Below the pieces are notes generated by a model. It did not search any database and had not been told where the DNA came from. It worked only from the letters and a program-made list of their open reading frames with translations. The translations under genes were made by a program, and so were the position numbers. This document shows positions 1 to 64,000 of a stretch of 64,000 nt of DNA, piece by piece. This DNA is from an uncultured Prevotellaceae bacterium (lineage in GTDB: Bacteria; Bacteroidota; Bacteroidia; Bacteroidales; Muribaculaceae), in NCBI GenBank assembly GCA_900320055.1, contig ONQS01000011.1:28085-92084 (forward strand), given 5' to 3'. Every line of letters begins with the position of its first letter. Position 1 is the stretch's first letter.

Positions 1-1
1 A

Positions 2-3000
2 GTTGCCTATGGTACTGCCAAGAAGACCTCCTACACTGGTTCGGCCGAGGCTGTATCCAACAAGAAACTGGAGTTGCGTCCTGTGACCGACGCTACCAAG
101 GCCCTCGAGGGTAACGTAGCCGGTCTGCAGGTTACCAGCGCATCGGGCCAGCCCGGTTCGTCGCCCAACATCCAGATTCGTGGTTACGGCTCTATCAACG
201 CTTACAGCACCCCGTTGTATGTTGTTGATGGTGCACCCTTTGACGGCAACCTGAGTTCAATCGCTCCCTCGGACATCGAGTCGATGACTGTCTTGAAGGA
301 CGCTAGTGCTGCCGCTCTGTATGGTGCCCGTGGTGCCAACGGTGTTGTGATGATCACCACCAAGAAGGGTGTTGAGGGCCGCAGCAACATCATGTGGCGT
401 TCGACCTTCGGTTGGTCATCACGTGCCACCAAGCGCTACCAGCATGTTGACCAGAAGGAGTATGTTCAGCTCGTGTATGAGGCTCTGCGCAACCAGGCTA
501 TTGACAATGGTAATAGCTGGAGTGATGCTGAGGCCATCGCCCGTGCCGGCCTGAGCGGCCAGTTGGGTGGCGAGCAGTACAACCCCTTCAAGAATTACAG
601 CTGGGATCAGTTGATTGACCCCGCTACTGGTTACGTTCGCGAGGATGCCAAGAGCGCCTGGGACGAGGACTGGTATGACAGCGTTATCCGCAAGAACGCC
701 TTCCGTCATGAGCACCAGTTGCAGGTGACCGGCGGTAGCGAGCACGCACAGTACATGATGTCGTTGGGTTACCTGAATGAGGACGGTATCCTGAAGACCA
801 CCAACTATGAGCGTTACACCGGCCGTGCCAACATCACGAGCCAGATCACTGACTGGTTGGGTGCTAACATCAACGCTTCGTTGGCCCACTCGGTAAGCAA
901 CTTCAGCGACTATGACGGTACCAGCACTTCTAACCCCTGGTACACCGCACAGTTCATCAACCCGCTGCTGCCTGTTTACTTGAAGGACATCAACGGTAAC
1001 ACCGTATATGACAGCGATGGTAACATCCAGTATGACTGGGGTGAGGCAACTCCCAATGGTACCCGTCCCGGTTCGTTGAGCGACTTCTCGTCGCTGGGTA
1101 TGCTGATGCTCGATAAGGCCGACACCAAGCGTGACGTTGCTGGCCTGCGCACCGGTCTGGTGCTGGGTAGCGACCTGGCCAAGTACGGCTGGCGTCAGGG
1201 CTTGAAGCTGGCTGTGAACTTCAGCATGGACTATGTGAACCGCAACTACATGCGCTACATGAACTCGCAGCACGGTAACCAGGCTAACGCCGGTGGTCTG
1301 CTGGAGAAAACCAATAGCCGCACCCAGAGCTACACCTTCAACCAGTTGCTGACTTGGGACCGCTCCTTCGGTGATCACACCATCGGCCTGTTGCTGGGTC
1401 ACGAGTGGTATGCTTACCAGTACAGCTACCTGCTGGCTGGCAAGACCAACCTGGTTGACGGCATCTTTGAGTTGCGTCCCGCAACCACACTGCTCGAGGC
1501 TGACTCTTATACCGACAATTACCGCATCCACTCATGGTTCGGTCGTGCCAACTATAACTTCGCTGGCCGCTACTTCCTGAGTGCTTCGCTGCGTCAGGAT
1601 GCTTCCTCGCGTTTCCACCCCGATCACAATAAGGGTACCTTCTGGAGCGTTGGTGCCAACTGGCGTGTATCTGGTGAGAAGTTCATGCAGAACGTGGGTT
1701 GGGTAAACAACCTGTCTGTAAAGGCCAGTTACGGTGAGCAGGGTAACGATATGCTCCAGACCTATTATGCATGGCAGTCACTGTATGACCTGAGCTACAG
1801 CAACGCTACCAACATCGGTGCGCTGATCTCTTCGCTCGAGAACCAGAACGTATCTTGGGAGAAGAGCCAGAACTTCAATGCTGGCTTCGACGCTATCCTG
1901 TTCAACCACCGCTTGCAGTTGAACGTTGACTTCTACAACCGTCTGACCAAGAACATGCTGCTTAACCGTCCCATGGCATTGTCGACCGGTTTCACCGGCT
2001 TCATGGACAACGTGGGCGACATGCGCAACCGTGGTGTTGAGGCTTCACTGCGCATCACCCCCGTCCGCACTGCCGACTTTGAGTGGAACATCACTGCAAT
2101 GGCTACCCACAACAAGAACAAAGTCATCAAGCTGACTAAGGAGGCTCCCGAGCTGATCAGCGGTGTTCGCGTGATCAAGGAAGGTATGCCCATCTACACC
2201 TATTATATGGCTAAGAGTGCCGGTGTTGACCCCTCGAACGGTCATTCACTGTACTGGGCATATGAGAAGGACGACGACGGCAACATGGTTCCTGGCACTG
2301 AGTATATCACCGATAGCTACTCGGTTGCTAACACCTGCAAGTACTACCTGGGCAGCCGTCAGGCTGACATCTTTGGTTCACTGGGAACTGACTTCAGCTG
2401 GAAGGGTCTGACCCTGAGCGTGCTGACTACCTATTCGCTGGGTGGCAAGGTTTATGACGGCCTGTACCAGAGCGATATGAACCTGTGGTACCTGAGCTCG
2501 ACCTGGAACAAGAACGCTATGCGCCGTTGGCAGAAGCCCGGTGACGTGACCGACGTTCCTCGCTCGACCATCGCTGAGTCGATTGCTGCCAACGACCGCT
2601 TCCTGATTGATGCTAGCTACTTCGCTATCAAGAACATCACTTTGGCTTACGCTCTGCCCAACAACTGGATCAGCAAGCTGGGTATGACCGGTGCCCGTAT
2701 CTTCGGTTCGGTCGACAACCTGGCTCTCTTCACCCACCTCGATGGTATGGATCCCCAGTACAACTTCAGTGGTGGTACCGATTATGAATACAGCCCCAAC
2801 AAGACCTACACCGTAGGTATCGAGCTGAACTTTGGTAAGGCATATGCCGCTCCTGCTCCCGCAGTGAACGTGAACGCTCTGAACAGCCAGATCAACGACC
2901 TGCGCGCTCAGCTCGCTGACGCTCAGGGTGCCGCTGCCGACGCCAACAGCCGTCTGGCTCAGCTGCAGGGTGACCTCGACGCCGCTAACCGCGCTCTGGC

Positions 3001-3388
3001 CAACTGCCGCAACGACCTGAATGCTGCCAAGAATGCCGCTCCCAAGGTGGTTGACAACAGCAAGCAGTACATGAACATCCTGGTTCACTTCCCCAAGAGT
3101 GGTACCGCAATCACTGCCGACCAGCGTGCCAACGTTGAGCGCGTGGCTGCTTATCTGAAGAGCCATCCCGAGGCAACCTGCGTTATCAAGGGTTATGCTT
3201 CGCCCGAGGGCAAGGAAGAGGTGAACATCAAGCTCGCTAACGGCCGTGCCGCCAGCGTGAAGGATATGCTCGTCAAGAAGTATGGTATCGCTGCCAACCG
3301 CATCAACGCCGCTGGCCAGGGTATCAGCAACATGTTTGACGAATTGAGCTGGAACCGTGTTTCCATTTGCGAAATCATTGTTAAGTAA
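2..3388 (+). CDS. SusC/RagA-type TonB-dependent outer-membrane receptor with C-terminal OmpA-like domain (5' end outside window)
   Basis: The gene is open from the left edge in frame 2 and begins inside the plug region (VAYGTAKK, then [10 protein letters not shown] and [10 protein letters not shown]), so the signal peptide, carboxypeptidase-like domain and TonB box lie outside. SusC proteins are 22-strand barrels that import glycans or peptides using TonB energy, with a SusD lid; the SusD gene follows directly. The barrel ends near nt 2850. The usual SusC would stop there, but this protein continues through an alanine-rich heptad coiled coil (about nt 2870-3040) into an OmpA-family domain (about 3050-3385: [39 protein letters not shown]). 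The extension has close relatives in the other two SusC genes of this window. The substrate cannot be told: no glycosidase or regulator gene is adjacent. Confidence 0.93.
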
Positions 3389-3396
3389 GATTAATC

Positions 3397-3506
3397 AGTT
3401 TTTAGTTTTAAGTTTTTAGTTTTAAGTAATATTACCTTATTGACTATTCAATTTCAGGCGATACTAGCTGTACTTAAAACTTAAAACTTACAACTTACAA
3501 CTAAAA
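3397..3506. repeat. Imperfect inverted repeat of AGTTTTTAGTTTTA units between susC and susD
   Basis: The left arm at 3397-3428 repeats TTTTTAGTTTTAAG twice. The right arm at 3471-3506 is built of the complementary ACTTAAAACTTA-type units. The arms can fold into a long AT-rich hairpin in the mRNA between the stop of the SusC gene and the start of the SusD gene. A related but diverged repeat lies between the susC and susD genes at 41.6 kb. Structure is seen; any role in differential expression is inference. Confidence 0.7.
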
Positions 3507-3518
3507 CAAGATACAAAC

Positions 3519-5066
3519 ATGAAAAAGATATTTAAATATTTGTTTATTGGGATGTTTGGCGTGCTCTGCCTCTCGTCATGCTCTAGCGACTTGCTGGAGA
3601 CCGAGCCCACCGACAAGATGTCGGGTTCAACCTTCATGAGCGACGCCACCAAGGCCCTCATCCCCCTGAACGGTATCTACCGCTCGATGTACACTGCTGG
3701 CTGGTCCACCACCGGTAACACTCACCAGTGCTTCGGTATCAGCGCCTATAACCTGATGGGCGAGGTCATGGGTGACGACTTCATCATGGGTGCCCAGGGT
3801 TCAGGCTGGTTCTGGTTCGACGCTGCCTATAATGTAAAGGGCCGTTTCACCAGCAGCTCATGGCGCAGCTATGACCTGTGGATGGCCTACTACACCTGGA
3901 TTGCTAACGCTAACTATATCATCGCTGCCGAGGAGACCATGGAAGGCTCCAGCGAGGATGTTGGCTACGTAATCGGTCAGGCTTATGCCATCCGTGCCTA
4001 CAGCTACTTCATGTTGGCACAAACCTTTGCACGCAACTACAACTTCAGCAACGATCCCTGTGTGCCCATTTACAATGAGCCCACTATGACCACCACCACC
4101 GGTCAGCCCCGCTCGACCGTGGCTCAGGTGTATGAGCAGATCGACAATGACATCAACAAGGCTATTGAGTTGCTGGCCAAGAGCCCTGCTCAGCGTCATC
4201 CCAGCCACATCAGCTATGCTGTGGCTCTGGGTCTGAAGTCCCGCATCGCCCTCGTCGAGGAGAAGTGGGGTGAGGCCCTGGACGCTGCCCAGAAGGCTAT
4301 CGCCGCCAGTGGCAAGAGCATTCAGACTGTTGATGCCAGCGCATTTGCTCCCAACAAGGCTAACTTCATCAACTCTGTTGGCCAGGGTAACGTGATGTGG
4401 GGTGCTCAGATCGTCAGCGATCAGGCTGGTATGTATGCTTCGTTGATGACCCACATGAGTGGCACCGCCCCCTATGGCGAGCGTGCTCCCAAGGAAATCT
4501 CAAGCTGGCTGTATGGCAAGATGCGTAGCACCGATGCACGTCGTGCTTGGTGGAATCCTGCCGAAGGCTACCTGCAGAAGAAGTTTGAGTTCTCCAACTC
4601 CCAGACCTGGGAAGCCGACTACATCTGGATGCGCGTTGAGGAGATGTACCTCAATGCTGCCGAGGCCGCTTGTATGAGTGGTAATGACGCTCTGGCCAAG
4701 GAGTACCTGATGGCTTTGATGAGCAAGCGTGATCCCAATTACAGCACCAACAAGACTGGTACCGCACTGGGTAATTTGACTACCGATGAGACCGGTTCGC
4801 TGCGCGAGGAGATCCTGATCCAGCGTCGTCTGGAGCTGTGGGGCGAGGATGGCCGTATCTACACTATCCGTCGTCTGCACCAGGGCTTCGTGCGTCCCAG
4901 CGAGTATGGTTGGCCCGATGGTCTGCTGCTGCCTACCCACCAGAAAGCTATGAAGGATCCCGCCAGCTACCTGTGGGTACTGACCATTCCTCAGGCCGAG
5001 TTTGACGGCAATGAGAACATGGACATTAACAAGGATCAGAACCCCGTTGGTGACTATCCCGAGTAA
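3519..5066 (+). CDS. SusD/RagB-family surface lipoprotein
   Basis: This 515-residue protein has a lipoprotein signal (MKKIFKYLF, lipobox LCLSSC, then SSDLLETEP) and the SusD N-terminal hallmark LLETEPTDKMS. SusD lipoproteins sit on the outer leaflet, cap the SusC barrel and bind the incoming ligand with a tetratricopeptide-rich fold. The C-terminal part contains the characteristic EEILIQRRLELWGEDGR segment of the family. It lies 130 bp after the SusC gene, so the two should form one uptake complex and one transcript. Length is normal for the family. The ligand is unknown. Confidence 0.94.
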   Translation: MKKIFKYLFIGMFGVLCLSSCSSDLLETEPTDKMSGSTFMSDATKALIPLNGIYRSMYTAGWSTTGNTHQCFGISAYNLMGEVMGDDFIMGAQGSGWFWFDAAYNVKGRFTSSSWRSYDLWMAYYTWIANANYIIAAEETMEGSSEDVGYVIGQAYAIRAYSYFMLAQTFARNYNFSNDPCVPIYNEPTMTTTTGQPRSTVAQVYEQIDNDINKAIELLAKSPAQRHPSHISYAVALGLKSRIALVEEKWGEALDAAQKAIAASGKSIQTVDASAFAPNKANFINSVGQGNVMWGAQIVSDQAGMYASLMTHMSGTAPYGERAPKEISSWLYGKMRSTDARRAWWNPAEGYLQKKFEFSNSQTWEADYIWMRVEEMYLNAAEAACMSGNDALAKEYLMALMSKRDPNYSTNKTGTALGNLTTDETGSLREEILIQRRLELWGEDGRIYTIRRLHQGFVRPSEYGWPDGLLLPTHQKAMKDPASYLWVLTIPQAEFDGNENMDINKDQNPVGDYPE

Positions 5067-5101
5067 AATTGATGTTTAATCTCATTAACTAATTGAATAT
5101 T

Positions 5102-5932
5102 ATGAAATTAGGTAAATATATTTTAGGATTGGCTCTCGTTGCCGCCAGCTTGACCAGCTGCGATCAGGACAATATCGGTGCCATCTATGAGCCCACTGTA
5201 GCCAATATCTCCTTTATGACCGCTGAGCCGAGCACTGTTGTGACCAAGGCATCCAGCATTGAGATTCCCGTGGCTCTATCGCGTGCTATCAAGAACGGTA
5301 GTTACACTGCCAATGTTACGCTTACCGATGCACCTGCCAATGTATCACTCAAGAGCAATCAGGTAACCTTTGCCGACGGCGAGGGTATTGCCTATGCTAC
5401 TGTTGTGTTCAATGAGATGGAGCCGGGTGAGACTTATACCGCAAAGGTTAGCCTCTCAGAAGCCGATGTCAAGACTGCCAACACCGAGTTTGGTGAGCAG
5501 TTAGCGACATCTACAGTATCTGTTATGTGCGACTTCAACTGGATTGATGCCGGCACTTGCGACCTGTATGACTTTACATGCGCTATGTTTGGTCTCCCTG
5601 CACCCACCGAGGCAAAGGGTGTTAAGGTTATCCAAGGTGAGCGTTCCAACGTTTATCGCATCCTTGATCCCATGGAGGCTCTCTTCCCTGGCGATCCCGA
5701 TAACGATCATGACTACCTCGAGTTCACTCTGACCGATGGCAAGATGAGTTTCACCGAGGGCTTCCACGTGAGCTACTGGGGCTACTACATCTACTATGTG
5801 CCCAGCCAGTATGGCAGCTACTGCTTTGTTAACGACGACGGCAACACCCACGACTTCAACTTCCTGTTGAATGACAAGGATGGTGGTCTGTACAGTGGTG
5901 GCCGCTTGGTAATTGTTTATCCTGGCAACTGA
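5102..5932 (+). CDS. Surface lipoprotein accompanying the SusC/SusD pair
   Basis: This 276-residue protein begins at the ATG at 5102; an in-frame TTG at 5093 is a less likely start. It has a lipoprotein signal (MKLGKYILGLALVAASLTSC). The N-terminal half is a beta-rich module of about 100 residues (from ISFMTAEPS to YTAKVSLSEAD) resembling the Calx-beta/DUF-type immunoglobulin folds found in SusE/F-like and other surface glycan-binding lipoproteins. The C-terminal half is aromatic (FHVSYWGYYIYYVPSQYGSYC), as expected for a binding surface. It is the last gene before a strong terminator and 35 bp after susD, so it is probably a third component of the same uptake system. Family membership below this level is not recognised. 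Confidence 0.7.
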   Translation: MKLGKYILGLALVAASLTSCDQDNIGAIYEPTVANISFMTAEPSTVVTKASSIEIPVALSRAIKNGSYTANVTLTDAPANVSLKSNQVTFADGEGIAYATVVFNEMEPGETYTAKVSLSEADVKTANTEFGEQLATSTVSVMCDFNWIDAGTCDLYDFTCAMFGLPAPTEAKGVKVIQGERSNVYRILDPMEALFPGDPDNDHDYLEFTLTDGKMSFTEGFHVSYWGYYIYYVPSQYGSYCFVNDDGNTHDFNFLLNDKDGGLYSGGRLVIVYPGN

Positions 5933-5971
5933 TCACTGCAAGTTCTTAACTAGAACATAATCTACTACCGC

Positions 5972-6011
5972 AAGGGTGGGCGCTCCCGCAACTGGGATGG
6001 CGCCCACCCTT
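5972..6011 (+). terminator. Strong intrinsic-type terminator of the first Sus operon
   Basis: A perfect 12-bp inverted repeat, AAGGGTGGGCGC (5972-5983) with GCGCCCACCCTT (6000-6011), encloses a loop that itself contains TCCC/GGGA pairing. It follows the last gene of the operon by 40 bp. Confidence 0.8.
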
Positions 6012-6033
6012 CGTCAATGGGTGTCCCATTATG

Positions 6034-6083
6034 TCATAATTTCCCAAATGTGGGTCAAAAACATCACTTTTGGGAAATTATGA
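6034..6083. repeat. Palindromic repeat copy 1, at the 3' side of the ATPase gene
   Basis: Perfect 15-bp arms TCATAATTTCCCAAA (6034-6048) and TTTGGGAAATTATGA (6069-6083) enclose a 20-nt loop containing GTCAAAAACAT. The same element recurs in the same orientation at 7576-7619 and 7627-7667, on the far side of the ATPase gene. It lies 7 bp from the ATPase stop codon and may also act as its terminator. Confidence 0.85.
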
Positions 6084-6089
6084 AAGACT

Positions 6090-7505
6090 TTACGAGTTAA
6101 ACAGGTCATCGAGAGTGACCTCGTTTTGCACAATTCCTGAGTGTTTGTTGGGCAAAATCCCATAGGTGGTAATCATCGTGATCACGGGAGCCTTCCGGGT
6201 CTTGGTTTCGGCTATGAACCATGCCATGCGGTCACGCAACAGCATCTCATAGTCCCTATCAATCATGTACCGATTAACCGAAAACTTCATTTCACACAGA
6301 TTGATGATGCGGTCGGCTCGGTCAATGACCATATCAATCTGGTAATGGTGCTCTGCATTATTGCTGCGCCATGAACTGGTGGCAGTGGCGATACCGCCAA
6401 TACTGAGGCTTTGTTTGATCTGTGGTAGGTGCAGCATGCACAGCAGTTCAAAGCTAAATCCTTGCCACGCCCTCACTTGCGGGGAATTCATGTTATGCTC
6501 CCACCAATGTTCATCCTGGCTACGGTCATTTGCGACAAATTGAAGATAGAATAAAGTATAGAAGTCAGTAAGCCGATAGATGACATTCTTTTTTTTGGAA
6601 CCAAATGAAGAGTATCCCAGGATGAAGTCGCACCGCTCGAGATGGTTGAGGGTGCGGGTCAATCCACTGCCAGTGATATTCAACTGCTGGCTGATTTCCT
6701 GTCGTGTCATGCCCTGGCGTTTACTGGAAAGTGCTTTTACCACATCAATATATTGATTGGCGTTCTTGAATAAGGACAGATATAATTCGCCAAACTCTTC
6801 ACGCAACTCTGCATTCTTGTGGAAGTAGAGTCGGTCTATGTTCTGCATGAGGCTGTTGCCTGGGCGTATAAGACTCAAGTAATAGGGGACTCCACCCATG
6901 GCCATATAGCACTGGGCTATCTGGAAACGGTCCCATCGACATCCCAGTGCTTCAAGATACTCTTCGGTCTCGGCAAGTGTGAAGGGTCGCAGATATATCC
7001 GACAGGTGATGCGGTTGTGCAATCCGCCCGTGTTGTATATGAGTTTATCGGTCATCCATGATGTGGCCGAGCCGCAGGCAATCAGGCAGATGTCATCTTG
7101 TGCTGCCGCCCATCCGTTCCAGAAGTTTTCCAGAGCATTGACAAAGTCGCTCTTGGCCTTGTCCATCCATGGCATTTCATCAATAAAGACGATTTTGCGG
7201 CCCGAGCGCCGTTCTAGCAGTTGGCGCAGGTGCCTAAAAGCCTCCATCCAATTATTCACGGACGGGGCAAAAGATGTCTTGCCATATTGCTGCAATGCCA
7301 ATGCAAAATTCTCGAGTTGTTGTCGTGTTGTGATCCCTCGCACTCCAACATAACTGAAAGCATACTTATCACGTGTGAATTGGCGCACCAGGAATGTCTT
7401 GCCGATGCGACGTCGTCCATAGACGATGACAAACTCTGACCGATTAGACTCACAACAGCGCTTCAACTCGGCTATTTCTTGTTTTCTTCCGATTAATTTA
7501 TTCAT
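6090..7505 (-). CDS. AAA-type ATPase with C-terminal DUF234-like nuclease-fold domain
   Basis: This 471-residue protein belongs to the archaeal-ATPase/DUF234 group that is multiplied in many Bacteroidales genomes. Visible parts are Walker A GRRRIGKT (30-37), Walker B KIVFIDE (104-110), a STAND-like segment GSATSWMTDKL, a winged-helix region TRQEISQQLNITGSGLTRTL (about 267-286) and a C-terminal domain with D391/D395 and ECEMKF-type E405-x-K407 (IDMVIDR, then CEMKF), a pattern that fits a PD-(D/E)xK nuclease fold. The ATG at 7505 follows a good promoter on the same strand. The gene stands alone and carries short palindromic repeats on both sides. Its biological role in the family is not established; nuclease activity is inference. 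Confidence 0.88.
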   Translation of the reverse strand: MNKLIGRKQEIAELKRCCESNRSEFVIVYGRRRIGKTFLVRQFTRDKYAFSYVGVRGITTRQQLENFALALQQYGKTSFAPSVNNWMEAFRHLRQLLERRSGRKIVFIDEMPWMDKAKSDFVNALENFWNGWAAAQDDICLIACGSATSWMTDKLIYNTGGLHNRITCRIYLRPFTLAETEEYLEALGCRWDRFQIAQCYMAMGGVPYYLSLIRPGNSLMQNIDRLYFHKNAELREEFGELYLSLFKNANQYIDVVKALSSKRQGMTRQEISQQLNITGSGLTRTLNHLERCDFILGYSSFGSKKKNVIYRLTDFYTLFYLQFVANDRSQDEHWWEHNMNSPQVRAWQGFSFELLCMLHLPQIKQSLSIGGIATATSSWRSNNAEHHYQIDMVIDRADRIINLCEMKFSVNRYMIDRDYEMLLRDRMAWFIAETKTRKAPVITMITTYGILPNKHSGIVQNEVTLDDLFNS

Positions 7506-7528
7506 AAATAGTTTGTTATGTTGTGTGG

Positions 7529-7560
7529 CAAAGGTAAATCAAATATATTTCACATGCAAA
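7529..7560 (-). promoter_or_regulatory. Promoter of the ATPase gene
   Basis: On the minus strand TTTG (7560-7557) is followed after exactly 20 nt by TACCTTTG (7536-7529), a full match to the Bacteroidetes -33/-7 pattern. The leader to the ATG at 7505 is about 20 nt. Confidence 0.75.
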
Positions 7561-7575
7561 ATATTTTGTTGATAT

Positions 7576-7667
7576 TTTACCAAATGTGTGTCAAAAACAT
7601 TACTTTTGGGAAATTATGAAATTTATTTTTTCCCAAATGTGGTTCAAAAACATTACTTTTGGGAGAA
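7576..7667. repeat. Palindromic repeat copies 2 and 3, upstream of the ATPase gene
   Basis: Two tandem copies lie at 7576-7619 and 7627-7667. Each contains CCAAATGTG, GTCAAAAACAT or TTCAAAAACAT, and ACTTTTGGGA in the same order as the copy at 6034-6083. Copy 2 has a weakened left arm (ACCAAA), copy 3 a changed right flank (GGGAGAAAA). Confidence 0.85.
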
Positions 7668-7774
7668 AATTCCGCATGGTGCGGCGGGAGGCGCATTCCG
7701 ACAGTTTTAGAGCCGAAAAACTACCCATTAGCAGTAGCAAATGGACACTAACAGAAAAAAAGTCGGTTTTTTTT

Positions 7775-7802
7775 GAAACTTTTTGGGGTGGTTGTGCGTC
7801 TA
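7775..7802 (+). promoter_or_regulatory. ECF-sigma-like promoter of the DUF2807 gene
   Basis: GAAAC (7775-7779), 17 nt, then CGTCTA (7797-7802) matches the general -35/-10 layout of extracytoplasmic-function sigma promoters. No TAnnTTTG box is seen in this gap. The start codon follows 35 bp later. The rest of 7670-7837 shows no other structure. Confidence 0.5.
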
Positions 7803-7837
7803 TAGTATAGAGATTAACAATTAAAGAAAGATAAGAT

Positions 7838-8698
7838 ATGAAGAAGGTATTGGTAATGAGCCTTGTGGCTCTGGTGGTGATGACGATGTCGTCATGCCTG
7901 CATGTGAAATTCGGTGAGAATGGCTGGTCGCTGATCAACAAGGCTGGTCACAGCAACAATACGCCCACACAGGTGCATCAGGTGAGCAAAGTGACTCAGA
8001 TGGAGGCCTTTGACGAAATCGACGTAGCTGGCCCGTTCAATGTGATTCTGGAGCAGGGTCAGGCCACTACGGTGCGCGTCGACGGCACCGTAGACCAACT
8101 CGGTAACATGACCATCTATGTGAAGGATGGTGATCTGGTCATCGACATGAAGGAGGACATGGTGGATGCCAGCAAGTTCTTTGATGGATTGAGGGTGTTT
8201 GTGTCCTCACCTATGGTCAAGAGCATCGAGGTTGACGGTTCAGGATCATTGACGGCTCCAAAGGCTTTGGCCGTCAACGATATGAATCTGGAAGTGTCTG
8301 GCTCGGGCGATATCACGCTGGCACAACTCACCTGCAAGGGTCTGGACATTGAGGTCGCTGGCTCTGGCAATGTGATGACGGGTCTTGTCCAGGCCGATGC
8401 AGTGAAAAACTCGATTGCCGGCTCGGGCGGCATTGAGTTGACAAGTGTGGTCTGCAATGCAGTGAAAAACTCGATTGCCGGCTCGGGCGACATTGAGTTG
8501 GCAAGTGTGGTCTGCAAGGAAGTGAAAAACTCGATTGCCGGCTCGGGCGACGTCAGGCTCAACAACCTGAATGTGGATCACGTGAGCACGTCGATTGCCG
8601 GCTCGGGCGATGTGATACTGCGCGGCACGGTAGGCAGCCACAGCGAGGAAATCGCCGGCAGCGGCAGGGTGGATGTTTCGGGAATTAAAAGCAAATGA
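7838..8698 (+). CDS. DUF2807 (head GIN domain) lipoprotein with internal tandem repeats
   Basis: This 286-residue exported lipoprotein (MKKVLVMSLVAL, lipobox TMSSCLHV) carries the putative auto-transporter adhesin head domain DUF2807, a right-handed beta-solenoid recognised by recurring GSG turns (DGSGSL, VSGSGDI, VAGSGNV, IAGSGDV). The domain starts about residue 55 (FDEIDVAGPFNVILEQG). Between residues about 188 and 247 three nearly identical 20-residue rungs (VKNSIAGSG core) are encoded by three 60-bp DNA repeats, so the solenoid has grown by recent duplication. The function of the family is unclear; members are often linked to envelope stress or adhesion. It meets the next gene tail to tail with only 23 bp between. 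Confidence 0.88.
   Translation: MKKVLVMSLVALVVMTMSSCLHVKFGENGWSLINKAGHSNNTPTQVHQVSKVTQMEAFDEIDVAGPFNVILEQGQATTVRVDGTVDQLGNMTIYVKDGDLVIDMKEDMVDASKFFDGLRVFVSSPMVKSIEVDGSGSLTAPKALAVNDMNLEVSGSGDITLAQLTCKGLDIEVAGSGNVMTGLVQADAVKNSIAGSGGIELTSVVCNAVKNSIAGSGDIELASVVCKEVKNSIAGSGDVRLNNLNVDHVSTSIAGSGDVILRGTVGSHSEEIAGSGRVDVSGIKSK
8400..8579 (+). repeat. Three 60-bp in-frame tandem repeats
   Basis: Units begin with AGTGAAAAACTCGATTGCCG at 8400, 8460 and 8520; the first two differ at only a few bases, the third diverges in its second half. A fourth, weaker unit (TCGATTGCCGGCTCGGGCGA) begins near 8590. Period is exactly 20 codons. Confidence 0.92.
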
Positions 8699-8721
8699 TC
8701 AGGAATGTCGCATTCGGCAGG

Positions 8722-9714
8722 TCATCTCTTGGCCTTGATTCCTAATTGATAGAGCAACTCGGCGGTGGTGCTGTGACGCTTGCCGTTGAGGTCAAATAAA
8801 TAGGCGTTGACGTCGGTCGGCGCCATTTTTTGTGCATTGTTGAAGCGTTCGGGCCGCGTGATACGGGTAAATACCACACGCTGGATGTCTCTCTTGTGAC
8901 AGCGTCCCATGCTGTAGCCCATCTGTTCGGGATGCTTGCCAGGGCCATTGGATGACCAATAGGTGACCGTGTCGCCCTCGCAGCCCATGTAGATGACGCT
9001 GTGGCCAGCCTCCTGGTCAGCGTCGCGATGGTCGTCACAGCCGATGATGGCTCCGCTGTCGCTGCCGCGGCTCTCGTTGCGGTTCCAGAAAATCTTCATC
9101 AGGTCGCCCGGAATGGCGCGCGTCCACACGTCGAGGGCGCACCACTCCTGGTCGCTGAGATAGCGCTCGCCGGGTGTCTCGCGGTTGCGTTCGCTCTTGG
9201 CTCCACGGTAGGCTGTGAAACTGTAACCTGCCCCTAGTTCACGCACCAGCACTCCCAGGCTGGGGCCATTGGCGTTGGCACGGCCCCAGAAGCCCACGCC
9301 ATCGTCCTGGCCGAGTCCGTCGGGATTGAGCGCATCGGCGATGCCCACATAGGGTTTCATGTTGATCCAAGCCTCACGCTTGATTTTGCCCTTGGTGTCC
9401 CAGATGAGCAGGGCCTTGATGATGACCGAATAGGTGGCGCTGGAGCAGAACGACGGCTGCGCCAGCACAGGGTCGAACCTTGGCCGCTCATCGCCAGGAG
9501 CCATCTGGTAGGCGTCGTGCAGGCCTCGCCAGGTGGTCTTGGCAAACTTCTCGTTGGGCCTGCCACCGGTGTAGTAGCCTCCCCTATCGGGAAACGAGTC
9601 GATGGCGGCGAGCACGGCCCGTTGCCACCCCTTGTTGACCTTGTCGCCAGCCATGGCCCCTGCTGCGATGCACAGCAGGGCCAGCGTGGCCAGTATTGCG
9701 CGCTTGATGCTCAT
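8722..9714 (-). CDS. Secreted papain-fold (NlpC/P60- or CHAP-like) hydrolase candidate
   Basis: This 330-residue protein starts at the ATG at 9714, which begins a clean signal peptide ([22 protein letters not shown]). The open frame runs further upstream into the SOD gene, but that part is composition noise. A cysteine at the start of a helix ([12 protein letters not shown]90) and a later strand histidine ([10 protein letters not shown]238) followed by TYWSSNG have the order and spacing of permuted papain-like amidases that act on peptidoglycan or peptides. No exact family is recognised, so the enzymatic claim is inference. It lies 32 bp after sodB on the same strand and converges with the DUF2807 gene. 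Confidence 0.68.
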
Positions 9715-9745
9715 GAGGAGGAAGGTTGCAGTGTATGATATGATA

Positions 9746-10360
9746 TTACAGGTCGTTGTAGCGCTGCTCGATGACGCTCCAGTCGATGATTTGCCACAGG
9801 GCAGCCAAGTGGTCCGGTCGGCGGTTCTGGTAGTCGAGATAATAGGCGTGTTCCCACACGTCCATGGTGAGCAGGGGACGCAGGCCGTGCTGGATGGGAT
9901 TGGCGGCATTGGGTTCCTGTGAAATCCTGAGGTTGCCCTGCGAGTCGGCGCTGAGCCATGCCCAACCCGAGCCAAACAGTGTCGCGCCAGCCTTGGCAAA
10001 GATGTCTCTGAATGCCTCAAATGAGCCGTACTCCTCGTTGATAGCCTGCGCGAGACGTCCCTCGGGAGCGTTGTCGGCGCGAGGAGCCCTGAACTGTGAG
10101 AAATACAGGTTATGATTCAGAATCTGGCCAGCATTGTTGAGGATGCCTCCCTGAGCGTTAAGCACGATCTGCTCGAGGGGTTGGCCTTCGAGCCCGCTGT
10201 CTGGTAGAGCGGCATTGAGATTGCTGACATAGGCTGCCAGGTGCTTGCCGTGGTGGAACTCCAGGGTGTGAGCGCTGATGACGGGCTGCAGCGCGTCGGG
10301 GGCGTAGGGCAAGGACATCAGTTCAAACTTTCCTTCGATAGGCATGGTCTGTTTCATCAT
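9746..10360 (-). CDS. sodB: Fe/Mn superoxide dismutase
   Basis: This 204-residue enzyme converts superoxide to oxygen and hydrogen peroxide in the cytoplasm. The metal ligands are visible: His in TLEFHHGKH, His in QILNHNLYF, and Asp/His in [14 protein letters not shown], the last being the family signature. Length is typical. Two ATG codons (10360 and 10357) are equally possible. Metal choice (iron or manganese) cannot be settled here; anaerobic Bacteroidales relatives usually carry an iron or cambialistic enzyme. Confidence 0.96.
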
Positions 10361-10408
10361 CTTAATCGTTTTTTTTTGTTGTAGTTTATTTCAAATTAAT
10401 CTGTTTTG

Positions 10409-10416
10409 CAAATTTA
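10409..10416 (-). promoter_or_regulatory. -7 box of the sodB promoter
   Basis: TAAATTTG on the minus strand fits TAnnTTTG and leaves a leader of about 45 nt before the sodB start. No clear TTTG lies 20 nt upstream. Confidence 0.5.
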
Positions 10417-10502
10417 GTCATTTATGCTGGAATTGCCTGCACAATGGTTGTCAAAAAATGAAAAGACAGCGCTTGCTGCTGCCGATTAGTGCAAAAAATC
10501 AG

Positions 10503-10510
10503 TACCTTTG
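10503..10510 (+). promoter_or_regulatory. -7 box directly in front of the HAD hydrolase start
   Basis: TACCTTTG ends only 5 nt before the ATG at 10516, so the predicted mRNA starts at or next to the start codon. The box makes an upstream start at 10489 unlikely. Confidence 0.6.
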
Positions 10511-10515
10511 CGGCC

Positions 10516-11379
10516 ATGATGGCAAATGGTGTTGAAAAATCGAGGACGCTGTATGTGAGCGATCTGGACGGCACGCTGCTGGGCGATGACTCACGGCTGT
10601 CGGCAGAGACTGTGTCTACACTCAACCGGATCATCGGTGAGTTGGGTGGCCTGTTTACCGTGGCTACGGCACGCACGCCCGCTACGGTGGTGCCGCTGAT
10701 GCAGCAGGTGCATGCCCGCTTGCCGTATATCGTTATCGGCGGCTCGGCGATGTGGAACCCGATGCTGGGCGCTTATGAGCACACCCATGGCATCGACGAG
10801 GCGACCGTCGATGCCGTTGCCGACGTGTTTGACCGCTATGGCGCACACCCCTTTATCTACCGCCGCCACGGCAACAGCATGCTCCACACCCATCACTACG
10901 GCCCGATGTCGGCCCAGGAGCAGCGCTTTGTGGCCGAGCGTCAGCACCTGTCGTTGAAGCGTTTTTTCCTCAATGACCGTGACTATCGCCACAGCGATGA
11001 CGAGGCGTTGCTCATCTTCTCGATGAACAAGTATGCCACACTCAGTACCATAGCCGATGACTTGAGGGCCACGGTGCCCACTTGCTCGGTGATGGTGTAT
11101 CACGACATCTTTGAAGAGAGCGAGGGCTATCTCGAGATTTTCACCTCCGGCACGAGCAAGGCCGCCGCCATCCGCTGCTTGGCGCGTGAGGTGGGAGCCG
11201 TGAGGGTGGTGGTGTTTGGCGACAACCTCAACGACATCGCCATGCTGCAGGCAGCCGACTACAGCGTGGCTGTGGAGAACGCCTTCCCCGAGGTCAAAGC
11301 CATCGCCAGTGAGGTCATCGGCCCCAATACGGCCCACAGTGTTGCCCACTGGATCGAGGCGGACCTCATTCAATCCTAA
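10516..11379 (+). CDS. HAD-superfamily phosphatase, Cof type
   Basis: This 287-residue cytoplasmic protein has the HAD motifs in order: SDLDGTLLG with the catalytic aspartates (about 16-20), a serine/threonine motif ATARTPA, a conserved lysine in SGTSKAAA, and FGDNLNDIAML. The large cap domain between motifs II and III is that of Cof/YbiV-type sugar-phosphate or nucleotide phosphatases. The substrate cannot be read. The ATG at 10516 (or 10519) is preferred because a -7 promoter box lies between it and any upstream start. Confidence 0.9.
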   Translation: MMANGVEKSRTLYVSDLDGTLLGDDSRLSAETVSTLNRIIGELGGLFTVATARTPATVVPLMQQVHARLPYIVIGGSAMWNPMLGAYEHTHGIDEATVDAVADVFDRYGAHPFIYRRHGNSMLHTHHYGPMSAQEQRFVAERQHLSLKRFFLNDRDYRHSDDEALLIFSMNKYATLSTIADDLRATVPTCSVMVYHDIFEESEGYLEIFTSGTSKAAAIRCLAREVGAVRVVVFGDNLNDIAMLQAADYSVAVENAFPEVKAIASEVIGPNTAHSVAHWIEADLIQS

Positions 11380-11382
11380 ATG

Positions 11383-11414
11383 TTTGTTCAATTCGCAGGA
11401 ATTCCTTAATTTTG
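11383..11414 (+). promoter_or_regulatory. Promoter of the histidine kinase/metallo-hydrolase operon
   Basis: TTTG (11383-11386), exactly 20 nt, TAATTTTG (11407-11414). The start codon follows after 19 nt. The promoter begins 3 nt after the stop of the HAD gene. Confidence 0.75.
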
Positions 11415-11433
11415 CCACTCATAAACTCATACA

Positions 11434-12681
11434 ATGCCTATGGCTAACCTGAGCAACATCTATGACTCACGACGCATCTGGAAGGTGGTGTTTCTGGCCA
11501 TCTCGCTGGTGCTGGTGGCGTTGTTCCTGTATATGTCCAACAATCTGGTCAAGGATCTTGCCATCCAGGAGCGCGGGCGCATGCAGATCTGGGCCGACGC
11601 GACTCAGGAACTGGCGACGATGGGCAGCGGCACTGACGTGGATGCCGATGGCAATCCTGTGGGTGGCAGCACCGCCGATGTGGATTTCCTGTTGAGCATC
11701 ATCGAGGCCAACAACAACATTCCCGTGCTGCTGGTCGATGATCAGGACAACATCCTGCTGCACCGCAACTTCCGTCTGCCTGAGCCCGAGGATAGCCTGG
11801 CCTTTGAGATTTCTCCTACCAACCTTGAGTACCTCAACAAGAAGTTGCGCCATCTCAAGCACAGCGAGAACAAAATCGACATTCAGATCGACGAGCACAC
11901 GTCGCAGTACCTCTATTACGAGGACTCCACACTGCTGCGTCGCCTGGCTTATTTCCCCTATATCCAGTTGGCTGTGCTGATCCTGTTCTTTGCCTTGGCC
12001 TATTTTGCGCTGATCAGTATCAAGAAGGCCGAGCAGAACAAGGTGTGGGTGGGTCTGTCCAAGGAGACTGCCCACCAGTTGGGAACGCCCATCTCGTCGC
12101 TCATGGCATGGACGCAACTGCTCGACTCGATGGGTGTGGACAAGAGCATCGTTACCGATATGGACAAGGATGTGAAGCGCCTATCGACCATCGCCGACCG
12201 CTTCTCCAAGATCGGCTCGATGCCCGACAAGGAACTCGTGCCCATCAACGAGGCCGTGACCACCAGCCTGGAATATATGCGTGCGCGCATCCCCAAGCGT
12301 GTGAGCCTGTATATCCACACCAACGACCAGACCAACAACGGCGTGATGCTCAGCCAGACGCTGTTTGCCTGGGTGATGGAAAACCTGACCAAAAACGCGG
12401 TAGATGCCATGGATGGCGAGGGCCGGCTCGACATCACCGTCGAGGATAGCCCTAACCATGCCGTGATTCTGGTCAAGGACACCGGCAAGGGCATTCCCCG
12501 CAAGAATTTCAAGAACGTGTTCAACCCTGGCTTCACGACCAAGAAGCGCGGCTGGGGTCTGGGTCTTACTCTGGTGAAACGCATCATCGAGGAGTATCAC
12601 AACGGACAGATTTATATCAAGGAGTCGGAGGTGGGCAAGGGCACCACATTCGGCATCGAATTGCCCAAAATCAAATCATGA
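11434..12681 (+). CDS. Membrane-bound sensor histidine kinase
   Basis: This 415-residue protein has two membrane segments (about 16-36 and 172-197) around a 135-residue periplasmic sensor part. The H box is KETAHQLGTPISSL (H214). The ATPase domain shows the N box NLTKNAVDAMDG, the G1 box VKDTGKGIP and the G2 box GWGLGLTLVKRI. No HAMP domain is evident. It autophosphorylates and passes phosphate to a response regulator, but no regulator gene is adjacent, so the partner lies elsewhere. It overlaps the next gene by four bases (ATGA), which implies translational coupling. An ATG at 11440 is an alternative start. Confidence 0.93.
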   Translation: MPMANLSNIYDSRRIWKVVFLAISLVLVALFLYMSNNLVKDLAIQERGRMQIWADATQELATMGSGTDVDADGNPVGGSTADVDFLLSIIEANNNIPVLLVDDQDNILLHRNFRLPEPEDSLAFEISPTNLEYLNKKLRHLKHSENKIDIQIDEHTSQYLYYEDSTLLRRLAYFPYIQLAVLILFFALAYFALISIKKAEQNKVWVGLSKETAHQLGTPISSLMAWTQLLDSMGVDKSIVTDMDKDVKRLSTIADRFSKIGSMPDKELVPINEAVTTSLEYMRARIPKRVSLYIHTNDQTNNGVMLSQTLFAWVMENLTKNAVDAMDGEGRLDITVEDSPNHAVILVKDTGKGIPRKNFKNVFNPGFTTKKRGWGLGLTLVKRIIEEYHNGQIYIKESEVGKGTTFGIELPKIKS

Positions 12682-13508
12682 TGTCATCAACCGCTAACAA
12701 CCAACAATCACGCATCACCATGCTGGGCACTGGCAATGCCATGTGCGTCAACTGCTACAACACGTGTTTCTACCTGCACTCGCCACGTGGCGGAATGCTG
12801 GTGGATGGTGGTGGCGGTAATGGCATCCTGCGCCAACTCATCATGGCCAGAATCCCCTTCGAGAGCATCCGTCACATGTTTGTGACGCACAGCCACACCG
12901 ATCACATCATGGGTGCCATCTGGATGATACGCAAGATTTCGCCACTCATCTTCAAGGGAAAACATAAGGGCCCGTTCACGATCTACTGCAACGACGAGGT
13001 GCGACATGCGCTCGAGACGATGGCCAGGCTGATGATTCCTGCCAAAATACTCAATTCACTGGGTACGTCGGTCATACTGCGTGAGGTGCGCGACGGCGAG
13101 CGTGTGCTGATCGATGACTTGCAGGTCACGTTTTTTGACCTGGGATCGACCAACTTCAAGCAATACGGGTTTAGCGCGGAATTGCCTGACGGACAGCGCT
13201 TGGTGTGCCTTGGAGACGAGCCCTACAGCATGCAGAGCGAACCTTATGCCCGAGGTTGCGATTGGCTGATGTGCGAAGCCTTCTGCCTATACAAGGACCG
13301 CTTTGTGTTCAACCCCTATGAGAAAAACCACAGCACGGCGCTCGATGCCGGCATGCTGGCTCAAGAACTGGGCGTGAAGCGCCTGGTGCTGTACCACACC
13401 GAGGATACCCACCTCGACACCCGTGCTGCCGCGTTCAGCGCCGAGGCGTCGCAGTACTTTAAGGGGCCTATACGGGTTCCCGCCGATCTGGAATCCTTCG
13501 ACTTGTAG
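12678..13508 (+). CDS. Metallo-beta-lactamase-fold hydrolase, RNase Z-like
   Basis: This 276-residue protein has the di-metal motif THSHTDHIMG (about 70-79), then CLGDEP and a late histidine in KNHSTALDAG and LYHTEDTHLDTR, the layout of the RNase Z/arylsulfatase-like branch of the superfamily. It lacks a signal peptide, so it is cytoplasmic. Substrate is unknown; tRNA 3' processing is one possibility but the protein is shorter than typical RNase Z and has no clear exosite. Its start overlaps the kinase stop, so the two are co-translated; a signalling link is inference. Confidence 0.88.
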   Translation: MMSSTANNQQSRITMLGTGNAMCVNCYNTCFYLHSPRGGMLVDGGGGNGILRQLIMARIPFESIRHMFVTHSHTDHIMGAIWMIRKISPLIFKGKHKGPFTIYCNDEVRHALETMARLMIPAKILNSLGTSVILREVRDGERVLIDDLQVTFFDLGSTNFKQYGFSAELPDGQRLVCLGDEPYSMQSEPYARGCDWLMCEAFCLYKDRFVFNPYEKNHSTALDAGMLAQELGVKRLVLYHTEDTHLDTRAAAFSAEASQYFKGPIRVPADLESFDL

Positions 13509-13620
13509 CCGCTGGCGACCTCTTGCAAGCACGCCACGTGGGGTGCAGGCGACAGCCTAAAAGCACTCTCGCCACGCAAACTATTAAGCATTCACTGTCA
13601 ACTATTCACCAAAAAAGTAC

Positions 13621-13628
13621 TACCTTTG
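13621..13628 (+). promoter_or_regulatory. -7 box of the Ig-like lipoprotein gene
   Basis: TACCTTTG, 17 nt before the ATG at 13646. Confidence 0.6.
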
Positions 13629-13645
13629 CGTCGCATTAGAGAGAG

Positions 13646-15751
13646 ATGAAAGCACGATGGACATACTGGTTGCTGACGGTGGCTGTGGGCGCGTTGCTCA
13701 TGGCCTGTGCCAGCATCGGTTCGCCCGAGGGCGGTCCCCGCGACTACACCCCGCCGCAAGTGATGAAGACGTCGCCTGCGCCTGGCGCGGTCAACTTCAA
13801 GGGCCAGAAGGTGGAAATCACCTTTGACGAGATTGTCAACCTCAAGGACCAGCAGAAGAAGGTCATCGTCTCTCCCGCCCCCAAGAGCATGCCTGTGATC
13901 CGCACGGTGGGCAAGAAGGTTACTATAGAGTTCCGCGAGCCCCTGGCCGAGAACACCACCTATGTCATCGATTTTGCCGATGCCATCGAGGATAACAACG
14001 AGAGTAACCCATTGGATGGCTACACGTTTGCCTTCTCGACCGGCGATATAATCGATACCCTGGCCGTGTCCGGCATCGTGTTAAGGGCCAACGACTTGGA
14101 GCCGATGCAGCATGTGATAGTGGGTCTGCACAGCAACCTCGATGACACCGCATTCACCCGGCTGCCGCTGGAGCGCGTGAGCCGTACCAACGACCGCGGC
14201 CGCTTCACCATTCGCAACCTCAAGCCTGGCAATTATCATGTGTTTGCGCTCAACGATGTCGATGGCGACTACCGCATGGCGCGTACCGAGGATATCGCCT
14301 TTCTGGACGAGATAGTAGTGCCCAGCACCAGCCAATATACGTCACAGGACACGGTCTTTACCTATGACCACAGCGTGGATACCGTGATGACGGCCACTCA
14401 CACGCTGTATCTGCCCAACGACCTGCTGCTGTGCATGTTTAACGAGGGTTACAAGTCGCACTATGTGAGGCAGACGAGCCGCCCTGCCGATAACAAGTTG
14501 CATGTGCTGTTCGGTGCTCCCAACGACACGTTGCCGCTGCTGGATGTCGTCAAGCCCGCCGCACATGACCCGCAATGGTATCGGGTGGAACGCACGCCGG
14601 CCAATGATTCGATCTTCTACTGGATCACCGACTCGGCGCTGATCAAGACCGACACGCTGATTGTCGCCATGACCTATCTGCGCACCGATACCGCCGACCG
14701 GCTCGAACAGGTTACCGATACCATCCGCTTTGGCTACCACAAGCCCAGTGCCCAGGTCAAGGAGGAAGAGAAAAAGGCCAAAGAGCGTGCCGAGCGCGCC
14801 AAACGCTTGGAGCAACTGCTTGATAAACAGCAAAAAGCCGCCGCCCAAGGCAAGGAACTGAACGAGGGTGAACTCGAGGAACTCAAAGAATTGCAGCACG
14901 CCGATCCCGACGAGACGCCTCACCTCAAGATGGAACTGCAGAGAAGCGGCACCTTTGATGTGGGCGACTCGATTTTGCTCAAGTTTGACGCGCCCATTGT
15001 GGGTATCGATGCCACGGGTGTGCATCTCGACGTCAAGCGCGACACGCTGTGGGTACCTCTCGACTCGCAACTGGCTTCATTCCGTCCTGTCGACGACTGC
15101 AACCCGATGCGCTATTGGATGCCCTTTACTGCCCTACCCGACTCGACCTATCGCCTGACCATCGACAGCGCGGCCGTAACGTCGGTCTATGGCTTGACCA
15201 ACGAGCGACTGAGCAAGGAGTTGAAGGTGCGTGGCCTGGAGCAGTATGCCAACGTCTATTTCAAGGTCAACGTCAAGGATAATGCCTTTGTCGAACTGTT
15301 GGGTAACAGCGAGAAGGTGCTCCGCACCGTGCCCGTGCGCGGTGGCGAGTTTGAACTGCTCAACGTGCTGCCCGGTTCCTATTACTTGAGGCTGACCATC
15401 GATGGCAATGGCAATGGCAAGTGGGATACAGGCAATTACAATAGCCATCTGCAGCCCGAAGAGGTGTATTACTATCCCAAGAAACTGCGCCTGCGTGCCA
15501 ACTGGGACCTGGACGAGAACTGGAACATCTACCAGACAGCCCTCGATATGCAGAAGCCCGACGACATCAAGCGTAACAAGCCTGAGCAGAAAAAGAACAA
15601 GTTGGAGAAAAAGCAGGACAAGAACGGCAATGGTGATGAGGATGAAGAGGAGGACGACGAGTTCAGCACCGGCATCACCAACACCTATACGGGCAACAAA
15701 TATAACGATGCCAAGAATAACCGCCGCTTGAATCGTCAGCAGCGGCCTTAA
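13646..15751 (+). CDS. Large Ig-like (SbsA-type) domain lipoprotein
   Basis: This 701-residue exported lipoprotein (MKARWTYW, lipobox LLMACAS) begins with GSPEGGPRDYTPPQV and an SbsA-type Ig-like domain (about 35-125: VNFKGQKVEITFDEIVNL), a layout widespread in Bacteroidetes. A second beta domain (VSGIVLRANDLEP) resembles a carboxypeptidase-like regulatory fold. A charged helical stretch (about 370-425, rich in KKAKERAERAK) divides the protein, and the C terminus is a highly charged tail (KKNKLEKKQDKNGNGDEDEEE). No enzymatic motif is present. A structural or binding role in the envelope is inference. It is a single gene with its own promoter and a terminator. Confidence 0.85.
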   Translation: MKARWTYWLLTVAVGALLMACASIGSPEGGPRDYTPPQVMKTSPAPGAVNFKGQKVEITFDEIVNLKDQQKKVIVSPAPKSMPVIRTVGKKVTIEFREPLAENTTYVIDFADAIEDNNESNPLDGYTFAFSTGDIIDTLAVSGIVLRANDLEPMQHVIVGLHSNLDDTAFTRLPLERVSRTNDRGRFTIRNLKPGNYHVFALNDVDGDYRMARTEDIAFLDEIVVPSTSQYTSQDTVFTYDHSVDTVMTATHTLYLPNDLLLCMFNEGYKSHYVRQTSRPADNKLHVLFGAPNDTLPLLDVVKPAAHDPQWYRVERTPANDSIFYWITDSALIKTDTLIVAMTYLRTDTADRLEQVTDTIRFGYHKPSAQVKEEEKKAKERAERAKRLEQLLDKQQKAAAQGKELNEGELEELKELQHADPDETPHLKMELQRSGTFDVGDSILLKFDAPIVGIDATGVHLDVKRDTLWVPLDSQLASFRPVDDCNPMRYWMPFTALPDSTYRLTIDSAAVTSVYGLTNERLSKELKVRGLEQYANVYFKVNVKDNAFVELLGNSEKVLRTVPVRGGEFELLNVLPGSYYLRLTIDGNGNGKWDTGNYNSHLQPEEVYYYPKKLRLRANWDLDENWNIYQTALDMQKPDDIKRNKPEQKKNKLEKKQDKNGNGDEDEEEDDEFSTGITNTYTGNKYNDAKNNRRLNRQQRP

Positions 15752-15774
15752 AAAACGTGGAAAATGCGTTTTTT
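15750..15774 (+). terminator. Terminator of the Ig-like lipoprotein gene
   Basis: AAAAAACG (15750-15757) pairs with CGTTTTTT (15767-15774) over a 9-nt loop; the descending arm is a T run. Confidence 0.65.
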
Positions 15775-15818
15775 GAGCATTTTTTTTGCCAAAATGCTTG
15801 TATATTAAAAAAAAGTAC

Positions 15819-15826
15819 TACCTTTG
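15819..15826 (+). promoter_or_regulatory. -7 box of the tRNA-Leu promoter
   Basis: TACCTTTG, preceded by CTTG 18 nt upstream (15797-15800). It lies 37 nt before the mature tRNA. Confidence 0.65.
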
Positions 15827-15863
15827 CACCGCTAAACGCAAAACGAATTGCGCAAGGCCATCA

Positions 15864-15948
15864 GCCCAGGTGGCGGAATTGGTAGACGCGCACGTTTCAG
15901 GTGCGTGTGCCGCAAGGTGTGCGGGTTCGAGTCCCGCCCTGGGCACCA
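15864..15948 (+). tRNA. tRNA-Leu(CAG)
   Basis: The acceptor arms GCCCAGG and CCTGGGC pair fully and the 3' end ACCA is encoded. The D arm reads GCGGAATTGGTAGACGC, typical of leucine tRNAs. The anticodon stem CACGT/GCGTG encloses the loop TTCAGGT with anticodon CAG. A type-II long variable arm (TGCCGCAAGGTG region) and the T arm GCGGGTTCGAGTCCCGC follow. All features fit a functional leucine tRNA of 85 nt. Confidence 0.97.
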
Positions 15949-15982
15949 AGAGTCCCCGACAATCGATCGATTGCCGGGGACT
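15949..15982 (+). terminator. Terminator of the tRNA-Leu gene
   Basis: AGTCCCCG (15951-15958) pairs with CGGGGACT (15975-15982), and the loop holds the perfect palindrome CAATCGATCGATTG, giving one long hairpin. Confidence 0.75.
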
Positions 15983-16027
15983 TCTGTTTGATGTCCACTG
16001 CAACAATTGGCGGATGCTGAGCCAACA

Positions 16028-17986
16028 TTAGGGCAGGAGGCGGTTATCGTTCATCCGCGACATGTATTGCTGGATGAGGGCCTTGACGAACTGCTCCATG
16101 CGTTGCTGCTCGGGTAATTGATTCACCAGGTTGGTTTTCAGTAACTTGTCGGTCTTGAAGCGATAGACGGCGGTGGTCTTCTCGCCATCGAACTGCAGCA
16201 TCAGGTCACCCTGTATCAACTGGTAGATACCCGCATTGTAACTGAAGGCCCACGTGCCCGCAGGGTCAGCGGCAAGGATGTCGTCGCCAAAGGCAAGGTA
16301 AGGCTTGTCATAGCCCAGCAGGTGCAGCAGTGTGGGTGTGATGTCGGTCTGCTGTACGATGATGTCGTCGCGCAGGGCGGGTGCCAATGAGCCATCGGGT
16401 GTATAGAAGATGATGGGAATGCTGTATAGGCCCAGGTCAGTCTTATAGACGTCGTGGCTGCTGAGGTTGGTGTGATCGGCCACCAGAACGAAGATGGTGT
16501 TGCCATACCACGGCTCATGGCTGGCGCGCTCAAAGAAGCGCCGCAGCGCCAGATCGGTGTAGCGCACACACTTGTGGATGGGCTGGCCGCCCTCGTCTCG
16601 CAGCGAGTCGCGGTACTGCTCGGGTACGTTATAGGGGTGATGGGACGATGCGGTGAATACCGTGGCCAGGAAGGGCTGCCGCATCTGCCCGATGCCATCA
16701 AGGGTGAATTGCAGGAAGGGCTCGTCCCAGATGGCCCACTTGCCGTCCCAGTCCTGCATGCCGCCATAGTCGGGCGACTGGCAGTACTCATCCAGGCCGT
16801 AGTAGCGCTCATAGCCGATGCTGTGGGCATAAGCGCTGAAGCCCATCGAGATGTTGTGCCCGCCGTGGAAAAATGCCGTGCTATAGCCCTCGCGTCCCAG
16901 CATCGAAGAGATGCCGTCCACATCGTTGAGCGAGGCGGGTGTGAGGAAAAACGACTCTACCATCATGGGCAGGCCCGATAGGATCGAGGGCATGGCATCC
17001 ATGCTGATGCGCCCGTTGGCATAACTGTACTTGAAGGTGAGTGACTGCGGCACCAGGCTGTCGATAAACGGCATATAGCCCTTGTAATGGCCCTCGTCGA
17101 GGTCGGTATTGAGCGATCCGATATACTCCTTGCCCATGCTCTCGACGATGAGGATGACGACGTTCTTGCCCTTGTGGCTCAACGCATCCACCACCGGGTG
17201 ATTGTGCAGTGGGCTATAGATGGCCTGCATCTGCTCGGGCGTCATGTAGCCGGGGGTGACAAAAGGCTTCTTGCCGATGCTGCGTATCATCGAGAACGGC
17301 GTGTTGAGCACCACCGAGGCCTCGACAGGGCGGTTGACAAACTGGTTGGCGTTGCTGATGGTGATGGGCCGCGTGCCTGCCGTAACGCTGCCGCGGATGC
17401 CCACGATGGCCAGTGGTATCATCACCAGCAGGGCGATGGTCTGGGAGATGTAGTAGTGTGAGCCGAAGCGGTACACCTCCAGGCGGGGCCGTGTGTAGCA
17501 TCGCCAGAGCAGGAACACCAGCGCGATAAACGCTAGCACGAGGTACCAATGGCGCAGAAATTCACTCAAGATGATCGATGTGATGTTGCCCTCGGCGGCA
17601 AACTCGGTAAATACCGTGACCGTCGAGCGTCGGCCCGTGTACTGGAAATAGACCGCGTCCATCAGGTTGCTGGCCAGGGCGACGCCATTGGTGACGACAA
17701 ACAGCCACCGCAGCATCTTGTAGAAGCCCGGGCGCTCCTTGATATGGAGCGGCAAGAGCATGAGCACAAGGTAGATGCTGTTGATGTAGAGCAGCGCCGA
17801 TGTGTCAAACACCAGCGCGCCGTGCAGCATGGTCTTGAACAGGGACCACGACATATAGGGCGCGAAGGTAGACCAGTTCTCGGCAAAGAAGGCCACCCTC
17901 GAGAGCATCCACACCAAGTAGGCAACCAGCATATTGAGTGCGGCGGCGCCGATGTTGCTATGGATGATTCTCTTCATATTATGCAT
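16028..17986 (-). CDS. LTA synthase-like sulfatase-family membrane transferase
   Basis: This protein of about 650 residues has five N-terminal membrane segments (from IGAAALNMLVAYLVW to LVLAFIALVFLLWR) followed by an extracytoplasmic alkaline-phosphatase/sulfatase domain. Motifs include VVILIVESMGKEY, NGRISMDAMPSIL with the probable nucleophile Ser, FFHGGHN, FTASSHHPY and VADHTNLSS with metal ligands. The family includes lipoteichoic acid synthases and phosphoethanolamine or phosphoglycerol transferases; in Gram-negative Bacteroidales it probably modifies envelope lipids or glycans. The GH3 gene ends 17 bp upstream on the same strand, so the two are likely co-transcribed. The start may be at 17986 or at the ATG at 17977. 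Confidence 0.9.
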   Translation of the reverse strand: MHNMKRIIHSNIGAAALNMLVAYLVWMLSRVAFFAENWSTFAPYMSWSLFKTMLHGALVFDTSALLYINSIYLVLMLLPLHIKERPGFYKMLRWLFVVTNGVALASNLMDAVYFQYTGRRSTVTVFTEFAAEGNITSIILSEFLRHWYLVLAFIALVFLLWRCYTRPRLEVYRFGSHYYISQTIALLVMIPLAIVGIRGSVTAGTRPITISNANQFVNRPVEASVVLNTPFSMIRSIGKKPFVTPGYMTPEQMQAIYSPLHNHPVVDALSHKGKNVVILIVESMGKEYIGSLNTDLDEGHYKGYMPFIDSLVPQSLTFKYSYANGRISMDAMPSILSGLPMMVESFFLTPASLNDVDGISSMLGREGYSTAFFHGGHNISMGFSAYAHSIGYERYYGLDEYCQSPDYGGMQDWDGKWAIWDEPFLQFTLDGIGQMRQPFLATVFTASSHHPYNVPEQYRDSLRDEGGQPIHKCVRYTDLALRRFFERASHEPWYGNTIFVLVADHTNLSSHDVYKTDLGLYSIPIIFYTPDGSLAPALRDDIIVQQTDITPTLLHLLGYDKPYLAFGDDILAADPAGTWAFSYNAGIYQLIQGDLMLQFDGEKTTAVYRFKTDKLLKTNLVNQLPEQQRMEQFVKALIQQYMSRMNDNRLLP

Positions 17987-18002
17987 GCTGTGAGTGAGAT
18001 GA

Positions 18003-19523
18003 TTAGGCTGGATGGATCATGGCGAGCATCTGCTCGATAATGTCGCGGTTGTTGCTCAGGCGCGGCACCTTGCGCTGTCCACCGAGTTTGCCGGTCGATG
18101 CCAGCCAACGGTCGAACAGTCCCTCGGGTGCGACAACCAGCGACGGCTCGGCCAGGAAGATGTCGCCTGAGCGCTTGGCGTCATAGTCGCTGTTGACCTC
18201 TCGAAGATGCTGGTCGAGCAACTGCATGAAGCGGTGCGTGTCGGCAGGCTGGTGGGCAAACTCGATAATCCACTGGTGATGGCCGCGGTCGCGTGCGGTG
18301 GCATAGACGGGCGCGGCGGTGTAGTTGAGCACCTCGGCACCAGTCTCCTGCTGTGCCAGGGCGATGGCGTGGTCGGTGTTATGCACCATCAGTTCTTCGC
18401 CAAAGGCGTTGATGAAACTGCGGGTGCGCCCCGCAATCTTGATTTTGACGGGATGGAGTTGCTCGATGGTGACGGTGTCGCCCAACCGGTATCGCCACAG
18501 GCCGTTGGCGGCGGTGATGATGAGTTCGTAGGTCCGTCCCTGCTCGATTTCCCAGATGGGATAGACCTCGGGGGTGTCGCTGTCGCTTTCCTCGACGGGC
18601 AGGAACTCATAGAACACGCCCACGTCGAGCAGCAGCAACATAGCCTCGGACTCCCAATCGCTCTGTACGGCAAAGAAGCCTTCGCTGGCGTTGTAGGTGT
18701 CGAGGAAGTGCATCCTGGACATGTCGCAGATGCCCTCGTACTGCTGCCTGTAGGGGCCAAAGGCGATGCCACCGTGGAAGAACACCTCCAGATTGGGCCA
18801 CACCTCGTGTATGCATGACTTGCCTGTCTGCTTGAGTACCTGTTTGAGAACCGTCAGGAACCAAGAGGGCACGCCACTCAGGTTGGTGACATTGGCTCCA
18901 ATGCTGGCTTGGACCAGCCGAGGCAGTTTTTCGGTCCAGTCCTCCATGAGGGCTACCCGCTTGCTGGGAATGCGTGCCAGGTTGGCCAGCGGATTCATGT
19001 TCTCGATGAGGTTGGCACTCAGGTCCCCTACCCTAACACCGGGCTTGAGTTGCAGGTTGTTGGCGAAACTGCCGCCCAGGATAAACGCCTTGCCTGAGAA
19101 GATGCGGCTGGCGGGATTGAGGTTCAGGTAGTGGGACACGACGTCGCTGGCACCAAGATAGTGATTCCACTGGAAGGACTCGCGTGTGATGGGTATGAAC
19201 TTGCTGCGTCCGTCGCTTGTGCCTGACGATTGCGCAAAGTTGATGCACCTGCCGGGCCACAGTTCGTCCTTGATGCCATTGACCATGCGCATGATGTTGG
19301 GCCTCAGGTTCTCGTAGCAATAGAGCGGCAACGTGGAGGCGAATTGCCGGTAGGTCCTAATGCTCGAGAAGTCGTATTTGCGGCCAATGCGTGTGAGGGC
19401 GGCCTTCTCGACGAGGCGCACCAGTTCGCCCTGTTGTACCGCATCGGCATGGTCGATGAAGCGTGCGTGCTGCTGCAGGCGGGACAGGAAGTGATCGCGT
19501 ACTATAGGCGTGAAATCTATCAT
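18003..19523 (-). CDS. GH3 family acyl-adenylate amidosynthetase-like protein
   Basis: This 506-residue protein belongs to the bacterial branch of the GH3 (auxin-responsive) family, which activates carboxylic acids as adenylates and joins them to amines. Visible motifs are the nucleotide-binding loop QSSGTSDGRSKFIPIT (about 98-113), VFFHGGIAFGPY, YNASEGFFAVQ and WRYRLGDTV. The natural substrate in bacteria is not known. The ATG at 19523 is chosen because a -7 box occupies the sequence just upstream, where a TTG at 19532 would otherwise be possible. It leads the sulfatase-family gene in a two-gene operon. Confidence 0.9.
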   Translation of the reverse strand: MIDFTPIVRDHFLSRLQQHARFIDHADAVQQGELVRLVEKAALTRIGRKYDFSSIRTYRQFASTLPLYCYENLRPNIMRMVNGIKDELWPGRCINFAQSSGTSDGRSKFIPITRESFQWNHYLGASDVVSHYLNLNPASRIFSGKAFILGGSFANNLQLKPGVRVGDLSANLIENMNPLANLARIPSKRVALMEDWTEKLPRLVQASIGANVTNLSGVPSWFLTVLKQVLKQTGKSCIHEVWPNLEVFFHGGIAFGPYRQQYEGICDMSRMHFLDTYNASEGFFAVQSDWESEAMLLLLDVGVFYEFLPVEESDSDTPEVYPIWEIEQGRTYELIITAANGLWRYRLGDTVTIEQLHPVKIKIAGRTRSFINAFGEELMVHNTDHAIALAQQETGAEVLNYTAAPVYATARDRGHHQWIIEFAHQPADTHRFMQLLDQHLREVNSDYDAKRSGDIFLAEPSLVVAPEGLFDRWLASTGKLGGQRKVPRLSNNRDIIEQMLAMIHPA

Positions 19524-19529
19524 AGCGTG

Positions 19530-19537
19530 CAAAATTA
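19530..19537 (-). promoter_or_regulatory. -7 box directly in front of the GH3 start
   Basis: TAATTTTG on the minus strand ends 6 nt before the ATG at 19523, predicting a leaderless or nearly leaderless mRNA. Confidence 0.6.
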
Positions 19538-19712
19538 CTAATAAACGCCGAATAAGCAGGCTCTCAACCTCCTAAAAATCGTTGAAACGAGCCTGTTAGT
19601 CCATGATATCAGTCAATTAGACCTGTGATGTGGCTTATGGCGTGCGGGGTGGCATGGGATATGCACGTCAATAGGTGATTAGTCGATTATTTATGAAAGT
19701 TTGTCTAAAATA

Positions 19713-19744
19713 TTTGCATCAAACGATCTGATAGACTAATTTTG
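19713..19744 (+). promoter_or_regulatory. Promoter of the 207-residue exported protein gene
   Basis: TTTG (19713-19716), exactly 20 nt, TAATTTTG (19737-19744); leader of about 35 nt. The remaining 19540-19710 shows nothing recognisable. Confidence 0.75.
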
Positions 19745-19784
19745 AGGCAAGAAATATTTATTAACGCATTAAAACATACGCACT

Positions 19785-20408
19785 ATGAAACGGTTTATCT
19801 TAACAATGGTAGCAGTGCTGACCCTAGGGGTAGCCGCTAATGCGATGAGTTACAAGTCGGCCCGTGACCAGGCCTTCTTCCTGACCGACAAGATGGCCTA
19901 TGAGTTGGGGCTGAGTGAGGACCAGTATAATGCCGTGTTTGAAATCAATATCGACTACATCATGTGTGTCGATACCTATGATGACCTGTTCGGTACCTTC
20001 TGGACCCGCCGTAACAATGAGTTGAGGTATGTGCTCTCTGTGTATCAGTATGAGCGCTACCTGCAACTGGAGTACTTCTATCGCCCCATGTCGTGGGAGA
20101 ACAAGAAGTTTGTGTTCAGCATCTACAACCGCTATCCCAAGGATCGCTACTTCTATGCAACACCTCCGGGATACCAGGTCTACAAGGGCTCGAACCGCTA
20201 CTTTGACCACAGTGCCTACAACGGACGCACCTTTGGCGCTCCTGCAGGCAAGTCACAGCCCAAGCCCGGCATGGGTGGCACGCAACCCGGTGTGAGCACA
20301 ACCAGCAAGAGCCAGCCTGGCAGCCGCACCTCTGGCATCGGCGTGATGACCAAGAAGCAGGCCGTGCGCGAAGGCAAGACCCGCATGTCGCAGCCGCCTC
20401 GCCGTTGA
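19785..20408 (+). CDS. Exported protein of unknown function
   Basis: This 207-residue protein has a clear signal peptide (MKRFILTMVAVLTLGVAANA). The mature first 120 residues are tyrosine- and charge-rich and probably helical (KSARDQAFFLTDKMAYELGL, then YDDLFGTFWTRRNNEL); the opening helix with LTDKMAYELGLSEDQ resembles periplasmic Spy/CpxP-type helices in style but no family match can be claimed. The C-terminal 70 residues are low complexity, rich in Gly, Ser, Gln and Pro and ending basic (KTRMSQPPRR). It is monocistronic, with a good promoter and a shared terminator with the opposing gene. Confidence 0.78.
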   Translation: MKRFILTMVAVLTLGVAANAMSYKSARDQAFFLTDKMAYELGLSEDQYNAVFEINIDYIMCVDTYDDLFGTFWTRRNNELRYVLSVYQYERYLQLEYFYRPMSWENKKFVFSIYNRYPKDRYFYATPPGYQVYKGSNRYFDHSAYNGRTFGAPAGKSQPKPGMGGTQPGVSTTSKSQPGSRTSGIGVMTKKQAVREGKTRMSQPPRR

Positions 20409-20440
20409 CAGGCTGCTCGACAGGCATGACACGAGATGAG

Positions 20441-20480
20441 ACAGACAGGCTCTGCCAGTAATAAGGCAGGGCCTGTCTGT
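20441..20480. terminator. Bidirectional terminator between convergent genes
   Basis: A 16-bp stem, ACAGACAGGCTCTGCC (20441-20456) with GGCAGGGCCTGTCTGT (20465-20480), one T-G wobble, loop AGTAATAA. Confidence 0.75.
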
Positions 20481-20523
20481 GTAGGTAATCGGTCCTATGG
20501 GACGGGGTGCTGTGGCGGCGGGA

Positions 20524-21141
20524 TTATTGCTTGAGTTCAAATCCCACCATCACGTCATCGTAGTTGTCGATGAGCATGGTCAGGGCCTTGATGGCGGAAC
20601 TGTCGCTGAACTTGCCCATGAGTGACATGAGCGACAGGAACTTGTCTGTGTCAAATGTGATGTGCATCTTCTTCTTGCCATCACGCTTGAGGCGCGCCGT
20701 GATGGGCACTCCGTGCCACTTGATGGTGATTTTGTCCTGCGAGGGATTGTAATTGTAGGTGCCATTGACGCTGGTGCCCAGCATCCTGATGGCGCACGTG
20801 CCGTCCTCGTTGAAGGCAAACTGCGGGCGAGCCTTGTCGAGGCCGACCTTCTTGAAGGCCTTCTTGAGTTTCTTCTTGAGTTTGCCCTTGGCGATGGCCT
20901 TGCCCATCCCGGCAATGAGGTTCTTGCCCTTGACGTCGACACTGGGGCCGTTATACTTCCACTCACCCTGGAGGGTCGAGTTGATCTGCCGCGTCTCTCG
21001 GGCGATGTCGTCATCGGTGACGGTAAACACCTGGTCGGGATGCAGCAGGCCCTGGTCGCTGCCGGTGGCGGCGGTTGTCTTGCATGAGGTGGATGTCACC
21101 ACCATCATCAATGCGCACAATAGAGTCAAGAAATGTTTCAT
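20524..21141 (-). CDS. DUF4923-family lipoprotein
   Basis: This 205-residue lipoprotein (MKHFLTLLCALMM, lipobox TSTSCKTT) fits the DUF4923 family of Bacteroidales: an N-terminal linker, the segment LQGEWKYNGPSVDVKGKNL (about 57-75), a lysine-rich helix (KGKLKKKLKKAFKKVG) and a beta-rich lipocalin-like C-terminal half (FAFNEDGTCAIRMLG, KITIKWHGVPI). No function has been assigned to the family as far as known to me. It is monocistronic with a -7 box just upstream. Confidence 0.82.
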   Translation of the reverse strand: MKHFLTLLCALMMVVTSTSCKTTAATGSDQGLLHPDQVFTVTDDDIARETRQINSTLQGEWKYNGPSVDVKGKNLIAGMGKAIAKGKLKKKLKKAFKKVGLDKARPQFAFNEDGTCAIRMLGTSVNGTYNYNPSQDKITIKWHGVPITARLKRDGKKKMHITFDTDKFLSLMSLMGKFSDSSAIKALTMLIDNYDDVMVGFELKQ

Positions 21142-21160
21142 AATGTGATGATTTTGGGGG

Positions 21161-21168
21161 CAAAGTTA
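21161..21168 (-). promoter_or_regulatory. -7 box of the DUF4923 gene
   Basis: TAACTTTG on the minus strand, 20 nt before the start codon. Confidence 0.55.
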
Positions 21169-21221
21169 GGTTAAATTGATAAAAAGACCCAACAAATGGC
21201 AGTGCAAAACGAAAAAAGTAC

Positions 21222-21229
21222 TAATTTTG
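21222..21229 (+). promoter_or_regulatory. -7 box of the first glycosyltransferase gene
   Basis: TAATTTTG, about 82 nt before the ATG at 21312. The long leader contains no obvious structure. Confidence 0.5.
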
Positions 21230-21311
21230 CAGATTGTCACGGCATGTTAATTAAGTGATTAAATACGTTAACGTCCGAATCAATTAATATTTCTTATAAC
21301 AATAGATTATT

Positions 21312-22454
21312 ATGGTAGTAGGTTATGGTGGCCGCCGCATCATCATGGAGAATAATGATACGTCCTATTATGGCCGTATCCTGATCAAGGCTCTGGCTAC
21401 AAATTATCCCGACAACTATTATATCCTGTACTCTCCCGAGAACAGGCAGAACAAGCGACTGACGGCTATCTTTAACGAGGATAGCGTGCGCGTGAAGTTT
21501 CCGCGCAGTCATATCCACAACAAAGGCCGCTGGTACACCGGCTCTGGCATTGTCCGCTCGGCCAAGGGCCATGGTGTGAACACCTTCCACGGCATTGATG
21601 ATGGCATAGCCTCGGGATTTGCAGGCAGTAACTTCCCGACGGTGTTTACGATGACCGACCCGCTGTACAAGAGCGCCCAAGGTTGGCTCGAGCGTATGGC
21701 CATGCTGCGCCGTGCGCGCAAGGCTTGCAAAATCGCCAAGCGTGTGATCGCGCTTAACGAGGTGGACCGTCAATTGATCATCGACCACTATCATGTCAAT
21801 CCTGATGATGTAGAGGTGGTACATCCCTGCTTCTATGACGGCTGCGACGACTCAGTCCCCGACAACATGTTTGACATCCTGCGTGAGAAGTATCACCTGC
21901 CTGAGCGCTTTGTCCTGTACAAGGGCCGCTTGAACAAGGAAGATAACCTCACCGAGGCCATGAAGTTGGTGCATGAGTTGCGCAATCGCAAGATCTCGAT
22001 TGTGATGCTGGGTTATCGTACCGACCATTTCGACCATGTGATCAAGGAGGATGCCCACGATCTGCACATCTTCCACCGCTTTAAGCAGGTGGATAAGGTG
22101 CACCATGCCGACCTCACTGCCGTGTGCAAGATGGCTAAGGCTGTGATTATCCCTAATACTGACCGCATGCGCGACTTGTACAAACTGATCAACGCCCAGC
22201 GCAGTGGCGCCCTGGTGATCTGCAAGGATTCGGCCAAGGCTCGCGAGTATGGCGGTGATGGAGCGTTGTATTACAGCGACTTCCACGACGGAGCCGACTT
22301 GTTGAGCGATGTGCTTGAGGATGATAACAGGCGCGATGCGTTGTTGAAGGCCTCGCGTGAGAATACGGAGCGCTTCACCGGCAAGATTCTGGCCGACAAC
22401 ATGATTCACATCTATCGCTCGGTGCTGATGCACCGCCGCTTGTACCAGCAGTAA
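21312..22454 (+). CDS. Glycosyltransferase, GT4-like (GT-B fold)
   Basis: This 380-residue protein transfers a sugar from a nucleotide donor to an unknown acceptor. The N-terminal Rossmann half includes TFHGIDDGI and ALNEVDRQLI (the usual sensor of an acceptor-side helix), the C-terminal half begins FVLYKGRLNKEDNL and includes IVMLGYR and VICKDSAKAREYGGDGALYY. The classic E-x7-E of GT4 is not clearly present; the donor-site segment reads DLYKLINAQRSGALV instead. It has no signal or membrane segment. It stands alone between two terminators, not in a polysaccharide cluster. Confidence 0.82.
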   Translation: MVVGYGGRRIIMENNDTSYYGRILIKALATNYPDNYYILYSPENRQNKRLTAIFNEDSVRVKFPRSHIHNKGRWYTGSGIVRSAKGHGVNTFHGIDDGIASGFAGSNFPTVFTMTDPLYKSAQGWLERMAMLRRARKACKIAKRVIALNEVDRQLIIDHYHVNPDDVEVVHPCFYDGCDDSVPDNMFDILREKYHLPERFVLYKGRLNKEDNLTEAMKLVHELRNRKISIVMLGYRTDHFDHVIKEDAHDLHIFHRFKQVDKVHHADLTAVCKMAKAVIIPNTDRMRDLYKLINAQRSGALVICKDSAKAREYGGDGALYYSDFHDGADLLSDVLEDDNRRDALLKASRENTERFTGKILADNMIHIYRSVLMHRRLYQQ

Positions 22455-22482
22455 CGGCCACGCCGCGGGTGTCAACGTCACA

Positions 22483-22523
22483 CAGGGCGGGCAATTTCCC
22501 ATTAGTGGAGATTGCCCGCCCTG
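22483..22523. terminator. Bidirectional terminator between glycosyltransferase and nadK
   Basis: Perfect 13-bp arms CAGGGCGGGCAAT (22483-22495) and ATTGCCCGCCCTG (22511-22523). Confidence 0.8.
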
Positions 22524-22556
22524 CGTTGTTGTTGGCGTGTAGCCGTCAAGAGCGTC

Positions 22557-23423
22557 TTAGCGCTGATCGGTGCCCCAGAGCAGTTTCTGCCGCAGGGTGC
22601 TGGCAAAGTTGTTGCTCAGGCGTTGTACCAGTCGCGCGCAGTATGGCGCCAGACCGATGGTCAGCGTTGACCCTGTGGGGCACAAGGTGACCTCACCGTC
22701 GATACTCACTTCGTAGTAGTCGGCGCGAGAGTGTGTGCACACGGTAATCTGGCTGTCGTCGCGCACGACAAGCGGTCGGGACGTGAGCGAGTGCGGCGAG
22801 ATGGGTGAGATGACCAGGCAAGAGGTGGTAGGCTCCAGTATGGGCCCTCCCACGCTCAGGTTATAGGCTGTGGAGCCCGTGGGGGTGCTCACGATGAGAC
22901 CGTCGCCGCGGTAGGTGGTGAGTTCACGGCCGCGCAATGTGGTTTGCATGTCGAGCATCGATGAGGTGTCGTGACGCAATATCGCAATCTCGTTGAGCGC
23001 CCAGGGATGGGGAATGTCGACGCCGTCGCAACTGGCCTGCAGCATAGAGCGCTCCTCGATGCGGTAGTTGCCCGCCAGCACGTCGTCGATAGTCGTGCTG
23101 TTCTCGTCGAGGCGTCCTGCCGTGAGGTAGCCTAGATGGCCCAGATTGATGCCCAGGATGGGCATGCCCTGGCGTGCGACCCACATGGCTGTGGTGAGAA
23201 ACGTGCCGTCACCGCCCAGCGAGAGCGCCATGTCTGCATCAGGGACTTCGCTGGCATGGAACGAGGCATAGTCGCAGTGCTCTGCCCCATTGCACAGGTA
23301 TTGCAGATAGTCGTGCTCGACAGCCACCTCAAGGCCGCGGCCGCGCAGGTACTTTAACAGCGCCAGGACCCTGGTGGTGTCGTCCTGCTGATAGGTATTG
23401 CCAAATATCACCAACTGTTTCAT
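22557..23423 (-). CDS. nadK: NAD kinase
   Basis: This 288-residue enzyme phosphorylates NAD to NADP. The family motifs are present: SLGGDGTFLTTA (about 70-81) with the catalytic aspartate, NEIAILRHDTSSM, and GSTAYNLSVGGPI for NAD binding. Length is typical. It is the last gene of the run ybeY-mnmG-apt-uvrC-nadK but has its own promoter box: TATCTTTG ends 5 nt before the ATG, which predicts a leaderless transcript. Confidence 0.97.
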   Translation of the reverse strand: MKQLVIFGNTYQQDDTTRVLALLKYLRGRGLEVAVEHDYLQYLCNGAEHCDYASFHASEVPDADMALSLGGDGTFLTTAMWVARQGMPILGINLGHLGYLTAGRLDENSTTIDDVLAGNYRIEERSMLQASCDGVDIPHPWALNEIAILRHDTSSMLDMQTTLRGRELTTYRGDGLIVSTPTGSTAYNLSVGGPILEPTTSCLVISPISPHSLTSRPLVVRDDSQITVCTHSRADYYEVSIDGEVTLCPTGSTLTIGLAPYCARLVQRLSNNFASTLRQKLLWGTDQR

Positions 23424-23428
23424 GCTTG

Positions 23429-23436
23429 CAAAGATA
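23429..23436 (-). promoter_or_regulatory. -7 box directly in front of nadK
   Basis: TATCTTTG on the minus strand, with 5 nt to the ATG at 23423. Confidence 0.62.
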
Positions 23437-23473
23437 CCTATTTTTTTGCTAAGTGTTGAATGTCTTGTGGATT

Positions 23474-25327
23474 TCAGTGATTGGATTCCTCAACGATGGA
23501 CTTGTCTGGACCCTGATTTTGCGCGGTGAGGGCGGTGAAGATGGCTGCGGCTTTGGCTTGGCCGACCACGGCTGCCAGATCCTCTTGCGAGGCTTCGCGG
23601 ATGCGCTTGAGCGACTTGAATTGCTTGAGCAGCAAGGTGCGTGTCTTGGGGCCGATGCCGGCAATGTCGTCGAGCGCACTGTGGATTTGCCCCTTGCTGC
23701 GCTGCTTGCGATGGAAGGTGATGGCAAAGCGGTGTGCCTCGTCACGCAGGCGCTGGATGACGTGGAGCGTCTCGCTGTTCTTGTCGATGTACAGTGGGAT
23801 GCTGTCGCCGGGGAAATATACCTCGTTGAGCCGCTTGGCAATGCCCACGACAGTGATCTGACCATGCAGGCCGATGCTGTCGAGGGCCTCGATGGCCGAT
23901 GTCACCTGCCCCTTGCCGCCATCCACGATGAGCAACTGCGGCAGTTCCTCGCCCTCTTGCGACAGGCGGCTGTAGCGGCGCGTGACGACCTCTCGCATCG
24001 AGGCGAAGTCATCACTGCCCTCTACGGTCTTGATGTTGAAGTGGCGATACTCCTTCTTGGAGGGCTTGGCGTTGCGGAATACCACGCACGAGGCCACGGG
24101 GCTTGATCCGCTGATGTTGCTGTTGTCAAAGCACTCGATGTGGTGCGGCATGACGGTCATGCGCAGGTCGCGCTGCATGGTGGTCAGGGTGCGCGTGGTG
24201 CGCTGTTCGGGGTTGAGTTTCTCCATCATGCGCAGGCGGTCGGTGCGGCGCTGGGTGGCATTCTTGACGGCGATATCGAGCAGGTGCTTCTTGTCACCGC
24301 GCTGGGGTATGGTAAAGGTGAGTCCGGCAAACTCCACGTCGGGCTCGACATTGACCATGACCTCGGTGACGCGGTCGCGCCGATAGGTTTCGGCAAACCG
24401 CTGATGCACCTCGGCGATGGCCATGGACATGATCTCGGCATCGGTCTCGTCGTGAGTTGAGAGCCTATACTCGAGCGTGTAGGACTGCACCACTGCCCCA
24501 CCCCTGACGTGCATGTAGTTGACCCAGGCGGCATCGTCGTCGCGCAGCAGGCCGAAGACGTCGATGTTGTGGATCGACGGGCTGACGATGACCGAGCGTC
24601 GTCGCACGTGCTCCAGCAGCCTGTAGCGCCGCTTGACGGCTTCGGCCTCCTCGAAGCGCAGTTCGCTGGCCAGTTGCTGCATCTGTTGCATGAGCACCTC
24701 CATCAACTGGTGGGTGTCGCCGTTGAGAATCTGGCGTATCTCGCTGATGTATTGCCCGTATTGCTCGGGCGAAACCAGCCCCTTGCAGCACCCCTCGCAG
24801 CGGTGGATGTGGTATTGAAGGCACAGGCGGTGCTTGTCGGCCTCTATTGTTTCACGTGAAACATTGAGGCGGCAGGTGCGCAGCGGGTAGATCTGCCGGA
24901 TGGTGTCGATGAGCACATGGGCCACTTCGGTCTTGGGATAGGGCCCGTAGAATCGGTCTCCCCTACCCTTGGCGTCGCGAGTGATATAGACGCGCGGATA
25001 CAGCCCGCCCGAGATGCATATCCAGGGGTAACTCTTGTCGTCCTTGAGCAGCACGTTGTATCGCGGCTGGTACTCCTTGATGAGGGCGTTCTCGAGGTCG
25101 AGGGCTTCCTCCTCGGTGTTGACGACGGTGTACTCCATGTCTGCGATATTGCGCACAAGCATGGTGGTGCGCAGCGACGTGTGCTCGCGGTTGAAGTAGG
25201 AGTTGACGCGCCGCTTCAGATTTTTGGCCTTACCGACATAGATGATGGTGCCCTCCCGATTGCGGTAGCGGTAAACGCCCGGTTCGTCGGGGAGCAGCGA
25301 TAGTTTCAGTTTCAGGTCGTCGGTCAT
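23474..25327 (-). CDS. uvrC: Excinuclease ABC subunit C
   Basis: This 617-residue protein makes the two incisions of nucleotide excision repair with UvrA and UvrB. The GIY-YIG nuclease domain is at the N terminus (GVYRYRNREGTIIYVGKAKNLKRRV, shown here in parts: GVYRYR, IYVGKAKNLKRRV), a cysteine-bearing linker (CEGCCKGL) and UVR-type helices follow, then the RNase H-like nuclease domain (IECFDNSNISGSSPVA, LLIVDGGKGQ) and tandem helix-hairpin-helix motifs (DIAGIGPKTRTLLLKQF). A perfect parS palindrome lies inside the coding sequence at 24848-24863 and encodes NVSRET. Confidence 0.97.
   Translation of the reverse strand: MTDDLKLKLSLLPDEPGVYRYRNREGTIIYVGKAKNLKRRVNSYFNREHTSLRTTMLVRNIADMEYTVVNTEEEALDLENALIKEYQPRYNVLLKDDKSYPWICISGGLYPRVYITRDAKGRGDRFYGPYPKTEVAHVLIDTIRQIYPLRTCRLNVSRETIEADKHRLCLQYHIHRCEGCCKGLVSPEQYGQYISEIRQILNGDTHQLMEVLMQQMQQLASELRFEEAEAVKRRYRLLEHVRRRSVIVSPSIHNIDVFGLLRDDDAAWVNYMHVRGGAVVQSYTLEYRLSTHDETDAEIMSMAIAEVHQRFAETYRRDRVTEVMVNVEPDVEFAGLTFTIPQRGDKKHLLDIAVKNATQRRTDRLRMMEKLNPEQRTTRTLTTMQRDLRMTVMPHHIECFDNSNISGSSPVASCVVFRNAKPSKKEYRHFNIKTVEGSDDFASMREVVTRRYSRLSQEGEELPQLLIVDGGKGQVTSAIEALDSIGLHGQITVVGIAKRLNEVYFPGDSIPLYIDKNSETLHVIQRLRDEAHRFAITFHRKQRSKGQIHSALDDIAGIGPKTRTLLLKQFKSLKRIREASQEDLAAVVGQAKAAAIFTALTAQNQGPDKSIVEESNH
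24848..24863. other. parS centromere-like site 1 (inside uvrC)
   Basis: TGTTTCACGTGAAACA is a perfect 16-bp palindrome and matches the ParB-binding parS consensus conserved across bacteria. It sits in the uvrC frame. ParB loads here, spreads, and helps move the origin region and load SMC; parS sites cluster near oriC. Confidence 0.85.
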
Positions 25328-25378
25328 GGGCTGGCTCTCTGGGTCGCTAGGATGGGTGGGCTGTAGGCAACAGATGGC

Positions 25379-25912
25379 CTAGAAGGTGAACAATGATGTC
25401 ACTTCGACGTCGGCAGGGAACACTTCGCGTCCGTGCAGGTCGGCCAGATCGCAGATGAAGTTGATGTAGACCTTCTTGGGATTCATCGATTTGACCAGTT
25501 CGTAGGCTGCCAGCATTGTTCCGCCGGTGGCGAGCAGGTCATCGTGGATGACTACCACGTCGTCGGGGGTGATGGCATCCTTGTGGATTTCGATGGTGTC
25601 GGTGCCGTATTCCTTGGTATAGGATTTCTGGATGACCTCGGCGGGCAGTTTGCCGGGTTTGCGCAGGGGCACGAAACCAGCGTTTAACTGGGTGGCCAGG
25701 ATGGCGCCGCCGATAAATCCGCGGGCCTCGATGCCGACCACCTTGGTCACGCCTGCGTCGCGGTACATTTCGGTCATGGCACGGGTCATGATTTGGAGGG
25801 CTTCAGGGTCCTTGAACGCGGTGGTCAGGTCTTTGAACTGAATACCGGGTACGGGAAAGTCAGGTACGTTGCGTACCACACTTTTTACTTTTGCTAATTC
25901 TTCGCTATTCAT
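25379..25912 (-). CDS. apt: Adenine phosphoribosyltransferase
   Basis: This 177-residue enzyme makes AMP from adenine and PRPP. The start is MNSEELAKVKSVVRNVPDFP; the family segment GIQFKDLTT, the EARGFIGG loop and the PRPP signature VVVIHDDLLATGGTM are all present. It ends close to 51 bp before uvrC and starts 44 bp after mnmG. The gap to mnmG carries a parS site. Confidence 0.97.
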   Translation of the reverse strand: MNSEELAKVKSVVRNVPDFPVPGIQFKDLTTAFKDPEALQIMTRAMTEMYRDAGVTKVVGIEARGFIGGAILATQLNAGFVPLRKPGKLPAEVIQKSYTKEYGTDTIEIHKDAITPDDVVVIHDDLLATGGTMLAAYELVKSMNPKKVYINFICDLADLHGREVFPADVEVTSLFTF

Positions 25913-25938
25913 TGTAAATCAGTAAGTTAGATGTTAAT

Positions 25939-25954
25939 TGTTTCACGTGGAACA
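25939..25954. other. parS centromere-like site 2 (between apt and mnmG)
   Basis: TGTTTCACGTGGAACA reads on the minus strand TGTTCCACGTGAAACA, the exact form of the classical Bacillus subtilis parS consensus. It lies 1,091 bp from site 1. Confidence 0.85.
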
Positions 25955-25956
25955 AG

Positions 25957-27834
25957 TCATCTGCCGAGTAATACGAGCAGAATATTAATATCGCTTGGCG
26001 ACACGCCTGGGATGCGTGAAGCCTGCCCCACTGTCTCGGGGTCGATGGCTTGCAGTTTCTGGCGTGCCTCGGTAGATATCTGGTGTATCTGAGTGTAGTC
26101 GAATTTGCCCTTGAGGGTGACATTGTCGAGTCGTGCTACGCGCTCGGCAATCGAGGTCTCGCGCTCGATGTAGCCGCGATACTTAATGGCGATTTCGGCG
26201 GCTTCGACGATCTCCTGGCGGCGGGCCTCCTCGAGTCGGTCGATCTGATCCTGCAATTCGGGTAGTGCCTGTGCAAGGATGGCCATATTGAGTTGGGGAC
26301 GCAGCAGCAGGTCGTGCAGGCGTTGTCCCTGAGTGAGCGCATTCATTCCAAGGGCTTCCAGTGTCGGGTTGATGACGGCGGCCTTGACCGTGAACTCGCG
26401 GCAGAAAGTGGTCAGCGCCTCGATCTGCTCTCGCTTGGCGAGCATGAGGCCGTATCGCTCCTGGGTGGCAAGGCCCAGACGGTAGCCTTTCTCGGTGAGC
26501 CGCATATCGGCATCGTCCTGGCGCAGCAGGATGCGGTGCTCGGCGCGTGAGGTGAACATACGGTAGGGCTCGTCCACGCCGCGAGTAACCAAGTCGTCGA
26601 TGAGCACTCCGATGTAAGCCTCGTTGCGTGCCAGTGTGAAGGGCTCCCCGCCCGTGACTCTCTGGTGGGCGTTGATGCCGGCAATGAGTCCCTGCCCTGC
26701 CGCTTCCTCGTAGCCTGTGGTGCCGTTGACCTGACCAGCGAGGAACAGGTTCTTGACGACCTTGGACTCGAGTGTGTGATAGAGTTGCGTCGGGTCGAAG
26801 AAGTCATACTCGATGGCATATCCGGGACGAAAAGCATGCACATCCCTCAGTGCCGGGATGTGTCTCAAGGCCTCGATCTGAATCGGCCAGGGCAGCGACG
26901 ACGAGAAGCCGTTGAGGTACATCTCGTGGGTCGTAGCGCCCTCGGGCTCGATAAAGAGTTGGTGGGACGTCTTGTCGGCAAAGGTGACGATTTTGGTCTC
27001 GATGCTGGGGCAATAGCGGGGTCCGATGCTGGTGATTTGGCCATTATAGAGCGGTGATTGAGGCAGGCCCTCGCGCAGCACGGCATGGACATCCTCGTTG
27101 GTGTGGACAATCCAGCATGGGCGTTGCGGCAGCGATGAGGTGATGCCAGGCATGAACGAGAAATGGTGGAAATCCTGTTCCCCCTCTTGCTTGATGCACT
27201 GTGTGAAGTCGATGGTGCGCTCGTCCAGGCGGGGCGGCGTGCCGGTCTTCATGCGGCCCACGGTGAGTCCCAGGGCTGCCAGTTGCTCGGTGATACCCCT
27301 TGCGGGAGGCTCTGATACGCGCCCGCCGGGAGTCTGTACCGGACCCACGTGCATCAGTCCGTTGAGGAAGGTGCCTGCTGTGAGCACTACTGCTTGGGCA
27401 TTGAATTGCATGCCCAGGACGGTCTTTACACCCTTGACTACCCCACCCTCGATGATGAATTGATCGACTGAATCCTGCCACATGTAGAGGTTGGGCGTGT
27501 TTTCAATCACGTGTCTCCACTCCAGGATGAACTGCTGGCGGTCGCTCTGTGAGCGAGGACTCCACATGGCCGGCCCCTTGCTGCGGTTGAGCATCCTGAA
27601 CTGGATGCTGCTGCGGTCGGTGACGATGCCCATATGGCCGCCGAGTGCGTCGATCTCGCGCACGATTTGCCCCTTGGCGATACCGCCAACGGCAGGGTTG
27701 CAACTCATCTGAGCGATCTTGTTCATGTCGATGGTGATAAGCAATGTGTGTGAGCCCAATCGGGCTGCTGCGCACGCAGCCTCGCAACCGGCATGGCCGG
27801 CACCCACCACTATGACGTCATAGTCGTTTCTCAT
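25957..27834 (-). CDS. mnmG: tRNA uridine-34 carboxymethylaminomethyl-modifying enzyme, FAD subunit
   Basis: This 625-residue protein works with MnmE to install the cmnm5 group on wobble uridine of several tRNAs. The FAD-binding motif VVGAGHAGCEAACAAA is at residues 9-24, followed by MSCNPAVGGIAKGQIVREIDALGG, seen as SCNPAVGGIAKG and EIDALGG. GTPPRLDERTIDF and the C-terminal MnmE/tRNA-binding region (IAIKYRGYIERE) are also present. Length is standard. It begins 6 bp after ybeY, so the two are co-transcribed. The old name gidA reflects its frequent position near the replication origin, which agrees with the two parS sites. Confidence 0.97.
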   Translation of the reverse strand: MRNDYDVIVVGAGHAGCEAACAAARLGSHTLLITIDMNKIAQMSCNPAVGGIAKGQIVREIDALGGHMGIVTDRSSIQFRMLNRSKGPAMWSPRSQSDRQQFILEWRHVIENTPNLYMWQDSVDQFIIEGGVVKGVKTVLGMQFNAQAVVLTAGTFLNGLMHVGPVQTPGGRVSEPPARGITEQLAALGLTVGRMKTGTPPRLDERTIDFTQCIKQEGEQDFHHFSFMPGITSSLPQRPCWIVHTNEDVHAVLREGLPQSPLYNGQITSIGPRYCPSIETKIVTFADKTSHQLFIEPEGATTHEMYLNGFSSSLPWPIQIEALRHIPALRDVHAFRPGYAIEYDFFDPTQLYHTLESKVVKNLFLAGQVNGTTGYEEAAGQGLIAGINAHQRVTGGEPFTLARNEAYIGVLIDDLVTRGVDEPYRMFTSRAEHRILLRQDDADMRLTEKGYRLGLATQERYGLMLAKREQIEALTTFCREFTVKAAVINPTLEALGMNALTQGQRLHDLLLRPQLNMAILAQALPELQDQIDRLEEARRQEIVEAAEIAIKYRGYIERETSIAERVARLDNVTLKGKFDYTQIHQISTEARQKLQAIDPETVGQASRIPGVSPSDINILLVLLGR

Positions 27835-27840
27835 GATCGG

Positions 27841-28281
27841 TTATTTCAACAATGCGTTGTCAGGCAGAATGGCCAGGGCCTCGTTTTCGTGCTGCTCCAT
27901 GATTTCACGCTCACCAGGTCCCTTGTCGTTGATGCCACACAGGTGCAGCACGCCATGGATGATGACCCTCATGAGTTCGGTCTCGTAGGGGACATTGAGC
28001 ATCTTGGCATTGCTGCTGACGGTGTCTAGCGAGATGACCATGTCGCCGGCGATGTGCCTGGAGTTGGTGTAATCAAAGGTGATGATATCGGTGTAATAGT
28101 CATGTCCCAGAAATTCGCGGTTGGTCTGCAGGATGTACTCATCATCACAGAAGACGTATGTCAGACAGCCCACCTGCTGATGATGCAGGCGTGCCACCTC
28201 GACAATCCAGTCGCGCACCGCGGTCTCGTTGAGTCGCGGCATGTCGGCTTGCCCCTGGGTCATGTAGTTGATTTCGGTCAT
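27841..28281 (-). CDS. ybeY: rRNA maturation endoribonuclease YbeY
   Basis: This 146-residue enzyme takes part in 16S rRNA 3'-end maturation and ribosome quality control. The ATG at 28281 is chosen; the frame stays open to 28341, beyond the promoter box, so the longer form is unlikely. The zinc site reads HGVLHLCGIND (H109, H113, D119): the third histidine of the usual H-x3-H-x5-H motif is replaced by aspartate, while RNase family context (LGHDYYTDIITFDY) is intact. It is the first gene of the mnmG operon. Confidence 0.93.
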   Translation of the reverse strand: MTEINYMTQGQADMPRLNETAVRDWIVEVARLHHQQVGCLTYVFCDDEYILQTNREFLGHDYYTDIITFDYTNSRHIAGDMVISLDTVSSNAKMLNVPYETELMRVIIHGVLHLCGINDKGPGEREIMEQHENEALAILPDNALLK

Positions 28282-28308
28282 TGGCAGAACGCTTTGAAAA
28301 ACGGGAGA

Positions 28309-28316
28309 CAAAGATA
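28309..28316 (-). promoter_or_regulatory. -7 box of the ybeY-mnmG operon
   Basis: TATCTTTG on the minus strand, with a near -33 TTG at 28337-28335. The divergent region 28317-28565 between this box and the nfeD promoter shows no gene, RNA or repeat that I can support. Confidence 0.6.
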
Positions 28317-28565
28317 ACACATTATTTTGATAAACAAGCATAATTCCCCAAGTTTTGCTCGATGTGAAAGGCTAAAGAATGTAAAAATCCATTTTGGGAG
28401 GCTGGATGCGGCTTTTGCCACGAGGGCAGGATTTTCTGAAATATTCCCGTTTTGCGCAAAATCGCTGAAAAACAGCCCAAAACCGCATTTTAACCCGCTG
28501 AGAATTGAAAATTTCGGTGAAGAGTGGTAGACGGGTCAGGATTTTTTCAGAAAATTGGCATAAAA

Positions 28566-28597
28566 TTTGCATATTACATAATAAAAGTCTACCTTTG
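28566..28597 (+). promoter_or_regulatory. Promoter of the NfeD/SPFH operon
   Basis: TTTG (28566-28569), exactly 20 nt, TACCTTTG (28590-28597). The leader to the ATG at 28686 is about 85 nt. Confidence 0.75.
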
Positions 28598-28685
28598 ATG
28601 ATGCCAATGTAAGAGAGTTTTCTCCATCATGATGAAAGGTCATTTTAGAGTGTCGATTACCAACAATTAAAATATATCGGAGATT

Positions 28686-29138
28686 ATGGTACAGTTTTTC
28701 ACATCCAACGTTTGGCTCATCTGGGTTATCATTTCCATCTTGTGCCTCATCCTTGAATTGACTTCGGGTGATTTCTTCATTCTGTGTTTTGCCATCGGTG
28801 CCGCTGTTGGCGCTATCGTAGCCGGCTGTGGCCTGTCGCTGACCTGGCAGATAATCATGTTTGCCGTGGTATCGGCTTTGAGCCTGCTGCTGGTGCGCCC
28901 GGCCTTGCTCAAGAAACTTCACAAGCCGCATCGCGAGCGTCTGAGCAATGCCGATGCCATGATAGGGCAGGAGGGTAGAGTGAGCGAGCCCATCATCGCT
29001 CATGGCTATGGCCGTGTTGCTATCGATGGCGATGACTGGAAGGCAGTCAGCATCGACGGCGGCCCTATCGAGAAAGGCGCGCGTGTGCGTGTGGTGAAAT
29101 TAGACAGCATCATTCTCACTGTCGAGGCTGTCGACTGA
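28686..29138 (+). CDS. NfeD-like membrane protein
   Basis: This 150-residue protein has an N-terminal membrane part of three close segments (VWLIWVIISILCLIL, FFILCFAIGAAVGAIVAG, WQIIMFAVVSALSLLL) and a C-terminal OB-fold domain (about 90-150: AMIGQEGRVSEPIIAHGYGRVAI, seen as IGQEGRVSEPI and GYGRVAIDGDDW). NfeD proteins pair with SPFH/stomatin proteins in membrane microdomains; the SPFH gene follows 70 bp downstream. This is the short class without a ClpP-like protease domain. Confidence 0.92.
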   Translation: MVQFFTSNVWLIWVIISILCLILELTSGDFFILCFAIGAAVGAIVAGCGLSLTWQIIMFAVVSALSLLLVRPALLKKLHKPHRERLSNADAMIGQEGRVSEPIIAHGYGRVAIDGDDWKAVSIDGGPIEKGARVRVVKLDSIILTVEAVD

Positions 29139-29208
29139 GCGCCCGATCATTGCCCTGCATGCATTCAGGATCAATTATAGTAATCAACCACTTTAAATTT
29201 TTATTGAT

Positions 29209-30177
29209 ATGACACCGCTATCCATTTTCCTCATTGTTGTAATTCTGTTGGCTCTGATTCTGGTCAAGAGTTCGCTGGTCATCATTCCTCAGAGCGAGAC
29301 CAAAATCATCGAGCGTCTGGGCAAGTATTATGCTACGCTCAAGCCCGGCATCAATCTGATTATCCCCTTTATCGACCGTCCCAAGAGCATCATCGCCTAT
29401 GAGCATGGCCGCTATCGCACGACCAACGCGATCGACCTGCGCGAGCAAGTGTATGACTTCGATAAGCAGAACGTGATCACCAAGGATAATGTGTTGACGC
29501 AGATCAATGCCTTGCTCTATTTCCAGATCGTGGATCCGTTCAAGGCCGTGTATGAGATTAATAACCTGCCCAACGCTATCGAGAAACTGACCCAGACCAC
29601 TCTGCGTAACATCATCGGTGAACTGGAACTGGACCAGACGCTGACCTCTCGTGACACGATCAACAGCAAGTTGCGCGCCGTCCTTGACGATGCCACCAAC
29701 AAGTGGGGCATTAAGGTGAATCGCGTTGAGTTACAGGACATTCAGCCGCCTCAAACCGTGCTTCAGGCTATGGAGAAGCAGATGCAGGCCGAGCGTAACA
29801 AGCGTGCCACCATCTTGACCAGCGAGGGCCAGAAGCAGGCAGCCATCCTCCAATCCGAGGGACAGAAGACCGCCCGCATCAATCAGGCCGAGGCCGACAA
29901 GCAGACCGAAATCCTGCGTGCCGAGGGTGAGGCTCAGGCCCGCATCCGCAAGGCCGAGGCCGAGGCTATCGCTATCGACAAGATCACCCAGGCTGTAGGC
30001 AAGAGCACCAATCCTGCCAACTATCTGCTGGCTCAGAAGTATATCCAGATGCTGGATACCGTGGCTAGTGGTGACAAGACCAAGACGGTCTATCTGCCCT
30101 ATGAGGCCACCAATCTGCTGGGCTCCATCGGCGGCATCAAGGAACTCTTTGGCAGCGACAACAAGCAGGCAGAGTAG
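29209..30177 (+). CDS. SPFH/band 7 (paraslipin, QmcA-like) protein
   Basis: This 322-residue protein has one N-terminal membrane anchor (LSIFLIVVILLALILV), a band 7 domain (about 27-185: IPQSETKIIERLGKYYATLKPG in parts, QVYDFDKQNVITKDNV, VELQDIQPP) and a long alanine/glutamate-rich helical region with repeated EGQKQAAILQSEGQ-type units (about 200-260) that oligomerises in this family. With its NfeD partner it forms membrane scaffolds. Function beyond membrane organisation is unsettled. The gene is followed by a hairpin terminator. Confidence 0.94.
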   Translation: MTPLSIFLIVVILLALILVKSSLVIIPQSETKIIERLGKYYATLKPGINLIIPFIDRPKSIIAYEHGRYRTTNAIDLREQVYDFDKQNVITKDNVLTQINALLYFQIVDPFKAVYEINNLPNAIEKLTQTTLRNIIGELELDQTLTSRDTINSKLRAVLDDATNKWGIKVNRVELQDIQPPQTVLQAMEKQMQAERNKRATILTSEGQKQAAILQSEGQKTARINQAEADKQTEILRAEGEAQARIRKAEAEAIAIDKITQAVGKSTNPANYLLAQKYIQMLDTVASGDKTKTVYLPYEATNLLGSIGGIKELFGSDNKQAE

Positions 30178-30214
30178 GGGATTGACCCGCATCTGTGCGC
30201 ATTACCTGACGACT

Positions 30215-30243
30215 CACGGCGGGCCATGATGAGGCCTGCCGTG
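30215..30243 (+). terminator. Terminator of the NfeD/SPFH operon
   Basis: CACGGCGGGCC (30215-30225) pairs with GGCCTGCCGTG (30233-30243), one G-T wobble, loop ATGATGA. Confidence 0.65.
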
Positions 30244-30461
30244 GCTCGTTGATTGTCGGGGTGGCTCTCGGAGCGGTATTGCCTCGATTTTGCTTTAAAA
30301 ATGCCCATTTCATCGGTCGAAACGGCTTTTTCCAACGGGGTGGGGCAGGGTAGAGACCTAAACTTTTTGCCCGGCAGTGTCGTGTTATGACAGAAAAATA
30401 TTGTATCTTCGTGGCGTGGCTGGAGTTAGTGAGGTCCAGCACGGCATAATAGTGACAAGAA

Positions 30462-31595
30462 ATGATCAACGTATTCCATATCGTATCCAACAAGCAATGG
30501 ACGGGTGCCGAACAGTATACCTATGACCTGGTGGAAAGGCTGCGCAACGACCCTGACTTCTATGTCGAGGTGGTGTGCCGCAAGCATCCCAATGTGCTCA
30601 AGCAATACCGCCGCCTCGAGATCCCCATCTCGATACTGCCGCTGAAGGGTGTGACCGACATCGACTCGCCGGTGCGATTTGCCCGGCTGCTGCGCAAGGG
30701 CCGCAACATCATACATGTGCACAGTTTCAAGGACGCCTTTATGGCCGTGATGGCGCGCCGCATCAGTGAGAACCGCGACACCCGAGTGGTGGTGAGTGTG
30801 CACGGGGTGTATAAGCCCAAGAGCAACTACATGTACACCAAGTTATATAAGTCGATCGACTGCTTTGTGTTCTCGTCCGACATGGCCCGTGAGGCTTTTC
30901 TGGGCAAAGCCAAGAAGCCGTATGCCGACCGTGCCGTGGTGCTGCGCGACAGCGTGTGCGACAGCCAGATCGGCACTCAGGTGCCCGATTTGCGCCGCGT
31001 GTTGGGCCTCGACAGCCATCAGGCGCTGATCATGTACCATGGCAAGATTACGGCCGAGAAGGGCATAGAGGCGCTTCTGGGCGCGTTAACCCATGTGGAT
31101 AGGGCAAAGTACCATCTGGTCATTATCGGCGAGGGACAGCCCAAATACAAGGCAAAAATCAAAGGTTTCATTGTCGCTGCCGGCATGGTGCACAATGTGT
31201 CGCTGCTGGGCTTCAGGGACAACATCCTGGAATACCTGCGTCAGGCCGACTTCGGTGTGCTACCGTCGATACAGCCTGAAGCGCTGGGTATCAGCAACTT
31301 GGAGTATATGATGGCAGGTAAGGCCCACATCGCCAGCAACAATGGCGCCCAGCCTGAGTATGTCCACGATGGCGTGAATGGCCTGCTGGTTCCCCCTGGC
31401 GACGAACAGGCGTTGACGACAGCCATCAACCAGATGCTCAACGATACGGCCAGCCGCAGCCGCATGGGCACGCAGGCGCAGCGCGATTTCAAGGAGCATC
31501 TGGATTACCCCACGTTCTATGGCAAGATGACCGACCTGTATCGCTCGCTGCTCGAGACCGCTCCCGTTGTGGACATTGAGGACGGACCGGAGTAA
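30462..31595 (+). CDS. Glycosyltransferase family 4
   Basis: This 377-residue GT-B enzyme has an N-terminal acceptor domain beginning MINVFHIVSNKQWTGAEQYT and IIHVHSFKDAF, and a C-terminal donor domain (MYHGKITAEKGIEAL, VIIGEGQPKYKAK, SLLGFRDNILEYL). The E-x7-E pair is present in EALGISNLEYMMAGK, and GLLVPPGDEQAL follows. Donor and acceptor are unknown. A weak -7 box (TATCTTCG at 30404-30411) precedes it. It is a single gene; no other polysaccharide genes are adjacent. Confidence 0.92.
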   Translation: MINVFHIVSNKQWTGAEQYTYDLVERLRNDPDFYVEVVCRKHPNVLKQYRRLEIPISILPLKGVTDIDSPVRFARLLRKGRNIIHVHSFKDAFMAVMARRISENRDTRVVVSVHGVYKPKSNYMYTKLYKSIDCFVFSSDMAREAFLGKAKKPYADRAVVLRDSVCDSQIGTQVPDLRRVLGLDSHQALIMYHGKITAEKGIEALLGALTHVDRAKYHLVIIGEGQPKYKAKIKGFIVAAGMVHNVSLLGFRDNILEYLRQADFGVLPSIQPEALGISNLEYMMAGKAHIASNNGAQPEYVHDGVNGLLVPPGDEQALTTAINQMLNDTASRSRMGTQAQRDFKEHLDYPTFYGKMTDLYRSLLETAPVVDIEDGPE

Positions 31596-31642
31596 CTGAA
31601 CGGGCCGGAGTAGGGATAGCCAGCGACTTCATATCAACCGAA

Positions 31643-31683
31643 AAACAACCGCCGGGGCTGTGGTAGCCTCGGCGGTCGTTGTT
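31643..31683. terminator. Bidirectional terminator between glycosyltransferase and the second SusD gene
   Basis: AACAACCGCCGGGGCT pairs with AGCCTCGGCGGTCGTTGTT with small mismatches, loop GTGGT. Confidence 0.72.
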
Positions 31684-31701
31684 ATTGGATAGAGTGGGGG
31701 A

Positions 31702-33576
31702 TTACTCTTGGTCGCTGTCCCACCATACGGGGATGGTCCAAGCGTCGTCCTGACGGTTCCACATCACTTCCTTGCCTTCACCGTCGGTCATGCGGGCGCC
31801 GGGAACCTGGCTGCCGATGGCCTGCAGGTTCTTGCTGTTGTAGTTGTACTCGTGCGAGCACTGGCGCCAGCGGCGATACTGCTTGCCCTCGGGGATGGCC
31901 AGCATAGCGGCAGCCACCTTGTAGTGGTAAGCGGGAATCGACCAACCGAAGAAGATGTTGGGATCGAAGTCATAGCGGCGCATATCGTTCCAGATCTCAT
32001 AGGAGAACATCAGGGCGATGCGCTTCTGAGTCAAGATGTGACCCAGGGTCAGTTGACCCTGGGTACCGATACCGGTGTTCACGAAGTTGTCGATGGCTTC
32101 CTGAGTCATCGGGGTGAACGACGGGCAGTCGGCGAGGCTTGCATCCTCAGCAACCCATGCTTTGAGTTTCTCGTTCATGAGTTCGCAACTAGCCTTAACA
32201 CCAGCCTTGTAGGCATTGTAAGCGCCAGCCTTGTCACCCTTCTTCAAGAGCACCTCGGCGCGGATGAAGCAGCACTCGGCATAGGTGCCGATGTAGGTGG
32301 GCGAACTTACGCGGGTGTAGAACGTACCTGACTCGGCCGACTGGAACTTACCGCTACCGGCGCGGCAGTACAGCAGGCTTGGGTTAGCGAAGTAACCCTT
32401 GCAGTCGCTGGTCTCCTCAACATAGACGGTGTCACCCAGGCGGGCCTCGTTGGCGCTGTTGATGTACCAACTGTTGGTGCTCTCATTGAACATGGCGCGC
32501 AGGGGACCACCAGCGCTGTTGATGTCGCTGGACATGTCAACGCCCAGTGAGCGGCGCCAGTTACCCACCCACTTCACGTCGGTGCGGCTGTTCTCATCCT
32601 TGTTGGGGCTGTAAGCCCAGGGGATGATGTGGTCGGCACGGGGATCCTCGACGCCATAACCTGCAAAGTTGGTGAGGTTGTCATAGAGCATCTTGGTCAC
32701 CATGTAACCCGAGTTCATACCGCAAACCGAGAACAGGGGCGAGTAGTCGACGGGCTCATCCCAACCCAGCACGTCGTGGGTCGAACCATTGTCGTCGGTG
32801 TGGTTGACGATGGTGTTGTCGGCATTGCTCTGCATAGCCTTGTCGAGGCAGCGCAGGATCTCGTCGGCATCATACTTACCGTCCTTGTAACTGCCAGCGC
32901 CCTTCTTGTTCAACTTGTTGATCCAGCGGGCCTTCAGCATATAGGCAAGTTTGATCCACTTGTTCAGGTCACCCTTGTTCCAGAAGTCGCCAGCGGCCAG
33001 CGTGGGCAACTTGGGATCCTGGCTCTGACCCTTCTCGAGGCACTCGATGGCCTTGTCGATGGTCTCCAAGCAACCCAGGTAGATGGTCTTGCCCGTGTCA
33101 TACTCGGGAGTAGCGGGCTCGGCGGCTGCCTGAGTATAAGGCATCTCACCATAGAGGTCGGTCATGGCCATGAAGCCATAGGCCTTGATCAGATAGCCAG
33201 CGCCGGCAAACTGCCAGTTCTCGGCAGCCTCAGCCTTGGCAATCATGTCGGGCACGTTGGCATAAGCGCCGACAAACCACCACTGGTAGGTTGTGGTTAC
33301 CTGGCCGTCAACGGGATACCAGTAGGATACATGCCAGTAGTTACCGCCACCGTTGTTACGGGTCCAGTCACCCATGGCCATGGTCGTGCGCCATGCACCG
33401 AACTGCAGGCCACTGTTCGTGTAGAATTCAATGTGGGCCAGTCGCTGGTCGTAGGTCGTGGACTCGGCCGAAGGGCTATCGGGGTCAACGTTCACGTCAA
33501 GCCAGTCGTTGCAAGAGGTCAGCGACAACGCCATCACTCCCAGACCGCACAGTATAATTGATTTGAAAAGTTTCAT
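31702..33576 (-). CDS. SusD/RagB-family surface lipoprotein (SusD-like 2 type)
   Basis: This 624-residue lipoprotein is longer than the usual SusD (about 500-550). The signal MKLFKSIILCGLGVMALSL with lipobox LTSC is almost identical to that of the SusD at 41.7 kb, although the mature proteins differ. N-terminal NDWLDVNVDPDSPS and C-terminal LTQKRIALMFSYEIWNDMRRYDF mark the family branch often called SusD-like 2. It follows its SusC gene by only 28 bp. It should cap the SusC barrel on the cell surface and bind the ligand, which is unknown. Confidence 0.93.
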   Translation of the reverse strand: MKLFKSIILCGLGVMALSLTSCNDWLDVNVDPDSPSAESTTYDQRLAHIEFYTNSGLQFGAWRTTMAMGDWTRNNGGGNYWHVSYWYPVDGQVTTTYQWWFVGAYANVPDMIAKAEAAENWQFAGAGYLIKAYGFMAMTDLYGEMPYTQAAAEPATPEYDTGKTIYLGCLETIDKAIECLEKGQSQDPKLPTLAAGDFWNKGDLNKWIKLAYMLKARWINKLNKKGAGSYKDGKYDADEILRCLDKAMQSNADNTIVNHTDDNGSTHDVLGWDEPVDYSPLFSVCGMNSGYMVTKMLYDNLTNFAGYGVEDPRADHIIPWAYSPNKDENSRTDVKWVGNWRRSLGVDMSSDINSAGGPLRAMFNESTNSWYINSANEARLGDTVYVEETSDCKGYFANPSLLYCRAGSGKFQSAESGTFYTRVSSPTYIGTYAECCFIRAEVLLKKGDKAGAYNAYKAGVKASCELMNEKLKAWVAEDASLADCPSFTPMTQEAIDNFVNTGIGTQGQLTLGHILTQKRIALMFSYEIWNDMRRYDFDPNIFFGWSIPAYHYKVAAAMLAIPEGKQYRRWRQCSHEYNYNSKNLQAIGSQVPGARMTDGEGKEVMWNRQDDAWTIPVWWDSDQE

Positions 33577-33604
33577 AATTATATCTGTTTTTTTGAGTCG
33601 ATAA

Positions 33605-36600
33605 TTACTTCACGATGATCTCGCAGATCGAAACACGGTTCCAACTCAGTTCGTCGAACATGTTGCTGATACCCTGGCCAGCGGCGGTGATGCGGTTGGC
33701 GGCGATACCATACTTGTTGACGAGCATATCCTTCACGCTGGCGGCACGGCCGTTAGCGAGTTTGATATTGTTGTCCTTGTTGCCCTCGGGCGAAGCGTAA
33801 CCGTTGATGGTGCACTTGGCCTCGGGATGGCTCTTCAGGTAGTTAGCCACGCGCTCAACGTTGGCACGCTGATCGGCGGTGATGGCGGTCTTGGCTACGG
33901 GGAAGTGAACCAGCACGTTCATGTACTTGGCGCTGTTGTCTACCACCTTGGGAGCGGCGTTCTTGGCAGCGTTCAGGTCGTTGCGGCAGTTGGCCAGAGC
34001 CTTGTTGGCAGCAGCCAGGTCGTTCTCGAGTTGAGCGATGCGGGCGTTGCTGGCATTCTGAGCGTTGGCGAGTTGGTTGCGCAGGTTGTTGATCTGGCTA
34101 TTGAGGTTGTCCAGTTCAACATTGTTGACGCGCGCGGGAGCAGCATCGTCAGTGCCGAAGGTCAGGTTGATACCCAATGCATACTGGCGGGTAGCGGGAA
34201 CGCCGCAGTAGTCAAAGCCGACTGACGACGAACCACCGATACCGGCACCCGAAGCAGCAACCTCGGGATCACCATCATAGTTGGTGAACAGTACCAGGTT
34301 GTTGGCCGAAGCGGTGATAGCGGCACGCTTGATATACTTGGTCTTAGCCAGGAAACTACGGGGAACATCATAGGTCAGTGAGATGGTGCGCAGGCGCAGG
34401 CTCTTCACGTAGGTGATCCAGTTGCGTACCTCATAGTTGTAAGCACCGGTGTAGTAGTTCTTGATGATGTTGTAACCACTGGTCTCGTTGCCGTTGAACA
34501 TGTAGTTCTGGTCGGCCTTCCAGGTGTTGGAAACAGGATTGCCGTCAGCATCCACACCCTCGATGGTGAGGGTCTCGTTGCGCCAGTCGCCGCTGAGTGC
34601 GCTCACGCCGCTCATCGACATGGCATACTTGGTGCCGTTGAAGACGTCGCCGCCCCAGCGGAACTCCCACAGCATGTTGAAGGTCCAGTTCTTGAAGAAG
34701 GTGAAGGTGTTGTTCCAACCACCCTGCCACTTGGCCTCACGGTCGCCGACCTCATAGGCCTTGCTGTCGGTGGTGGGGAAGCCGTTCTTGTCAAGGATAA
34801 GTTTACCCTCGCTGTTGCGGTTCCACTTGGTACCGTCGATACCCATGAAGTTGCCATGGTTGTAACTTGCAGCCTTGGCGCCGCCATACTGTACGTCGGT
34901 CAGGTACATAACGTCGATACCGTTAACCAGGTCACCCACGGTGCCACGGTTGCCATAGACGTTGATACCGGTTTCCCAGATGAAGTTCTCGTGCTGGATG
35001 GGGGTACCACTCAGGCTGATCTCAAGACCCTTGTTGTAAACGTCACCAGAGTTAACCGAGCAGAAGATGTAACCGGTCGACTGCGGGCCACGGGGTTGCA
35101 GAATCAGGTCAAACGAGTTGTTGGTGTAGTAAGCCACATCAAATTTCAAGCGGTTCTGGATGAAACGCAACTCCAGACCAACCTCGGTCGAGCGGGTGCG
35201 CTCGGGCTTGAGGTAGGGGTTACCGCGGGTCCAGGAGTTACCCAGACCGACCATGCTCTCCAGATAGGTGCCTACAGGCCACAGATAGGTGTTGGTCACG
35301 TAGGGGTTGGTACCCTTACCTACCTCGGCCCAACTGGCGCGGATCTTACCGAAGGAGAACCAGTCGGGCAGGCTCTCACGGAAGAGTTCGGTGAAGGCGA
35401 TAGCGCCGCTCACGCTGGGATAGAAGTAACTCCAGTTGTCCTTGGGCAGGGTCGAATCCCAGTCGTTACGGCCGGTAACGGTCAGGAAGATGGCGTTGCG
35501 CCAGTCGATGCGGAACTCACCGAAGGCCGAAACCATGCGCTTCTTGCTGCTGCCGTGCGAGAACTTCTTGTCGGCATCGCTGGCGTTCTCATAACTGAAG
35601 AAATCAGGCACACCGAAGTTCCAAGCCGACTCATAGTCGCGGCGGGTCTTGGTATAGTCGGTCGAGCCACCCAACATCAAGTTGATGTTGAAGTCACCGA
35701 ACTGCTTGTTCCAGTTCGACATCAGGTTGTTGCTCAGGTAGCGATACTTGTACATGTTGTCGCTCAACATACCACGCTGCCAGATCTGCTTGATGGCGCC
35801 ACCAGGAGCGATCTCGTTGTGGCTCTGGGTGGTATAGGAGTCAACGCCCATGCGGTAACTCAGCCACCACCAGTCAAACAGATCCCACTTCACGTTGAAG
35901 TTGCCGGTGAAACGCTCGGTGTCATCGGTCATCTTGTTCTTGTTGACAATCCAGTAGGGGTTGTCGCGCTCGTCCCAGGGCTGGAACTGGTCACCGAACA
36001 TGCGATAGCGCGTGCCGTCCTCGTTGAGGTAGTGGCGCATGTCATCGCTGGGAGCCCAGTTGTAGGCTGCATACAGCGCACCCGTACCGCTGGAGCCGTA
36101 CAGAGCGGCACCGGTCAGAGTCTTGGTGGTGCGTGCGTCACTGTAGGCAGCATTGGCGCCGAAGGTGAAGCGGCCCACCTTCTGCTCACCGTTGAAGCGG
36201 AAGGTCGTCTTGGTGTAGCCGGTGGTGGGAACAATACCGTCCTGATCGTAGAATGAACCGCTCAGGAAGAAATTGTTGTTCTTGGTACCGCCGCTAACGC
36301 TCAAGTTGGTGTCCCAGATGATACCCGTGTCGAAGAAGTTCTTCAGGTTGTCATAGAAGGGGACATTAGCCTTGGGGCCCCATGAGTTGTAACTGTCGTC
36401 CTTGATGTCAAGGCCGGTCCAAGCGCCATCCTTGTACATATCGGTCATGTAACCGCGGATGTACTGGTTCTGGGTCTTGGGCAGGTCTTTTACCATCGAG
36501 GCGATCATCTTACCCGAGAAACTGATCTCGGTGTGACCTTCTTTACCCTTCTTGGTGGTGATCATCACAACACCGTTGGCAGCACGGCTACCATACAGAG

Positions 36601-37342
36601 CCGATGCGGCCGGGCCCTTCAGGATCGACATGCTCTCGATATCCTCGGGGTTGATATCCATCACACGGTTGGATGAAGTGGTTGCACTGTTCATCATACC
36701 GTCAAATGCGGAGTTGCCCACGATACCTGCCGAGTTGTCATAGATGACACCATCCACAACAAACAGAGGCTGAGAGTCGCGGTTCTCAGCAACCGACGTA
36801 CCACCACGCAGGATGATCTGTGCGCCCGAACCGGCGGCACCCGACGACTGGGTGATGTTCACACCAGCGATCTTACCCGACAGCGAGTTGATGGCGTTGG
36901 CGCTCTTGTTACGCATCAGTTCCTCGGCCTTGAGGTCGTCGACGGCATAACCGAGCGACTTCTTGTCCTTGCGGATACCGAGTGCGGTTACAACAACCTC
37001 GTCGAGGACTTGGTCATTGGCCTGCATGTTGATGTCCATGTCGCCGCTACCCACGGTTACCTCCATGGGCTTGCTGCCGATGTAGGACACGACGAGCACG
37101 TCTCCTCGGTTGGCGATGATTGAATACTTGCCGTCGACATCGGTTGCGGTACCGCGGTTGGTACCCTTGACCTTAACGGTCGCGCCGATGAGGGGCTCAC
37201 CTTGGGCGTCACGTATGACGCCAGTAACTTTGTTGGCTTGGGCAACAGCAGTGAAACCCGTCGTGGTCTGACTCGACGTCATCCCTACGGGCACGCCACT
37301 TGCGATTGCCAGTGCTGCCAACAGCGCTAATTGTTTTTTCAT
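33605..37342 (-). CDS. SusC/RagA-type TonB-dependent receptor with C-terminal coiled coil and OmpA-like domain
   Basis: This 1,245-residue receptor starts at the ATG at 37342 (a GTG at 37348 is in frame). Order of parts: signal peptide; carboxypeptidase-like domain (VTGVIRDAQGEPLIGATVKVKG in parts, TNRGTATDVDGKYSI); TonB-box region VLDEVVVTALG; plug (IINSLSGKIAGV-like, QIILRGGTS, LFVVDGVIYDN, DIESMSILKGPAASALYGSRAANGVV in parts); barrel to about residue 1070; heptad coiled coil (LNSQINNLRNQLANAQNA, nt about 33960-34130); OmpA-like domain ([48 protein letters not shown]; nt about 33608-33950). The OmpA addition is about 180 residues more than an ordinary SusC. Pair partner: the SusD 28 bp downstream. 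Confidence 0.95.
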   Translation of the reverse strand: MKKQLALLAALAIASGVPVGMTSSQTTTGFTAVAQANKVTGVIRDAQGEPLIGATVKVKGTNRGTATDVDGKYSIIANRGDVLVVSYIGSKPMEVTVGSGDMDINMQANDQVLDEVVVTALGIRKDKKSLGYAVDDLKAEELMRNKSANAINSLSGKIAGVNITQSSGAAGSGAQIILRGGTSVAENRDSQPLFVVDGVIYDNSAGIVGNSAFDGMMNSATTSSNRVMDINPEDIESMSILKGPAASALYGSRAANGVVMITTKKGKEGHTEISFSGKMIASMVKDLPKTQNQYIRGYMTDMYKDGAWTGLDIKDDSYNSWGPKANVPFYDNLKNFFDTGIIWDTNLSVSGGTKNNNFFLSGSFYDQDGIVPTTGYTKTTFRFNGEQKVGRFTFGANAAYSDARTTKTLTGAALYGSSGTGALYAAYNWAPSDDMRHYLNEDGTRYRMFGDQFQPWDERDNPYWIVNKNKMTDDTERFTGNFNVKWDLFDWWWLSYRMGVDSYTTQSHNEIAPGGAIKQIWQRGMLSDNMYKYRYLSNNLMSNWNKQFGDFNINLMLGGSTDYTKTRRDYESAWNFGVPDFFSYENASDADKKFSHGSSKKRMVSAFGEFRIDWRNAIFLTVTGRNDWDSTLPKDNWSYFYPSVSGAIAFTELFRESLPDWFSFGKIRASWAEVGKGTNPYVTNTYLWPVGTYLESMVGLGNSWTRGNPYLKPERTRSTEVGLELRFIQNRLKFDVAYYTNNSFDLILQPRGPQSTGYIFCSVNSGDVYNKGLEISLSGTPIQHENFIWETGINVYGNRGTVGDLVNGIDVMYLTDVQYGGAKAASYNHGNFMGIDGTKWNRNSEGKLILDKNGFPTTDSKAYEVGDREAKWQGGWNNTFTFFKNWTFNMLWEFRWGGDVFNGTKYAMSMSGVSALSGDWRNETLTIEGVDADGNPVSNTWKADQNYMFNGNETSGYNIIKNYYTGAYNYEVRNWITYVKSLRLRTISLTYDVPRSFLAKTKYIKRAAITASANNLVLFTNYDGDPEVAASGAGIGGSSSVGFDYCGVPATRQYALGINLTFGTDDAAPARVNNVELDNLNSQINNLRNQLANAQNASNARIAQLENDLAAANKALANCRNDLNAAKNAAPKVVDNSAKYMNVLVHFPVAKTAITADQRANVERVANYLKSHPEAKCTINGYASPEGNKDNNIKLANGRAASVKDMLVNKYGIAANRITAAGQGISNMFDELSWNRVSICEIIVK

Positions 37343-37781
37343 ACGCACTTACTTTAAATTTTTAAAAAAATTGAAATTTAATGACTATCATTAATTTTGT
37401 CGAAATTTCGAATGTCAAGGTAACATGATATCAGATTCCAACTCGGGCAGCGGCCACTGCATAGCAGTGAGATGCCCTCATTTGAAAGGCAAATTTGCAA
37501 ATAAAAATTAATCTGACCAAAAGTTTAGACAAAAAAATGTGATGTATTGACCAATTCTGGTAAGTAAAAGGCCATTTTTTATAATTCAAGTACGGATTTT
37601 TGTGGTTTTTAACATTTGTATTTGTAAAAAGAGCCCGTTTTTTTGGCTATTTCAAAAAAAATGTTGAATTTTGCACCTTGTTAAAAAATATAAAACTCTA
37701 ACCTTTGTGTGAAGGGTTAGAATGCGGTAAAAGAAAAACTTTAGAATTATCAACTTAATATTAACAAATTTAAACGTGCTT
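37343..37781. promoter_or_regulatory. Divergent control region of two SusC/SusD pairs
   Basis: This AT-rich 439-bp gap separates two outward-facing susC genes. For the right gene, CTTG (37677-37680), 18 nt, and TAACCTTTG (37699-37707) form a probable promoter. For the left gene no exact TAnnTTTG is seen. A stem-loop with GGGCA/TGCCC (37445-37449/37473-37477) around CACTGC/GCAGTG (37456-37461 and 37465-37470 approximately) lies in the left leader. No sigma/anti-sigma or hybrid two-component gene is next to either pair. Confidence 0.5.
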
Positions 37782-40700
37782 ATGAAAAGACATCTAGTTC
37801 TTTTGGGCGCATTGATGATGCTGTGCGGTACAGGCTACCAGGCACAGGCAACACCCGCGCCCCAGGTGACGGCCAGTTCCGCCACCAGCATTGTGACAGG
37901 CCGTGTCGTCGATGAGCAGGGAGAACCTGTGATCGGCGCCAGCATTGTCGAGGTAGGAACGACCCGTGGCACATCGACCGATGTGGACGGTAACTTCTCG
38001 TTTAAGGCTAGCCCTAACGCAAAACTTCAGGTTTCGTTTATCGGTTACAAGACCGTGACGCAGCGTGCCGCCAACGGCATGCGCGTGGTTCTGGCTGAGG
38101 ATAACGCGAAACTCGACGAAGTCGTTGTCGTAGGTTACGGTACGCAGCGCAAGGCCAACCTGACCGGTGCTGTGAGCAACGTGGAGGTGAGCAAGGTGCT
38201 CGAGTCCAAGTCGCAGACCGACGTGGCCAAGTCGCTGCAGGGTGCCGTGCCCGGCCTGACCATCTTGAACACCAATGGTGGTATCGATGAGGAGGCTTCG
38301 GTCGTGATCCGTGGTATCGGTACGCTGTCCAACAGCGGTGTCTCTACCCCGTTGTACATCGTTGACGGTGTTCCCACCGACAACCTGAGTTACCTGAACA
38401 CCGCCGATATCGAGAGCATCAGCGTCCTCAAGGATGCTGCCTCGACCTCGATCTACGGTACGCGTGCAGCCTTCGGTGTGATCCTGATCACCACCAAGAC
38501 CGCCCACGTCAAGGACAACGTGAAGGTGCAGTACAACAACAACTTCGCTTGGAGCCAGGCTACCACACTGCCCGACTATCCCAACGTACCCACCCAGGTG
38601 GGCGCCCTTAACGACGTGAACAAGCGCATGGGTCTGGAGTCGGAACTCTTCGGTATGTATCTGGACAGCGAGCAGTTCACCCGTGGCATGAACAACTGGA
38701 TTGCCAAGCATGGTGACACCAAGGCCAAGTATCGCGAGATGATCTATGGTGATGACTATGATGACTATGGCTACTATGCCAACTGGGATGTGCCCGGCAT
38801 CATCTTCAACAACCACGCTCCCTCTCAGAGCCACACCCTGAGTGTGACCGGTAATTCGGGCCGCGCCAACTTCTACACCTCGGTAGGTTACAGCCAGAAG
38901 CAGTCGTTGATGAACTTCAACCCCGACAAGGTGAAGAAGTATAACGCTACCGCCAACCTGTCTGTCAAGGCTACCGACTGGTTGGAGATCGGTACCCGCA
39001 TCGCCTACAGCGACAAGGAGTTTGACTATCCTTACCTGCGCAGCGGCACGTATCAGTACCTGTGGCGCTGGGGTTCGTTCTTCGGCCCCTACGGCTACTT
39101 TGTTAACCCCGATGACGGCAAGCAGTATGACGGCCGCACGATGATCGGTTACCGCAACACTGGCGGTGACTCGTTCACTCGCGTGGACAACCTGCGTCTG
39201 GGTGGCTTCATCAAGGTCGACCTGAGCCATGGTCTGACCTTCAATGGTGACTACACCTTCATCAAGAACAATATGCGCTATAAGGGTGTGGGCCTTCCCG
39301 CCGAGATCTACAACACTTGGGGTCTTGCTCCCAAGGGACCGACGTTGCTCTCGACCACTACCTTTATCGAGACGAGCCGCAGCCATTATCAGAACCAAGT
39401 GGCTAACGCCTACTTCAACTACAAGGCCAGCATCCGCGACATTCACAACTTCAACCTGATGGTTGGTGCCAACGTGGATAAGGATGACTATGAGTACCTG
39501 TACTACGAGCGTCACGACCTGCAGGATCTGAACATGCCTGAATTGGCTCTTGCCAACAGTGACTACAGTTATACGCACCGCCACACCCATAAGGGTTCGG
39601 CAGGCTTCTTCGGCCGTATCAACTATGACTACAAGGGCATCTGGTTGCTCGAGTTGAATGGACGCTACGACGGTTCGAGCAAGTTCCCCGCCAAGGACCA
39701 GTGGGCCTTCTTCCCCTCAGGATCGATTGGCTGGCGCATCAGTGAGATGTCGTTCTGGAAACCCATCAAGAACACCATCAGCAATGCCAAGATCCGCGCA
39801 TCGTATGGTGTGATCGGTAACCAAGAGATCGGTACCAACATGTTCCTCGAGACCATGGCCAAGCAGACCAACTCTGTCTACTGGATGGGCACCGGCAGTT
39901 CTCGCTATGACTACTTCTCGGCTCCCAAGTTGGTTTCTTCGTCCCTCACTTGGGAGAAGATCCATACCACCAACGTCGGTGTTGACCTGGGCTTCTTCAA
40001 CGGCCACTTGAACGTGACCGCCGACTGGTACCAGCGCGACACTAAGGACATGCTGGCTCCGGGTAAGGCTATGCCCGCAGTGCTGGGTGCTACCCCCGCC
40101 TGGGAGAACGCAGGTAGCCTGCGCACCCGTGGTTGGGAGTTGACCATCGACTACCGCAACCGCTTCGGTGAGGTTGACTTCTATGCAACTGCCAACATCA
40201 GTGACTACAAGACCAAGGTCACCGAGTGGGACAGCAACAACATGATCAACACCAACTACTCTGGCAAGGAGTATGGCGAGATCTGGGGCTTTGAGACCGA
40301 CCGCTACTTTGACTTCAACGACTTTAACGCCGACGGTACCTACAAGCAGGGTGTTCCCGATCAGACCAAACTGCAGTCTGGCACCTTCGTTTATGGCCCT
40401 GGCGACATCAAGTTCAAGGACCTGAATGATGATGGCGTGATTGATTGGGGTAAGGGTACTCCCGAGGATCACGGTGACCTGAAGCGCATCGGTAACTTCA
40501 CCCCGCGCTATCAGTACTCGCTGCGTCTGGGCGCCGCTTGGCGAGGCTTTGACATCGACTTCTACCTGCAGGGTGTGGGCAAGCGCGACATGTGGACCCA
40601 GTCTGCATTCGTCATGCCCTTCATGCGCGGTGCTGACGCTATCTACAGCAATCAGACCAGTTACATCACCGAGGCCGACTATGCCGCTGGCAAGATCGAC

Positions 40701-41615
40701 CAGAGTGCTGACTTCCCCCGCATGTGGGGTGGTGGTGCCGGCCGTGGCCGCGCATCGAGCGACATCCTGGATCTGGGTTGCTACAACTTCTATCCCCAGA
40801 CCAAGTATCTGGTTAACATGGCTTACCTGCGCATGAAGAACATCACCGTAGGTTACACGCTGCCGCAGCACATCACCCGCAAGGCCCTGATCGAGCGCCT
40901 GCGCATCTATGCTTCGACCGACAACCTGTTTGACATCATCAACAATAGCAATGGCACGGGTCTGGATCCCGAGATCAACACCGGTGTAGGCAGTTACGGT
41001 AACGCCGTTTGGGGCCGTACCGAGCCCATCATGCGCTCCTACAGCGTAGGTCTGCAGTTGACCTTCGGTAGCAGCAGCCACAGTGCTGTTGCCGTCAGTG
41101 GCGACAACAGCGCCCTGAACGCCCAGATCAACGACCTGCGCGCTCAACTCGCCGATGCCGAGAACAGTTACAATGCCCGTCTGGCCGACCTCCAGAACCA
41201 ACTCAACGCTGCCAACAACCGCAACAGCCAGTTGCAGAAGGATCTGAACGACTGCCAGAAGAGCAAGAGCAACATGATCGACAAGTCGTTGCAGTACATG
41301 ACCATCCTGGTTCACTTCCCCGTGAACAAGACCGCCGTGAGCGCCGATCAGCAGCCCAACGTGGAGCGCATCGCCGCTTACATGAAGAGCCACCCCGAGG
41401 CCAACTGCACCATCAACGGTTATGCCTCGAAGGACGGCCCCGCCGACCACAACATCCAACTCGCTAACGGCCGCGCCGCCAGCGTCAAGGATATGCTCGT
41501 GAAGAAGTATGGTATCGATGCCAAGCGCATCAACGCCCAGGGTCAGGGCATCAGCAACATGTTTGATGAACTGAGTTGGAACCGCGTTTCGATTTGCGAG
41601 ATTATCGTGAAGTAA
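37782..41615 (+). CDS. SusC/RagA-type TonB-dependent receptor with C-terminal coiled coil and OmpA-like domain
   Basis: This 1,277-residue receptor starts at the ATG at 37782; a GTG at 37776 is also in frame. It has a signal peptide (MKRHLVLLGALMMLCGTG), a carboxypeptidase-like domain (VTGRVVDEQGEPVIGAS, TRGTSTDVDGNFSF), a TonB-box region (LDEVVVVGYGTQRKANLTGAV, seen as LDEVVVVGYG), a plug (DVAKSLQGAVPGL, VVIRGIGTLSNSG, PLYIVDGVPTDNL) and a barrel ending near nt 41070. A coiled coil (nt about 41110-41260: [17 protein letters not shown]) and an OmpA-like domain (nt about 41275-41612: [36 protein letters not shown]) follow. The plug is of a different subtype from the neighbour receptor, yet the OmpA tail is nearly the same. 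Confidence 0.95.
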   Translation: MKRHLVLLGALMMLCGTGYQAQATPAPQVTASSATSIVTGRVVDEQGEPVIGASIVEVGTTRGTSTDVDGNFSFKASPNAKLQVSFIGYKTVTQRAANGMRVVLAEDNAKLDEVVVVGYGTQRKANLTGAVSNVEVSKVLESKSQTDVAKSLQGAVPGLTILNTNGGIDEEASVVIRGIGTLSNSGVSTPLYIVDGVPTDNLSYLNTADIESISVLKDAASTSIYGTRAAFGVILITTKTAHVKDNVKVQYNNNFAWSQATTLPDYPNVPTQVGALNDVNKRMGLESELFGMYLDSEQFTRGMNNWIAKHGDTKAKYREMIYGDDYDDYGYYANWDVPGIIFNNHAPSQSHTLSVTGNSGRANFYTSVGYSQKQSLMNFNPDKVKKYNATANLSVKATDWLEIGTRIAYSDKEFDYPYLRSGTYQYLWRWGSFFGPYGYFVNPDDGKQYDGRTMIGYRNTGGDSFTRVDNLRLGGFIKVDLSHGLTFNGDYTFIKNNMRYKGVGLPAEIYNTWGLAPKGPTLLSTTTFIETSRSHYQNQVANAYFNYKASIRDIHNFNLMVGANVDKDDYEYLYYERHDLQDLNMPELALANSDYSYTHRHTHKGSAGFFGRINYDYKGIWLLELNGRYDGSSKFPAKDQWAFFPSGSIGWRISEMSFWKPIKNTISNAKIRASYGVIGNQEIGTNMFLETMAKQTNSVYWMGTGSSRYDYFSAPKLVSSSLTWEKIHTTNVGVDLGFFNGHLNVTADWYQRDTKDMLAPGKAMPAVLGATPAWENAGSLRTRGWELTIDYRNRFGEVDFYATANISDYKTKVTEWDSNNMINTNYSGKEYGEIWGFETDRYFDFNDFNADGTYKQGVPDQTKLQSGTFVYGPGDIKFKDLNDDGVIDWGKGTPEDHGDLKRIGNFTPRYQYSLRLGAAWRGFDIDFYLQGVGKRDMWTQSAFVMPFMRGADAIYSNQTSYITEADYAAGKIDQSADFPRMWGGGAGRGRASSDILDLGCYNFYPQTKYLVNMAYLRMKNITVGYTLPQHITRKALIERLRIYASTDNLFDIINNSNGTGLDPEINTGVGSYGNAVWGRTEPIMRSYSVGLQLTFGSSSHSAVAVSGDNSALNAQINDLRAQLADAENSYNARLADLQNQLNAANNRNSQLQKDLNDCQKSKSNMIDKSLQYMTILVHFPVNKTAVSADQQPNVERIAAYMKSHPEANCTINGYASKDGPADHNIQLANGRAASVKDMLVKKYGIDAKRINAQGQGISNMFDELSWNRVSICEIIVK

Positions 41616-41623
41616 TTATTAAC

Positions 41624-41714
41624 AAGTTTAAGGTTTAGAGTCTATAGTTTAGAGTGTTGACCATGAGATCAAGGCTAAAAACTAAGGACTAAGGACTAAA
41701 AACTAAAAACTAAG
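41624..41714. repeat. Imperfect inverted repeat of CTAAAAA units between susC and susD
   Basis: The left arm (41624-41654, with GTTTAGAG twice) faces a right arm of five ACTAAGG/ACTAAAA heptamers (41675-41714). Position and style match the repeat at 3397-3506 in the first Sus locus. Confidence 0.65.
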
Positions 41715-41722
41715 ATATAATT

Positions 41723-43444
41723 ATGAAACTATTCAAATCAATTATACTGGCTGGTATGGGCGTTGTCTTGCTGTCGCTCGCATCGTGCGATGATGTACTT
41801 GACACCGAGCCCTATGATCAGTTTACTAAGGCTAATTATTTTACCAGTGAGACCAACGTCCAGTTGTTTGCCAACTATTTCTATAATGAGTTTGCAGGCT
41901 ATGGCAACAATGGCTCCTATGGTGACTACTACTTCAATACACTGAACGACGACCAGGCCGTGACCGGTATCACCCCTTGGACCTTTACCTCGGTCCCCGG
42001 TACCGCAGCCGCTTGGAATACGCCCTATGTTGAGATCCGTCGTGCCAACACGATGATCGCCGCTATCCCCGGCATCGAGTCGATGACCGACGCCAAGAAG
42101 GCCAACTGGCTGGGTATCGGCCGCCTGTACCGTGGCTGGCAGCACTACAAACTGGTGCGCGGTTTCGGTGACTGCTACTGGGTGGACAAGGAACTCGATG
42201 GCGACGACACCGATATCCTGTACGGTCCCCGTCAGCCCCGCAACGACGTGATGGACAAGGTGCTTGAAGACCTGAACTATGCTTGTGCCAACATCACCGA
42301 AAACGCCAACTCCCGCGTTGCCTTCAACAAGTATGTGGCTCTGGCCATGAAGGCCCAGGTTTGCCTCTATGAGGGCACCTATAGCAAGTATGTGAGCAAG
42401 AATGCCGACCGCGCTACCCGTTATCTGAACGAGGCCAAGAGCGCATGCTTGGAAATCATGAACTCGGGCAAGTATAGCCTGAATCCTAACTTCCAGGCTA
42501 ACTTCAACTCACTTGACTTGGCTGGTAACCCCGAGATGATCCTGTACAAGCACTATGTATACGGCTCGCTGGCTCATGGTACCATCGACTACACCTGCGG
42601 TTCTACTCAGGTCAACGGTATGACCAAGGATGCCTTCGACTCTTACTTGTTCAAGGATGGTAAGCCCAAAGCAACCACGTCTCTCAACACCAGCGAGATC
42701 GGTACTGTTGTTGTCCTGGACGACAACTCTGGTTTCGGTGAGGCTCCCCACATCGACATCTCCAACGTGCTGGCCAACCGCGACCCGCGCTTGAGCGCCC
42801 AGGTTGACCACATCCTGCAGTTCCCCGGCAGCGCTTATGCCCGCTTTGGTGGCGCTCAGTCGACTGCCTCGACTGGCTATGGTGTGTATCTGTTTGATAC
42901 CAACCTGATCCGCAACGCCGACCGTCAGAGCACCAATGGTAACTGGACCGATGCTCCCATCTTCTGGTATGCCGAGATCCTGCTGAACTATGCAGAGGCT
43001 TGCGCCGAGTTGGGTACCATGACCAACGATGATCTGGACAAGTCCATCAACCTGCTGCGCGACCGCGTGGGTATGCCTCACATGACCATCAATGTTGAGG
43101 CCGATCCCGCCAACAACATGGGCGTGAGCAACCTGCTTTGGGAAGTTCGCCGCGAGCGTCGCGTCGAGATGATGTACTGCATGAACGACCGTTACTACTC
43201 GTTGCAGCGCTGGAACCAACTCGAACTGCTCGACACCGAGGCTCATCCCAACATCAGCCGTGGCGCTTATGTTGTCGGTTATGACGGCATCAGCCTCGAT
43301 GGTGTGGATGTTGACGCCGATGGTTACATCAACTGCAAGAACAATGGTGCTCCTCGCCGCTGGGATCCCAAGTACAACTTGTTCCCCATCCCCAACGATC
43401 AGAGCAACCTGAACCCGCAGATTGGCCAGAACCCCGGTTGGTAA
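41723..43444 (+). CDS. SusD/RagB-family surface lipoprotein
   Basis: This 573-residue lipoprotein (MKLFKSIILAGMGVVLLSL, lipobox LASCDD) has the family start DDVLDTEPYDQFTKANYF and the C-terminal LLWEVRRERRVEMMYC segment. It follows its SusC gene by 107 bp. It should form the lid of the transporter. The ligand cannot be told. Two hairpins follow the stop codon and close the operon. Confidence 0.94.
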   Translation: MKLFKSIILAGMGVVLLSLASCDDVLDTEPYDQFTKANYFTSETNVQLFANYFYNEFAGYGNNGSYGDYYFNTLNDDQAVTGITPWTFTSVPGTAAAWNTPYVEIRRANTMIAAIPGIESMTDAKKANWLGIGRLYRGWQHYKLVRGFGDCYWVDKELDGDDTDILYGPRQPRNDVMDKVLEDLNYACANITENANSRVAFNKYVALAMKAQVCLYEGTYSKYVSKNADRATRYLNEAKSACLEIMNSGKYSLNPNFQANFNSLDLAGNPEMILYKHYVYGSLAHGTIDYTCGSTQVNGMTKDAFDSYLFKDGKPKATTSLNTSEIGTVVVLDDNSGFGEAPHIDISNVLANRDPRLSAQVDHILQFPGSAYARFGGAQSTASTGYGVYLFDTNLIRNADRQSTNGNWTDAPIFWYAEILLNYAEACAELGTMTNDDLDKSINLLRDRVGMPHMTINVEADPANNMGVSNLLWEVRRERRVEMMYCMNDRYYSLQRWNQLELLDTEAHPNISRGAYVVGYDGISLDGVDVDADGYINCKNNGAPRRWDPKYNLFPIPNDQSNLNPQIGQNPGW

Positions 43445-43460
43445 TCACATGACCCCTGCG

Positions 43461-43533
43461 TGACCCGCATCCTGCGGGTCACAGCACCATAAAAAACGGC
43501 TACCGCCGCGACACTCAACAGTCGCGGCGGTAG
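43461..43533 (+). terminator. Double hairpin terminator after the third SusD gene
   Basis: Hairpin 1 is TGACCCGCATCCTGCGGGTCA (43461-43481, arms of 9 bp). Hairpin 2 has perfect 13-bp arms CTACCGCCGCGAC (43500-43512) and GTCGCGGCGGTAG (43521-43533), followed by TTTTAAT. Confidence 0.8.
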
Positions 43534-43541
43534 TTTTAATT

Positions 43542-43581
43542 GACCCTAAAGACCTTAAAGACCTTAAAGACCCTAAAGTCC
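43542..43581. repeat. 9-bp tandem repeat GACCTTAAA
   Basis: Four units GACCCTAAA, GACCTTAAA, GACCTTAAA, GACCCTAAA and a partial fifth (GTCCTTA) fill the gap between two convergent genes. Confidence 0.8.
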
Positions 43582-44337
43582 TTACTGGTAGTCTCGGATG
43601 CGCACGTCGATGCCGCTGCCCTCTAGCAGTTTGACGACCTGCTGGATGTCGGTCTGGCCATAGTGGTAGGGGAAGAGCACTGCGGGCTTGACCATCGTGG
43701 CGGCGTGGGCGCACTGCTCAGGCGTCATGGTGAAGGGCAGGTTGCAGGGCAGGAAGGCCACGTCGATGTCCTTGATGTCGGCCATCTCGGGGATATCCTC
43801 GGTGTCGCCGGCGATGTAGATGCGCATGCCATTGAGGTTGAGGATGAAACCGTTGTCACGCCCCTTGGGGTGGAACTGCAGTTTGTCGGGCGAGTTGTTG
43901 TAGGCAGGCACGGCCTCCAGGGTTGTGAAAACCTCGTCGGGCAAGTGCAGGACATCACCATTGGCCATCACCTGTCCCTTGCCGCCCAGCATGTCGTGGC
44001 AGCGGGCATTGGTGATAAGCATGGTGCCAGGCTTGGTCAACTGGTTGATAGCCACCGAGTCCAGGTGATCGAAGTGCTCATGCGTCACCAGGATGTAATC
44101 GGCCTTGGGTAGGGTAGAGTAGTCGGTCTCGGGCTTGACGGCCGTGGTGACGGGATCCACATAGATCCACTTGTCGCCCACCTGCATCCTCACGCTGCCG
44201 TGCTTGATGCAATACATCTTCACGGTAATGCCACTCGGGGTCTTGAACACGTCGCACCCCGCTTCACGCTCCTGTGCCGTGCATCCGCACATGGCACCAA
44301 CAATCATCATAGCCATAACTAATAATTTAATTTTCAT
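43582..44337 (-). CDS. Exported metallo-beta-lactamase-fold hydrolase, UlaG-like
   Basis: This 251-residue protein has a lipoprotein-type signal (MKIKLLVMAMMIVGAMCGC), so it acts in the periplasm. The metal motif is VTHEHFDHLDS (about 83-93), with AGDTEDIPEMADIKDIDVAFLPCN and FPYHYGQTD supplying further ligands, as in the UlaG/YtkL branch. It is shorter than classical beta-lactamases and unlikely to act on beta-lactams. Substrate is unknown. It is monocistronic with a -7 box TACCTTTG on its strand at 44376-44369. Confidence 0.87.
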   Translation of the reverse strand: MKIKLLVMAMMIVGAMCGCTAQEREAGCDVFKTPSGITVKMYCIKHGSVRMQVGDKWIYVDPVTTAVKPETDYSTLPKADYILVTHEHFDHLDSVAINQLTKPGTMLITNARCHDMLGGKGQVMANGDVLHLPDEVFTTLEAVPAYNNSPDKLQFHPKGRDNGFILNLNGMRIYIAGDTEDIPEMADIKDIDVAFLPCNLPFTMTPEQCAHAATMVKPAVLFPYHYGQTDIQQVVKLLEGSGIDVRIRDYQ

Positions 44338-44368
44338 TGTCGTGAATAATTAGATCAACATTTGCTGC

Positions 44369-44376
44369 CAAAGGTA
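44369..44376 (-). promoter_or_regulatory. -7 box of the UlaG-like gene
   Basis: TACCTTTG on the minus strand, 31 nt before the start codon. Confidence 0.6.
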
Positions 44377-44553
44377 GTTTAATCTGCTGATATCCATCGT
44401 CGGTGAGGACAAAAAATTGTTCTTTTTTTACACGGTGGCGAGGATTGCCGGTCTAAACTGACCGTTTTTCGGGAGTTTCCGATAAATATGGCACTAGTCA
44501 CAACAATGATTAAAAAAAATGGGTCATTGTGCTCGACTTGCACAAATTTTGTT

Positions 44554-44561
44554 TACCTTTG
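44554..44561 (+). promoter_or_regulatory. -7 box of the nucleoside kinase pair
   Basis: TACCTTTG, 41 nt before the ATG at 44603; it excludes the open-frame start at 44519. Confidence 0.62.
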
Positions 44562-44602
44562 CAACTCATAAACCCGTAGCAACCGCACTTATATGTGATG
44601 AT

Positions 44603-46288
44603 ATGAAAAAGAATGATGAACTCAAGGTGTATTGCAAGAATACCCGTGAGTACATATCCATAGAGGGTGGCGAGACACTAGACGACCTGTTTGACACCAT
44701 CAAGGGCCGCTTGAATCTCACAGGCGATGCGATGTGCGTTCTGGTCAATAACAAGGTCGAGGACCTGCGTTATCCGGTTTATGCCCCCAAGCATGTTGAG
44801 TATCTGGATATCACAAGCAACACGGGCTATCGCGTGTACACGCGGTCGTTGTGCATGGTGCTGTACAAGGCCCTGTATGACCTGTATCCCGGCAAGCGCT
44901 TGTGCATCCAGCACAGCATCAGCAATGGGCATTACTGCCAAATCAAGCATGAAGAGGAATTTGCCACGCCCGAGGTAGTCGCCCGGCTCAAGGAGCGCAT
45001 GGCGCAGATTATCGAGGAAGATTACCCGATCAGGCGTCGTGAGCGGCTCACCACCGACGTGATAGAGATGTTCCGCAAGCAGGGCCTGAATGATAAGGTG
45101 CGCCTGCTGGAGACCGTGAACCAACTCTACACCGTCTATTACCGCATGGACGATATCGTGGACAGTTTCTATGGTCCCTTGGTGCCCCGCACGGGCATGC
45201 TCAAGGTCTTTGACCTGGTGCCCTATGAGAAGGGCATGCTGCTGCTAGGTCCTGATCGCAACGATCGCACCCAGGTGGCAAAGTGTGAGATGCAGCCCAA
45301 GTTGTTCCAGGCCTTTACCGACTATATCGCCTTCAACGACATTATCCGTGTGGGAGATGTGGGTGCCGTCAACCGTGCCATCAATGGCGGTTATGCGCCG
45401 CTGCTGATCAATGTGGTGGAAGCGCTTCACAACAAGTATTTTGCCAAGATTGCCGAGGAGATCACCCGCCGTTACCAGGAGGGCGGAGCCCGCGTGGTGC
45501 TGATTGCCGGCCCCTCGTCGAGCGGCAAGACCACATCGAGCAAGCGCCTGGCCATCCAGTTGATAACCAACTACATCGTGCCCAAGGTGGTAGAGTTGGA
45601 CAACTATTTTGTGAACCGCGACCGCACGCCTCGCGACGAGAACGGCGACTACGACTATGAGTCGCTCTATGCGCTGGATCTGGAGCAGTTCAACAAGGAC
45701 GTCACCGACCTGCTGGCAGGCAAGGAGGTGGCCATGCCCACCTATAACTTCAAGACAGGCCAGCGCGAGTATCTCGGCAACACGATGCATCTGGACGAGG
45801 GCGATATCCTGCTCATGGAGGGCATCCATGGCTTGAATCCCGAGTTGACCCGCAACATCCCTGAGCATCAGAAGTTCCGCCTGTTTGTGTCGGCATTGAC
45901 AACGATCAACATTGATGATCACAACTGGGTGAGCACTTATGACAACCGCCTGCTGCGCCGCATTATCCGCGACCACAAGTACCGAAATTGCAGCGCTTTG
46001 GAGACGATACAGCGATGGCCCAGTGTGCGCCGCGGCGAGGACAAGTGGATCATGCCATTCCACGAGAATGCCGATGCCATGTTCAACTCATCGCTGCTGT
46101 TTGAACTGTCGGTGATCAAGCCCTACGCGCTGCCCATCCTGCAACAGGTGCCCAACAACGCGCCCGAGTATAGTGTGGCTTCACGCCTGATGAAATTGTT
46201 GAGTTACTTCGAAACCATCGACGAGAAGGACATTCCCAGCACGAGCCTGCTGCGAGAATTTCTGGGCGGAAGCAGTTTTCATTATTAG
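44603..46288 (+). CDS. TGS-domain nucleoside (uridine-type) kinase
   Basis: This 561-residue protein begins at the ATG at 44603, downstream of the -7 box. The N terminus (1-70) is a TGS/ubiquitin-like domain and the following 200 residues resemble the threonyl-tRNA synthetase editing-side region (ISNGHYCQIKHEEEF). The kinase domain of the phosphoribulokinase/uridine kinase family starts about residue 290 with Walker A GPSSSGKTTSS (303-313), then ELDNYFVNRDRTPRD, EGIHGLNPEL and NRLLRRIIRDHKYR. Such fused kinases are common in Bacteroidetes and Firmicutes. The nucleoside specificity is not certain. A second kinase gene follows 88 bp downstream. Confidence 0.9.
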   Translation: MKKNDELKVYCKNTREYISIEGGETLDDLFDTIKGRLNLTGDAMCVLVNNKVEDLRYPVYAPKHVEYLDITSNTGYRVYTRSLCMVLYKALYDLYPGKRLCIQHSISNGHYCQIKHEEEFATPEVVARLKERMAQIIEEDYPIRRRERLTTDVIEMFRKQGLNDKVRLLETVNQLYTVYYRMDDIVDSFYGPLVPRTGMLKVFDLVPYEKGMLLLGPDRNDRTQVAKCEMQPKLFQAFTDYIAFNDIIRVGDVGAVNRAINGGYAPLLINVVEALHNKYFAKIAEEITRRYQEGGARVVLIAGPSSSGKTTSSKRLAIQLITNYIVPKVVELDNYFVNRDRTPRDENGDYDYESLYALDLEQFNKDVTDLLAGKEVAMPTYNFKTGQREYLGNTMHLDEGDILLMEGIHGLNPELTRNIPEHQKFRLFVSALTTINIDDHNWVSTYDNRLLRRIIRDHKYRNCSALETIQRWPSVRRGEDKWIMPFHENADAMFNSSLLFELSVIKPYALPILQQVPNNAPEYSVASRLMKLLSYFETIDEKDIPSTSLLREFLGGSSFHY

Positions 46289-46376
46289 AGCCAACCAAGT
46301 GGGCCCTGCCGTGTGTGCGGTGGGGCTCGCTTGTAATAAATAGATGCTATAAACCTTCATACAACAAACAGAACCA

Positions 46377-47426
46377 ATGATTGAGGAAAATACAGCAAGT
46401 GTGATGATGCCAAAGCCGGCAGAGACCCAGCAACACATGTCGCTGGAGGAATTCTGCGGCATGATACGCCGCATGGAGTCCCAAGGCCAAGACGGCATTT
46501 CGCTATTCAACGAAGTGATATCCCATGGGTATGCGCCTGACCTGATTGCCGAGGACGAGTATCAGCACAGTCGCCGTCTGGAACGCATCACGACCGAAAT
46601 CACCCGCCGCTTCAGGCAGGAAGGACTCCGCATGGTGCTCGTCGCCGGACCGTCCTGCTCGGGCAAGACAACCACATCGCGATTCCTCAACCTGATGCTG
46701 CGCGACAATGGCATCCAGCCGTGTGTCGTGTCGCTAGACAACTATTTCCTTAATCTGGACCAGCGACCGCTGGACATGAATGGAGAGATTGACTATGAGT
46801 CGTTCTACGGCTTGGACTTGAAGCAGTTGGGACGTGACGTGGCCAGCCTGCTGGAGGGCGACCAGGTGTCGATGCCCACCTATGACTATGTCAAGGGTGA
46901 GCGTGCCTATCGGGGCAATACGCTGAAGTTGGAGAGCAACAGCCTGCTGTTTCTCGAGGGCCTGCATGCGCTCAACCCCCAACTGGTGCCCGAGATTGAC
47001 GAGGAGATGAAGTTCAGGCTTTTTGTTACCGCTCAGAGCACCATATACTATGGCGAGAAGGCGGGTCTTGGCGAGCATGACAATCGTCTGTTGCGCCGCA
47101 TCTATCGCGACTATAACAGCCGTGGAGCCAGTGCCTTGCAGACGCTGCAGTGGTGGCCCGGCGTATTGCGTGGCGAGCACATGTGGATTCTGCCGTTTGC
47201 CAGCCATGCCGATGCGTGGTTCAACACATCGATGGTGTTTGAGTTCTCGGCTATCAGGCCCCGTGTGTTGCAGTTGCTGGACGAGGTGCCTGAGGCCAAC
47301 GAGGTGGAGTACAAGATTGCCAAGCGCCTGGGCGGTATGCTCGAGCGCATCGCTCCGCTGACCCACGAGGACTTTGTGGCCATCGCGCCCAAGCGCAAGT
47401 TCCTGCTCAGTAACGAGGGAAAATAA
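46377..47426 (+). CDS. Nucleoside kinase paralogue without the TGS domain
   Basis: This 349-residue protein is a relative of the C-terminal half of the preceding gene: Walker A GPSCSGKTTTS (91-101), SLDNYFLNLDQRPLD, EGLHALNPQL, NRLLRRIYRDYNSRG and WWPGVLRGEHMWILPF align with the same motifs in the neighbour. It lacks the TGS and editing-like parts. The arrangement looks like an old tandem duplication with domain loss. Spacing and a missing promoter box suggest co-transcription. Whether it has a different substrate is unknown. Confidence 0.88.
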   Translation: MIEENTASVMMPKPAETQQHMSLEEFCGMIRRMESQGQDGISLFNEVISHGYAPDLIAEDEYQHSRRLERITTEITRRFRQEGLRMVLVAGPSCSGKTTTSRFLNLMLRDNGIQPCVVSLDNYFLNLDQRPLDMNGEIDYESFYGLDLKQLGRDVASLLEGDQVSMPTYDYVKGERAYRGNTLKLESNSLLFLEGLHALNPQLVPEIDEEMKFRLFVTAQSTIYYGEKAGLGEHDNRLLRRIYRDYNSRGASALQTLQWWPGVLRGEHMWILPFASHADAWFNTSMVFEFSAIRPRVLQLLDEVPEANEVEYKIAKRLGGMLERIAPLTHEDFVAIAPKRKFLLSNEGK

Positions 47427-47451
47427 ACACAGTAGAGAGGATCCTATAGCG

Positions 47452-47484
47452 AGAGAGTGACGTGCAACCGCGCGCCACTCTCTT
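47452..47484 (+). terminator. Terminator after the nucleoside kinase pair
   Basis: AGAGAGTG (47452-47459) pairs with CACTCTCT (47476-47483), with extra CG pairing inside. Confidence 0.55.
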
Positions 47485-47517
47485 GTGTGTGATAGTCTCG
47501 TGATAGTATCAGGTGAC

Positions 47518-48732
47518 TTAGTCGTCGCTGACCACCTGGAAGTCTTTGTTCTCGTCCTCGTAGTCGCTCTCCCAGTACTCTTCGCTCCACTGCTTGCTGC
47601 CCGAGTCCACCATCTTGCCGCCAGCGTCGTCCTCGTCGTCCTCGAGGTCCTCTGCGCCAAAGATGAAGTCGTCCTCGGCCTGCTCGCGATGGCGCTCGTC
47701 CAGGTCGTGATGGGTGAGGGTGTCGGGGATGCGGTTGCGCTCGTCGTTGATGGTGCGCCACAGCAGGTCCTTGAGTTCTGTCAAGCCCATCTGGGCGACG
47801 CTCGAGATGAAGACCGATGGGATGTCGTCGGGCACTTCGGGACGCATCTGCTCGATAAGTTCCTCGTCGAGCATATCACACTTGGTGATGGCGAGCACGC
47901 GTGGCTTCTCGACCAGGTCGGGGTTGAAGGTCTCGAGTTCGCGGCACAGGATGTCATACTCCTTGCGTATGTCGTCGCTGTCGGCAGGTATCATAAACAG
48001 CAACACGGCGTTACGCTCGATGTGGCGCAGGAAGCGCAGTCCCAGTCCGCGTCCCTCGCTGGCACCCTCGATGATGCCGGGGATATCGGCCATGACAAAC
48101 GATTGCTGGCCACGATAGGAGACGATGCCCAGGTTGGGCTCTAGCGTGGTGAAGGGGTAGTTGGCAATCTTGGGCTTGGCGGCGCTGATGACGCTGAGCA
48201 GGGTGGATTTTCCCGCATTGGGAAATCCCACGAGTCCTACGTCGGCCAGCAGTTTCAACTCCAGGATGACGGCCTTCTCGACGCCTGCTTCGCCTGGCTG
48301 GGCAAAGCGGGGCGTCTGGCGGGTAGCGGTCTTGAAGTGCTGGTTGCCCAGGCCACCACGTCCGCCACGCAGCAGGCGCACGACTTGCCCGTCCTCGGTC
48401 ACGTCACACAGAAACTGTCCCGTCTCGGCATCATACACAGCGGTGCCGCAGGGCACCTCGATGGTGCGGTCCTCGCCGTCCTTGCCTGTGCACTGGTTCT
48501 CACCGCCGGCTTGGCCGTCGGTAGCGAACACGTGGCGCTGATACTTGAGGTGGATAAGCGTCCACAGGTTGCGGTTCCCCTTCAGGAAGATGTGCCCGCC
48601 ACGGCCGCCGTCGCCGCCGTCGGGACCCCCCTTGGGTACATACTTGGCGCGGTGCAGGTGGGCCGATCCTCGGCCGCCTTTACCGCTGCGGCACAGGATT
48701 TTCACGTAGTCAATGAAGTTGCTTTCTGCCAT
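47518..48732 (-). CDS. obgE: Ribosome-associated GTPase Obg
   Basis: This 404-residue essential GTPase takes part in 50S assembly and stress signalling. The glycine-rich Obg fold is at 1-160 ([20 protein letters not shown], shown in parts, and [12 protein letters not shown]). The G domain has [11 protein letters not shown] (G1), [17 protein letters not shown] (G3) and ITKCDM (G4). The C-terminal tail (from about 350) is very acidic ([19 protein letters not shown]), as in several Bacteroidetes orthologues. Promoter TACCTTTG lies on the same strand at 48760-48753. Confidence 0.97.
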
Positions 48733-48752
48733 AACTGTCTGTATTGTGGCTG

Positions 48753-48760
48753 CAAAGGTA
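48753..48760 (-). promoter_or_regulatory. -7 box of obgE
   Basis: TACCTTTG on the minus strand, 20 nt before the ATG. The stretch 48780-48960 shows nothing I can identify. Confidence 0.62.
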
Positions 48761-48967
48761 CGGTTTTTTGACGAAACGTGAAGTGTTTTGCACCGTTAAT
48801 CAAGGCTGCCGCACCAATTTTTAATCGTCCCTAAGGGCGAGTGATTGAGCGAATTATATTTTCGCCACGGCCGTTAGTAGCGGACCGCTGGCAGTGATAA
48901 TGGCTTGAGGCAGGGATGAGGGATTAAAAACTGGGGGGGTAGAACTGCAGAACTGAAAACTTCTTCG

Positions 48968-48975
48968 TATCTTTG
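48968..48975 (+). promoter_or_regulatory. -7 box of lgt
   Basis: TATCTTTG, 33 nt before the ATG at 49009; it overlaps the alternative TTG start at 48973 and argues against it. Confidence 0.62.
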
Positions 48976-49008
48976 CCATTTGTTAACGCTAATACAAGTC
49001 ATCAGACA

Positions 49009-49914
49009 ATGATACTCGAATCGATCACATGGACAGTGAGTCCTAATTTGTTCAGTCTAGGGTCCATCACCGTGCGCTGGTATGGATTGATGTTTGCCAT
49101 CGGTTTTCTGGTAGGTTATGATATTGTGTACCGTATCTTCCGTCACGAGGGAGCCCGCGAGAGTTGGGTGGGCAGCCTGTTTATCTATGTGGTGGTGGCG
49201 ACGATCGTCGGAGCCCGATTGGGGCATGTGTTTTTCTACGACTGGCAGTACTATTCTCATCACCTGGGCGACATCCCCAAGATCTGGGAGGGCGGGCTTG
49301 CCAGCCATGGCGGCACGCTGGGTATCATGATCGCCATCTGGCTCTATAGCCGCTATGTGACGCGCAAGCCTATGCTCTGGACATTCGACCGCCTGGTTGT
49401 GCCGGTGGGTTTTGTGGCAGCGCTCATCCGCATCGGCAACCTGATGAATCACGAGATCTACGGCGGGGAGACGTCGCTGCCGTGGGGATTCCGTTTCATC
49501 ACCAATGACGCCCCCAATTACTTCCTTAACCAGTTTATGAACGGAGTTACGCCCACACCTGAGTTCTTCACAGCCCCGTGCCATCCCACCCAGATCTATG
49601 AGGCCGCCTGCTACTTGCTGACGTTTGCCGTGTGCATGGTGCTATATTGGCGCTATCGTGCTCAAGAGCGCGAGGGGCTGATCTTTGGCGTGTTTATGCT
49701 GGGCATCTTTGTGCCTCGGTTCTTTATCGAGTATATCAAAAATGTGCAGGAACCCTGGGAAATCGCTATGCGTGCCACCTATGGTGTGGATCAGGGCCAG
49801 TTGCTGAGCATCCCCTTCATCGTGTTAGGCCTGTGGCTCGTCGTTAGGGCGCTGCGCCGTCGGCGTGTGCCGCTGGAGTATCCCGACCGCTTTGCCGATG
49901 AGAAGGCAAAATGA
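49009..49914 (+). CDS. lgt: Prolipoprotein diacylglyceryl transferase
   Basis: This 301-residue inner-membrane enzyme adds diacylglycerol to the lipobox cysteine of lipoproteins, the first step of lipoprotein maturation. It has seven predicted membrane segments and the family motifs VGARLGHVFFYDW, GGLASHGGTLG, RIGNLMNHEIYGG and PCHPTQIYEA. The ATG at 49009 is chosen because the promoter box covers the longer start. The many lipoproteins in this window depend on it. A lipoprotein gene follows at 59 bp and may be co-transcribed. Confidence 0.96.
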   Translation: MILESITWTVSPNLFSLGSITVRWYGLMFAIGFLVGYDIVYRIFRHEGARESWVGSLFIYVVVATIVGARLGHVFFYDWQYYSHHLGDIPKIWEGGLASHGGTLGIMIAIWLYSRYVTRKPMLWTFDRLVVPVGFVAALIRIGNLMNHEIYGGETSLPWGFRFITNDAPNYFLNQFMNGVTPTPEFFTAPCHPTQIYEAACYLLTFAVCMVLYWRYRAQEREGLIFGVFMLGIFVPRFFIEYIKNVQEPWEIAMRATYGVDQGQLLSIPFIVLGLWLVVRALRRRRVPLEYPDRFADEKAK

Positions 49915-49973
49915 GAGATGGTTGCCGTTTTTCTTTGTGAATCAATACAAAATAATAATAATACTTTAGTCAG

Positions 49974-50732
49974 ATGAAAAGAATTCTCCACATTTTCATT
50001 GCTGTGCTCGCTGCACTGTCGCTGTGCTGCTGCACAGGTAACACTTCCAAGCAATCGATGGACAACGACACTACCACCATACAGTCCCTGCCTGTGATGG
50101 TTGATGACACCACAGTAGAGGGCCTTGTCGTGTATTATCCCGAGTATAGCCGCATCGACCTGGTGTGCGGCCAGATGCCGTCACAGCAGGACACGAGTGT
50201 CATCTTCTGTGCCGAGGCCGCGTTTACACACGAGTTGCTCGACGAGTTTGCCCACAGCAATATCGATGGTGACCACGTGAGTGGCGGCAAGCGCTACAAG
50301 GGCGCTGCCTGCAAGGACAACAGCGGTGCGTTTGCCTGGTTTGGCGACACGACGTGGGAGTTTGTCCACGGCGAGTACACCGAACTGCTCGACAGCGTGG
50401 CTGCAGCGGGCGGTATGGGTTTTGGTCAAGCCATCATCATCTATAACGGCGAGAGCATCCGTCCCCTGTGGCGTGACAACAAGGTGACCCACTATCGCGC
50501 CCTGTGCGAGAAGGATGGCCGCCTGTGCATCGTCGATAGCCGTGACGAGGTGGAGTATGAGCGGTTTGTCGGCCTGCTCGAACAGTTTGAGCCGCTCCAC
50601 GCCTTGTATATGGATATGGGCGCGGGCTGGAATCACTCCTGGTGGCGCGACGCTGCCGGCAAGGTCCACGAGATCCATCCCGTGGCCGAGAAATCCCGCT
50701 ACTGCACCAATTGGATTACCTTCTACAAGTAA
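49974..50732 (+). CDS. Lipoprotein, possibly phosphodiester-glycosidase-like
   Basis: This 252-residue lipoprotein (MKRILHIFIAVLAALSL, cysteine cluster CCCTG) has a beta-rich mature part. Segments VVYYPEYSRIDLVCG, VIFCAEAAFTHE, GAFAWFGDTTWEF, GQAIIIYNGES and ALYMDMGAGWNHSWWRD have the order of motifs in the phosphodiester glycosidase (NAGPA-like) fold, where a final DGGGS-type turn is usual; here it reads MDMGAGW. This assignment is tentative and the active site may be altered. It ends at a bidirectional hairpin. Confidence 0.62.
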   Translation: MKRILHIFIAVLAALSLCCCTGNTSKQSMDNDTTTIQSLPVMVDDTTVEGLVVYYPEYSRIDLVCGQMPSQQDTSVIFCAEAAFTHELLDEFAHSNIDGDHVSGGKRYKGAACKDNSGAFAWFGDTTWEFVHGEYTELLDSVAAAGGMGFGQAIIIYNGESIRPLWRDNKVTHYRALCEKDGRLCIVDSRDEVEYERFVGLLEQFEPLHALYMDMGAGWNHSWWRDAAGKVHEIHPVAEKSRYCTNWITFYK

Positions 50733-50795
50733 ATCGTCCCTGCTGGCAATGAAGTCTGTAAGGAGGAGAGAATGCTACTGTTGTAAAAGTCGAGT

Positions 50796-50858
50796 CATAC
50801 GGTAAGGACAGGTCGGTTTGTTGATTGTCGGTCAACAGACGGTTATCCTTATCGTATG
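50796..50858. terminator. Long hairpin between convergent genes
   Basis: CATACGGTAAGGA (50796-50808) pairs with TCCTTATCGTATG (50846-50858), one G-T wobble, 37-nt loop. Confidence 0.6.
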
Positions 50859-50880
50859 TATCGGTTGTTTCTCTATCAGG

Positions 50881-53370
50881 TCATTTGGCGGGCAGAGGGG
50901 TGTGGATGTGGATATCGGTCTGCGGGAAGGGTATCTCGATGCCATTGTCGCTGAGCACGCCATAGATGTTCTCCTTGATGAGTGCGATGTCGGCTACCTG
51001 TGATGCGACACGCACCCAGACGACGACAAGCAGATCCACGCTGCTCTCGCCGAAGTTCTGGAAGAGCACCTGCACGCCCTTGCTGGGGTCGTAACAGTCG
51101 AGCCCGCTGATGCGGTCGATGATCATCTTGCGCACCTGGTCGATCTTGCTGCCATAGGCCACTCCGACGGTGATCTTGGCCATCTCGTAGCCATGGTTGC
51201 GCGTCATGTTCTTGAAATTCTTGGTAAACAACTGGCTATTGAGGAAGGCAATGACCGAGCCGTCGATGGTCTCGACGAGTGTGCTCTGGTAATTGATGTT
51301 GCTGACCTTGCCGCGCACACCGTCGCACTCGATGACGTCACCGATCTTGACGCGCCCGTTCATGAGCGAGAGGCCGTAGAAGAGGTTCTCCAGGGTATCC
51401 TTCATGGCAAAACCGATACCCGTCGAGAGGCCAGTGAGGATAAAGGTGATGCCCGTGCGGCTCACGTGCAGGGTGACCAGCACGATATAGATGTAGATAC
51501 CCCAACCGATGTACTTGATGATGTTCATCGACAGGGTGACGGCCTTGGACGCTGCCTTGACCTTGGCCTTGGCATTGGGATCATCATCGATGACGGTCTG
51601 AATATCTATGTCTTCATCAGCATCCACATCATTTTCACGTTCATACAGGGAGATGGCTTTGGCTTCGGCACGGCTTTGCTTCCACAACTGATAGCCTTGG
51701 ATAAACAGGTAGATGATGTAATTGAACACAAAGGCAAATGCTACGCAAGCCAGTACTCTGTCGAGGGAGAGCACAATGACTCCTGGTTGGTCCACAATCT
51801 TGTAGCGGAAGATGTATTCGCACCACTGGGTGAGGTCAAACACCCGCGCTGCCCAGTAGATCGACAGGCCCACGCTCAGGGTCGCTGCGATGGGGATAAT
51901 CATCTTGTAGACCGCATCATAGAACCAGGTCTTTCTCACATCGGCATCCTTGGGGATGAAGCGGTTCTCATAGGAGTGCATCAGGTCGTAGATGACAGTG
52001 ATGGTCTGGATAAGGGTCAACTGCATGATCCACCAGATGAGCACCTGCACACTCATGAGCGTGTATCCCATCCATGCGATGACGCAAGAGACGGCCATGA
52101 CGATGAATGAAATCCATGAGTAGAACACATCGCTCTGGGGCATGTTGGTGTTATGGCGGCGGTTGATGACCAGTTGCCAGATCGTGCAAATCAGCAACAG
52201 GACAGGGAAAACCAGATTGACTACCGTGCTGGGCAGGAACACGATGCGGAAAAAGAATACGATGAAGCCGACAATCAGCACAGGAACATATAACTTGATG
52301 CCGCTCTTGACAGTGTCGCTGCTCATGCGGATGATGATGGACAATGTGATGGTGGCGATGAGCCAGGCGTATTCACTGAGCAACTTGGTGGCCATGGCCA
52401 TGAAGTTCTGTTCGGTGACGTTAGAGATGATGACTGTGGCGATGGCAAACACTGTCGCTGCTACGCAGATGACGATGCAGGAGCGCTTTTCAAGGAATGT
52501 CCGATAATAATTGCGTGACAGGAACCGCCTGGGTACCAGGTATTTGAGAATTACCCAACTGAGCAATAATGCCCCGATGACATACACGGCGAGAAAGATG
52601 AACAGGAAGCCGATGAGGGGACCTCGCCACTCACTGTTGGTCTTTTTGGAGGAGGTGTACTTCTCGGCAATGTCGTTGGCGCTGATTTTCCAGTAATAAC
52701 CGATGCGATCCAGTATCTGGAAATAGTTTTGACCGCCGTTGACAAACACACTCTGCCTGATGCGCTCATACATGCCTAGGGCATAGTCGTTCAACTTCTT
52801 GGCCTTGTCGGCAACCCATTTCCGTTGCTCGTGGTTGTCCTTCATGGTCTCACGAGTCTTGCGGATATCGCTCTCGATGAATTTGGCCAAGAAGATGCAA
52901 CTGTCACGGGTGACGCGCATGCTGCTGTTCTTGAGTTGATGGTCGGGAATGTTGGTAAGCGCCCGCACGAGGTTCTCATACTGCTTGATCTGCTCGTCCT
53001 GCTGCTGCTCAAACTGTTTGAAAGAGTGGGTGCGCGACACACGGTTATAGAGCGACGTGGCTTGACCGCAGGCATAGGCCAGGTCAAAGACGTTCTGCTC
53101 CTTCTGGCTATAGAGCATGAGTTCGATGTTGTTGCACAATTCCAGGTCGCGCCCGATGCTGCGCTGGAACTGTTTGTTGCGTTTCTCAAACCGCTCGGCC
53201 CTTTCCTTCTGCTCCTGGTGGGTCTCGCTCAACTCTTCACACAGGACGCTGAGGGTCTGTTGCATGGTGCTCTCTTTGAGGACCGCTCCAGCCTCGATGG
53301 AGACCAACACGGCAAGCAGTATGGTCAGGATAAACCTCTTAGTTATCGTTGTCATCATTTTATATGTCAT
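50881..53370 (-). CDS. Large MscS-family mechanosensitive channel
   Basis: This 829-residue protein (start 53370, or ATG at 53358) has a signal peptide, a periplasmic coiled-coil region of about 220 residues (THQEQKERAERFEKRNKQF), about ten membrane segments (from IGFLFIFLAVYVIGALLLS to YIGWGIYIYIVLVTL) and the conserved MscS pore/beta domain near 650-800 (SRTGITFILTGLSTGIGFAM in parts, DTLENLFYGLSLM, VKIGDVIECDGVRGKV, VVWVRVASQVA). The layout resembles MscK/MscM-type long channels that gate under hypo-osmotic shock. It is monocistronic; a -7 box lies on its strand at 53620-53613, giving a leader of about 240 nt if correct. Confidence 0.93.
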   Translation of the reverse strand: MTYKMMTTITKRFILTILLAVLVSIEAGAVLKESTMQQTLSVLCEELSETHQEQKERAERFEKRNKQFQRSIGRDLELCNNIELMLYSQKEQNVFDLAYACGQATSLYNRVSRTHSFKQFEQQQDEQIKQYENLVRALTNIPDHQLKNSSMRVTRDSCIFLAKFIESDIRKTRETMKDNHEQRKWVADKAKKLNDYALGMYERIRQSVFVNGGQNYFQILDRIGYYWKISANDIAEKYTSSKKTNSEWRGPLIGFLFIFLAVYVIGALLLSWVILKYLVPRRFLSRNYYRTFLEKRSCIVICVAATVFAIATVIISNVTEQNFMAMATKLLSEYAWLIATITLSIIIRMSSDTVKSGIKLYVPVLIVGFIVFFFRIVFLPSTVVNLVFPVLLLICTIWQLVINRRHNTNMPQSDVFYSWISFIVMAVSCVIAWMGYTLMSVQVLIWWIMQLTLIQTITVIYDLMHSYENRFIPKDADVRKTWFYDAVYKMIIPIAATLSVGLSIYWAARVFDLTQWCEYIFRYKIVDQPGVIVLSLDRVLACVAFAFVFNYIIYLFIQGYQLWKQSRAEAKAISLYERENDVDADEDIDIQTVIDDDPNAKAKVKAASKAVTLSMNIIKYIGWGIYIYIVLVTLHVSRTGITFILTGLSTGIGFAMKDTLENLFYGLSLMNGRVKIGDVIECDGVRGKVSNINYQSTLVETIDGSVIAFLNSQLFTKNFKNMTRNHGYEMAKITVGVAYGSKIDQVRKMIIDRISGLDCYDPSKGVQVLFQNFGESSVDLLVVVWVRVASQVADIALIKENIYGVLSDNGIEIPFPQTDIHIHTPLPAK

Positions 53371-53612
53371 TTAACCCTTAACCTGAAGTTTAGGAAACGA
53401 TATAGCAGTTGGCCCTGTCAGATTATCTAATGCTCATTTCGCTAATCCAGCGAATTCACGAAGACAATTAAATATTTCTCATTCAATGAATTCGCGTAAT
53501 TCGCATTAGCCTCGCTGGGTTTGGACCGACTTCTATATCATTGCCTTAAGTTTTTAAATGTGCGATAGCACTCTAGAAACTTGAATATGGCATCAATAAT
53601 AGTATGCGGCTG

Positions 53613-53620
53613 CAAAGATA
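53613..53620 (-). promoter_or_regulatory. Possible -7 box of the MscS-type gene
   Basis: TATCTTTG on the minus strand. The 5' UTR would be unusually long; it overlaps the start of the gene remnant on the other strand. Confidence 0.4.
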
Positions 53621-53634
53621 TAAAAAAAAGTGAT

Positions 53635-54078
53635 GTGGCCGACATGATCATCGTTCCTGTGACCACTAAGAGTCTGGGCGGTGACGGCTTGGCCGAGATG
53701 ACAATCGAGATTGGAGAGTTTGGCGTTGATGAGGCCCAATGGAATGCGGAGCCTGCTACCGCCTATATTGCCTTCTCGATAGGAAAGAATGCGTTGGGTG
53801 AGTGGGGACCGCTGGCCAGCAAGGAATTCAGAACTCCCGGCTCGAGCGCGGTCAACGAGTTGATGACAGGTGTGCCTCAATTGCGCGTCTATGGCAACAC
53901 CGTGAGCGCCACCGGCATGAACGCTGGCAGTCAGGTAAGCGTCTATGACATGAACGGTCGTCAGGTGGCCACAGCCCGTGCCGACGCTCAAGGACAGGCT
54001 CAGATCGACCTCTCGTCGATGGGCCGTGGCATTTACATCGTTACCGACGGTGAGACTGCTCACAAATTCGTTAAGTGA
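53635..54078 (+). pseudogene. Remnant of a secreted protein with a C-terminal sorting-like domain
   Basis: The frame is open from 53581, but residues before about 53635 look non-coding (MASIIVCGCKDIKKS) and overlap a promoter box of the opposite strand. The rest reads as the end of a larger exported protein: a beta-rich piece (MIIVPVTTKSLGGDG, YIAFSIGKNALGEWG) and a domain similar to the type-A C-terminal sorting domain of type IX secretion (LRVYGNTVSATG, VSVYDMNGRQVATA, MGRGIYIVTDG, HKFVK). There is no signal peptide. The best explanation is a 5'-truncated pseudogene; a small intact gene is possible but less likely. Confidence 0.6.
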
Positions 54079-54129
54079 TCCTGAACACATGATTGACTGA
54101 TGCGCAAGCCTCAGGACGAGGACAAAAGA

Positions 54130-54166
54130 GTGCCCCCGCAAGTGGTTTTCTGACTTGCGGGGGCAC
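54130..54166 (+). terminator. Terminator after the gene remnant
   Basis: Perfect 14-bp arms GTGCCCCCGCAAGT (54130-54143) and ACTTGCGGGGGCAC (54153-54166), followed by CTTGTTTT. Confidence 0.8.
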
Positions 54167-54199
54167 CTTGTTTTCGCTTAGACCATGATGGCTGATGGA

Positions 54200-57100
54200 T
54201 TACTGGAAGGCGTTTTCGCTCAGGCCGTTGCCGCCGATAGCGAGATCCTTCATGTAGGACGGAACGGGTTTGCCCAGGTACTTGTCCACATAGATCTTGG
54301 CCAGATACTGGCCGAGCATGAAGCCGTGTCCACGCAGGCCCGTGAGCAGTCCCACCTCGGGATCAATGATGTAGCGCGGCTCGATGTAGTAGCCGGCCCA
54401 GACGGCATGGAAGCCCACGTTTGCCAGGTTGGGTATCCACTGGGCGAACATCTCGCTCACGATCTTGAGGAAGGCCTGGCTGTTGTACTTCAGGTTCTGC
54501 CGTGCCTCATAGGGGTCGCAGTCGGGCGATGCGCAGCCGATAATCTGGCCGGTGTGCAGGAACTGCTGGCCATAGACGGCGTTGAATCCCTTGTAATGAC
54601 GGCGGTCGATGATCATGTCGAGCGAGTCGCCACCCACGCCCAGGTTAGGCAGTCGGCGGGTGATGAATGCCTGATGCTTGACGGGATAGAGTTGGGTGTC
54701 GATGCCCAGCATGTCAGCAAACTTCTCTGAGCCCCATCCCATGGCGTTGACAAAGTGGTCGCACGTGAACTCGACATAGTGCTTGTCGTGGCGGCGCACC
54801 AGCACGCGGTACTTGTCGCCGACACGTTGCACGTGCATCACCTCACAGTCTTCGAGCACCTGGCCGCCATGCTGCTTGCCCACGGTGCGCACATATTCGA
54901 TGGTGCGGCCTGGTGTGGCCTGCCAGCAATTTTCCGAAATCAGGGCGTGGCTATAGATGTTATCGTTGGGGTTCCAGTAGGGCGAGATCTTCTCGGTAAA
55001 GTCCTTGCGGTCGATCATGTAGGCCTCGCTCCAGGCGCGTGAGGCGTCGAGTGAGCGGTAGGTGGCGTCGTCGTGCACGAGGTTGACATAGCGGGTCATC
55101 TTCAGGTCGATGTTGCAGTGCTGCTGGTCGTCACGGAAGATTTCCAGATTGTGCATGGCGATGTCGCTGATGTCGGGGTTGGAGAAGGCGGGGCGTCCGC
55201 CGCCGATGCAGCGCCACGTCGAGCCGCGGTCGTAGTTGACCAGGATGACGCGCTTGCCGGCCTCGGCAAAGTAGCGGAATGCCGCGCTGCCCGCCATGCC
55301 ACCGCCAGCGACGATGATCTCGGTCTCGGCCTTCTCGATGATGGAGCCGTGCTCAAACACGTAGGTCTCTTGGCTCTCACCATTGTACACATCGCCCAGG
55401 GTGACCTGGTTGGCCAGCGGGGCACGGGGTGTGCTGTCGCCGGTCACTTCGATGCCGTGTGCGCGCAGAATCTGCTTGGCTCGTGACACACAGCGCTTGC
55501 CGCGGCAGGGGCCCATGCCCATGCGGGTGGTGTGCTTGAGTTCGTCCACCGAGATGAATTTGCGGTCGCCCACGACGGCGAGCAGTGTCTTTACATCCAC
55601 ATCCTCGCAATGGCAGACAAAGGCCTTGCCTTCCTCGGGATGGGTGAGGGGACGCAGGTTCAGAGGCTCGGGATAGCGATCCTTGAGGATGAAACCATGC
55701 GCTAGATTCAGGTCGTCGGCCTGGGTGGCCTGGATGCGGACCACATGGGTCTTGTTGTCCTTTGTGAGCACCTTCTCGATGACGCCCTGGCCTACCTTGG
55801 CCCCGTTGTCATCCACGAGGTACACTTCTTTGCCCTCTTCCACCTCATATTCTACGGGCAGGAACACCACGTTTTTGCGCTTGTCGTAGCCAAAGATGGC
55901 CAGACCCGGACAGCGGTTCACACACTGCATGCAGCCGATGCACTTGTCGTAATCGACCGTGGGAACCGACGACGTGGTGGGCTTGGTGATGGCTCCCTGC
56001 GGGCAGGCAAAGGTGCAGGGATTGCAGGCAAAGCCATACAGGCAGTTGATCTTGACATAGGGTTTCAGGGCCATGCGCTCCGCATCGGGCACGCGTGGCT
56101 GGTCGAGCAGACGCACCGGGCGCTGCTGTGAGTCGATATACTGGCGTGAGACGTCCAAATAGTCCTCGTAGGGGAAGCGGACGCCCAACTCCTGAGCCAC
56201 CTCATAGGCCACCTGCCGGCCACGCAGCACGGCGCTGGTGCCCTCGCCGATGCGCACAGCATCGCCGGCGCCATAGACGTTGCGGCCAAAGACCGAGCGG
56301 CCCTTGACGAGCAGTTGGTTGTCGGGAATCAGGCCCGTGCAGATGTTGATGATGTCGATGTCGTCAATCACTTGCTCGGTGCCGGGAATGGGCTGGAAGT
56401 TGCGGCACTCGGCAATCACGGCTCCGGTAACGCCGGTGTAGTCCTCGTTGGGGATGGCGCGGATGAGCACGTGTGAGGTCATGATGGGGATGCCCAGACG
56501 ACGCACGCGGTTGGCCTGCACGGGGAAACCGCCCTCATGGTCCATACCCTCGATGATCGCCTTGATGGTCGCACCAGCCTGCATAGCCTGGTAACTGGTC
56601 AGGTAGCCGATGTTGCCGGCTCCCACGGTGAGCACGCGTTTGCCCAGCAGGGTGTGCTCCTGGTTCATCATCTTCTGGAACACCGCCGCAGTATAGACGC
56701 CAGGCACGTCGTCGTTTTCAAACACCGGCATAAACGGCACGGCACCCGTGGCCACCACCAGATGGTCGGCATCAATGTAACTCACCTCCTGGGTCACGAT
56801 ATTCTTGAGCGCGATGCGGCGGCCTTCGAGCAGGTCCCACACGGTGTTGTTGAGCAGGATGCCGTCGTGGTTGTCACCGGCAAGCGTCTTGGCGATGTCA
56901 AAACCGCGCATGCCACCAAACTTGCGCTCCTTCTCAAAGAAGAAGAACTGGTGGGTCTGCATATTGAATTGTCCACCCTCGGTGGCGTTGTTATCCACCA
57001 CGATGTTGGGAATTCCCAGAGCAGTGAGTTGCTCGCGGCATGCCAGACCGGCAGGACCACCGCCGATGATGGCCACCGTGGTCTTATAGACCTTGGTCTG

Positions 57101-57421
57101 GCCCGTCGCGCGGGCATTGCCCTCGGGCAAATAGTCCTTGGGAATCTCCCGCACCTCATGCACACCGTCAACGCAGGTGATGCAGATGCGGCGCACCTGG
57201 CCGTCGACAAGCATCTCGCACGCGCCGCACTTGCCGATGCCGCACTCCAGGCTGCGGTTGCGCCCGGTGATGCTGTGGCTGTGCACGATCAAGCCTGCTT
57301 GGTGAAGGGCTGCAGCAATGGTTTTGCCTTTCTGACCGCGAACGGTCCGCCCCTCAAATTGGAATTCCACATATTCTTCTTTAGGAAGGTCAAGGATAGG
57401 ATGATTTTCGATTTTATACAT
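54200..57421 (-). CDS. Multi-module FAD/iron-sulfur oxidoreductase (HcnABC/sarcosine-oxidase-like fusion)
   Basis: This 1,073-residue protein joins parts that are usually separate subunits. In order: a [2Fe-2S] domain with C60, C65, C68, C80 (ECGIGKCGACEM); an FAD/NAD pyridine-nucleotide oxidoreductase domain (AIIGGGPAGLACRE, about 117-129; VGAGNIGYL, about 266-274); a double [4Fe-4S] region (CLYGFACNPCTFACPQG at 460-476 and CIGCMQCVNRCPG at 494-506); a BFD-like [2Fe-2S] domain with C603, C605, C639, C644; and a D-amino-acid-oxidase fold FAD domain from about 700 (IIVAGGGMAGSAA). Its plan resembles HcnA-HcnB-HcnC and opine/proline/sarcosine dehydrogenases, so an amine or amino-acid dehydrogenase passing electrons internally is likely. 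The substrate is unknown. It is monocistronic. Confidence 0.9.
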   Translation of the reverse strand: MYKIENHPILDLPKEEYVEFQFEGRTVRGQKGKTIAAALHQAGLIVHSHSITGRNRSLECGIGKCGACEMLVDGQVRRICITCVDGVHEVREIPKDYLPEGNARATGQTKVYKTTVAIIGGGPAGLACREQLTALGIPNIVVDNNATEGGQFNMQTHQFFFFEKERKFGGMRGFDIAKTLAGDNHDGILLNNTVWDLLEGRRIALKNIVTQEVSYIDADHLVVATGAVPFMPVFENDDVPGVYTAAVFQKMMNQEHTLLGKRVLTVGAGNIGYLTSYQAMQAGATIKAIIEGMDHEGGFPVQANRVRRLGIPIMTSHVLIRAIPNEDYTGVTGAVIAECRNFQPIPGTEQVIDDIDIINICTGLIPDNQLLVKGRSVFGRNVYGAGDAVRIGEGTSAVLRGRQVAYEVAQELGVRFPYEDYLDVSRQYIDSQQRPVRLLDQPRVPDAERMALKPYVKINCLYGFACNPCTFACPQGAITKPTTSSVPTVDYDKCIGCMQCVNRCPGLAIFGYDKRKNVVFLPVEYEVEEGKEVYLVDDNGAKVGQGVIEKVLTKDNKTHVVRIQATQADDLNLAHGFILKDRYPEPLNLRPLTHPEEGKAFVCHCEDVDVKTLLAVVGDRKFISVDELKHTTRMGMGPCRGKRCVSRAKQILRAHGIEVTGDSTPRAPLANQVTLGDVYNGESQETYVFEHGSIIEKAETEIIVAGGGMAGSAAFRYFAEAGKRVILVNYDRGSTWRCIGGGRPAFSNPDISDIAMHNLEIFRDDQQHCNIDLKMTRYVNLVHDDATYRSLDASRAWSEAYMIDRKDFTEKISPYWNPNDNIYSHALISENCWQATPGRTIEYVRTVGKQHGGQVLEDCEVMHVQRVGDKYRVLVRRHDKHYVEFTCDHFVNAMGWGSEKFADMLGIDTQLYPVKHQAFITRRLPNLGVGGDSLDMIIDRRHYKGFNAVYGQQFLHTGQIIGCASPDCDPYEARQNLKYNSQAFLKIVSEMFAQWIPNLANVGFHAVWAGYYIEPRYIIDPEVGLLTGLRGHGFMLGQYLAKIYVDKYLGKPVPSYMKDLAIGGNGLSENAFQ

Positions 57422-57518
57422 AATGACAGATTTTATGGTTGGTGATAGACGTCTGATTTAAAAGTTGGGTGCAAATGGCAGCCACTGCCAGGAGTGGACT
57501 TTTGCCAATGAACAACCG

Positions 57519-57526
57519 CAAATTTA
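57519..57526 (-). promoter_or_regulatory. -7 box of the oxidoreductase gene
   Basis: TAAATTTG on the minus strand, giving a leader of about 95 nt that contains a small hairpin CCACT/AGTGG near 57482-57498. Confidence 0.5.
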
Positions 57527-57703
57527 GACATTTTTTCATTACACTGCCAATTTTTGTAGCATTTTTTTACATAAATGATACCGAAAACTGATTTTTGTCA
57601 CCTCCCTCCATCCCCATGACAGCCATGCCGCCACCCACCCCACGATTCTTACCTGCTGACCCACAACCAACTACCTCCCCCCCCCAGGACAACCTGAACA
57701 GGA

Positions 57704-57800
57704 AAGACGATGTCCTTGCGGCAGACGATGTCCTAACGGCAGAACGATGTCCTAGTTCCAGGACGAGGTTATAATGGCAGGACGAGGTTCTAGTTGCAGG
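57704..57800. repeat. Five degenerate 19-bp tandem repeats
   Basis: On the minus strand the units read CTGCAACTAGAACCTCGTC, CTGCCATTATAACCTCGTC, CTGGAACTAGGACATCGTT, CTGCCGTTAGGACATCGT and CTGCCGCAAGGACATCGT. The adjoining 57597-57700 is C-rich low complexity (a run of ten C near 57677-57685). The region 57422-58128 otherwise holds only the left edge of the island and a promoter. Confidence 0.8.
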
Positions 57801-57834
57801 TAGGTGAATGTTGGGGAGGTAATGGGGTAAAAAA

Positions 57835-57867
57835 ATAAGTGCTGGGAGTTGTAACTCCAGCACTTAT
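57835..57867 (-). terminator. tRNA-type terminator at the left island edge
   Basis: ATAAGTGCTG and GAGTT pair with AACTC and CAGCACTTAT (one bulged G), and the minus strand continues into TTTTTTT. It follows the 3' CCA of the tRNA fragment at 57863-57887, as a terminator follows a tRNA. Confidence 0.7.
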
Positions 57868-57887
57868 CTGCTTGGTACCCAGAGCCG
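57863..57887. repeat. Direct repeat DR1, left copy: 3' end of a tRNA gene (candidate att site)
   Basis: The 25-bp segment containing GCTTGGTACCCAGAGCCG is the reverse complement of a tRNA 3' end (CTCTGGGTACCA). Upstream sequence on the minus strand does not continue as a tRNA, so this is a fragment. It matches 63972-63996 at 24 of 25 positions. Confidence 0.8.
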
Positions 57888-58004
57888 AGCTATCCCAGTA
57901 TTCCCATTACAGCCCATCATCGCCTACTAATGAATGATTTGCAGGCACTTATAATCCTTTCCCCAAAACATAAATGAGCAACAAAAAGTGAGATAAACAG
58001 CAAA

Positions 58005-58030
58005 ATGTTTTAGTAATGTTTTAGTAAAAT
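58005..58030. repeat. Direct repeat DR2, left copy
   Basis: ATGTTTTAGTAATG followed by TTTTAGTAAAAT; the right copy at 63915-63940 differs at two positions. The unit is itself an internal tandem of ATGTTTTAGTA. Confidence 0.8.
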
Positions 58031-58085
58031 CGTGGTTGATATTTAGATTGTAATGAAAATGGGTGTTGGGCACAATAATTATCAT

Positions 58086-58093
58086 TATCTTTG
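58086..58093 (+). promoter_or_regulatory. -7 box of the dockerin protein gene
   Basis: TATCTTTG, 35 nt before the ATG at 58129; it rules out the open-frame start at 58063. Confidence 0.6.
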
Positions 58094-58128
58094 CGGTTAG
58101 AAAACATAAACCAAATAAATCAAGAACA

Positions 58129-60114
58129 ATGAAGAAATTATTACAAACCTTAGTATTGCTGTTGGTGGCTATCATGGTGCCGGTGACAACAACGGCAGCC
58201 AACGAACAGCTGGCCGATGGCGTATATCTAGATGGCTCGACGCTCTATATCACCAGCGACGTGACCTCGTTAGGACCCTTGCAGGTCAATCCTAGTACAA
58301 TTTACTCCTTTGCTGCTGTGCCGCCCACGTGCGCTGCAAATACATTTTCTGGGTATGGCGCCACGCTGCACATGCCGGCAGCATCATATGGTGCTTATTT
58401 CACTGCTGACTATTGGAGTAACTTTACTGGCATGCAAAATAACGCTGTGGAACCCACTAAGGTAAGCCTCAGTAATGATGGTGTTGAGTTGGTCTATGGC
58501 AGCAACTATAGTCTCACGGCGACTGTGTTGCCTAGTAACGCCTCGCTGCACATGGTGCAATGGTCATCGACCGACTCACTTGTGGCGACTGTCGATGGCG
58601 GAAAGGTGACCACCGTGTCGGCAGGCGAGTGCGACATTATCGCTTCATGCCTAGACAAGCAGGCGGTTTGCCATGTGACGGTTGTGGACCCCGTGTCGGT
58701 AACGCTCGACCAGACCCAAGTGACGCTTGAACAGACTTTTCAAGTGACGCTCACAGCGATTGTGTCTCCCGAGGGCGCTTCGAATCAGAGCGTGACTTGG
58801 GCCACCACCGACGCCAGTATCGCCACTGTCAGCAACGGCGTGGTGACTGCTGTGGGCGTTGGCGAGTGTGACATTATTGCCTCTTACCTAGACAAGCAAG
58901 CGGTGTGCCATGTGACGGTTGTGGAGGCGACCATTTACATCATGCTTGACAAGCATGAGTCGAAATTATTGCCCAATCATTCGTTGACCATAACACCTAC
59001 CATGACCCCGCTATCCACGACACTCAAAGTCACCTCAAGTGATTCCACCGTAGCAGTAGCCCGTCTTGTTAACGGAGTCGTTCAGGTGGTGGCTCTTGCC
59101 GAAGGCTCGACCATGGTCATCGTCGGCTCGACCGATGGTAAGGCCGTGTCCGACACCTGCCACGTGACGGTCTTTACCCAGTTAGGTGACGTGAACTGCG
59201 ACGGCTATATCGACATCAGTGATGTGACCAATCTCATCGACCATCTTTTAGGCGGTGGCAGTAGCACGTTCAATGCAACAAATGCCGACACCGATCGTGA
59301 TGGCAAGGTGGACATCAGCGATGTGACTATGCTTATCGATGCGCTGTTGGGCGGTATGGATCTCAATCCTTCCATGACCGAAACATTCATGGTGAATGGT
59401 GTGACTTTCTATATGGTGGCCGTCGAGGGCGGCACGTTCACCATGGGCGCTACACCCGAGCAGGGCAGCGAGGCTGACTACCGTGAGAAGCCTGCCCACA
59501 ATGTGACTTTGTCTAATTACATCATTGGCCAGACCGAGGTGACACAAGAGCTGTGGTTAGCGGTGATGGGTTACAACCCTAGCGGATTCACGGGTAACTT
59601 GCAGCATCCAGTGGAGAATGTGAGCTGGAACGACTGTCAGGAGTTCATCAATAAACTGAACGAGTTGACGGGCCGCACATTCCGCCTTCCAACCGAGGCT
59701 GAGTGGGAATTCGCAGCCCGCGGCGGCAAAAAGAGCAAGGGCTACAAGTATAGTGGTAGCAACAACATTGATGATGTGGCATGGTATTATGAAAATAGCA
59801 ATGATGTAGGCACTAGTAGTCCCGACTATGGCACTCACATCGTGGCAACCAAAAAGCCTAACGAGTTAGGACTATATGACATGAGTGGTAACGTGTTTGA
59901 ATGGTGTCATGACTGGTATAATAGCGGTTACTATGCGTGGTCGCCTGCAGTCAACCCAACTGGTCCTGATACGGGCTCTACCCACGTGAGTCGTGGTGGA
60001 AGCTGGGGTAGCAACGCCAGTTTATGCCGTGTGTCGAATCGGATGACCGACTCGCCGTCGTTCATGGTCAACCGTCGTGGACTTCGCCTTGCCTCTAGTT
60101 TCTATCCTTTTTAA
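58129..60114 (+). CDS. Exported protein with BIG2 repeats, dockerin type I domain and C-terminal SUMF1-like (C-type lectin fold) domain
   Basis: This 661-residue protein has a signal peptide (1-23), a short N-terminal piece, three BIG2 Ig-like domains (about 109-186, 187-266, 268-349; VTWATTDASIATVSNGVVT typifies them), a dockerin type I pair of calcium loops (351-409: GDVNCDGYIDISDVTNLID and ADTDRDGKVDISDVTMLID) and a formylglycine-generating-enzyme-like domain (420-661: GGTFTMGATPEQG, EVTQELW, RLPTEAEWEFAARGG, LYDMSGNVFEWCHDWY, SRGGSWGSNASLCRVSNR). Only one of the two catalytic cysteines of true FGE is present (C633; the +5 position is Arg), so it is probably a binding domain. This C-terminal fold and motif are also those of many retroelement-diversified proteins. 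Confidence 0.88.
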   Translation: MKKLLQTLVLLLVAIMVPVTTTAANEQLADGVYLDGSTLYITSDVTSLGPLQVNPSTIYSFAAVPPTCAANTFSGYGATLHMPAASYGAYFTADYWSNFTGMQNNAVEPTKVSLSNDGVELVYGSNYSLTATVLPSNASLHMVQWSSTDSLVATVDGGKVTTVSAGECDIIASCLDKQAVCHVTVVDPVSVTLDQTQVTLEQTFQVTLTAIVSPEGASNQSVTWATTDASIATVSNGVVTAVGVGECDIIASYLDKQAVCHVTVVEATIYIMLDKHESKLLPNHSLTITPTMTPLSTTLKVTSSDSTVAVARLVNGVVQVVALAEGSTMVIVGSTDGKAVSDTCHVTVFTQLGDVNCDGYIDISDVTNLIDHLLGGGSSTFNATNADTDRDGKVDISDVTMLIDALLGGMDLNPSMTETFMVNGVTFYMVAVEGGTFTMGATPEQGSEADYREKPAHNVTLSNYIIGQTEVTQELWLAVMGYNPSGFTGNLQHPVENVSWNDCQEFINKLNELTGRTFRLPTEAEWEFAARGGKKSKGYKYSGSNNIDDVAWYYENSNDVGTSSPDYGTHIVATKKPNELGLYDMSGNVFEWCHDWYNSGYYAWSPAVNPTGPDTGSTHVSRGGSWGSNASLCRVSNRMTDSPSFMVNRRGLRLASSFYPF

Positions 60115-60161
60115 AACCGTGATTTGTTGAGTAGCGTATGTCCAACTGAACCTGAGAAAGT

Positions 60162-60188
60162 AAAAAGACGGCTTATTGCCGTCTTTTT
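60162..60188. terminator. Bidirectional terminator after the dockerin protein gene
   Basis: AAAAAGACGGC (60162-60172), loop TTATT, GCCGTCTTTTT (60178-60188); T run on both strands. Confidence 0.85.
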
Positions 60189-60189
60189 C

Positions 60190-60471
60190 TTAGGTCAAGC
60201 CACATCGTCTTACTTTGTGTTCGCCTTCTAGGTCCTCGATAAACTCGTGGAAGCTGTACCAGGTATCGTTGTCCTCATGTTCGGCCAGATAGTCGTCGAG
60301 AGCCTGGTCAATGGCTTCGACGCTAGGCTCGATAGTGTGGCCGACGATATCAGGTACGCACATGGCCGCGTCCTCTATGGTTTCAAAGCAAAACGGCTTG
60401 TCGAGCAGGCAAGCAGGTAACGCTCGGGAATGTTTTTGACCAACACGTCCATTTATTGTAATTCTTTCCAA
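60190..60471 (-). pseudogene. Small divergent ORF, probably frameshifted
   Basis: The open frame of 93 codons lacks an ATG at its 5' end (TTG at 60471, lying inside an operator-like palindrome). A better start, the ATG at 60452, opens a different frame reading MDVLVKNIPERYL, which then stops after about 25 codons; joining it to the longer frame near ACLLDKPFCFETIEDAA would give a coherent small acidic protein ending AIDQALDDYLAEHEDNDTWYSFHEFIEDLEGE. This looks like a gene with a one-base frameshift. Size, acidity and position opposite fic would suit an antitoxin-like or regulatory protein, but no family is recognised. Confidence 0.45.
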
Positions 60472-60489
60472 TGTTTAAAGTATTAGAAA
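60465..60489. promoter_or_regulatory. Operator-like palindrome 1
   Basis: TTTCCAAT (60465-60472), 9 nt, ATTAGAAA (60482-60489); one mismatch in the arms. Same design as the palindrome at 60542-60566. Confidence 0.65.
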
Positions 60490-60541
60490 GAACTAAAAGG
60501 TTAAATTATATTAAAACGAGTCGATAATCCACCTAAAATAT

Positions 60542-60566
60542 TTTCCAATGTTTGTAATATTGGAAA
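60542..60566. promoter_or_regulatory. Operator-like palindrome 2 over the fic promoter
   Basis: Perfect arms TTTCCAAT (60542-60549) and ATTGGAAA (60559-60566) with a 9-nt spacer that contains the -33 TTTG of the fic promoter. Confidence 0.75.
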
Positions 60567-60582
60567 GAATTATCTACCTTTG
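60551..60582 (+). promoter_or_regulatory. Promoter of fic
   Basis: TTTG (60551-60554), exactly 20 nt, TACCTTTG (60575-60582). The start codon at 60604 follows after 21 nt. Confidence 0.78.
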
Positions 60583-60603
60583 TGCCAACAAAAACTGAAA
60601 AAG

Positions 60604-61920
60604 ATGATAGAGAAACCACCTACATTCCAAAATGATGAAATCGGAAAGCTGATGTTTGATAAGTCTCAGAATGAAGCATTAAGCTTACTGATTGATAGAA
60701 TCAATGACGAATATGAATACTGGGATACGGTCAAGTATAAGCCTCTTCCTGCTGGTTGTGCATCTTCTCGCGAATTATGGCTGCGCACAAAGGCATCCCG
60801 TATTTTGACCACGGTTTACCCATGGCCGAAATATAGTTTGCTGTTTGGTTTGACCAATAAGATGCAGCGCTTGTGCCATGAATTTGATTTGAATTTCGGT
60901 GGCACTTGGGAAGGCCGCACCATGATACCCAGCGAAAGCAGAGAACGATATTTGGTGAGTTCACTCATGGAAGAAGCTATCTATTCAAGTATGATGGAGG
61001 GCGCTGTTACCACTCGCAAGGTGGCCAAGGAAATGTTAAGGAGAAAGATAACCCCCAAAGACAAATCCCAGCAGATGATCCATAACAACTATCAGACCAT
61101 CCAGTTCATCGTTCAAAACAAGTACAACGCCTTAACACCTGAACTGGTGCTGCACACACATCAGCTGATGACTGAAAACACGCTTGACAATCAAGATGAT
61201 GCAGGACGATTGCGCACTAATGATAATGTGGTGGTAGAAGATGGCATTACCCATGAGGTAGTTCATGTACCGCCCACCTTCCAAGTATTGCCTGAATTCA
61301 TTAATGACTTATGCGACTATTTTAATGAAGCGAATGCTAGGGTGTTTGTCCATCCCATTATCCGGGGTATTGTCATCCACTACATGATGGCATATATGCA
61401 CCCCTTTGTGGATGGTAATGGCAGGACGGCACGCGCTTTATTCTATTGGTATATGCTAAAAGAGAGATATTGGCTCACCGAGTATATGTCCATATCCAGG
61501 GTGATTGCTAAGTCTAAGAAGTCCTATGAGAAAGCCTTTCAATATGTGGCTGCTGACGATGGAGATTTGGGTTACTTCATCTCCTATAACCTACGAGTGT
61601 TGGAACAAGCTTTCAAGCAGTTGCAGGATTATATCAAGAGAAAACAGGAAGAGAAAGTCGCTGCAAATATCTTCCTGCAAATTGGTGAGATTAATGAGCG
61701 TCAGGCGCAAATCTTAAAGATGTTCATGGACAACCCCAAGGAGGCTATCACAGTCAGGGATCTGCAGGACAAGTTTATGATTTCTCCCACAACAGCTAAA
61801 AATGATATTCTTGGTTTGCTCCAAAGAGGTTTGTTGGCAGAGGTGTCCTATAACAAGGTCAAACGGGGATACATCAAAGGCGATCAGTTCGATAATTTAG
61901 TTAGCGAATTAGAATTCTGA
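60604..61920 (+). CDS. fic: Fic-domain AMP-transferase-type protein, with inhibitory helix and C-terminal winged helix
   Basis: This 438-residue protein starts at the ATG at 60604, after the promoter. The Fic core is HPFVDGNGR (266-274), a full match to the catalytic motif that transfers AMP (or another nucleotide part) to hydroxyl groups of target proteins. An N-terminal inhibitory motif S128-x3-E132-G133 (SSMMEG) precedes the core, so activity should be self-restrained (class II Fic). The C terminus (about 365-438: RQAQILKMFMDNPKEAITV in parts, DLQDKFMISPTTAKNDILGLL) is a winged-helix DNA-binding domain. It may bind the two palindromes upstream and control its own gene. Low-GC, island-like composition. 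Confidence 0.93.
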   Translation: MIEKPPTFQNDEIGKLMFDKSQNEALSLLIDRINDEYEYWDTVKYKPLPAGCASSRELWLRTKASRILTTVYPWPKYSLLFGLTNKMQRLCHEFDLNFGGTWEGRTMIPSESRERYLVSSLMEEAIYSSMMEGAVTTRKVAKEMLRRKITPKDKSQQMIHNNYQTIQFIVQNKYNALTPELVLHTHQLMTENTLDNQDDAGRLRTNDNVVVEDGITHEVVHVPPTFQVLPEFINDLCDYFNEANARVFVHPIIRGIVIHYMMAYMHPFVDGNGRTARALFYWYMLKERYWLTEYMSISRVIAKSKKSYEKAFQYVAADDGDLGYFISYNLRVLEQAFKQLQDYIKRKQEEKVAANIFLQIGEINERQAQILKMFMDNPKEAITVRDLQDKFMISPTTAKNDILGLLQRGLLAEVSYNKVKRGYIKGDQFDNLVSELEF

Positions 61921-62010
61921 CTCAATACCCCGGAAAGAGCACAGAAAACGAGAAACAAACATTATTATAGTTTTTGCTTGTAGTAAAGATAGTACAATAA
62001 AGTTTTAAAT

Positions 62011-62667
62011 ATGAGCTCAAAATACATTAAACCAGACTTTGCGCTAAGGTCATTTACTTGCCCCCATTGTGGGACTTTGTCATTGATGAATTACGAATGG
62101 TTAAATTATGATGCAGGAAATGCGAATCGTTTATATCAGGGTAATAGTATCGGTGATTGTAATAATTTGGTAATGATAGCGTCATGCTTTAATTGTCACA
62201 AAAAGGTGATATGGATTAATCGCAAATACGTTTATCCTGATATTGTTGCTGAGGAAGCGAATACAGATATGCCAGACTCAGTAAAGAAATTATATGAAGA
62301 GGCAGGGTTGATTTATAATAAATCTCCAAGAGCTGCTTGTGCATTGCTTCGTTTGGCAATTGATAGGCTGTGCAACGAACTTGGAGAAACTGATAGGGAT
62401 ATCAACAAAAATATTGGAGCATTAGTAGAAAAAGGTTTGCCTCGAACAATACAACAAGCGTTGGATATAGTCCGTGTAGTTGGGAATAAGGCCGTTCACC
62501 CTGGTCAAATAGCATTTGATGTTGATGACCAAAATACAGCTTTGATGTTGATGGAGTTAGTGAACATGATAACGGAACGAATGATTAGCGAGCCGAAAAA
62601 GATCAACACCATGTTTGAACAACTGCCAGAACCAATAAAAGCTTCAATTGAAAACCGAGATAAATAA
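62011..62667 (+). CDS. DUF4145 protein with N-terminal zinc ribbon
   Basis: This 218-residue protein begins with two paired cysteine motifs (CPHCG at about 18-22 and CFNCHKK at about 61-67) that would form a zinc ribbon. The C-terminal two thirds match the style of DUF4145, a helical HEPN-related domain: LYEEAGLIYNKSPRAACALLRLAIDRL in parts (SPRAACALLRLAID), NIGALVEKGLPRTIQQALD and VGNKAVHPGQ. DUF4145 domains occur alone or with restriction and abortive-infection genes. No promoter box is clear; it lies 90 bp after fic and 22 bp before the next gene, with which it likely forms a unit. Very AT-rich. Confidence 0.8.
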   Translation: MSSKYIKPDFALRSFTCPHCGTLSLMNYEWLNYDAGNANRLYQGNSIGDCNNLVMIASCFNCHKKVIWINRKYVYPDIVAEEANTDMPDSVKKLYEEAGLIYNKSPRAACALLRLAIDRLCNELGETDRDINKNIGALVEKGLPRTIQQALDIVRVVGNKAVHPGQIAFDVDDQNTALMLMELVNMITERMISEPKKINTMFEQLPEPIKASIENRDK

Positions 62668-62689
62668 AAAACCTTTAAAAACAAACACA

Positions 62690-63637
62690 ATGAATATAAC
62701 AGTCAATATCGTTTTAATAATCAGTGCGACATTAATAGCTCTGGCAGCAATTGTGTGTGATTTTCTTGCTGAGCGAAAGTTCTCCGATTCCCCTGAAAGA
62801 CGATTGTCCAAAAAAATCATTAAAGTCCATCGAAACTATATTGCTGGTTTTCTTGGTTTTGCTATTATTATGCTTCTAACGGCAAATTATGGAGGTCCTG
62901 GTAATGAAATATTTACATACTTATCATTTGGCTCAACATTAACTTCATTAGTACTCTCTATCCTTGCAATATTTGTAACCGTTCACTCAAGTGCTGATTT
63001 ATACAAACAATTTACGAGAATAGATAGTGCGACTGAAACTATTAATAATGTGTATCGTCAAATTGATAGTACTTTGATGGTTCTTAGGAATGTTGAATCA
63101 AACTTACAAAACACATCAGATGGAATATCTGGTCAGTTGAACACTATCGTTGAACAATTTGACCAAAAGTTGCAAACAAGGATGACAGAAACGCAGAATG
63201 AGATCTCAAGAAAGCTTGAATCGATGAATAAGCCAATAGATCAGAGGCCTTCTCAGGCATTTGCGCCCAGCACTGAGGTTCTGGAAGCCTTCAAAAAAGG
63301 TTTTATTTCATTAACATCTGCTTCTGGATTATTGGCCCTATATGCTTGTGCTTTGTCTAAGGAAAAATCAAAAGTGTTTGAACTGTCAAAAATATTTATG
63401 ACCAATGAACTCTACACTTTTGGCTTTTTAATAGCATGTTCCTCGGCAGGAATTGTGAATTTTACTCACGATCAAACAAATAACAAAATATCATGCGCCG
63501 GGATTGTATTTTCAAGTCAAGAATTGTATGACGCAATTAAGTCTGCTGCACAAAAATATGGAAGTGACTATGTAAATCGGGTTAATGCTATTAATGAGGA
63601 TTTTGATATTGATTTATTGCAAATCCAAATCAAATAG
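62690..63637 (+). CDS. Membrane protein with long cytoplasmic coiled coil, unknown family
   Basis: This 315-residue protein starts at the ATG at 62690; an open-frame start at 62648 would overlap the DUF4145 gene. It has three membrane segments (ITVNIVLIISATLIALAAIVC in parts, IAGFLGFAIIMLLTA, and SLVLSILAIFVTV), a coiled coil of about 80 residues (IDSATETINNVYRQIDSTLMV in parts, to ISRKLESMNK), a short linker (DQRPSQAFAP) and a soluble alpha/beta C-terminal domain of about 115 residues (FKKGFISLTSASGLLALYA in parts, NFTHDQTNNKISC, YDAIKSAAQKYGSDYV). I do not recognise the family. Coupling with DUF4145 and the island setting make a defence or stress effector possible, but this is inference. 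Confidence 0.7.
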   Translation: MNITVNIVLIISATLIALAAIVCDFLAERKFSDSPERRLSKKIIKVHRNYIAGFLGFAIIMLLTANYGGPGNEIFTYLSFGSTLTSLVLSILAIFVTVHSSADLYKQFTRIDSATETINNVYRQIDSTLMVLRNVESNLQNTSDGISGQLNTIVEQFDQKLQTRMTETQNEISRKLESMNKPIDQRPSQAFAPSTEVLEAFKKGFISLTSASGLLALYACALSKEKSKVFELSKIFMTNELYTFGFLIACSSAGIVNFTHDQTNNKISCAGIVFSSQELYDAIKSAAQKYGSDYVNRVNAINEDFDIDLLQIQIK

Positions 63638-63914
63638 ATTGATAACTAATACTATATGTCGTGCATAAATAAGTAATACTAGAAGTGTGCGATTCTGGAA
63701 CTGATTACGGCTATCCTTATAGTTTGACAGTTCACAAGGAGCGAACTGAGGAGTTGCTGTTTTATGACATACGAGCATACATGGTACAGTGTTATTGATT
63801 ACACTATGAACATTGCATCTTCCACTTTTTTAATGTAAACATCCTCTACATATTGCAAAAACCGTTGCCAGATTGCTTGACATGGCGGTCAGAATACACT
63901 GTATTGTTTTAGCA
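63638..63914. other. Non-coding stretch inside the right island edge
   Basis: AT-rich sequence with no gene, RNA or promoter box that I can support. Stop codons are frequent in all frames. Confidence 0.6.
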
Positions 63915-63940
63915 ATGTTTTAGTAATGTTCAAGTAAAAT
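63915..63940. repeat. Direct repeat DR2, right copy
   Basis: ATGTTTTAGTAATG followed by TTCAAGTAAAAT, preceded by one more unit TGTTTTAGCA; 24 of 26 positions agree with 58005-58030. Confidence 0.8.
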
Positions 63941-63970
63941 GCGCTGTATCTGTTTGAGACACAGCGCATT
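63938..63970 (-). terminator. Terminator of the edge tRNA gene
   Basis: AATGCGCTGT (63938-63947) pairs with ACAGCGCATT (63961-63970), with further TC/GA pairing; minus strand continues ATTTTA. Confidence 0.65.
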
Positions 63971-63971
63971 G

Positions 63972-64000
63972 CTTATTTGCTTGGTACCCAGAGCCGGGGT
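63972..64000 (-). tRNA. 3' end of a tRNA gene (rest outside window) and DR1 right copy
   Basis: Read on the minus strand the edge gives ACCCCGGCTCTGGGTACCA: T-loop end ACC, T-stem arm CCGGC, acceptor arm TCTGGGT, discriminator A and CCA. The acceptor arm would need a 5' partner of ACCCAGA or GCCCAGA; a leucine tRNA is possible but the identity cannot be settled. Positions 63972-63996 repeat the segment at 57863-57887. Confidence 0.65.

Follow-up and report, generated by a model that had tools for sequence, protein, structure and literature searches.

An OmpA-like C-terminal tail on SusC/RagA importers as a possible tether to the cell wall

Three SusC importers that continue beyond the barrel

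In the 64,000-nucleotide stretch of DNA analysed here (the window), we found three SusC/RagA importers in which the chain goes on beyond the last Phe of the barrel, first as a coil and then as an OmpA domain recognised by Pfam. We consider it somewhat better than an even chance (probability about 0.57) that this tail is a periplasmic stalk reaching peptidoglycan and that each importer is both a transporter and an envelope tether. The genes and their tails are given below, the coordinates of the class A tail having been converted from the protein domain limits.

2-3388, plus strand: SusC of class A (P0002), its 5' end cut off by the window edge; the barrel extends to residue 944 and the tail follows
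2834-3385, plus strand: class A tail (linker, coil, OmpA domain), Pfam part 3089-3331
3519-5066, plus strand: SusD partner of class A (SusD-like_3, SusD_RagB)
31702-33576, minus strand: SusD partner of class B (SusD-like_2)
33605-37348, minus strand: SusC of class B (P0003), 1247 aa from a GTG; ATG at 37342
33608-34156, minus strand: class B tail (linker, coil, OmpA domain), Pfam part 33662-33904
37782-41615, plus strand: SusC of class C (P0001), 1277 aa, divergent from class B
41067-41612, plus strand: class C tail (linker, coil, OmpA domain), Pfam part 41316-41558
41723-43444, plus strand: SusD partner of class C (SusD_RagB, SusD-like_3)

An earlier note on this DNA had described the three genes as SusC proteins with a coil and an OmpA-like C-terminal domain, and profile searches bear this out. 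Pfam OmpA (PF00691) scores 48-52 bits in each of the three against a gathering cut-off of 27.2, while TIGR04056 (SusC/RagA), with a cut-off of 368, gives 645-811 bits and a match that stops at the last Phe of the barrel; the TIGR04057 signature reaches 61-69 bits (cut-off 46). The coordinates in that note were also correct, although it left unstated that the middle gene (33605-37348), the plus frame of which is interrupted by stops, is coded on the minus strand. The open frame of P0002, truncated at the window edge, is 1238 aa in the full genome (L007). Comparison of the translations revealed that the last 24 residues are identical in all three proteins, and a SusD gene adjoins each fused SusC of the window (3/3), as it also lies 3' of fused SusC in G081 and G016. 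The small 8-strand barrel of an OmpA-type porin is absent before the OmpA domain, the preceding part being SusC, and an SLH domain had no match in P0001 or P0003, the N-terminus of P0002 lying outside the window. The hydrophobic period of the coil is 3.48-3.56 across the three tails, and its signal was reached by 29/2000 shuffles in P0002, 87/2000 in P0003 and 327/2000 in P0001, which makes it fair in two tails and weak in the third. The C-terminal extension was not found in any of the nine tailless TonB-receptor frames read from the window's genome (9/9). A promoter scan yielded nothing usable.

Distribution of the fusion

Among the matches listed, the fusion is present in 38 of the 101 genomes of the genus (hand count), and it was found in all 73 named loci fetched (the best 80 of 184 matches were kept); given this recurrence, it is not a chance event. 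No SusC-OmpA fusion was seen in other genera or families among the matches listed. The architecture search that the earlier note had proposed, run here with this tail module as the query, has placed the fusion in a single genus of gut bacteria, and among the matches listed it is clade-specific. Searches in other groups were samples of larger groups, the match lists being complete for two of them (395 genomes at E <= 1e-20 and 151 genomes at E <= 1e-15), and very different OmpA domains or weaker tails in other genera would escape this query; in the sample of 151 genomes, from another family, 89 had a module match at E <= 1e-15. A module-bearing frame of 2,894 aa in another family, seemingly a second fusion, proved to be an artefact of bases reading N, and a frame of 739 aa in that family belongs to a typical OmpA porin whose reading frame runs on. 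We know of no SusC/RagA importer with a domain after the barrel. Our literature search, in which 'SusC' queries were partly blurred by matches to 'susceptib...', found no such fusion, and the passages on the topic in PMC11481396 and PMC8636109 contain none.

Fused copies lie on one contig, within 50 kb, in e.g. G016, G029, G054, G081, and G089. The earlier suggestion that the tail replaces a separate OmpA is rejected on gene content: standalone OmpA is present in 36 of the 38 fusion genomes listed (hand count; in four of the 36 it is a partial frame, 168-205 aa long, assigned by its score), and the window's genome has one of 412 aa (L004:772-2010) as well as five more OmpA-domain proteins (read by eye).

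Peptidoglycan contact residues

The register of contacts was taken from PorE as described in PMC7192894, and residues were counted in 75 complete tails, leaving out the cut tail L037 and eight tails truncated where a locus or contig stops. The equivalents of Asn584 and Arg591 of PorE are invariant (75/75) and keep the spacing of PorE. The equivalent of Asp576, the DAP-contacting Asp, is Ser in 75/75 fused tails, and the place of Asp542, after the contact Phe, is Pro in 75/75 fused tails and in 0/39 of the standalone OmpA sampled; in PorE, Asp542 supplies a backbone NH contact (PMC7192894). For A. baumannii OmpA, the two contacts named in the relevant part of PMC12108004 are Asp271 and Arg286. 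The Asp-to-Ser change did not arrive with the fusion, because 36/39 standalone OmpA already carry Ser; the five further OmpA-domain proteins of the window's genome retain the Asp. Twelve alignment columns separate the fused tails from the OmpA that fusion genomes encode as a standalone protein, and several of the fused-type letters at these columns also occur in standalone OmpA of genomes with no fusion. Judging from these residues, wall anchoring by the fused tails is plausible, and the grip would probably be weaker than, or differently tuned from, that of canonical OmpA, since two known contact positions have changed.

The same residues bear on the strongest alternative, namely that the tail is a periplasmic stalk with no hold on peptidoglycan, in which the coil zips together the two SusC of the SusC2D2 dimer and the altered OmpA pocket binds another ligand or a protein. 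The Ser, the Pro (a feature of the fused tails that no sampled standalone OmpA shares), the twelve distinguishing columns and a coil longer than that of the window genome's standalone OmpA all speak for it, but neither the Asn nor the Arg that contacts DAP varies among the tails, and the Ser predates the fusion, and we regard this alternative as unlikely.

Origin of the tail and selection

In our tree, the tested fused tails fall into a single clade (support 100/97), and its sister group is the standalone OmpA encoded by fusion-bearing genomes (joint clade 100/99). The earlier assignment of an OmpA-type domain on a coil after a SusC barrel is upheld; the domain has a position like that of the periplasmic region of OmpA, which the tree shows to be its ancestor. 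The barrels that bear the tail belong to four distantly related classes (A-D) clustered at one locus. The best identity to tailless orthologous barrels of sister species is 68% for A, 79% for B, and 76% for C; in 12/12 tailless orthologs read, the protein ends at the end of the barrel, those of class B stopping one residue ahead of the tail start and those of class C ending ahead of it. One tail clade on four distantly related barrels suggests, as the simplest history, a single OmpA-derived graft that was later swapped between neighbouring SusC genes. In permutation tests, B and D tails within one genome were more alike than expected (0.935 nucleotide identity vs 0.884; 5 pairs; 0/2000 permutations). 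The likeness within genomes over all classes (0.8398 vs 0.8333, 4/2000) is driven by B-D pairs, and A-B (186/2000), A-C, A-D, B-C, and C-D are not significant; we have accordingly rejected gene conversion among all tails.

The dN/dS of the tail (OmpA part) is 0.11-0.17 by class against 0.12-0.22 for the barrels (medians of pair ratios), and the tails are thus under purifying selection; in class D, constraint on the tail (0.135) does not exceed that on the barrel (0.119). The dS of the OmpA part is clearly below that of the barrel in classes A-C, and the strong codon bias of the tail (codon adaptation 0.83-0.88) may itself account for this. Codon adaptation is 0.77-0.81 in fused SusC and 0.65-0.78 in nine tailless SusC. 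The ribosomal genes on which the index was built reach only 0.698 in the median, less than most SusC genes do, and the index is therefore a poor sign of expression here and lends weak support to the tether reading.

These results also bear on the notion that the tail spread without benefit, carried by gene conversion among clustered SusC genes with no function selected. The copies within 50 kb on one contig, the B-D likeness and the low dS are in its favour, but the low dN/dS of the OmpA part and the retention of the tail across the 38 genomes listed and four barrel classes speak against it, and with codon bias as a possible source of the low dS, we deem it improbable. The assembly of the window's genome does comprise 73 contigs, and most of the named loci come from MAG contigs; even so, an artefact of assembly joins, or a read-through without function whose tail is clipped off or stays unfolded, is scarcely credible, as the identical in-frame junction recurs in many independent assemblies and SusD stands 3' of fused SusC in the window, G081, and G016.

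Proposed role as importer and wall tether

Bacteroidota bring in many large nutrients via SusCD, and their outer membranes need holding to the wall. In the reading that we prefer, importer plus tether, the last strand of the barrel would end on the periplasmic side, as in OmpA, making the tail a periplasmic stalk; by reaching peptidoglycan, this stalk would let each importer double as an envelope tether. Such a tether would hold these SusCD complexes back in the outer membrane of the cell, unshed in vesicles, and would share the load during TonB pulling. The invariant Asn and Arg, the SusD partners kept and the purifying selection on the tails argue for it. Nutrient uptake and tethering are described as joined in OmpM (PMC10628300), and the OmpA-type BT_0418 of B. 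theta is described as retained in the outer membrane and absent from vesicles (PMC6222051). BT_2817, a plain TonB receptor, is likewise retained in that vesicle study (PMC6222051), and retention therefore needs no tail; nor is a tether lacking in the fusion genomes, as standalone OmpA is present anyway. The earlier note had also proposed that anchoring fixes the position of the transporters; while anchoring itself stays plausible, this part is weakened by E. coli OmpA, the immobility of which is independent of its wall-binding domain (PMC3637615).

More tentatively, and at somewhat less than even odds, the tail could be a portable OmpA-derived tether that moves among SusC importers by within-locus recombination, a Bacteroidota counterpart of OmpM reached independently. 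If this is true, several nutrient importers per cell become wall-coupled. Because sister species have tailless orthologs, at most 68-79% identical, this natural fusion offers a ready-made experiment, and the pair could address the effect of wall coupling on TonB-driven import, the loss of importers in vesicles and the strength of the envelope. The Ser variant, common to most of the family's OmpA sampled, raises the question of which ligand is bound.

Comparison with known systems

The nearest solved SusC is BT_2264 (5fq6) for P0003 and 8aa4 for P0001 and P0002, with RagA (6sli) a close second for P0002; all three have a plug and barrel homologous to those of the fused SusC and likewise a SusD partner. 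OmpA/OprF-type porins, such as the 412-aa OmpA of the window's genome and BT_0418, share the order of barrel, coil, and OmpA domain, but their barrel is small and not a TonB importer, and the standalone OmpA sampled lack the Pro after the contact Phe. The OmpA_C-like domain of PorE from P. gingivalis is a Bacteroidota OmpA domain that shares the Asn584 and Arg591 equivalents with the tails, whereas PorE is described as a lipoprotein and has Asp576 and Asp542 where the tails have Ser and Pro (PMC7192894). OmpM/SlpA of Terrabacteria, as described in PMC10628300, likewise combines a nutrient channel, a coiled-coil stalk, and a wall-binding domain in one chain, but in OmpM the channel is a diffusion porin and the wall-binding part an SLH domain at the N-terminus, and in the fused SusC a TonB-dependent importer bears an OmpA-like tail at its C-terminus.

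Fused SusC importers of the window

The earlier note proposed that three SusC genes of the window run past the barrel through a heptad helix into an OmpA-like domain, and their extension into that domain was confirmed using TIGR04056 and Pfam.

2-3388, + strand: SusC/RagA importer P0002 (class A), continuing past the barrel
33605-37348, - strand: SusC/RagA importer P0003 (class B), continuing past the barrel
37782-41615, + strand: SusC/RagA importer P0001 (class C), continuing past the barrel

The TIGR04056 match reaches the last Phe of each barrel (residue 944 in P0002, 1064 in P0003, and 1095 in P0001), after which come a linker, a heptad coil, and an OmpA domain that exceeds the Pfam cut-off in all three; the coil gave a fair signal in P0002 and P0003 and a weak one in P0001. 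The class A gene is a 1238-aa open frame in the assembly, and SusD follows each of the three genes (Pfam). The barrels are mutually distant (BLAST segments 27-34% identical, barring a single 52% segment made up mainly of tail). Among solved SusC, BT_2264 comes nearest to P0003, and 8aa4 to both P0001 and P0002; for P0002, RagA ranks just behind. Compared with the P0003 tail, that of P0002 is 82% identical and that of P0001 64%, and the final 24 residues are identical across all three.

Plug matches in the window's genome number 21; 12 fall in frames of at least 900 aa, and three of these 12 carry the tail. The genome also has nine OmpA domains, and a 412-aa porin-like OmpA (L004:772-2010), 65% identical to the P0003 tail, terminates in the same module; the suggestion that the tail replaces a separate OmpA was therefore rejected. 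Another of its SusC-like genes (L094, G000:C34) has an in-frame TAG, its longest open stretch being 910 aa, and is either a broken gene or an assembly error.

Pfam scans of 20 other window genes, located before 16028 or between 29003 and 61920, gave no match to any glycoside hydrolase family, and three of these genes had no Pfam match at all. The 683-aa protein at 58063-60114 unusually combines Big_2 repeats with a type I dockerin and an FGE-sulfatase domain, and 60580-61920 encodes a Fic/DOC family protein that carries an HTH at its C-terminus.

Distribution of the fusion

The module was matched at E <= 0.001 in 100 of 101 genus genomes, and clearly in 95, since five matches were weak (best E 1e-5 to 1e-9). 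By a hand count among the matches listed, the fusion occurs in at least 38 of the 101, including one genome called by score with a 417-aa frame (G027); a standalone gene is also listed for 36 of these 38 (four as partial frames), whereas neither G029 nor G060 has one among the matches listed. Most named loci come from MAGs labeled Muribaculaceae, Prevotellaceae, Porphyromonadaceae, or Bacteroidales, and several titles give a ruminant gut source. Outside the genus, no importer-sized frame with the module was found among the matches listed for 397 family genomes (to E ~2e-53) or for 53 genomes with multiple copies from 13 other genera (to E ~6e-14; longest frame 526), nor in 395 phylum genomes, where three others at E <= 1e-20 had frames of 384-389. 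A second family (151 genomes) yielded no genuine importer-sized frame with the module, other frames being at most 465; frames of 2,894 aa (an artefact) and 739 aa (a run-on frame) were rejected there.

Proposed origin and exchange of the tail

By their last strand, the fused barrels fall into four classes, namely A, B, and C of the window and D, of which no SusC was seen in the window's genome; the 76 fused tails comprise 21 A, 23 B, 19 C, and 13 D. Tailless relatives, sought in 12 sister genomes without the fusion (for class B also in four fusion genomes), were present for class B in eight of the 12 (64-79% identity; one partial), for class C in eight (two at 75-76%, six at 50-51%), and for class A in six (65-68%), plus one at 37%. 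The 12 tailless sequences inspected stop at the barrel end, 11 with Phe and one with Leu.

In a barrel tree of 24 fused sequences, 12 tailless sisters, and six of the nine tailless frames of the window's own genome, A, B, and C each group with tailless sisters and D stands without any in the set; the fused/tailless state requires six changes, and one tailless sequence is nested among fused class B. Only shallow groups count here, because this was a quick tree with a long-branch warning. The tail tree, built on only 112 columns from 55 of the 75 fused tails and 26 of the 39 standalone sequences, places fused tails in a single clade (100/97), which groups at 100/99 with standalone OmpA from fusion-bearing genomes. 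Within it, B, D, and A tails are dispersed (10, 6, and 3 changes) and C tails form one group. A Pro follows the contact Phe in 75/75 complete fused tails as against 0/39 standalone OmpA. When B and D tails come from the same genome, their similarity exceeds that obtained by permutation, an excess not found for other class pairs. The simplest history suggested by these sequences would be a single graft from the lineage's own OmpA, followed by tail exchange between SusC genes. Clustering of SusC genes at a single locus favors such exchange: in tailless genome G046 a single contig carries A, B, and C, and the B and C genes diverge just as they do in the window.

In the OmpA tree, 15 sampled fusion genomes group with G073 and G032 at 100/100; these two (L173, L174) have standalone OmpA only, among the matches listed, owing to loss or assembly gaps. 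The class D importer looks like a presence/absence cassette, because SusD_B and a glycosyltransferase, which adjoin in the window (31595-31702), are separated in G081 by a gap that is ~7.3 kb longer and contains a fused class D SusC.

Constraint and the putative binding pocket

Among frames of at least 1200 aa (A 17, B 19, C 17, D 9), dN/dS (ratio of medians) was 0.12, 0.16, 0.14, and 0.15 for the OmpA part and 0.18, 0.18, 0.21, and 0.11 for the barrel in A-D, respectively. The OmpA part is thus under purifying selection, although the barrel is under the stronger constraint in class D. OmpA-part dS lies below barrel dS, clearly so in A-C, through either recombination or codon selection. Tail codon bias is strong (0.83-0.88), and the codon index is 0.77-0.81 for fused and 0.65-0.78 for tailless SusC, though it says little about expression because ribosomal genes reach only 0.698.

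In PorE, a P. gingivalis lipoprotein with an OmpA_C-like domain, PMC7192894 gives side-chain contacts from Asp576, Asn584, and Arg591 and backbone NH contacts from Asp542 and others. In the fused tail Ser, Asn, and Arg occur with PorE's spacing, and the place of Asp542, mapped via the preceding Phe, is taken by Pro. By eye, Asp is retained in five other OmpA-domain proteins of the window's genome. Ser replaces the DAP-binding Asp in 36 of 39 standalone OmpA sampled from the family and order (L004, L114-L151), so the variant predates the fusion; no study of it was found in the literature searched. With Asn and Arg in place and the Ser variant older than the fusion, the putative pocket appears altered yet not ruined.

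Comparison with known systems

By analogy, our best guess is that the fused SusC may be an importer doubling as a wall tether; the rival reading makes the tail a stalk for pairing or docking. No report of a SusC-OmpA fusion was found among the open-licence papers that the searches listed. The wall-tethering reading recalls OmpM, the Terrabacteria porin (PMC10628300), in its idea of joining uptake to a tether, but the fused SusC does not belong to the OmpM family.
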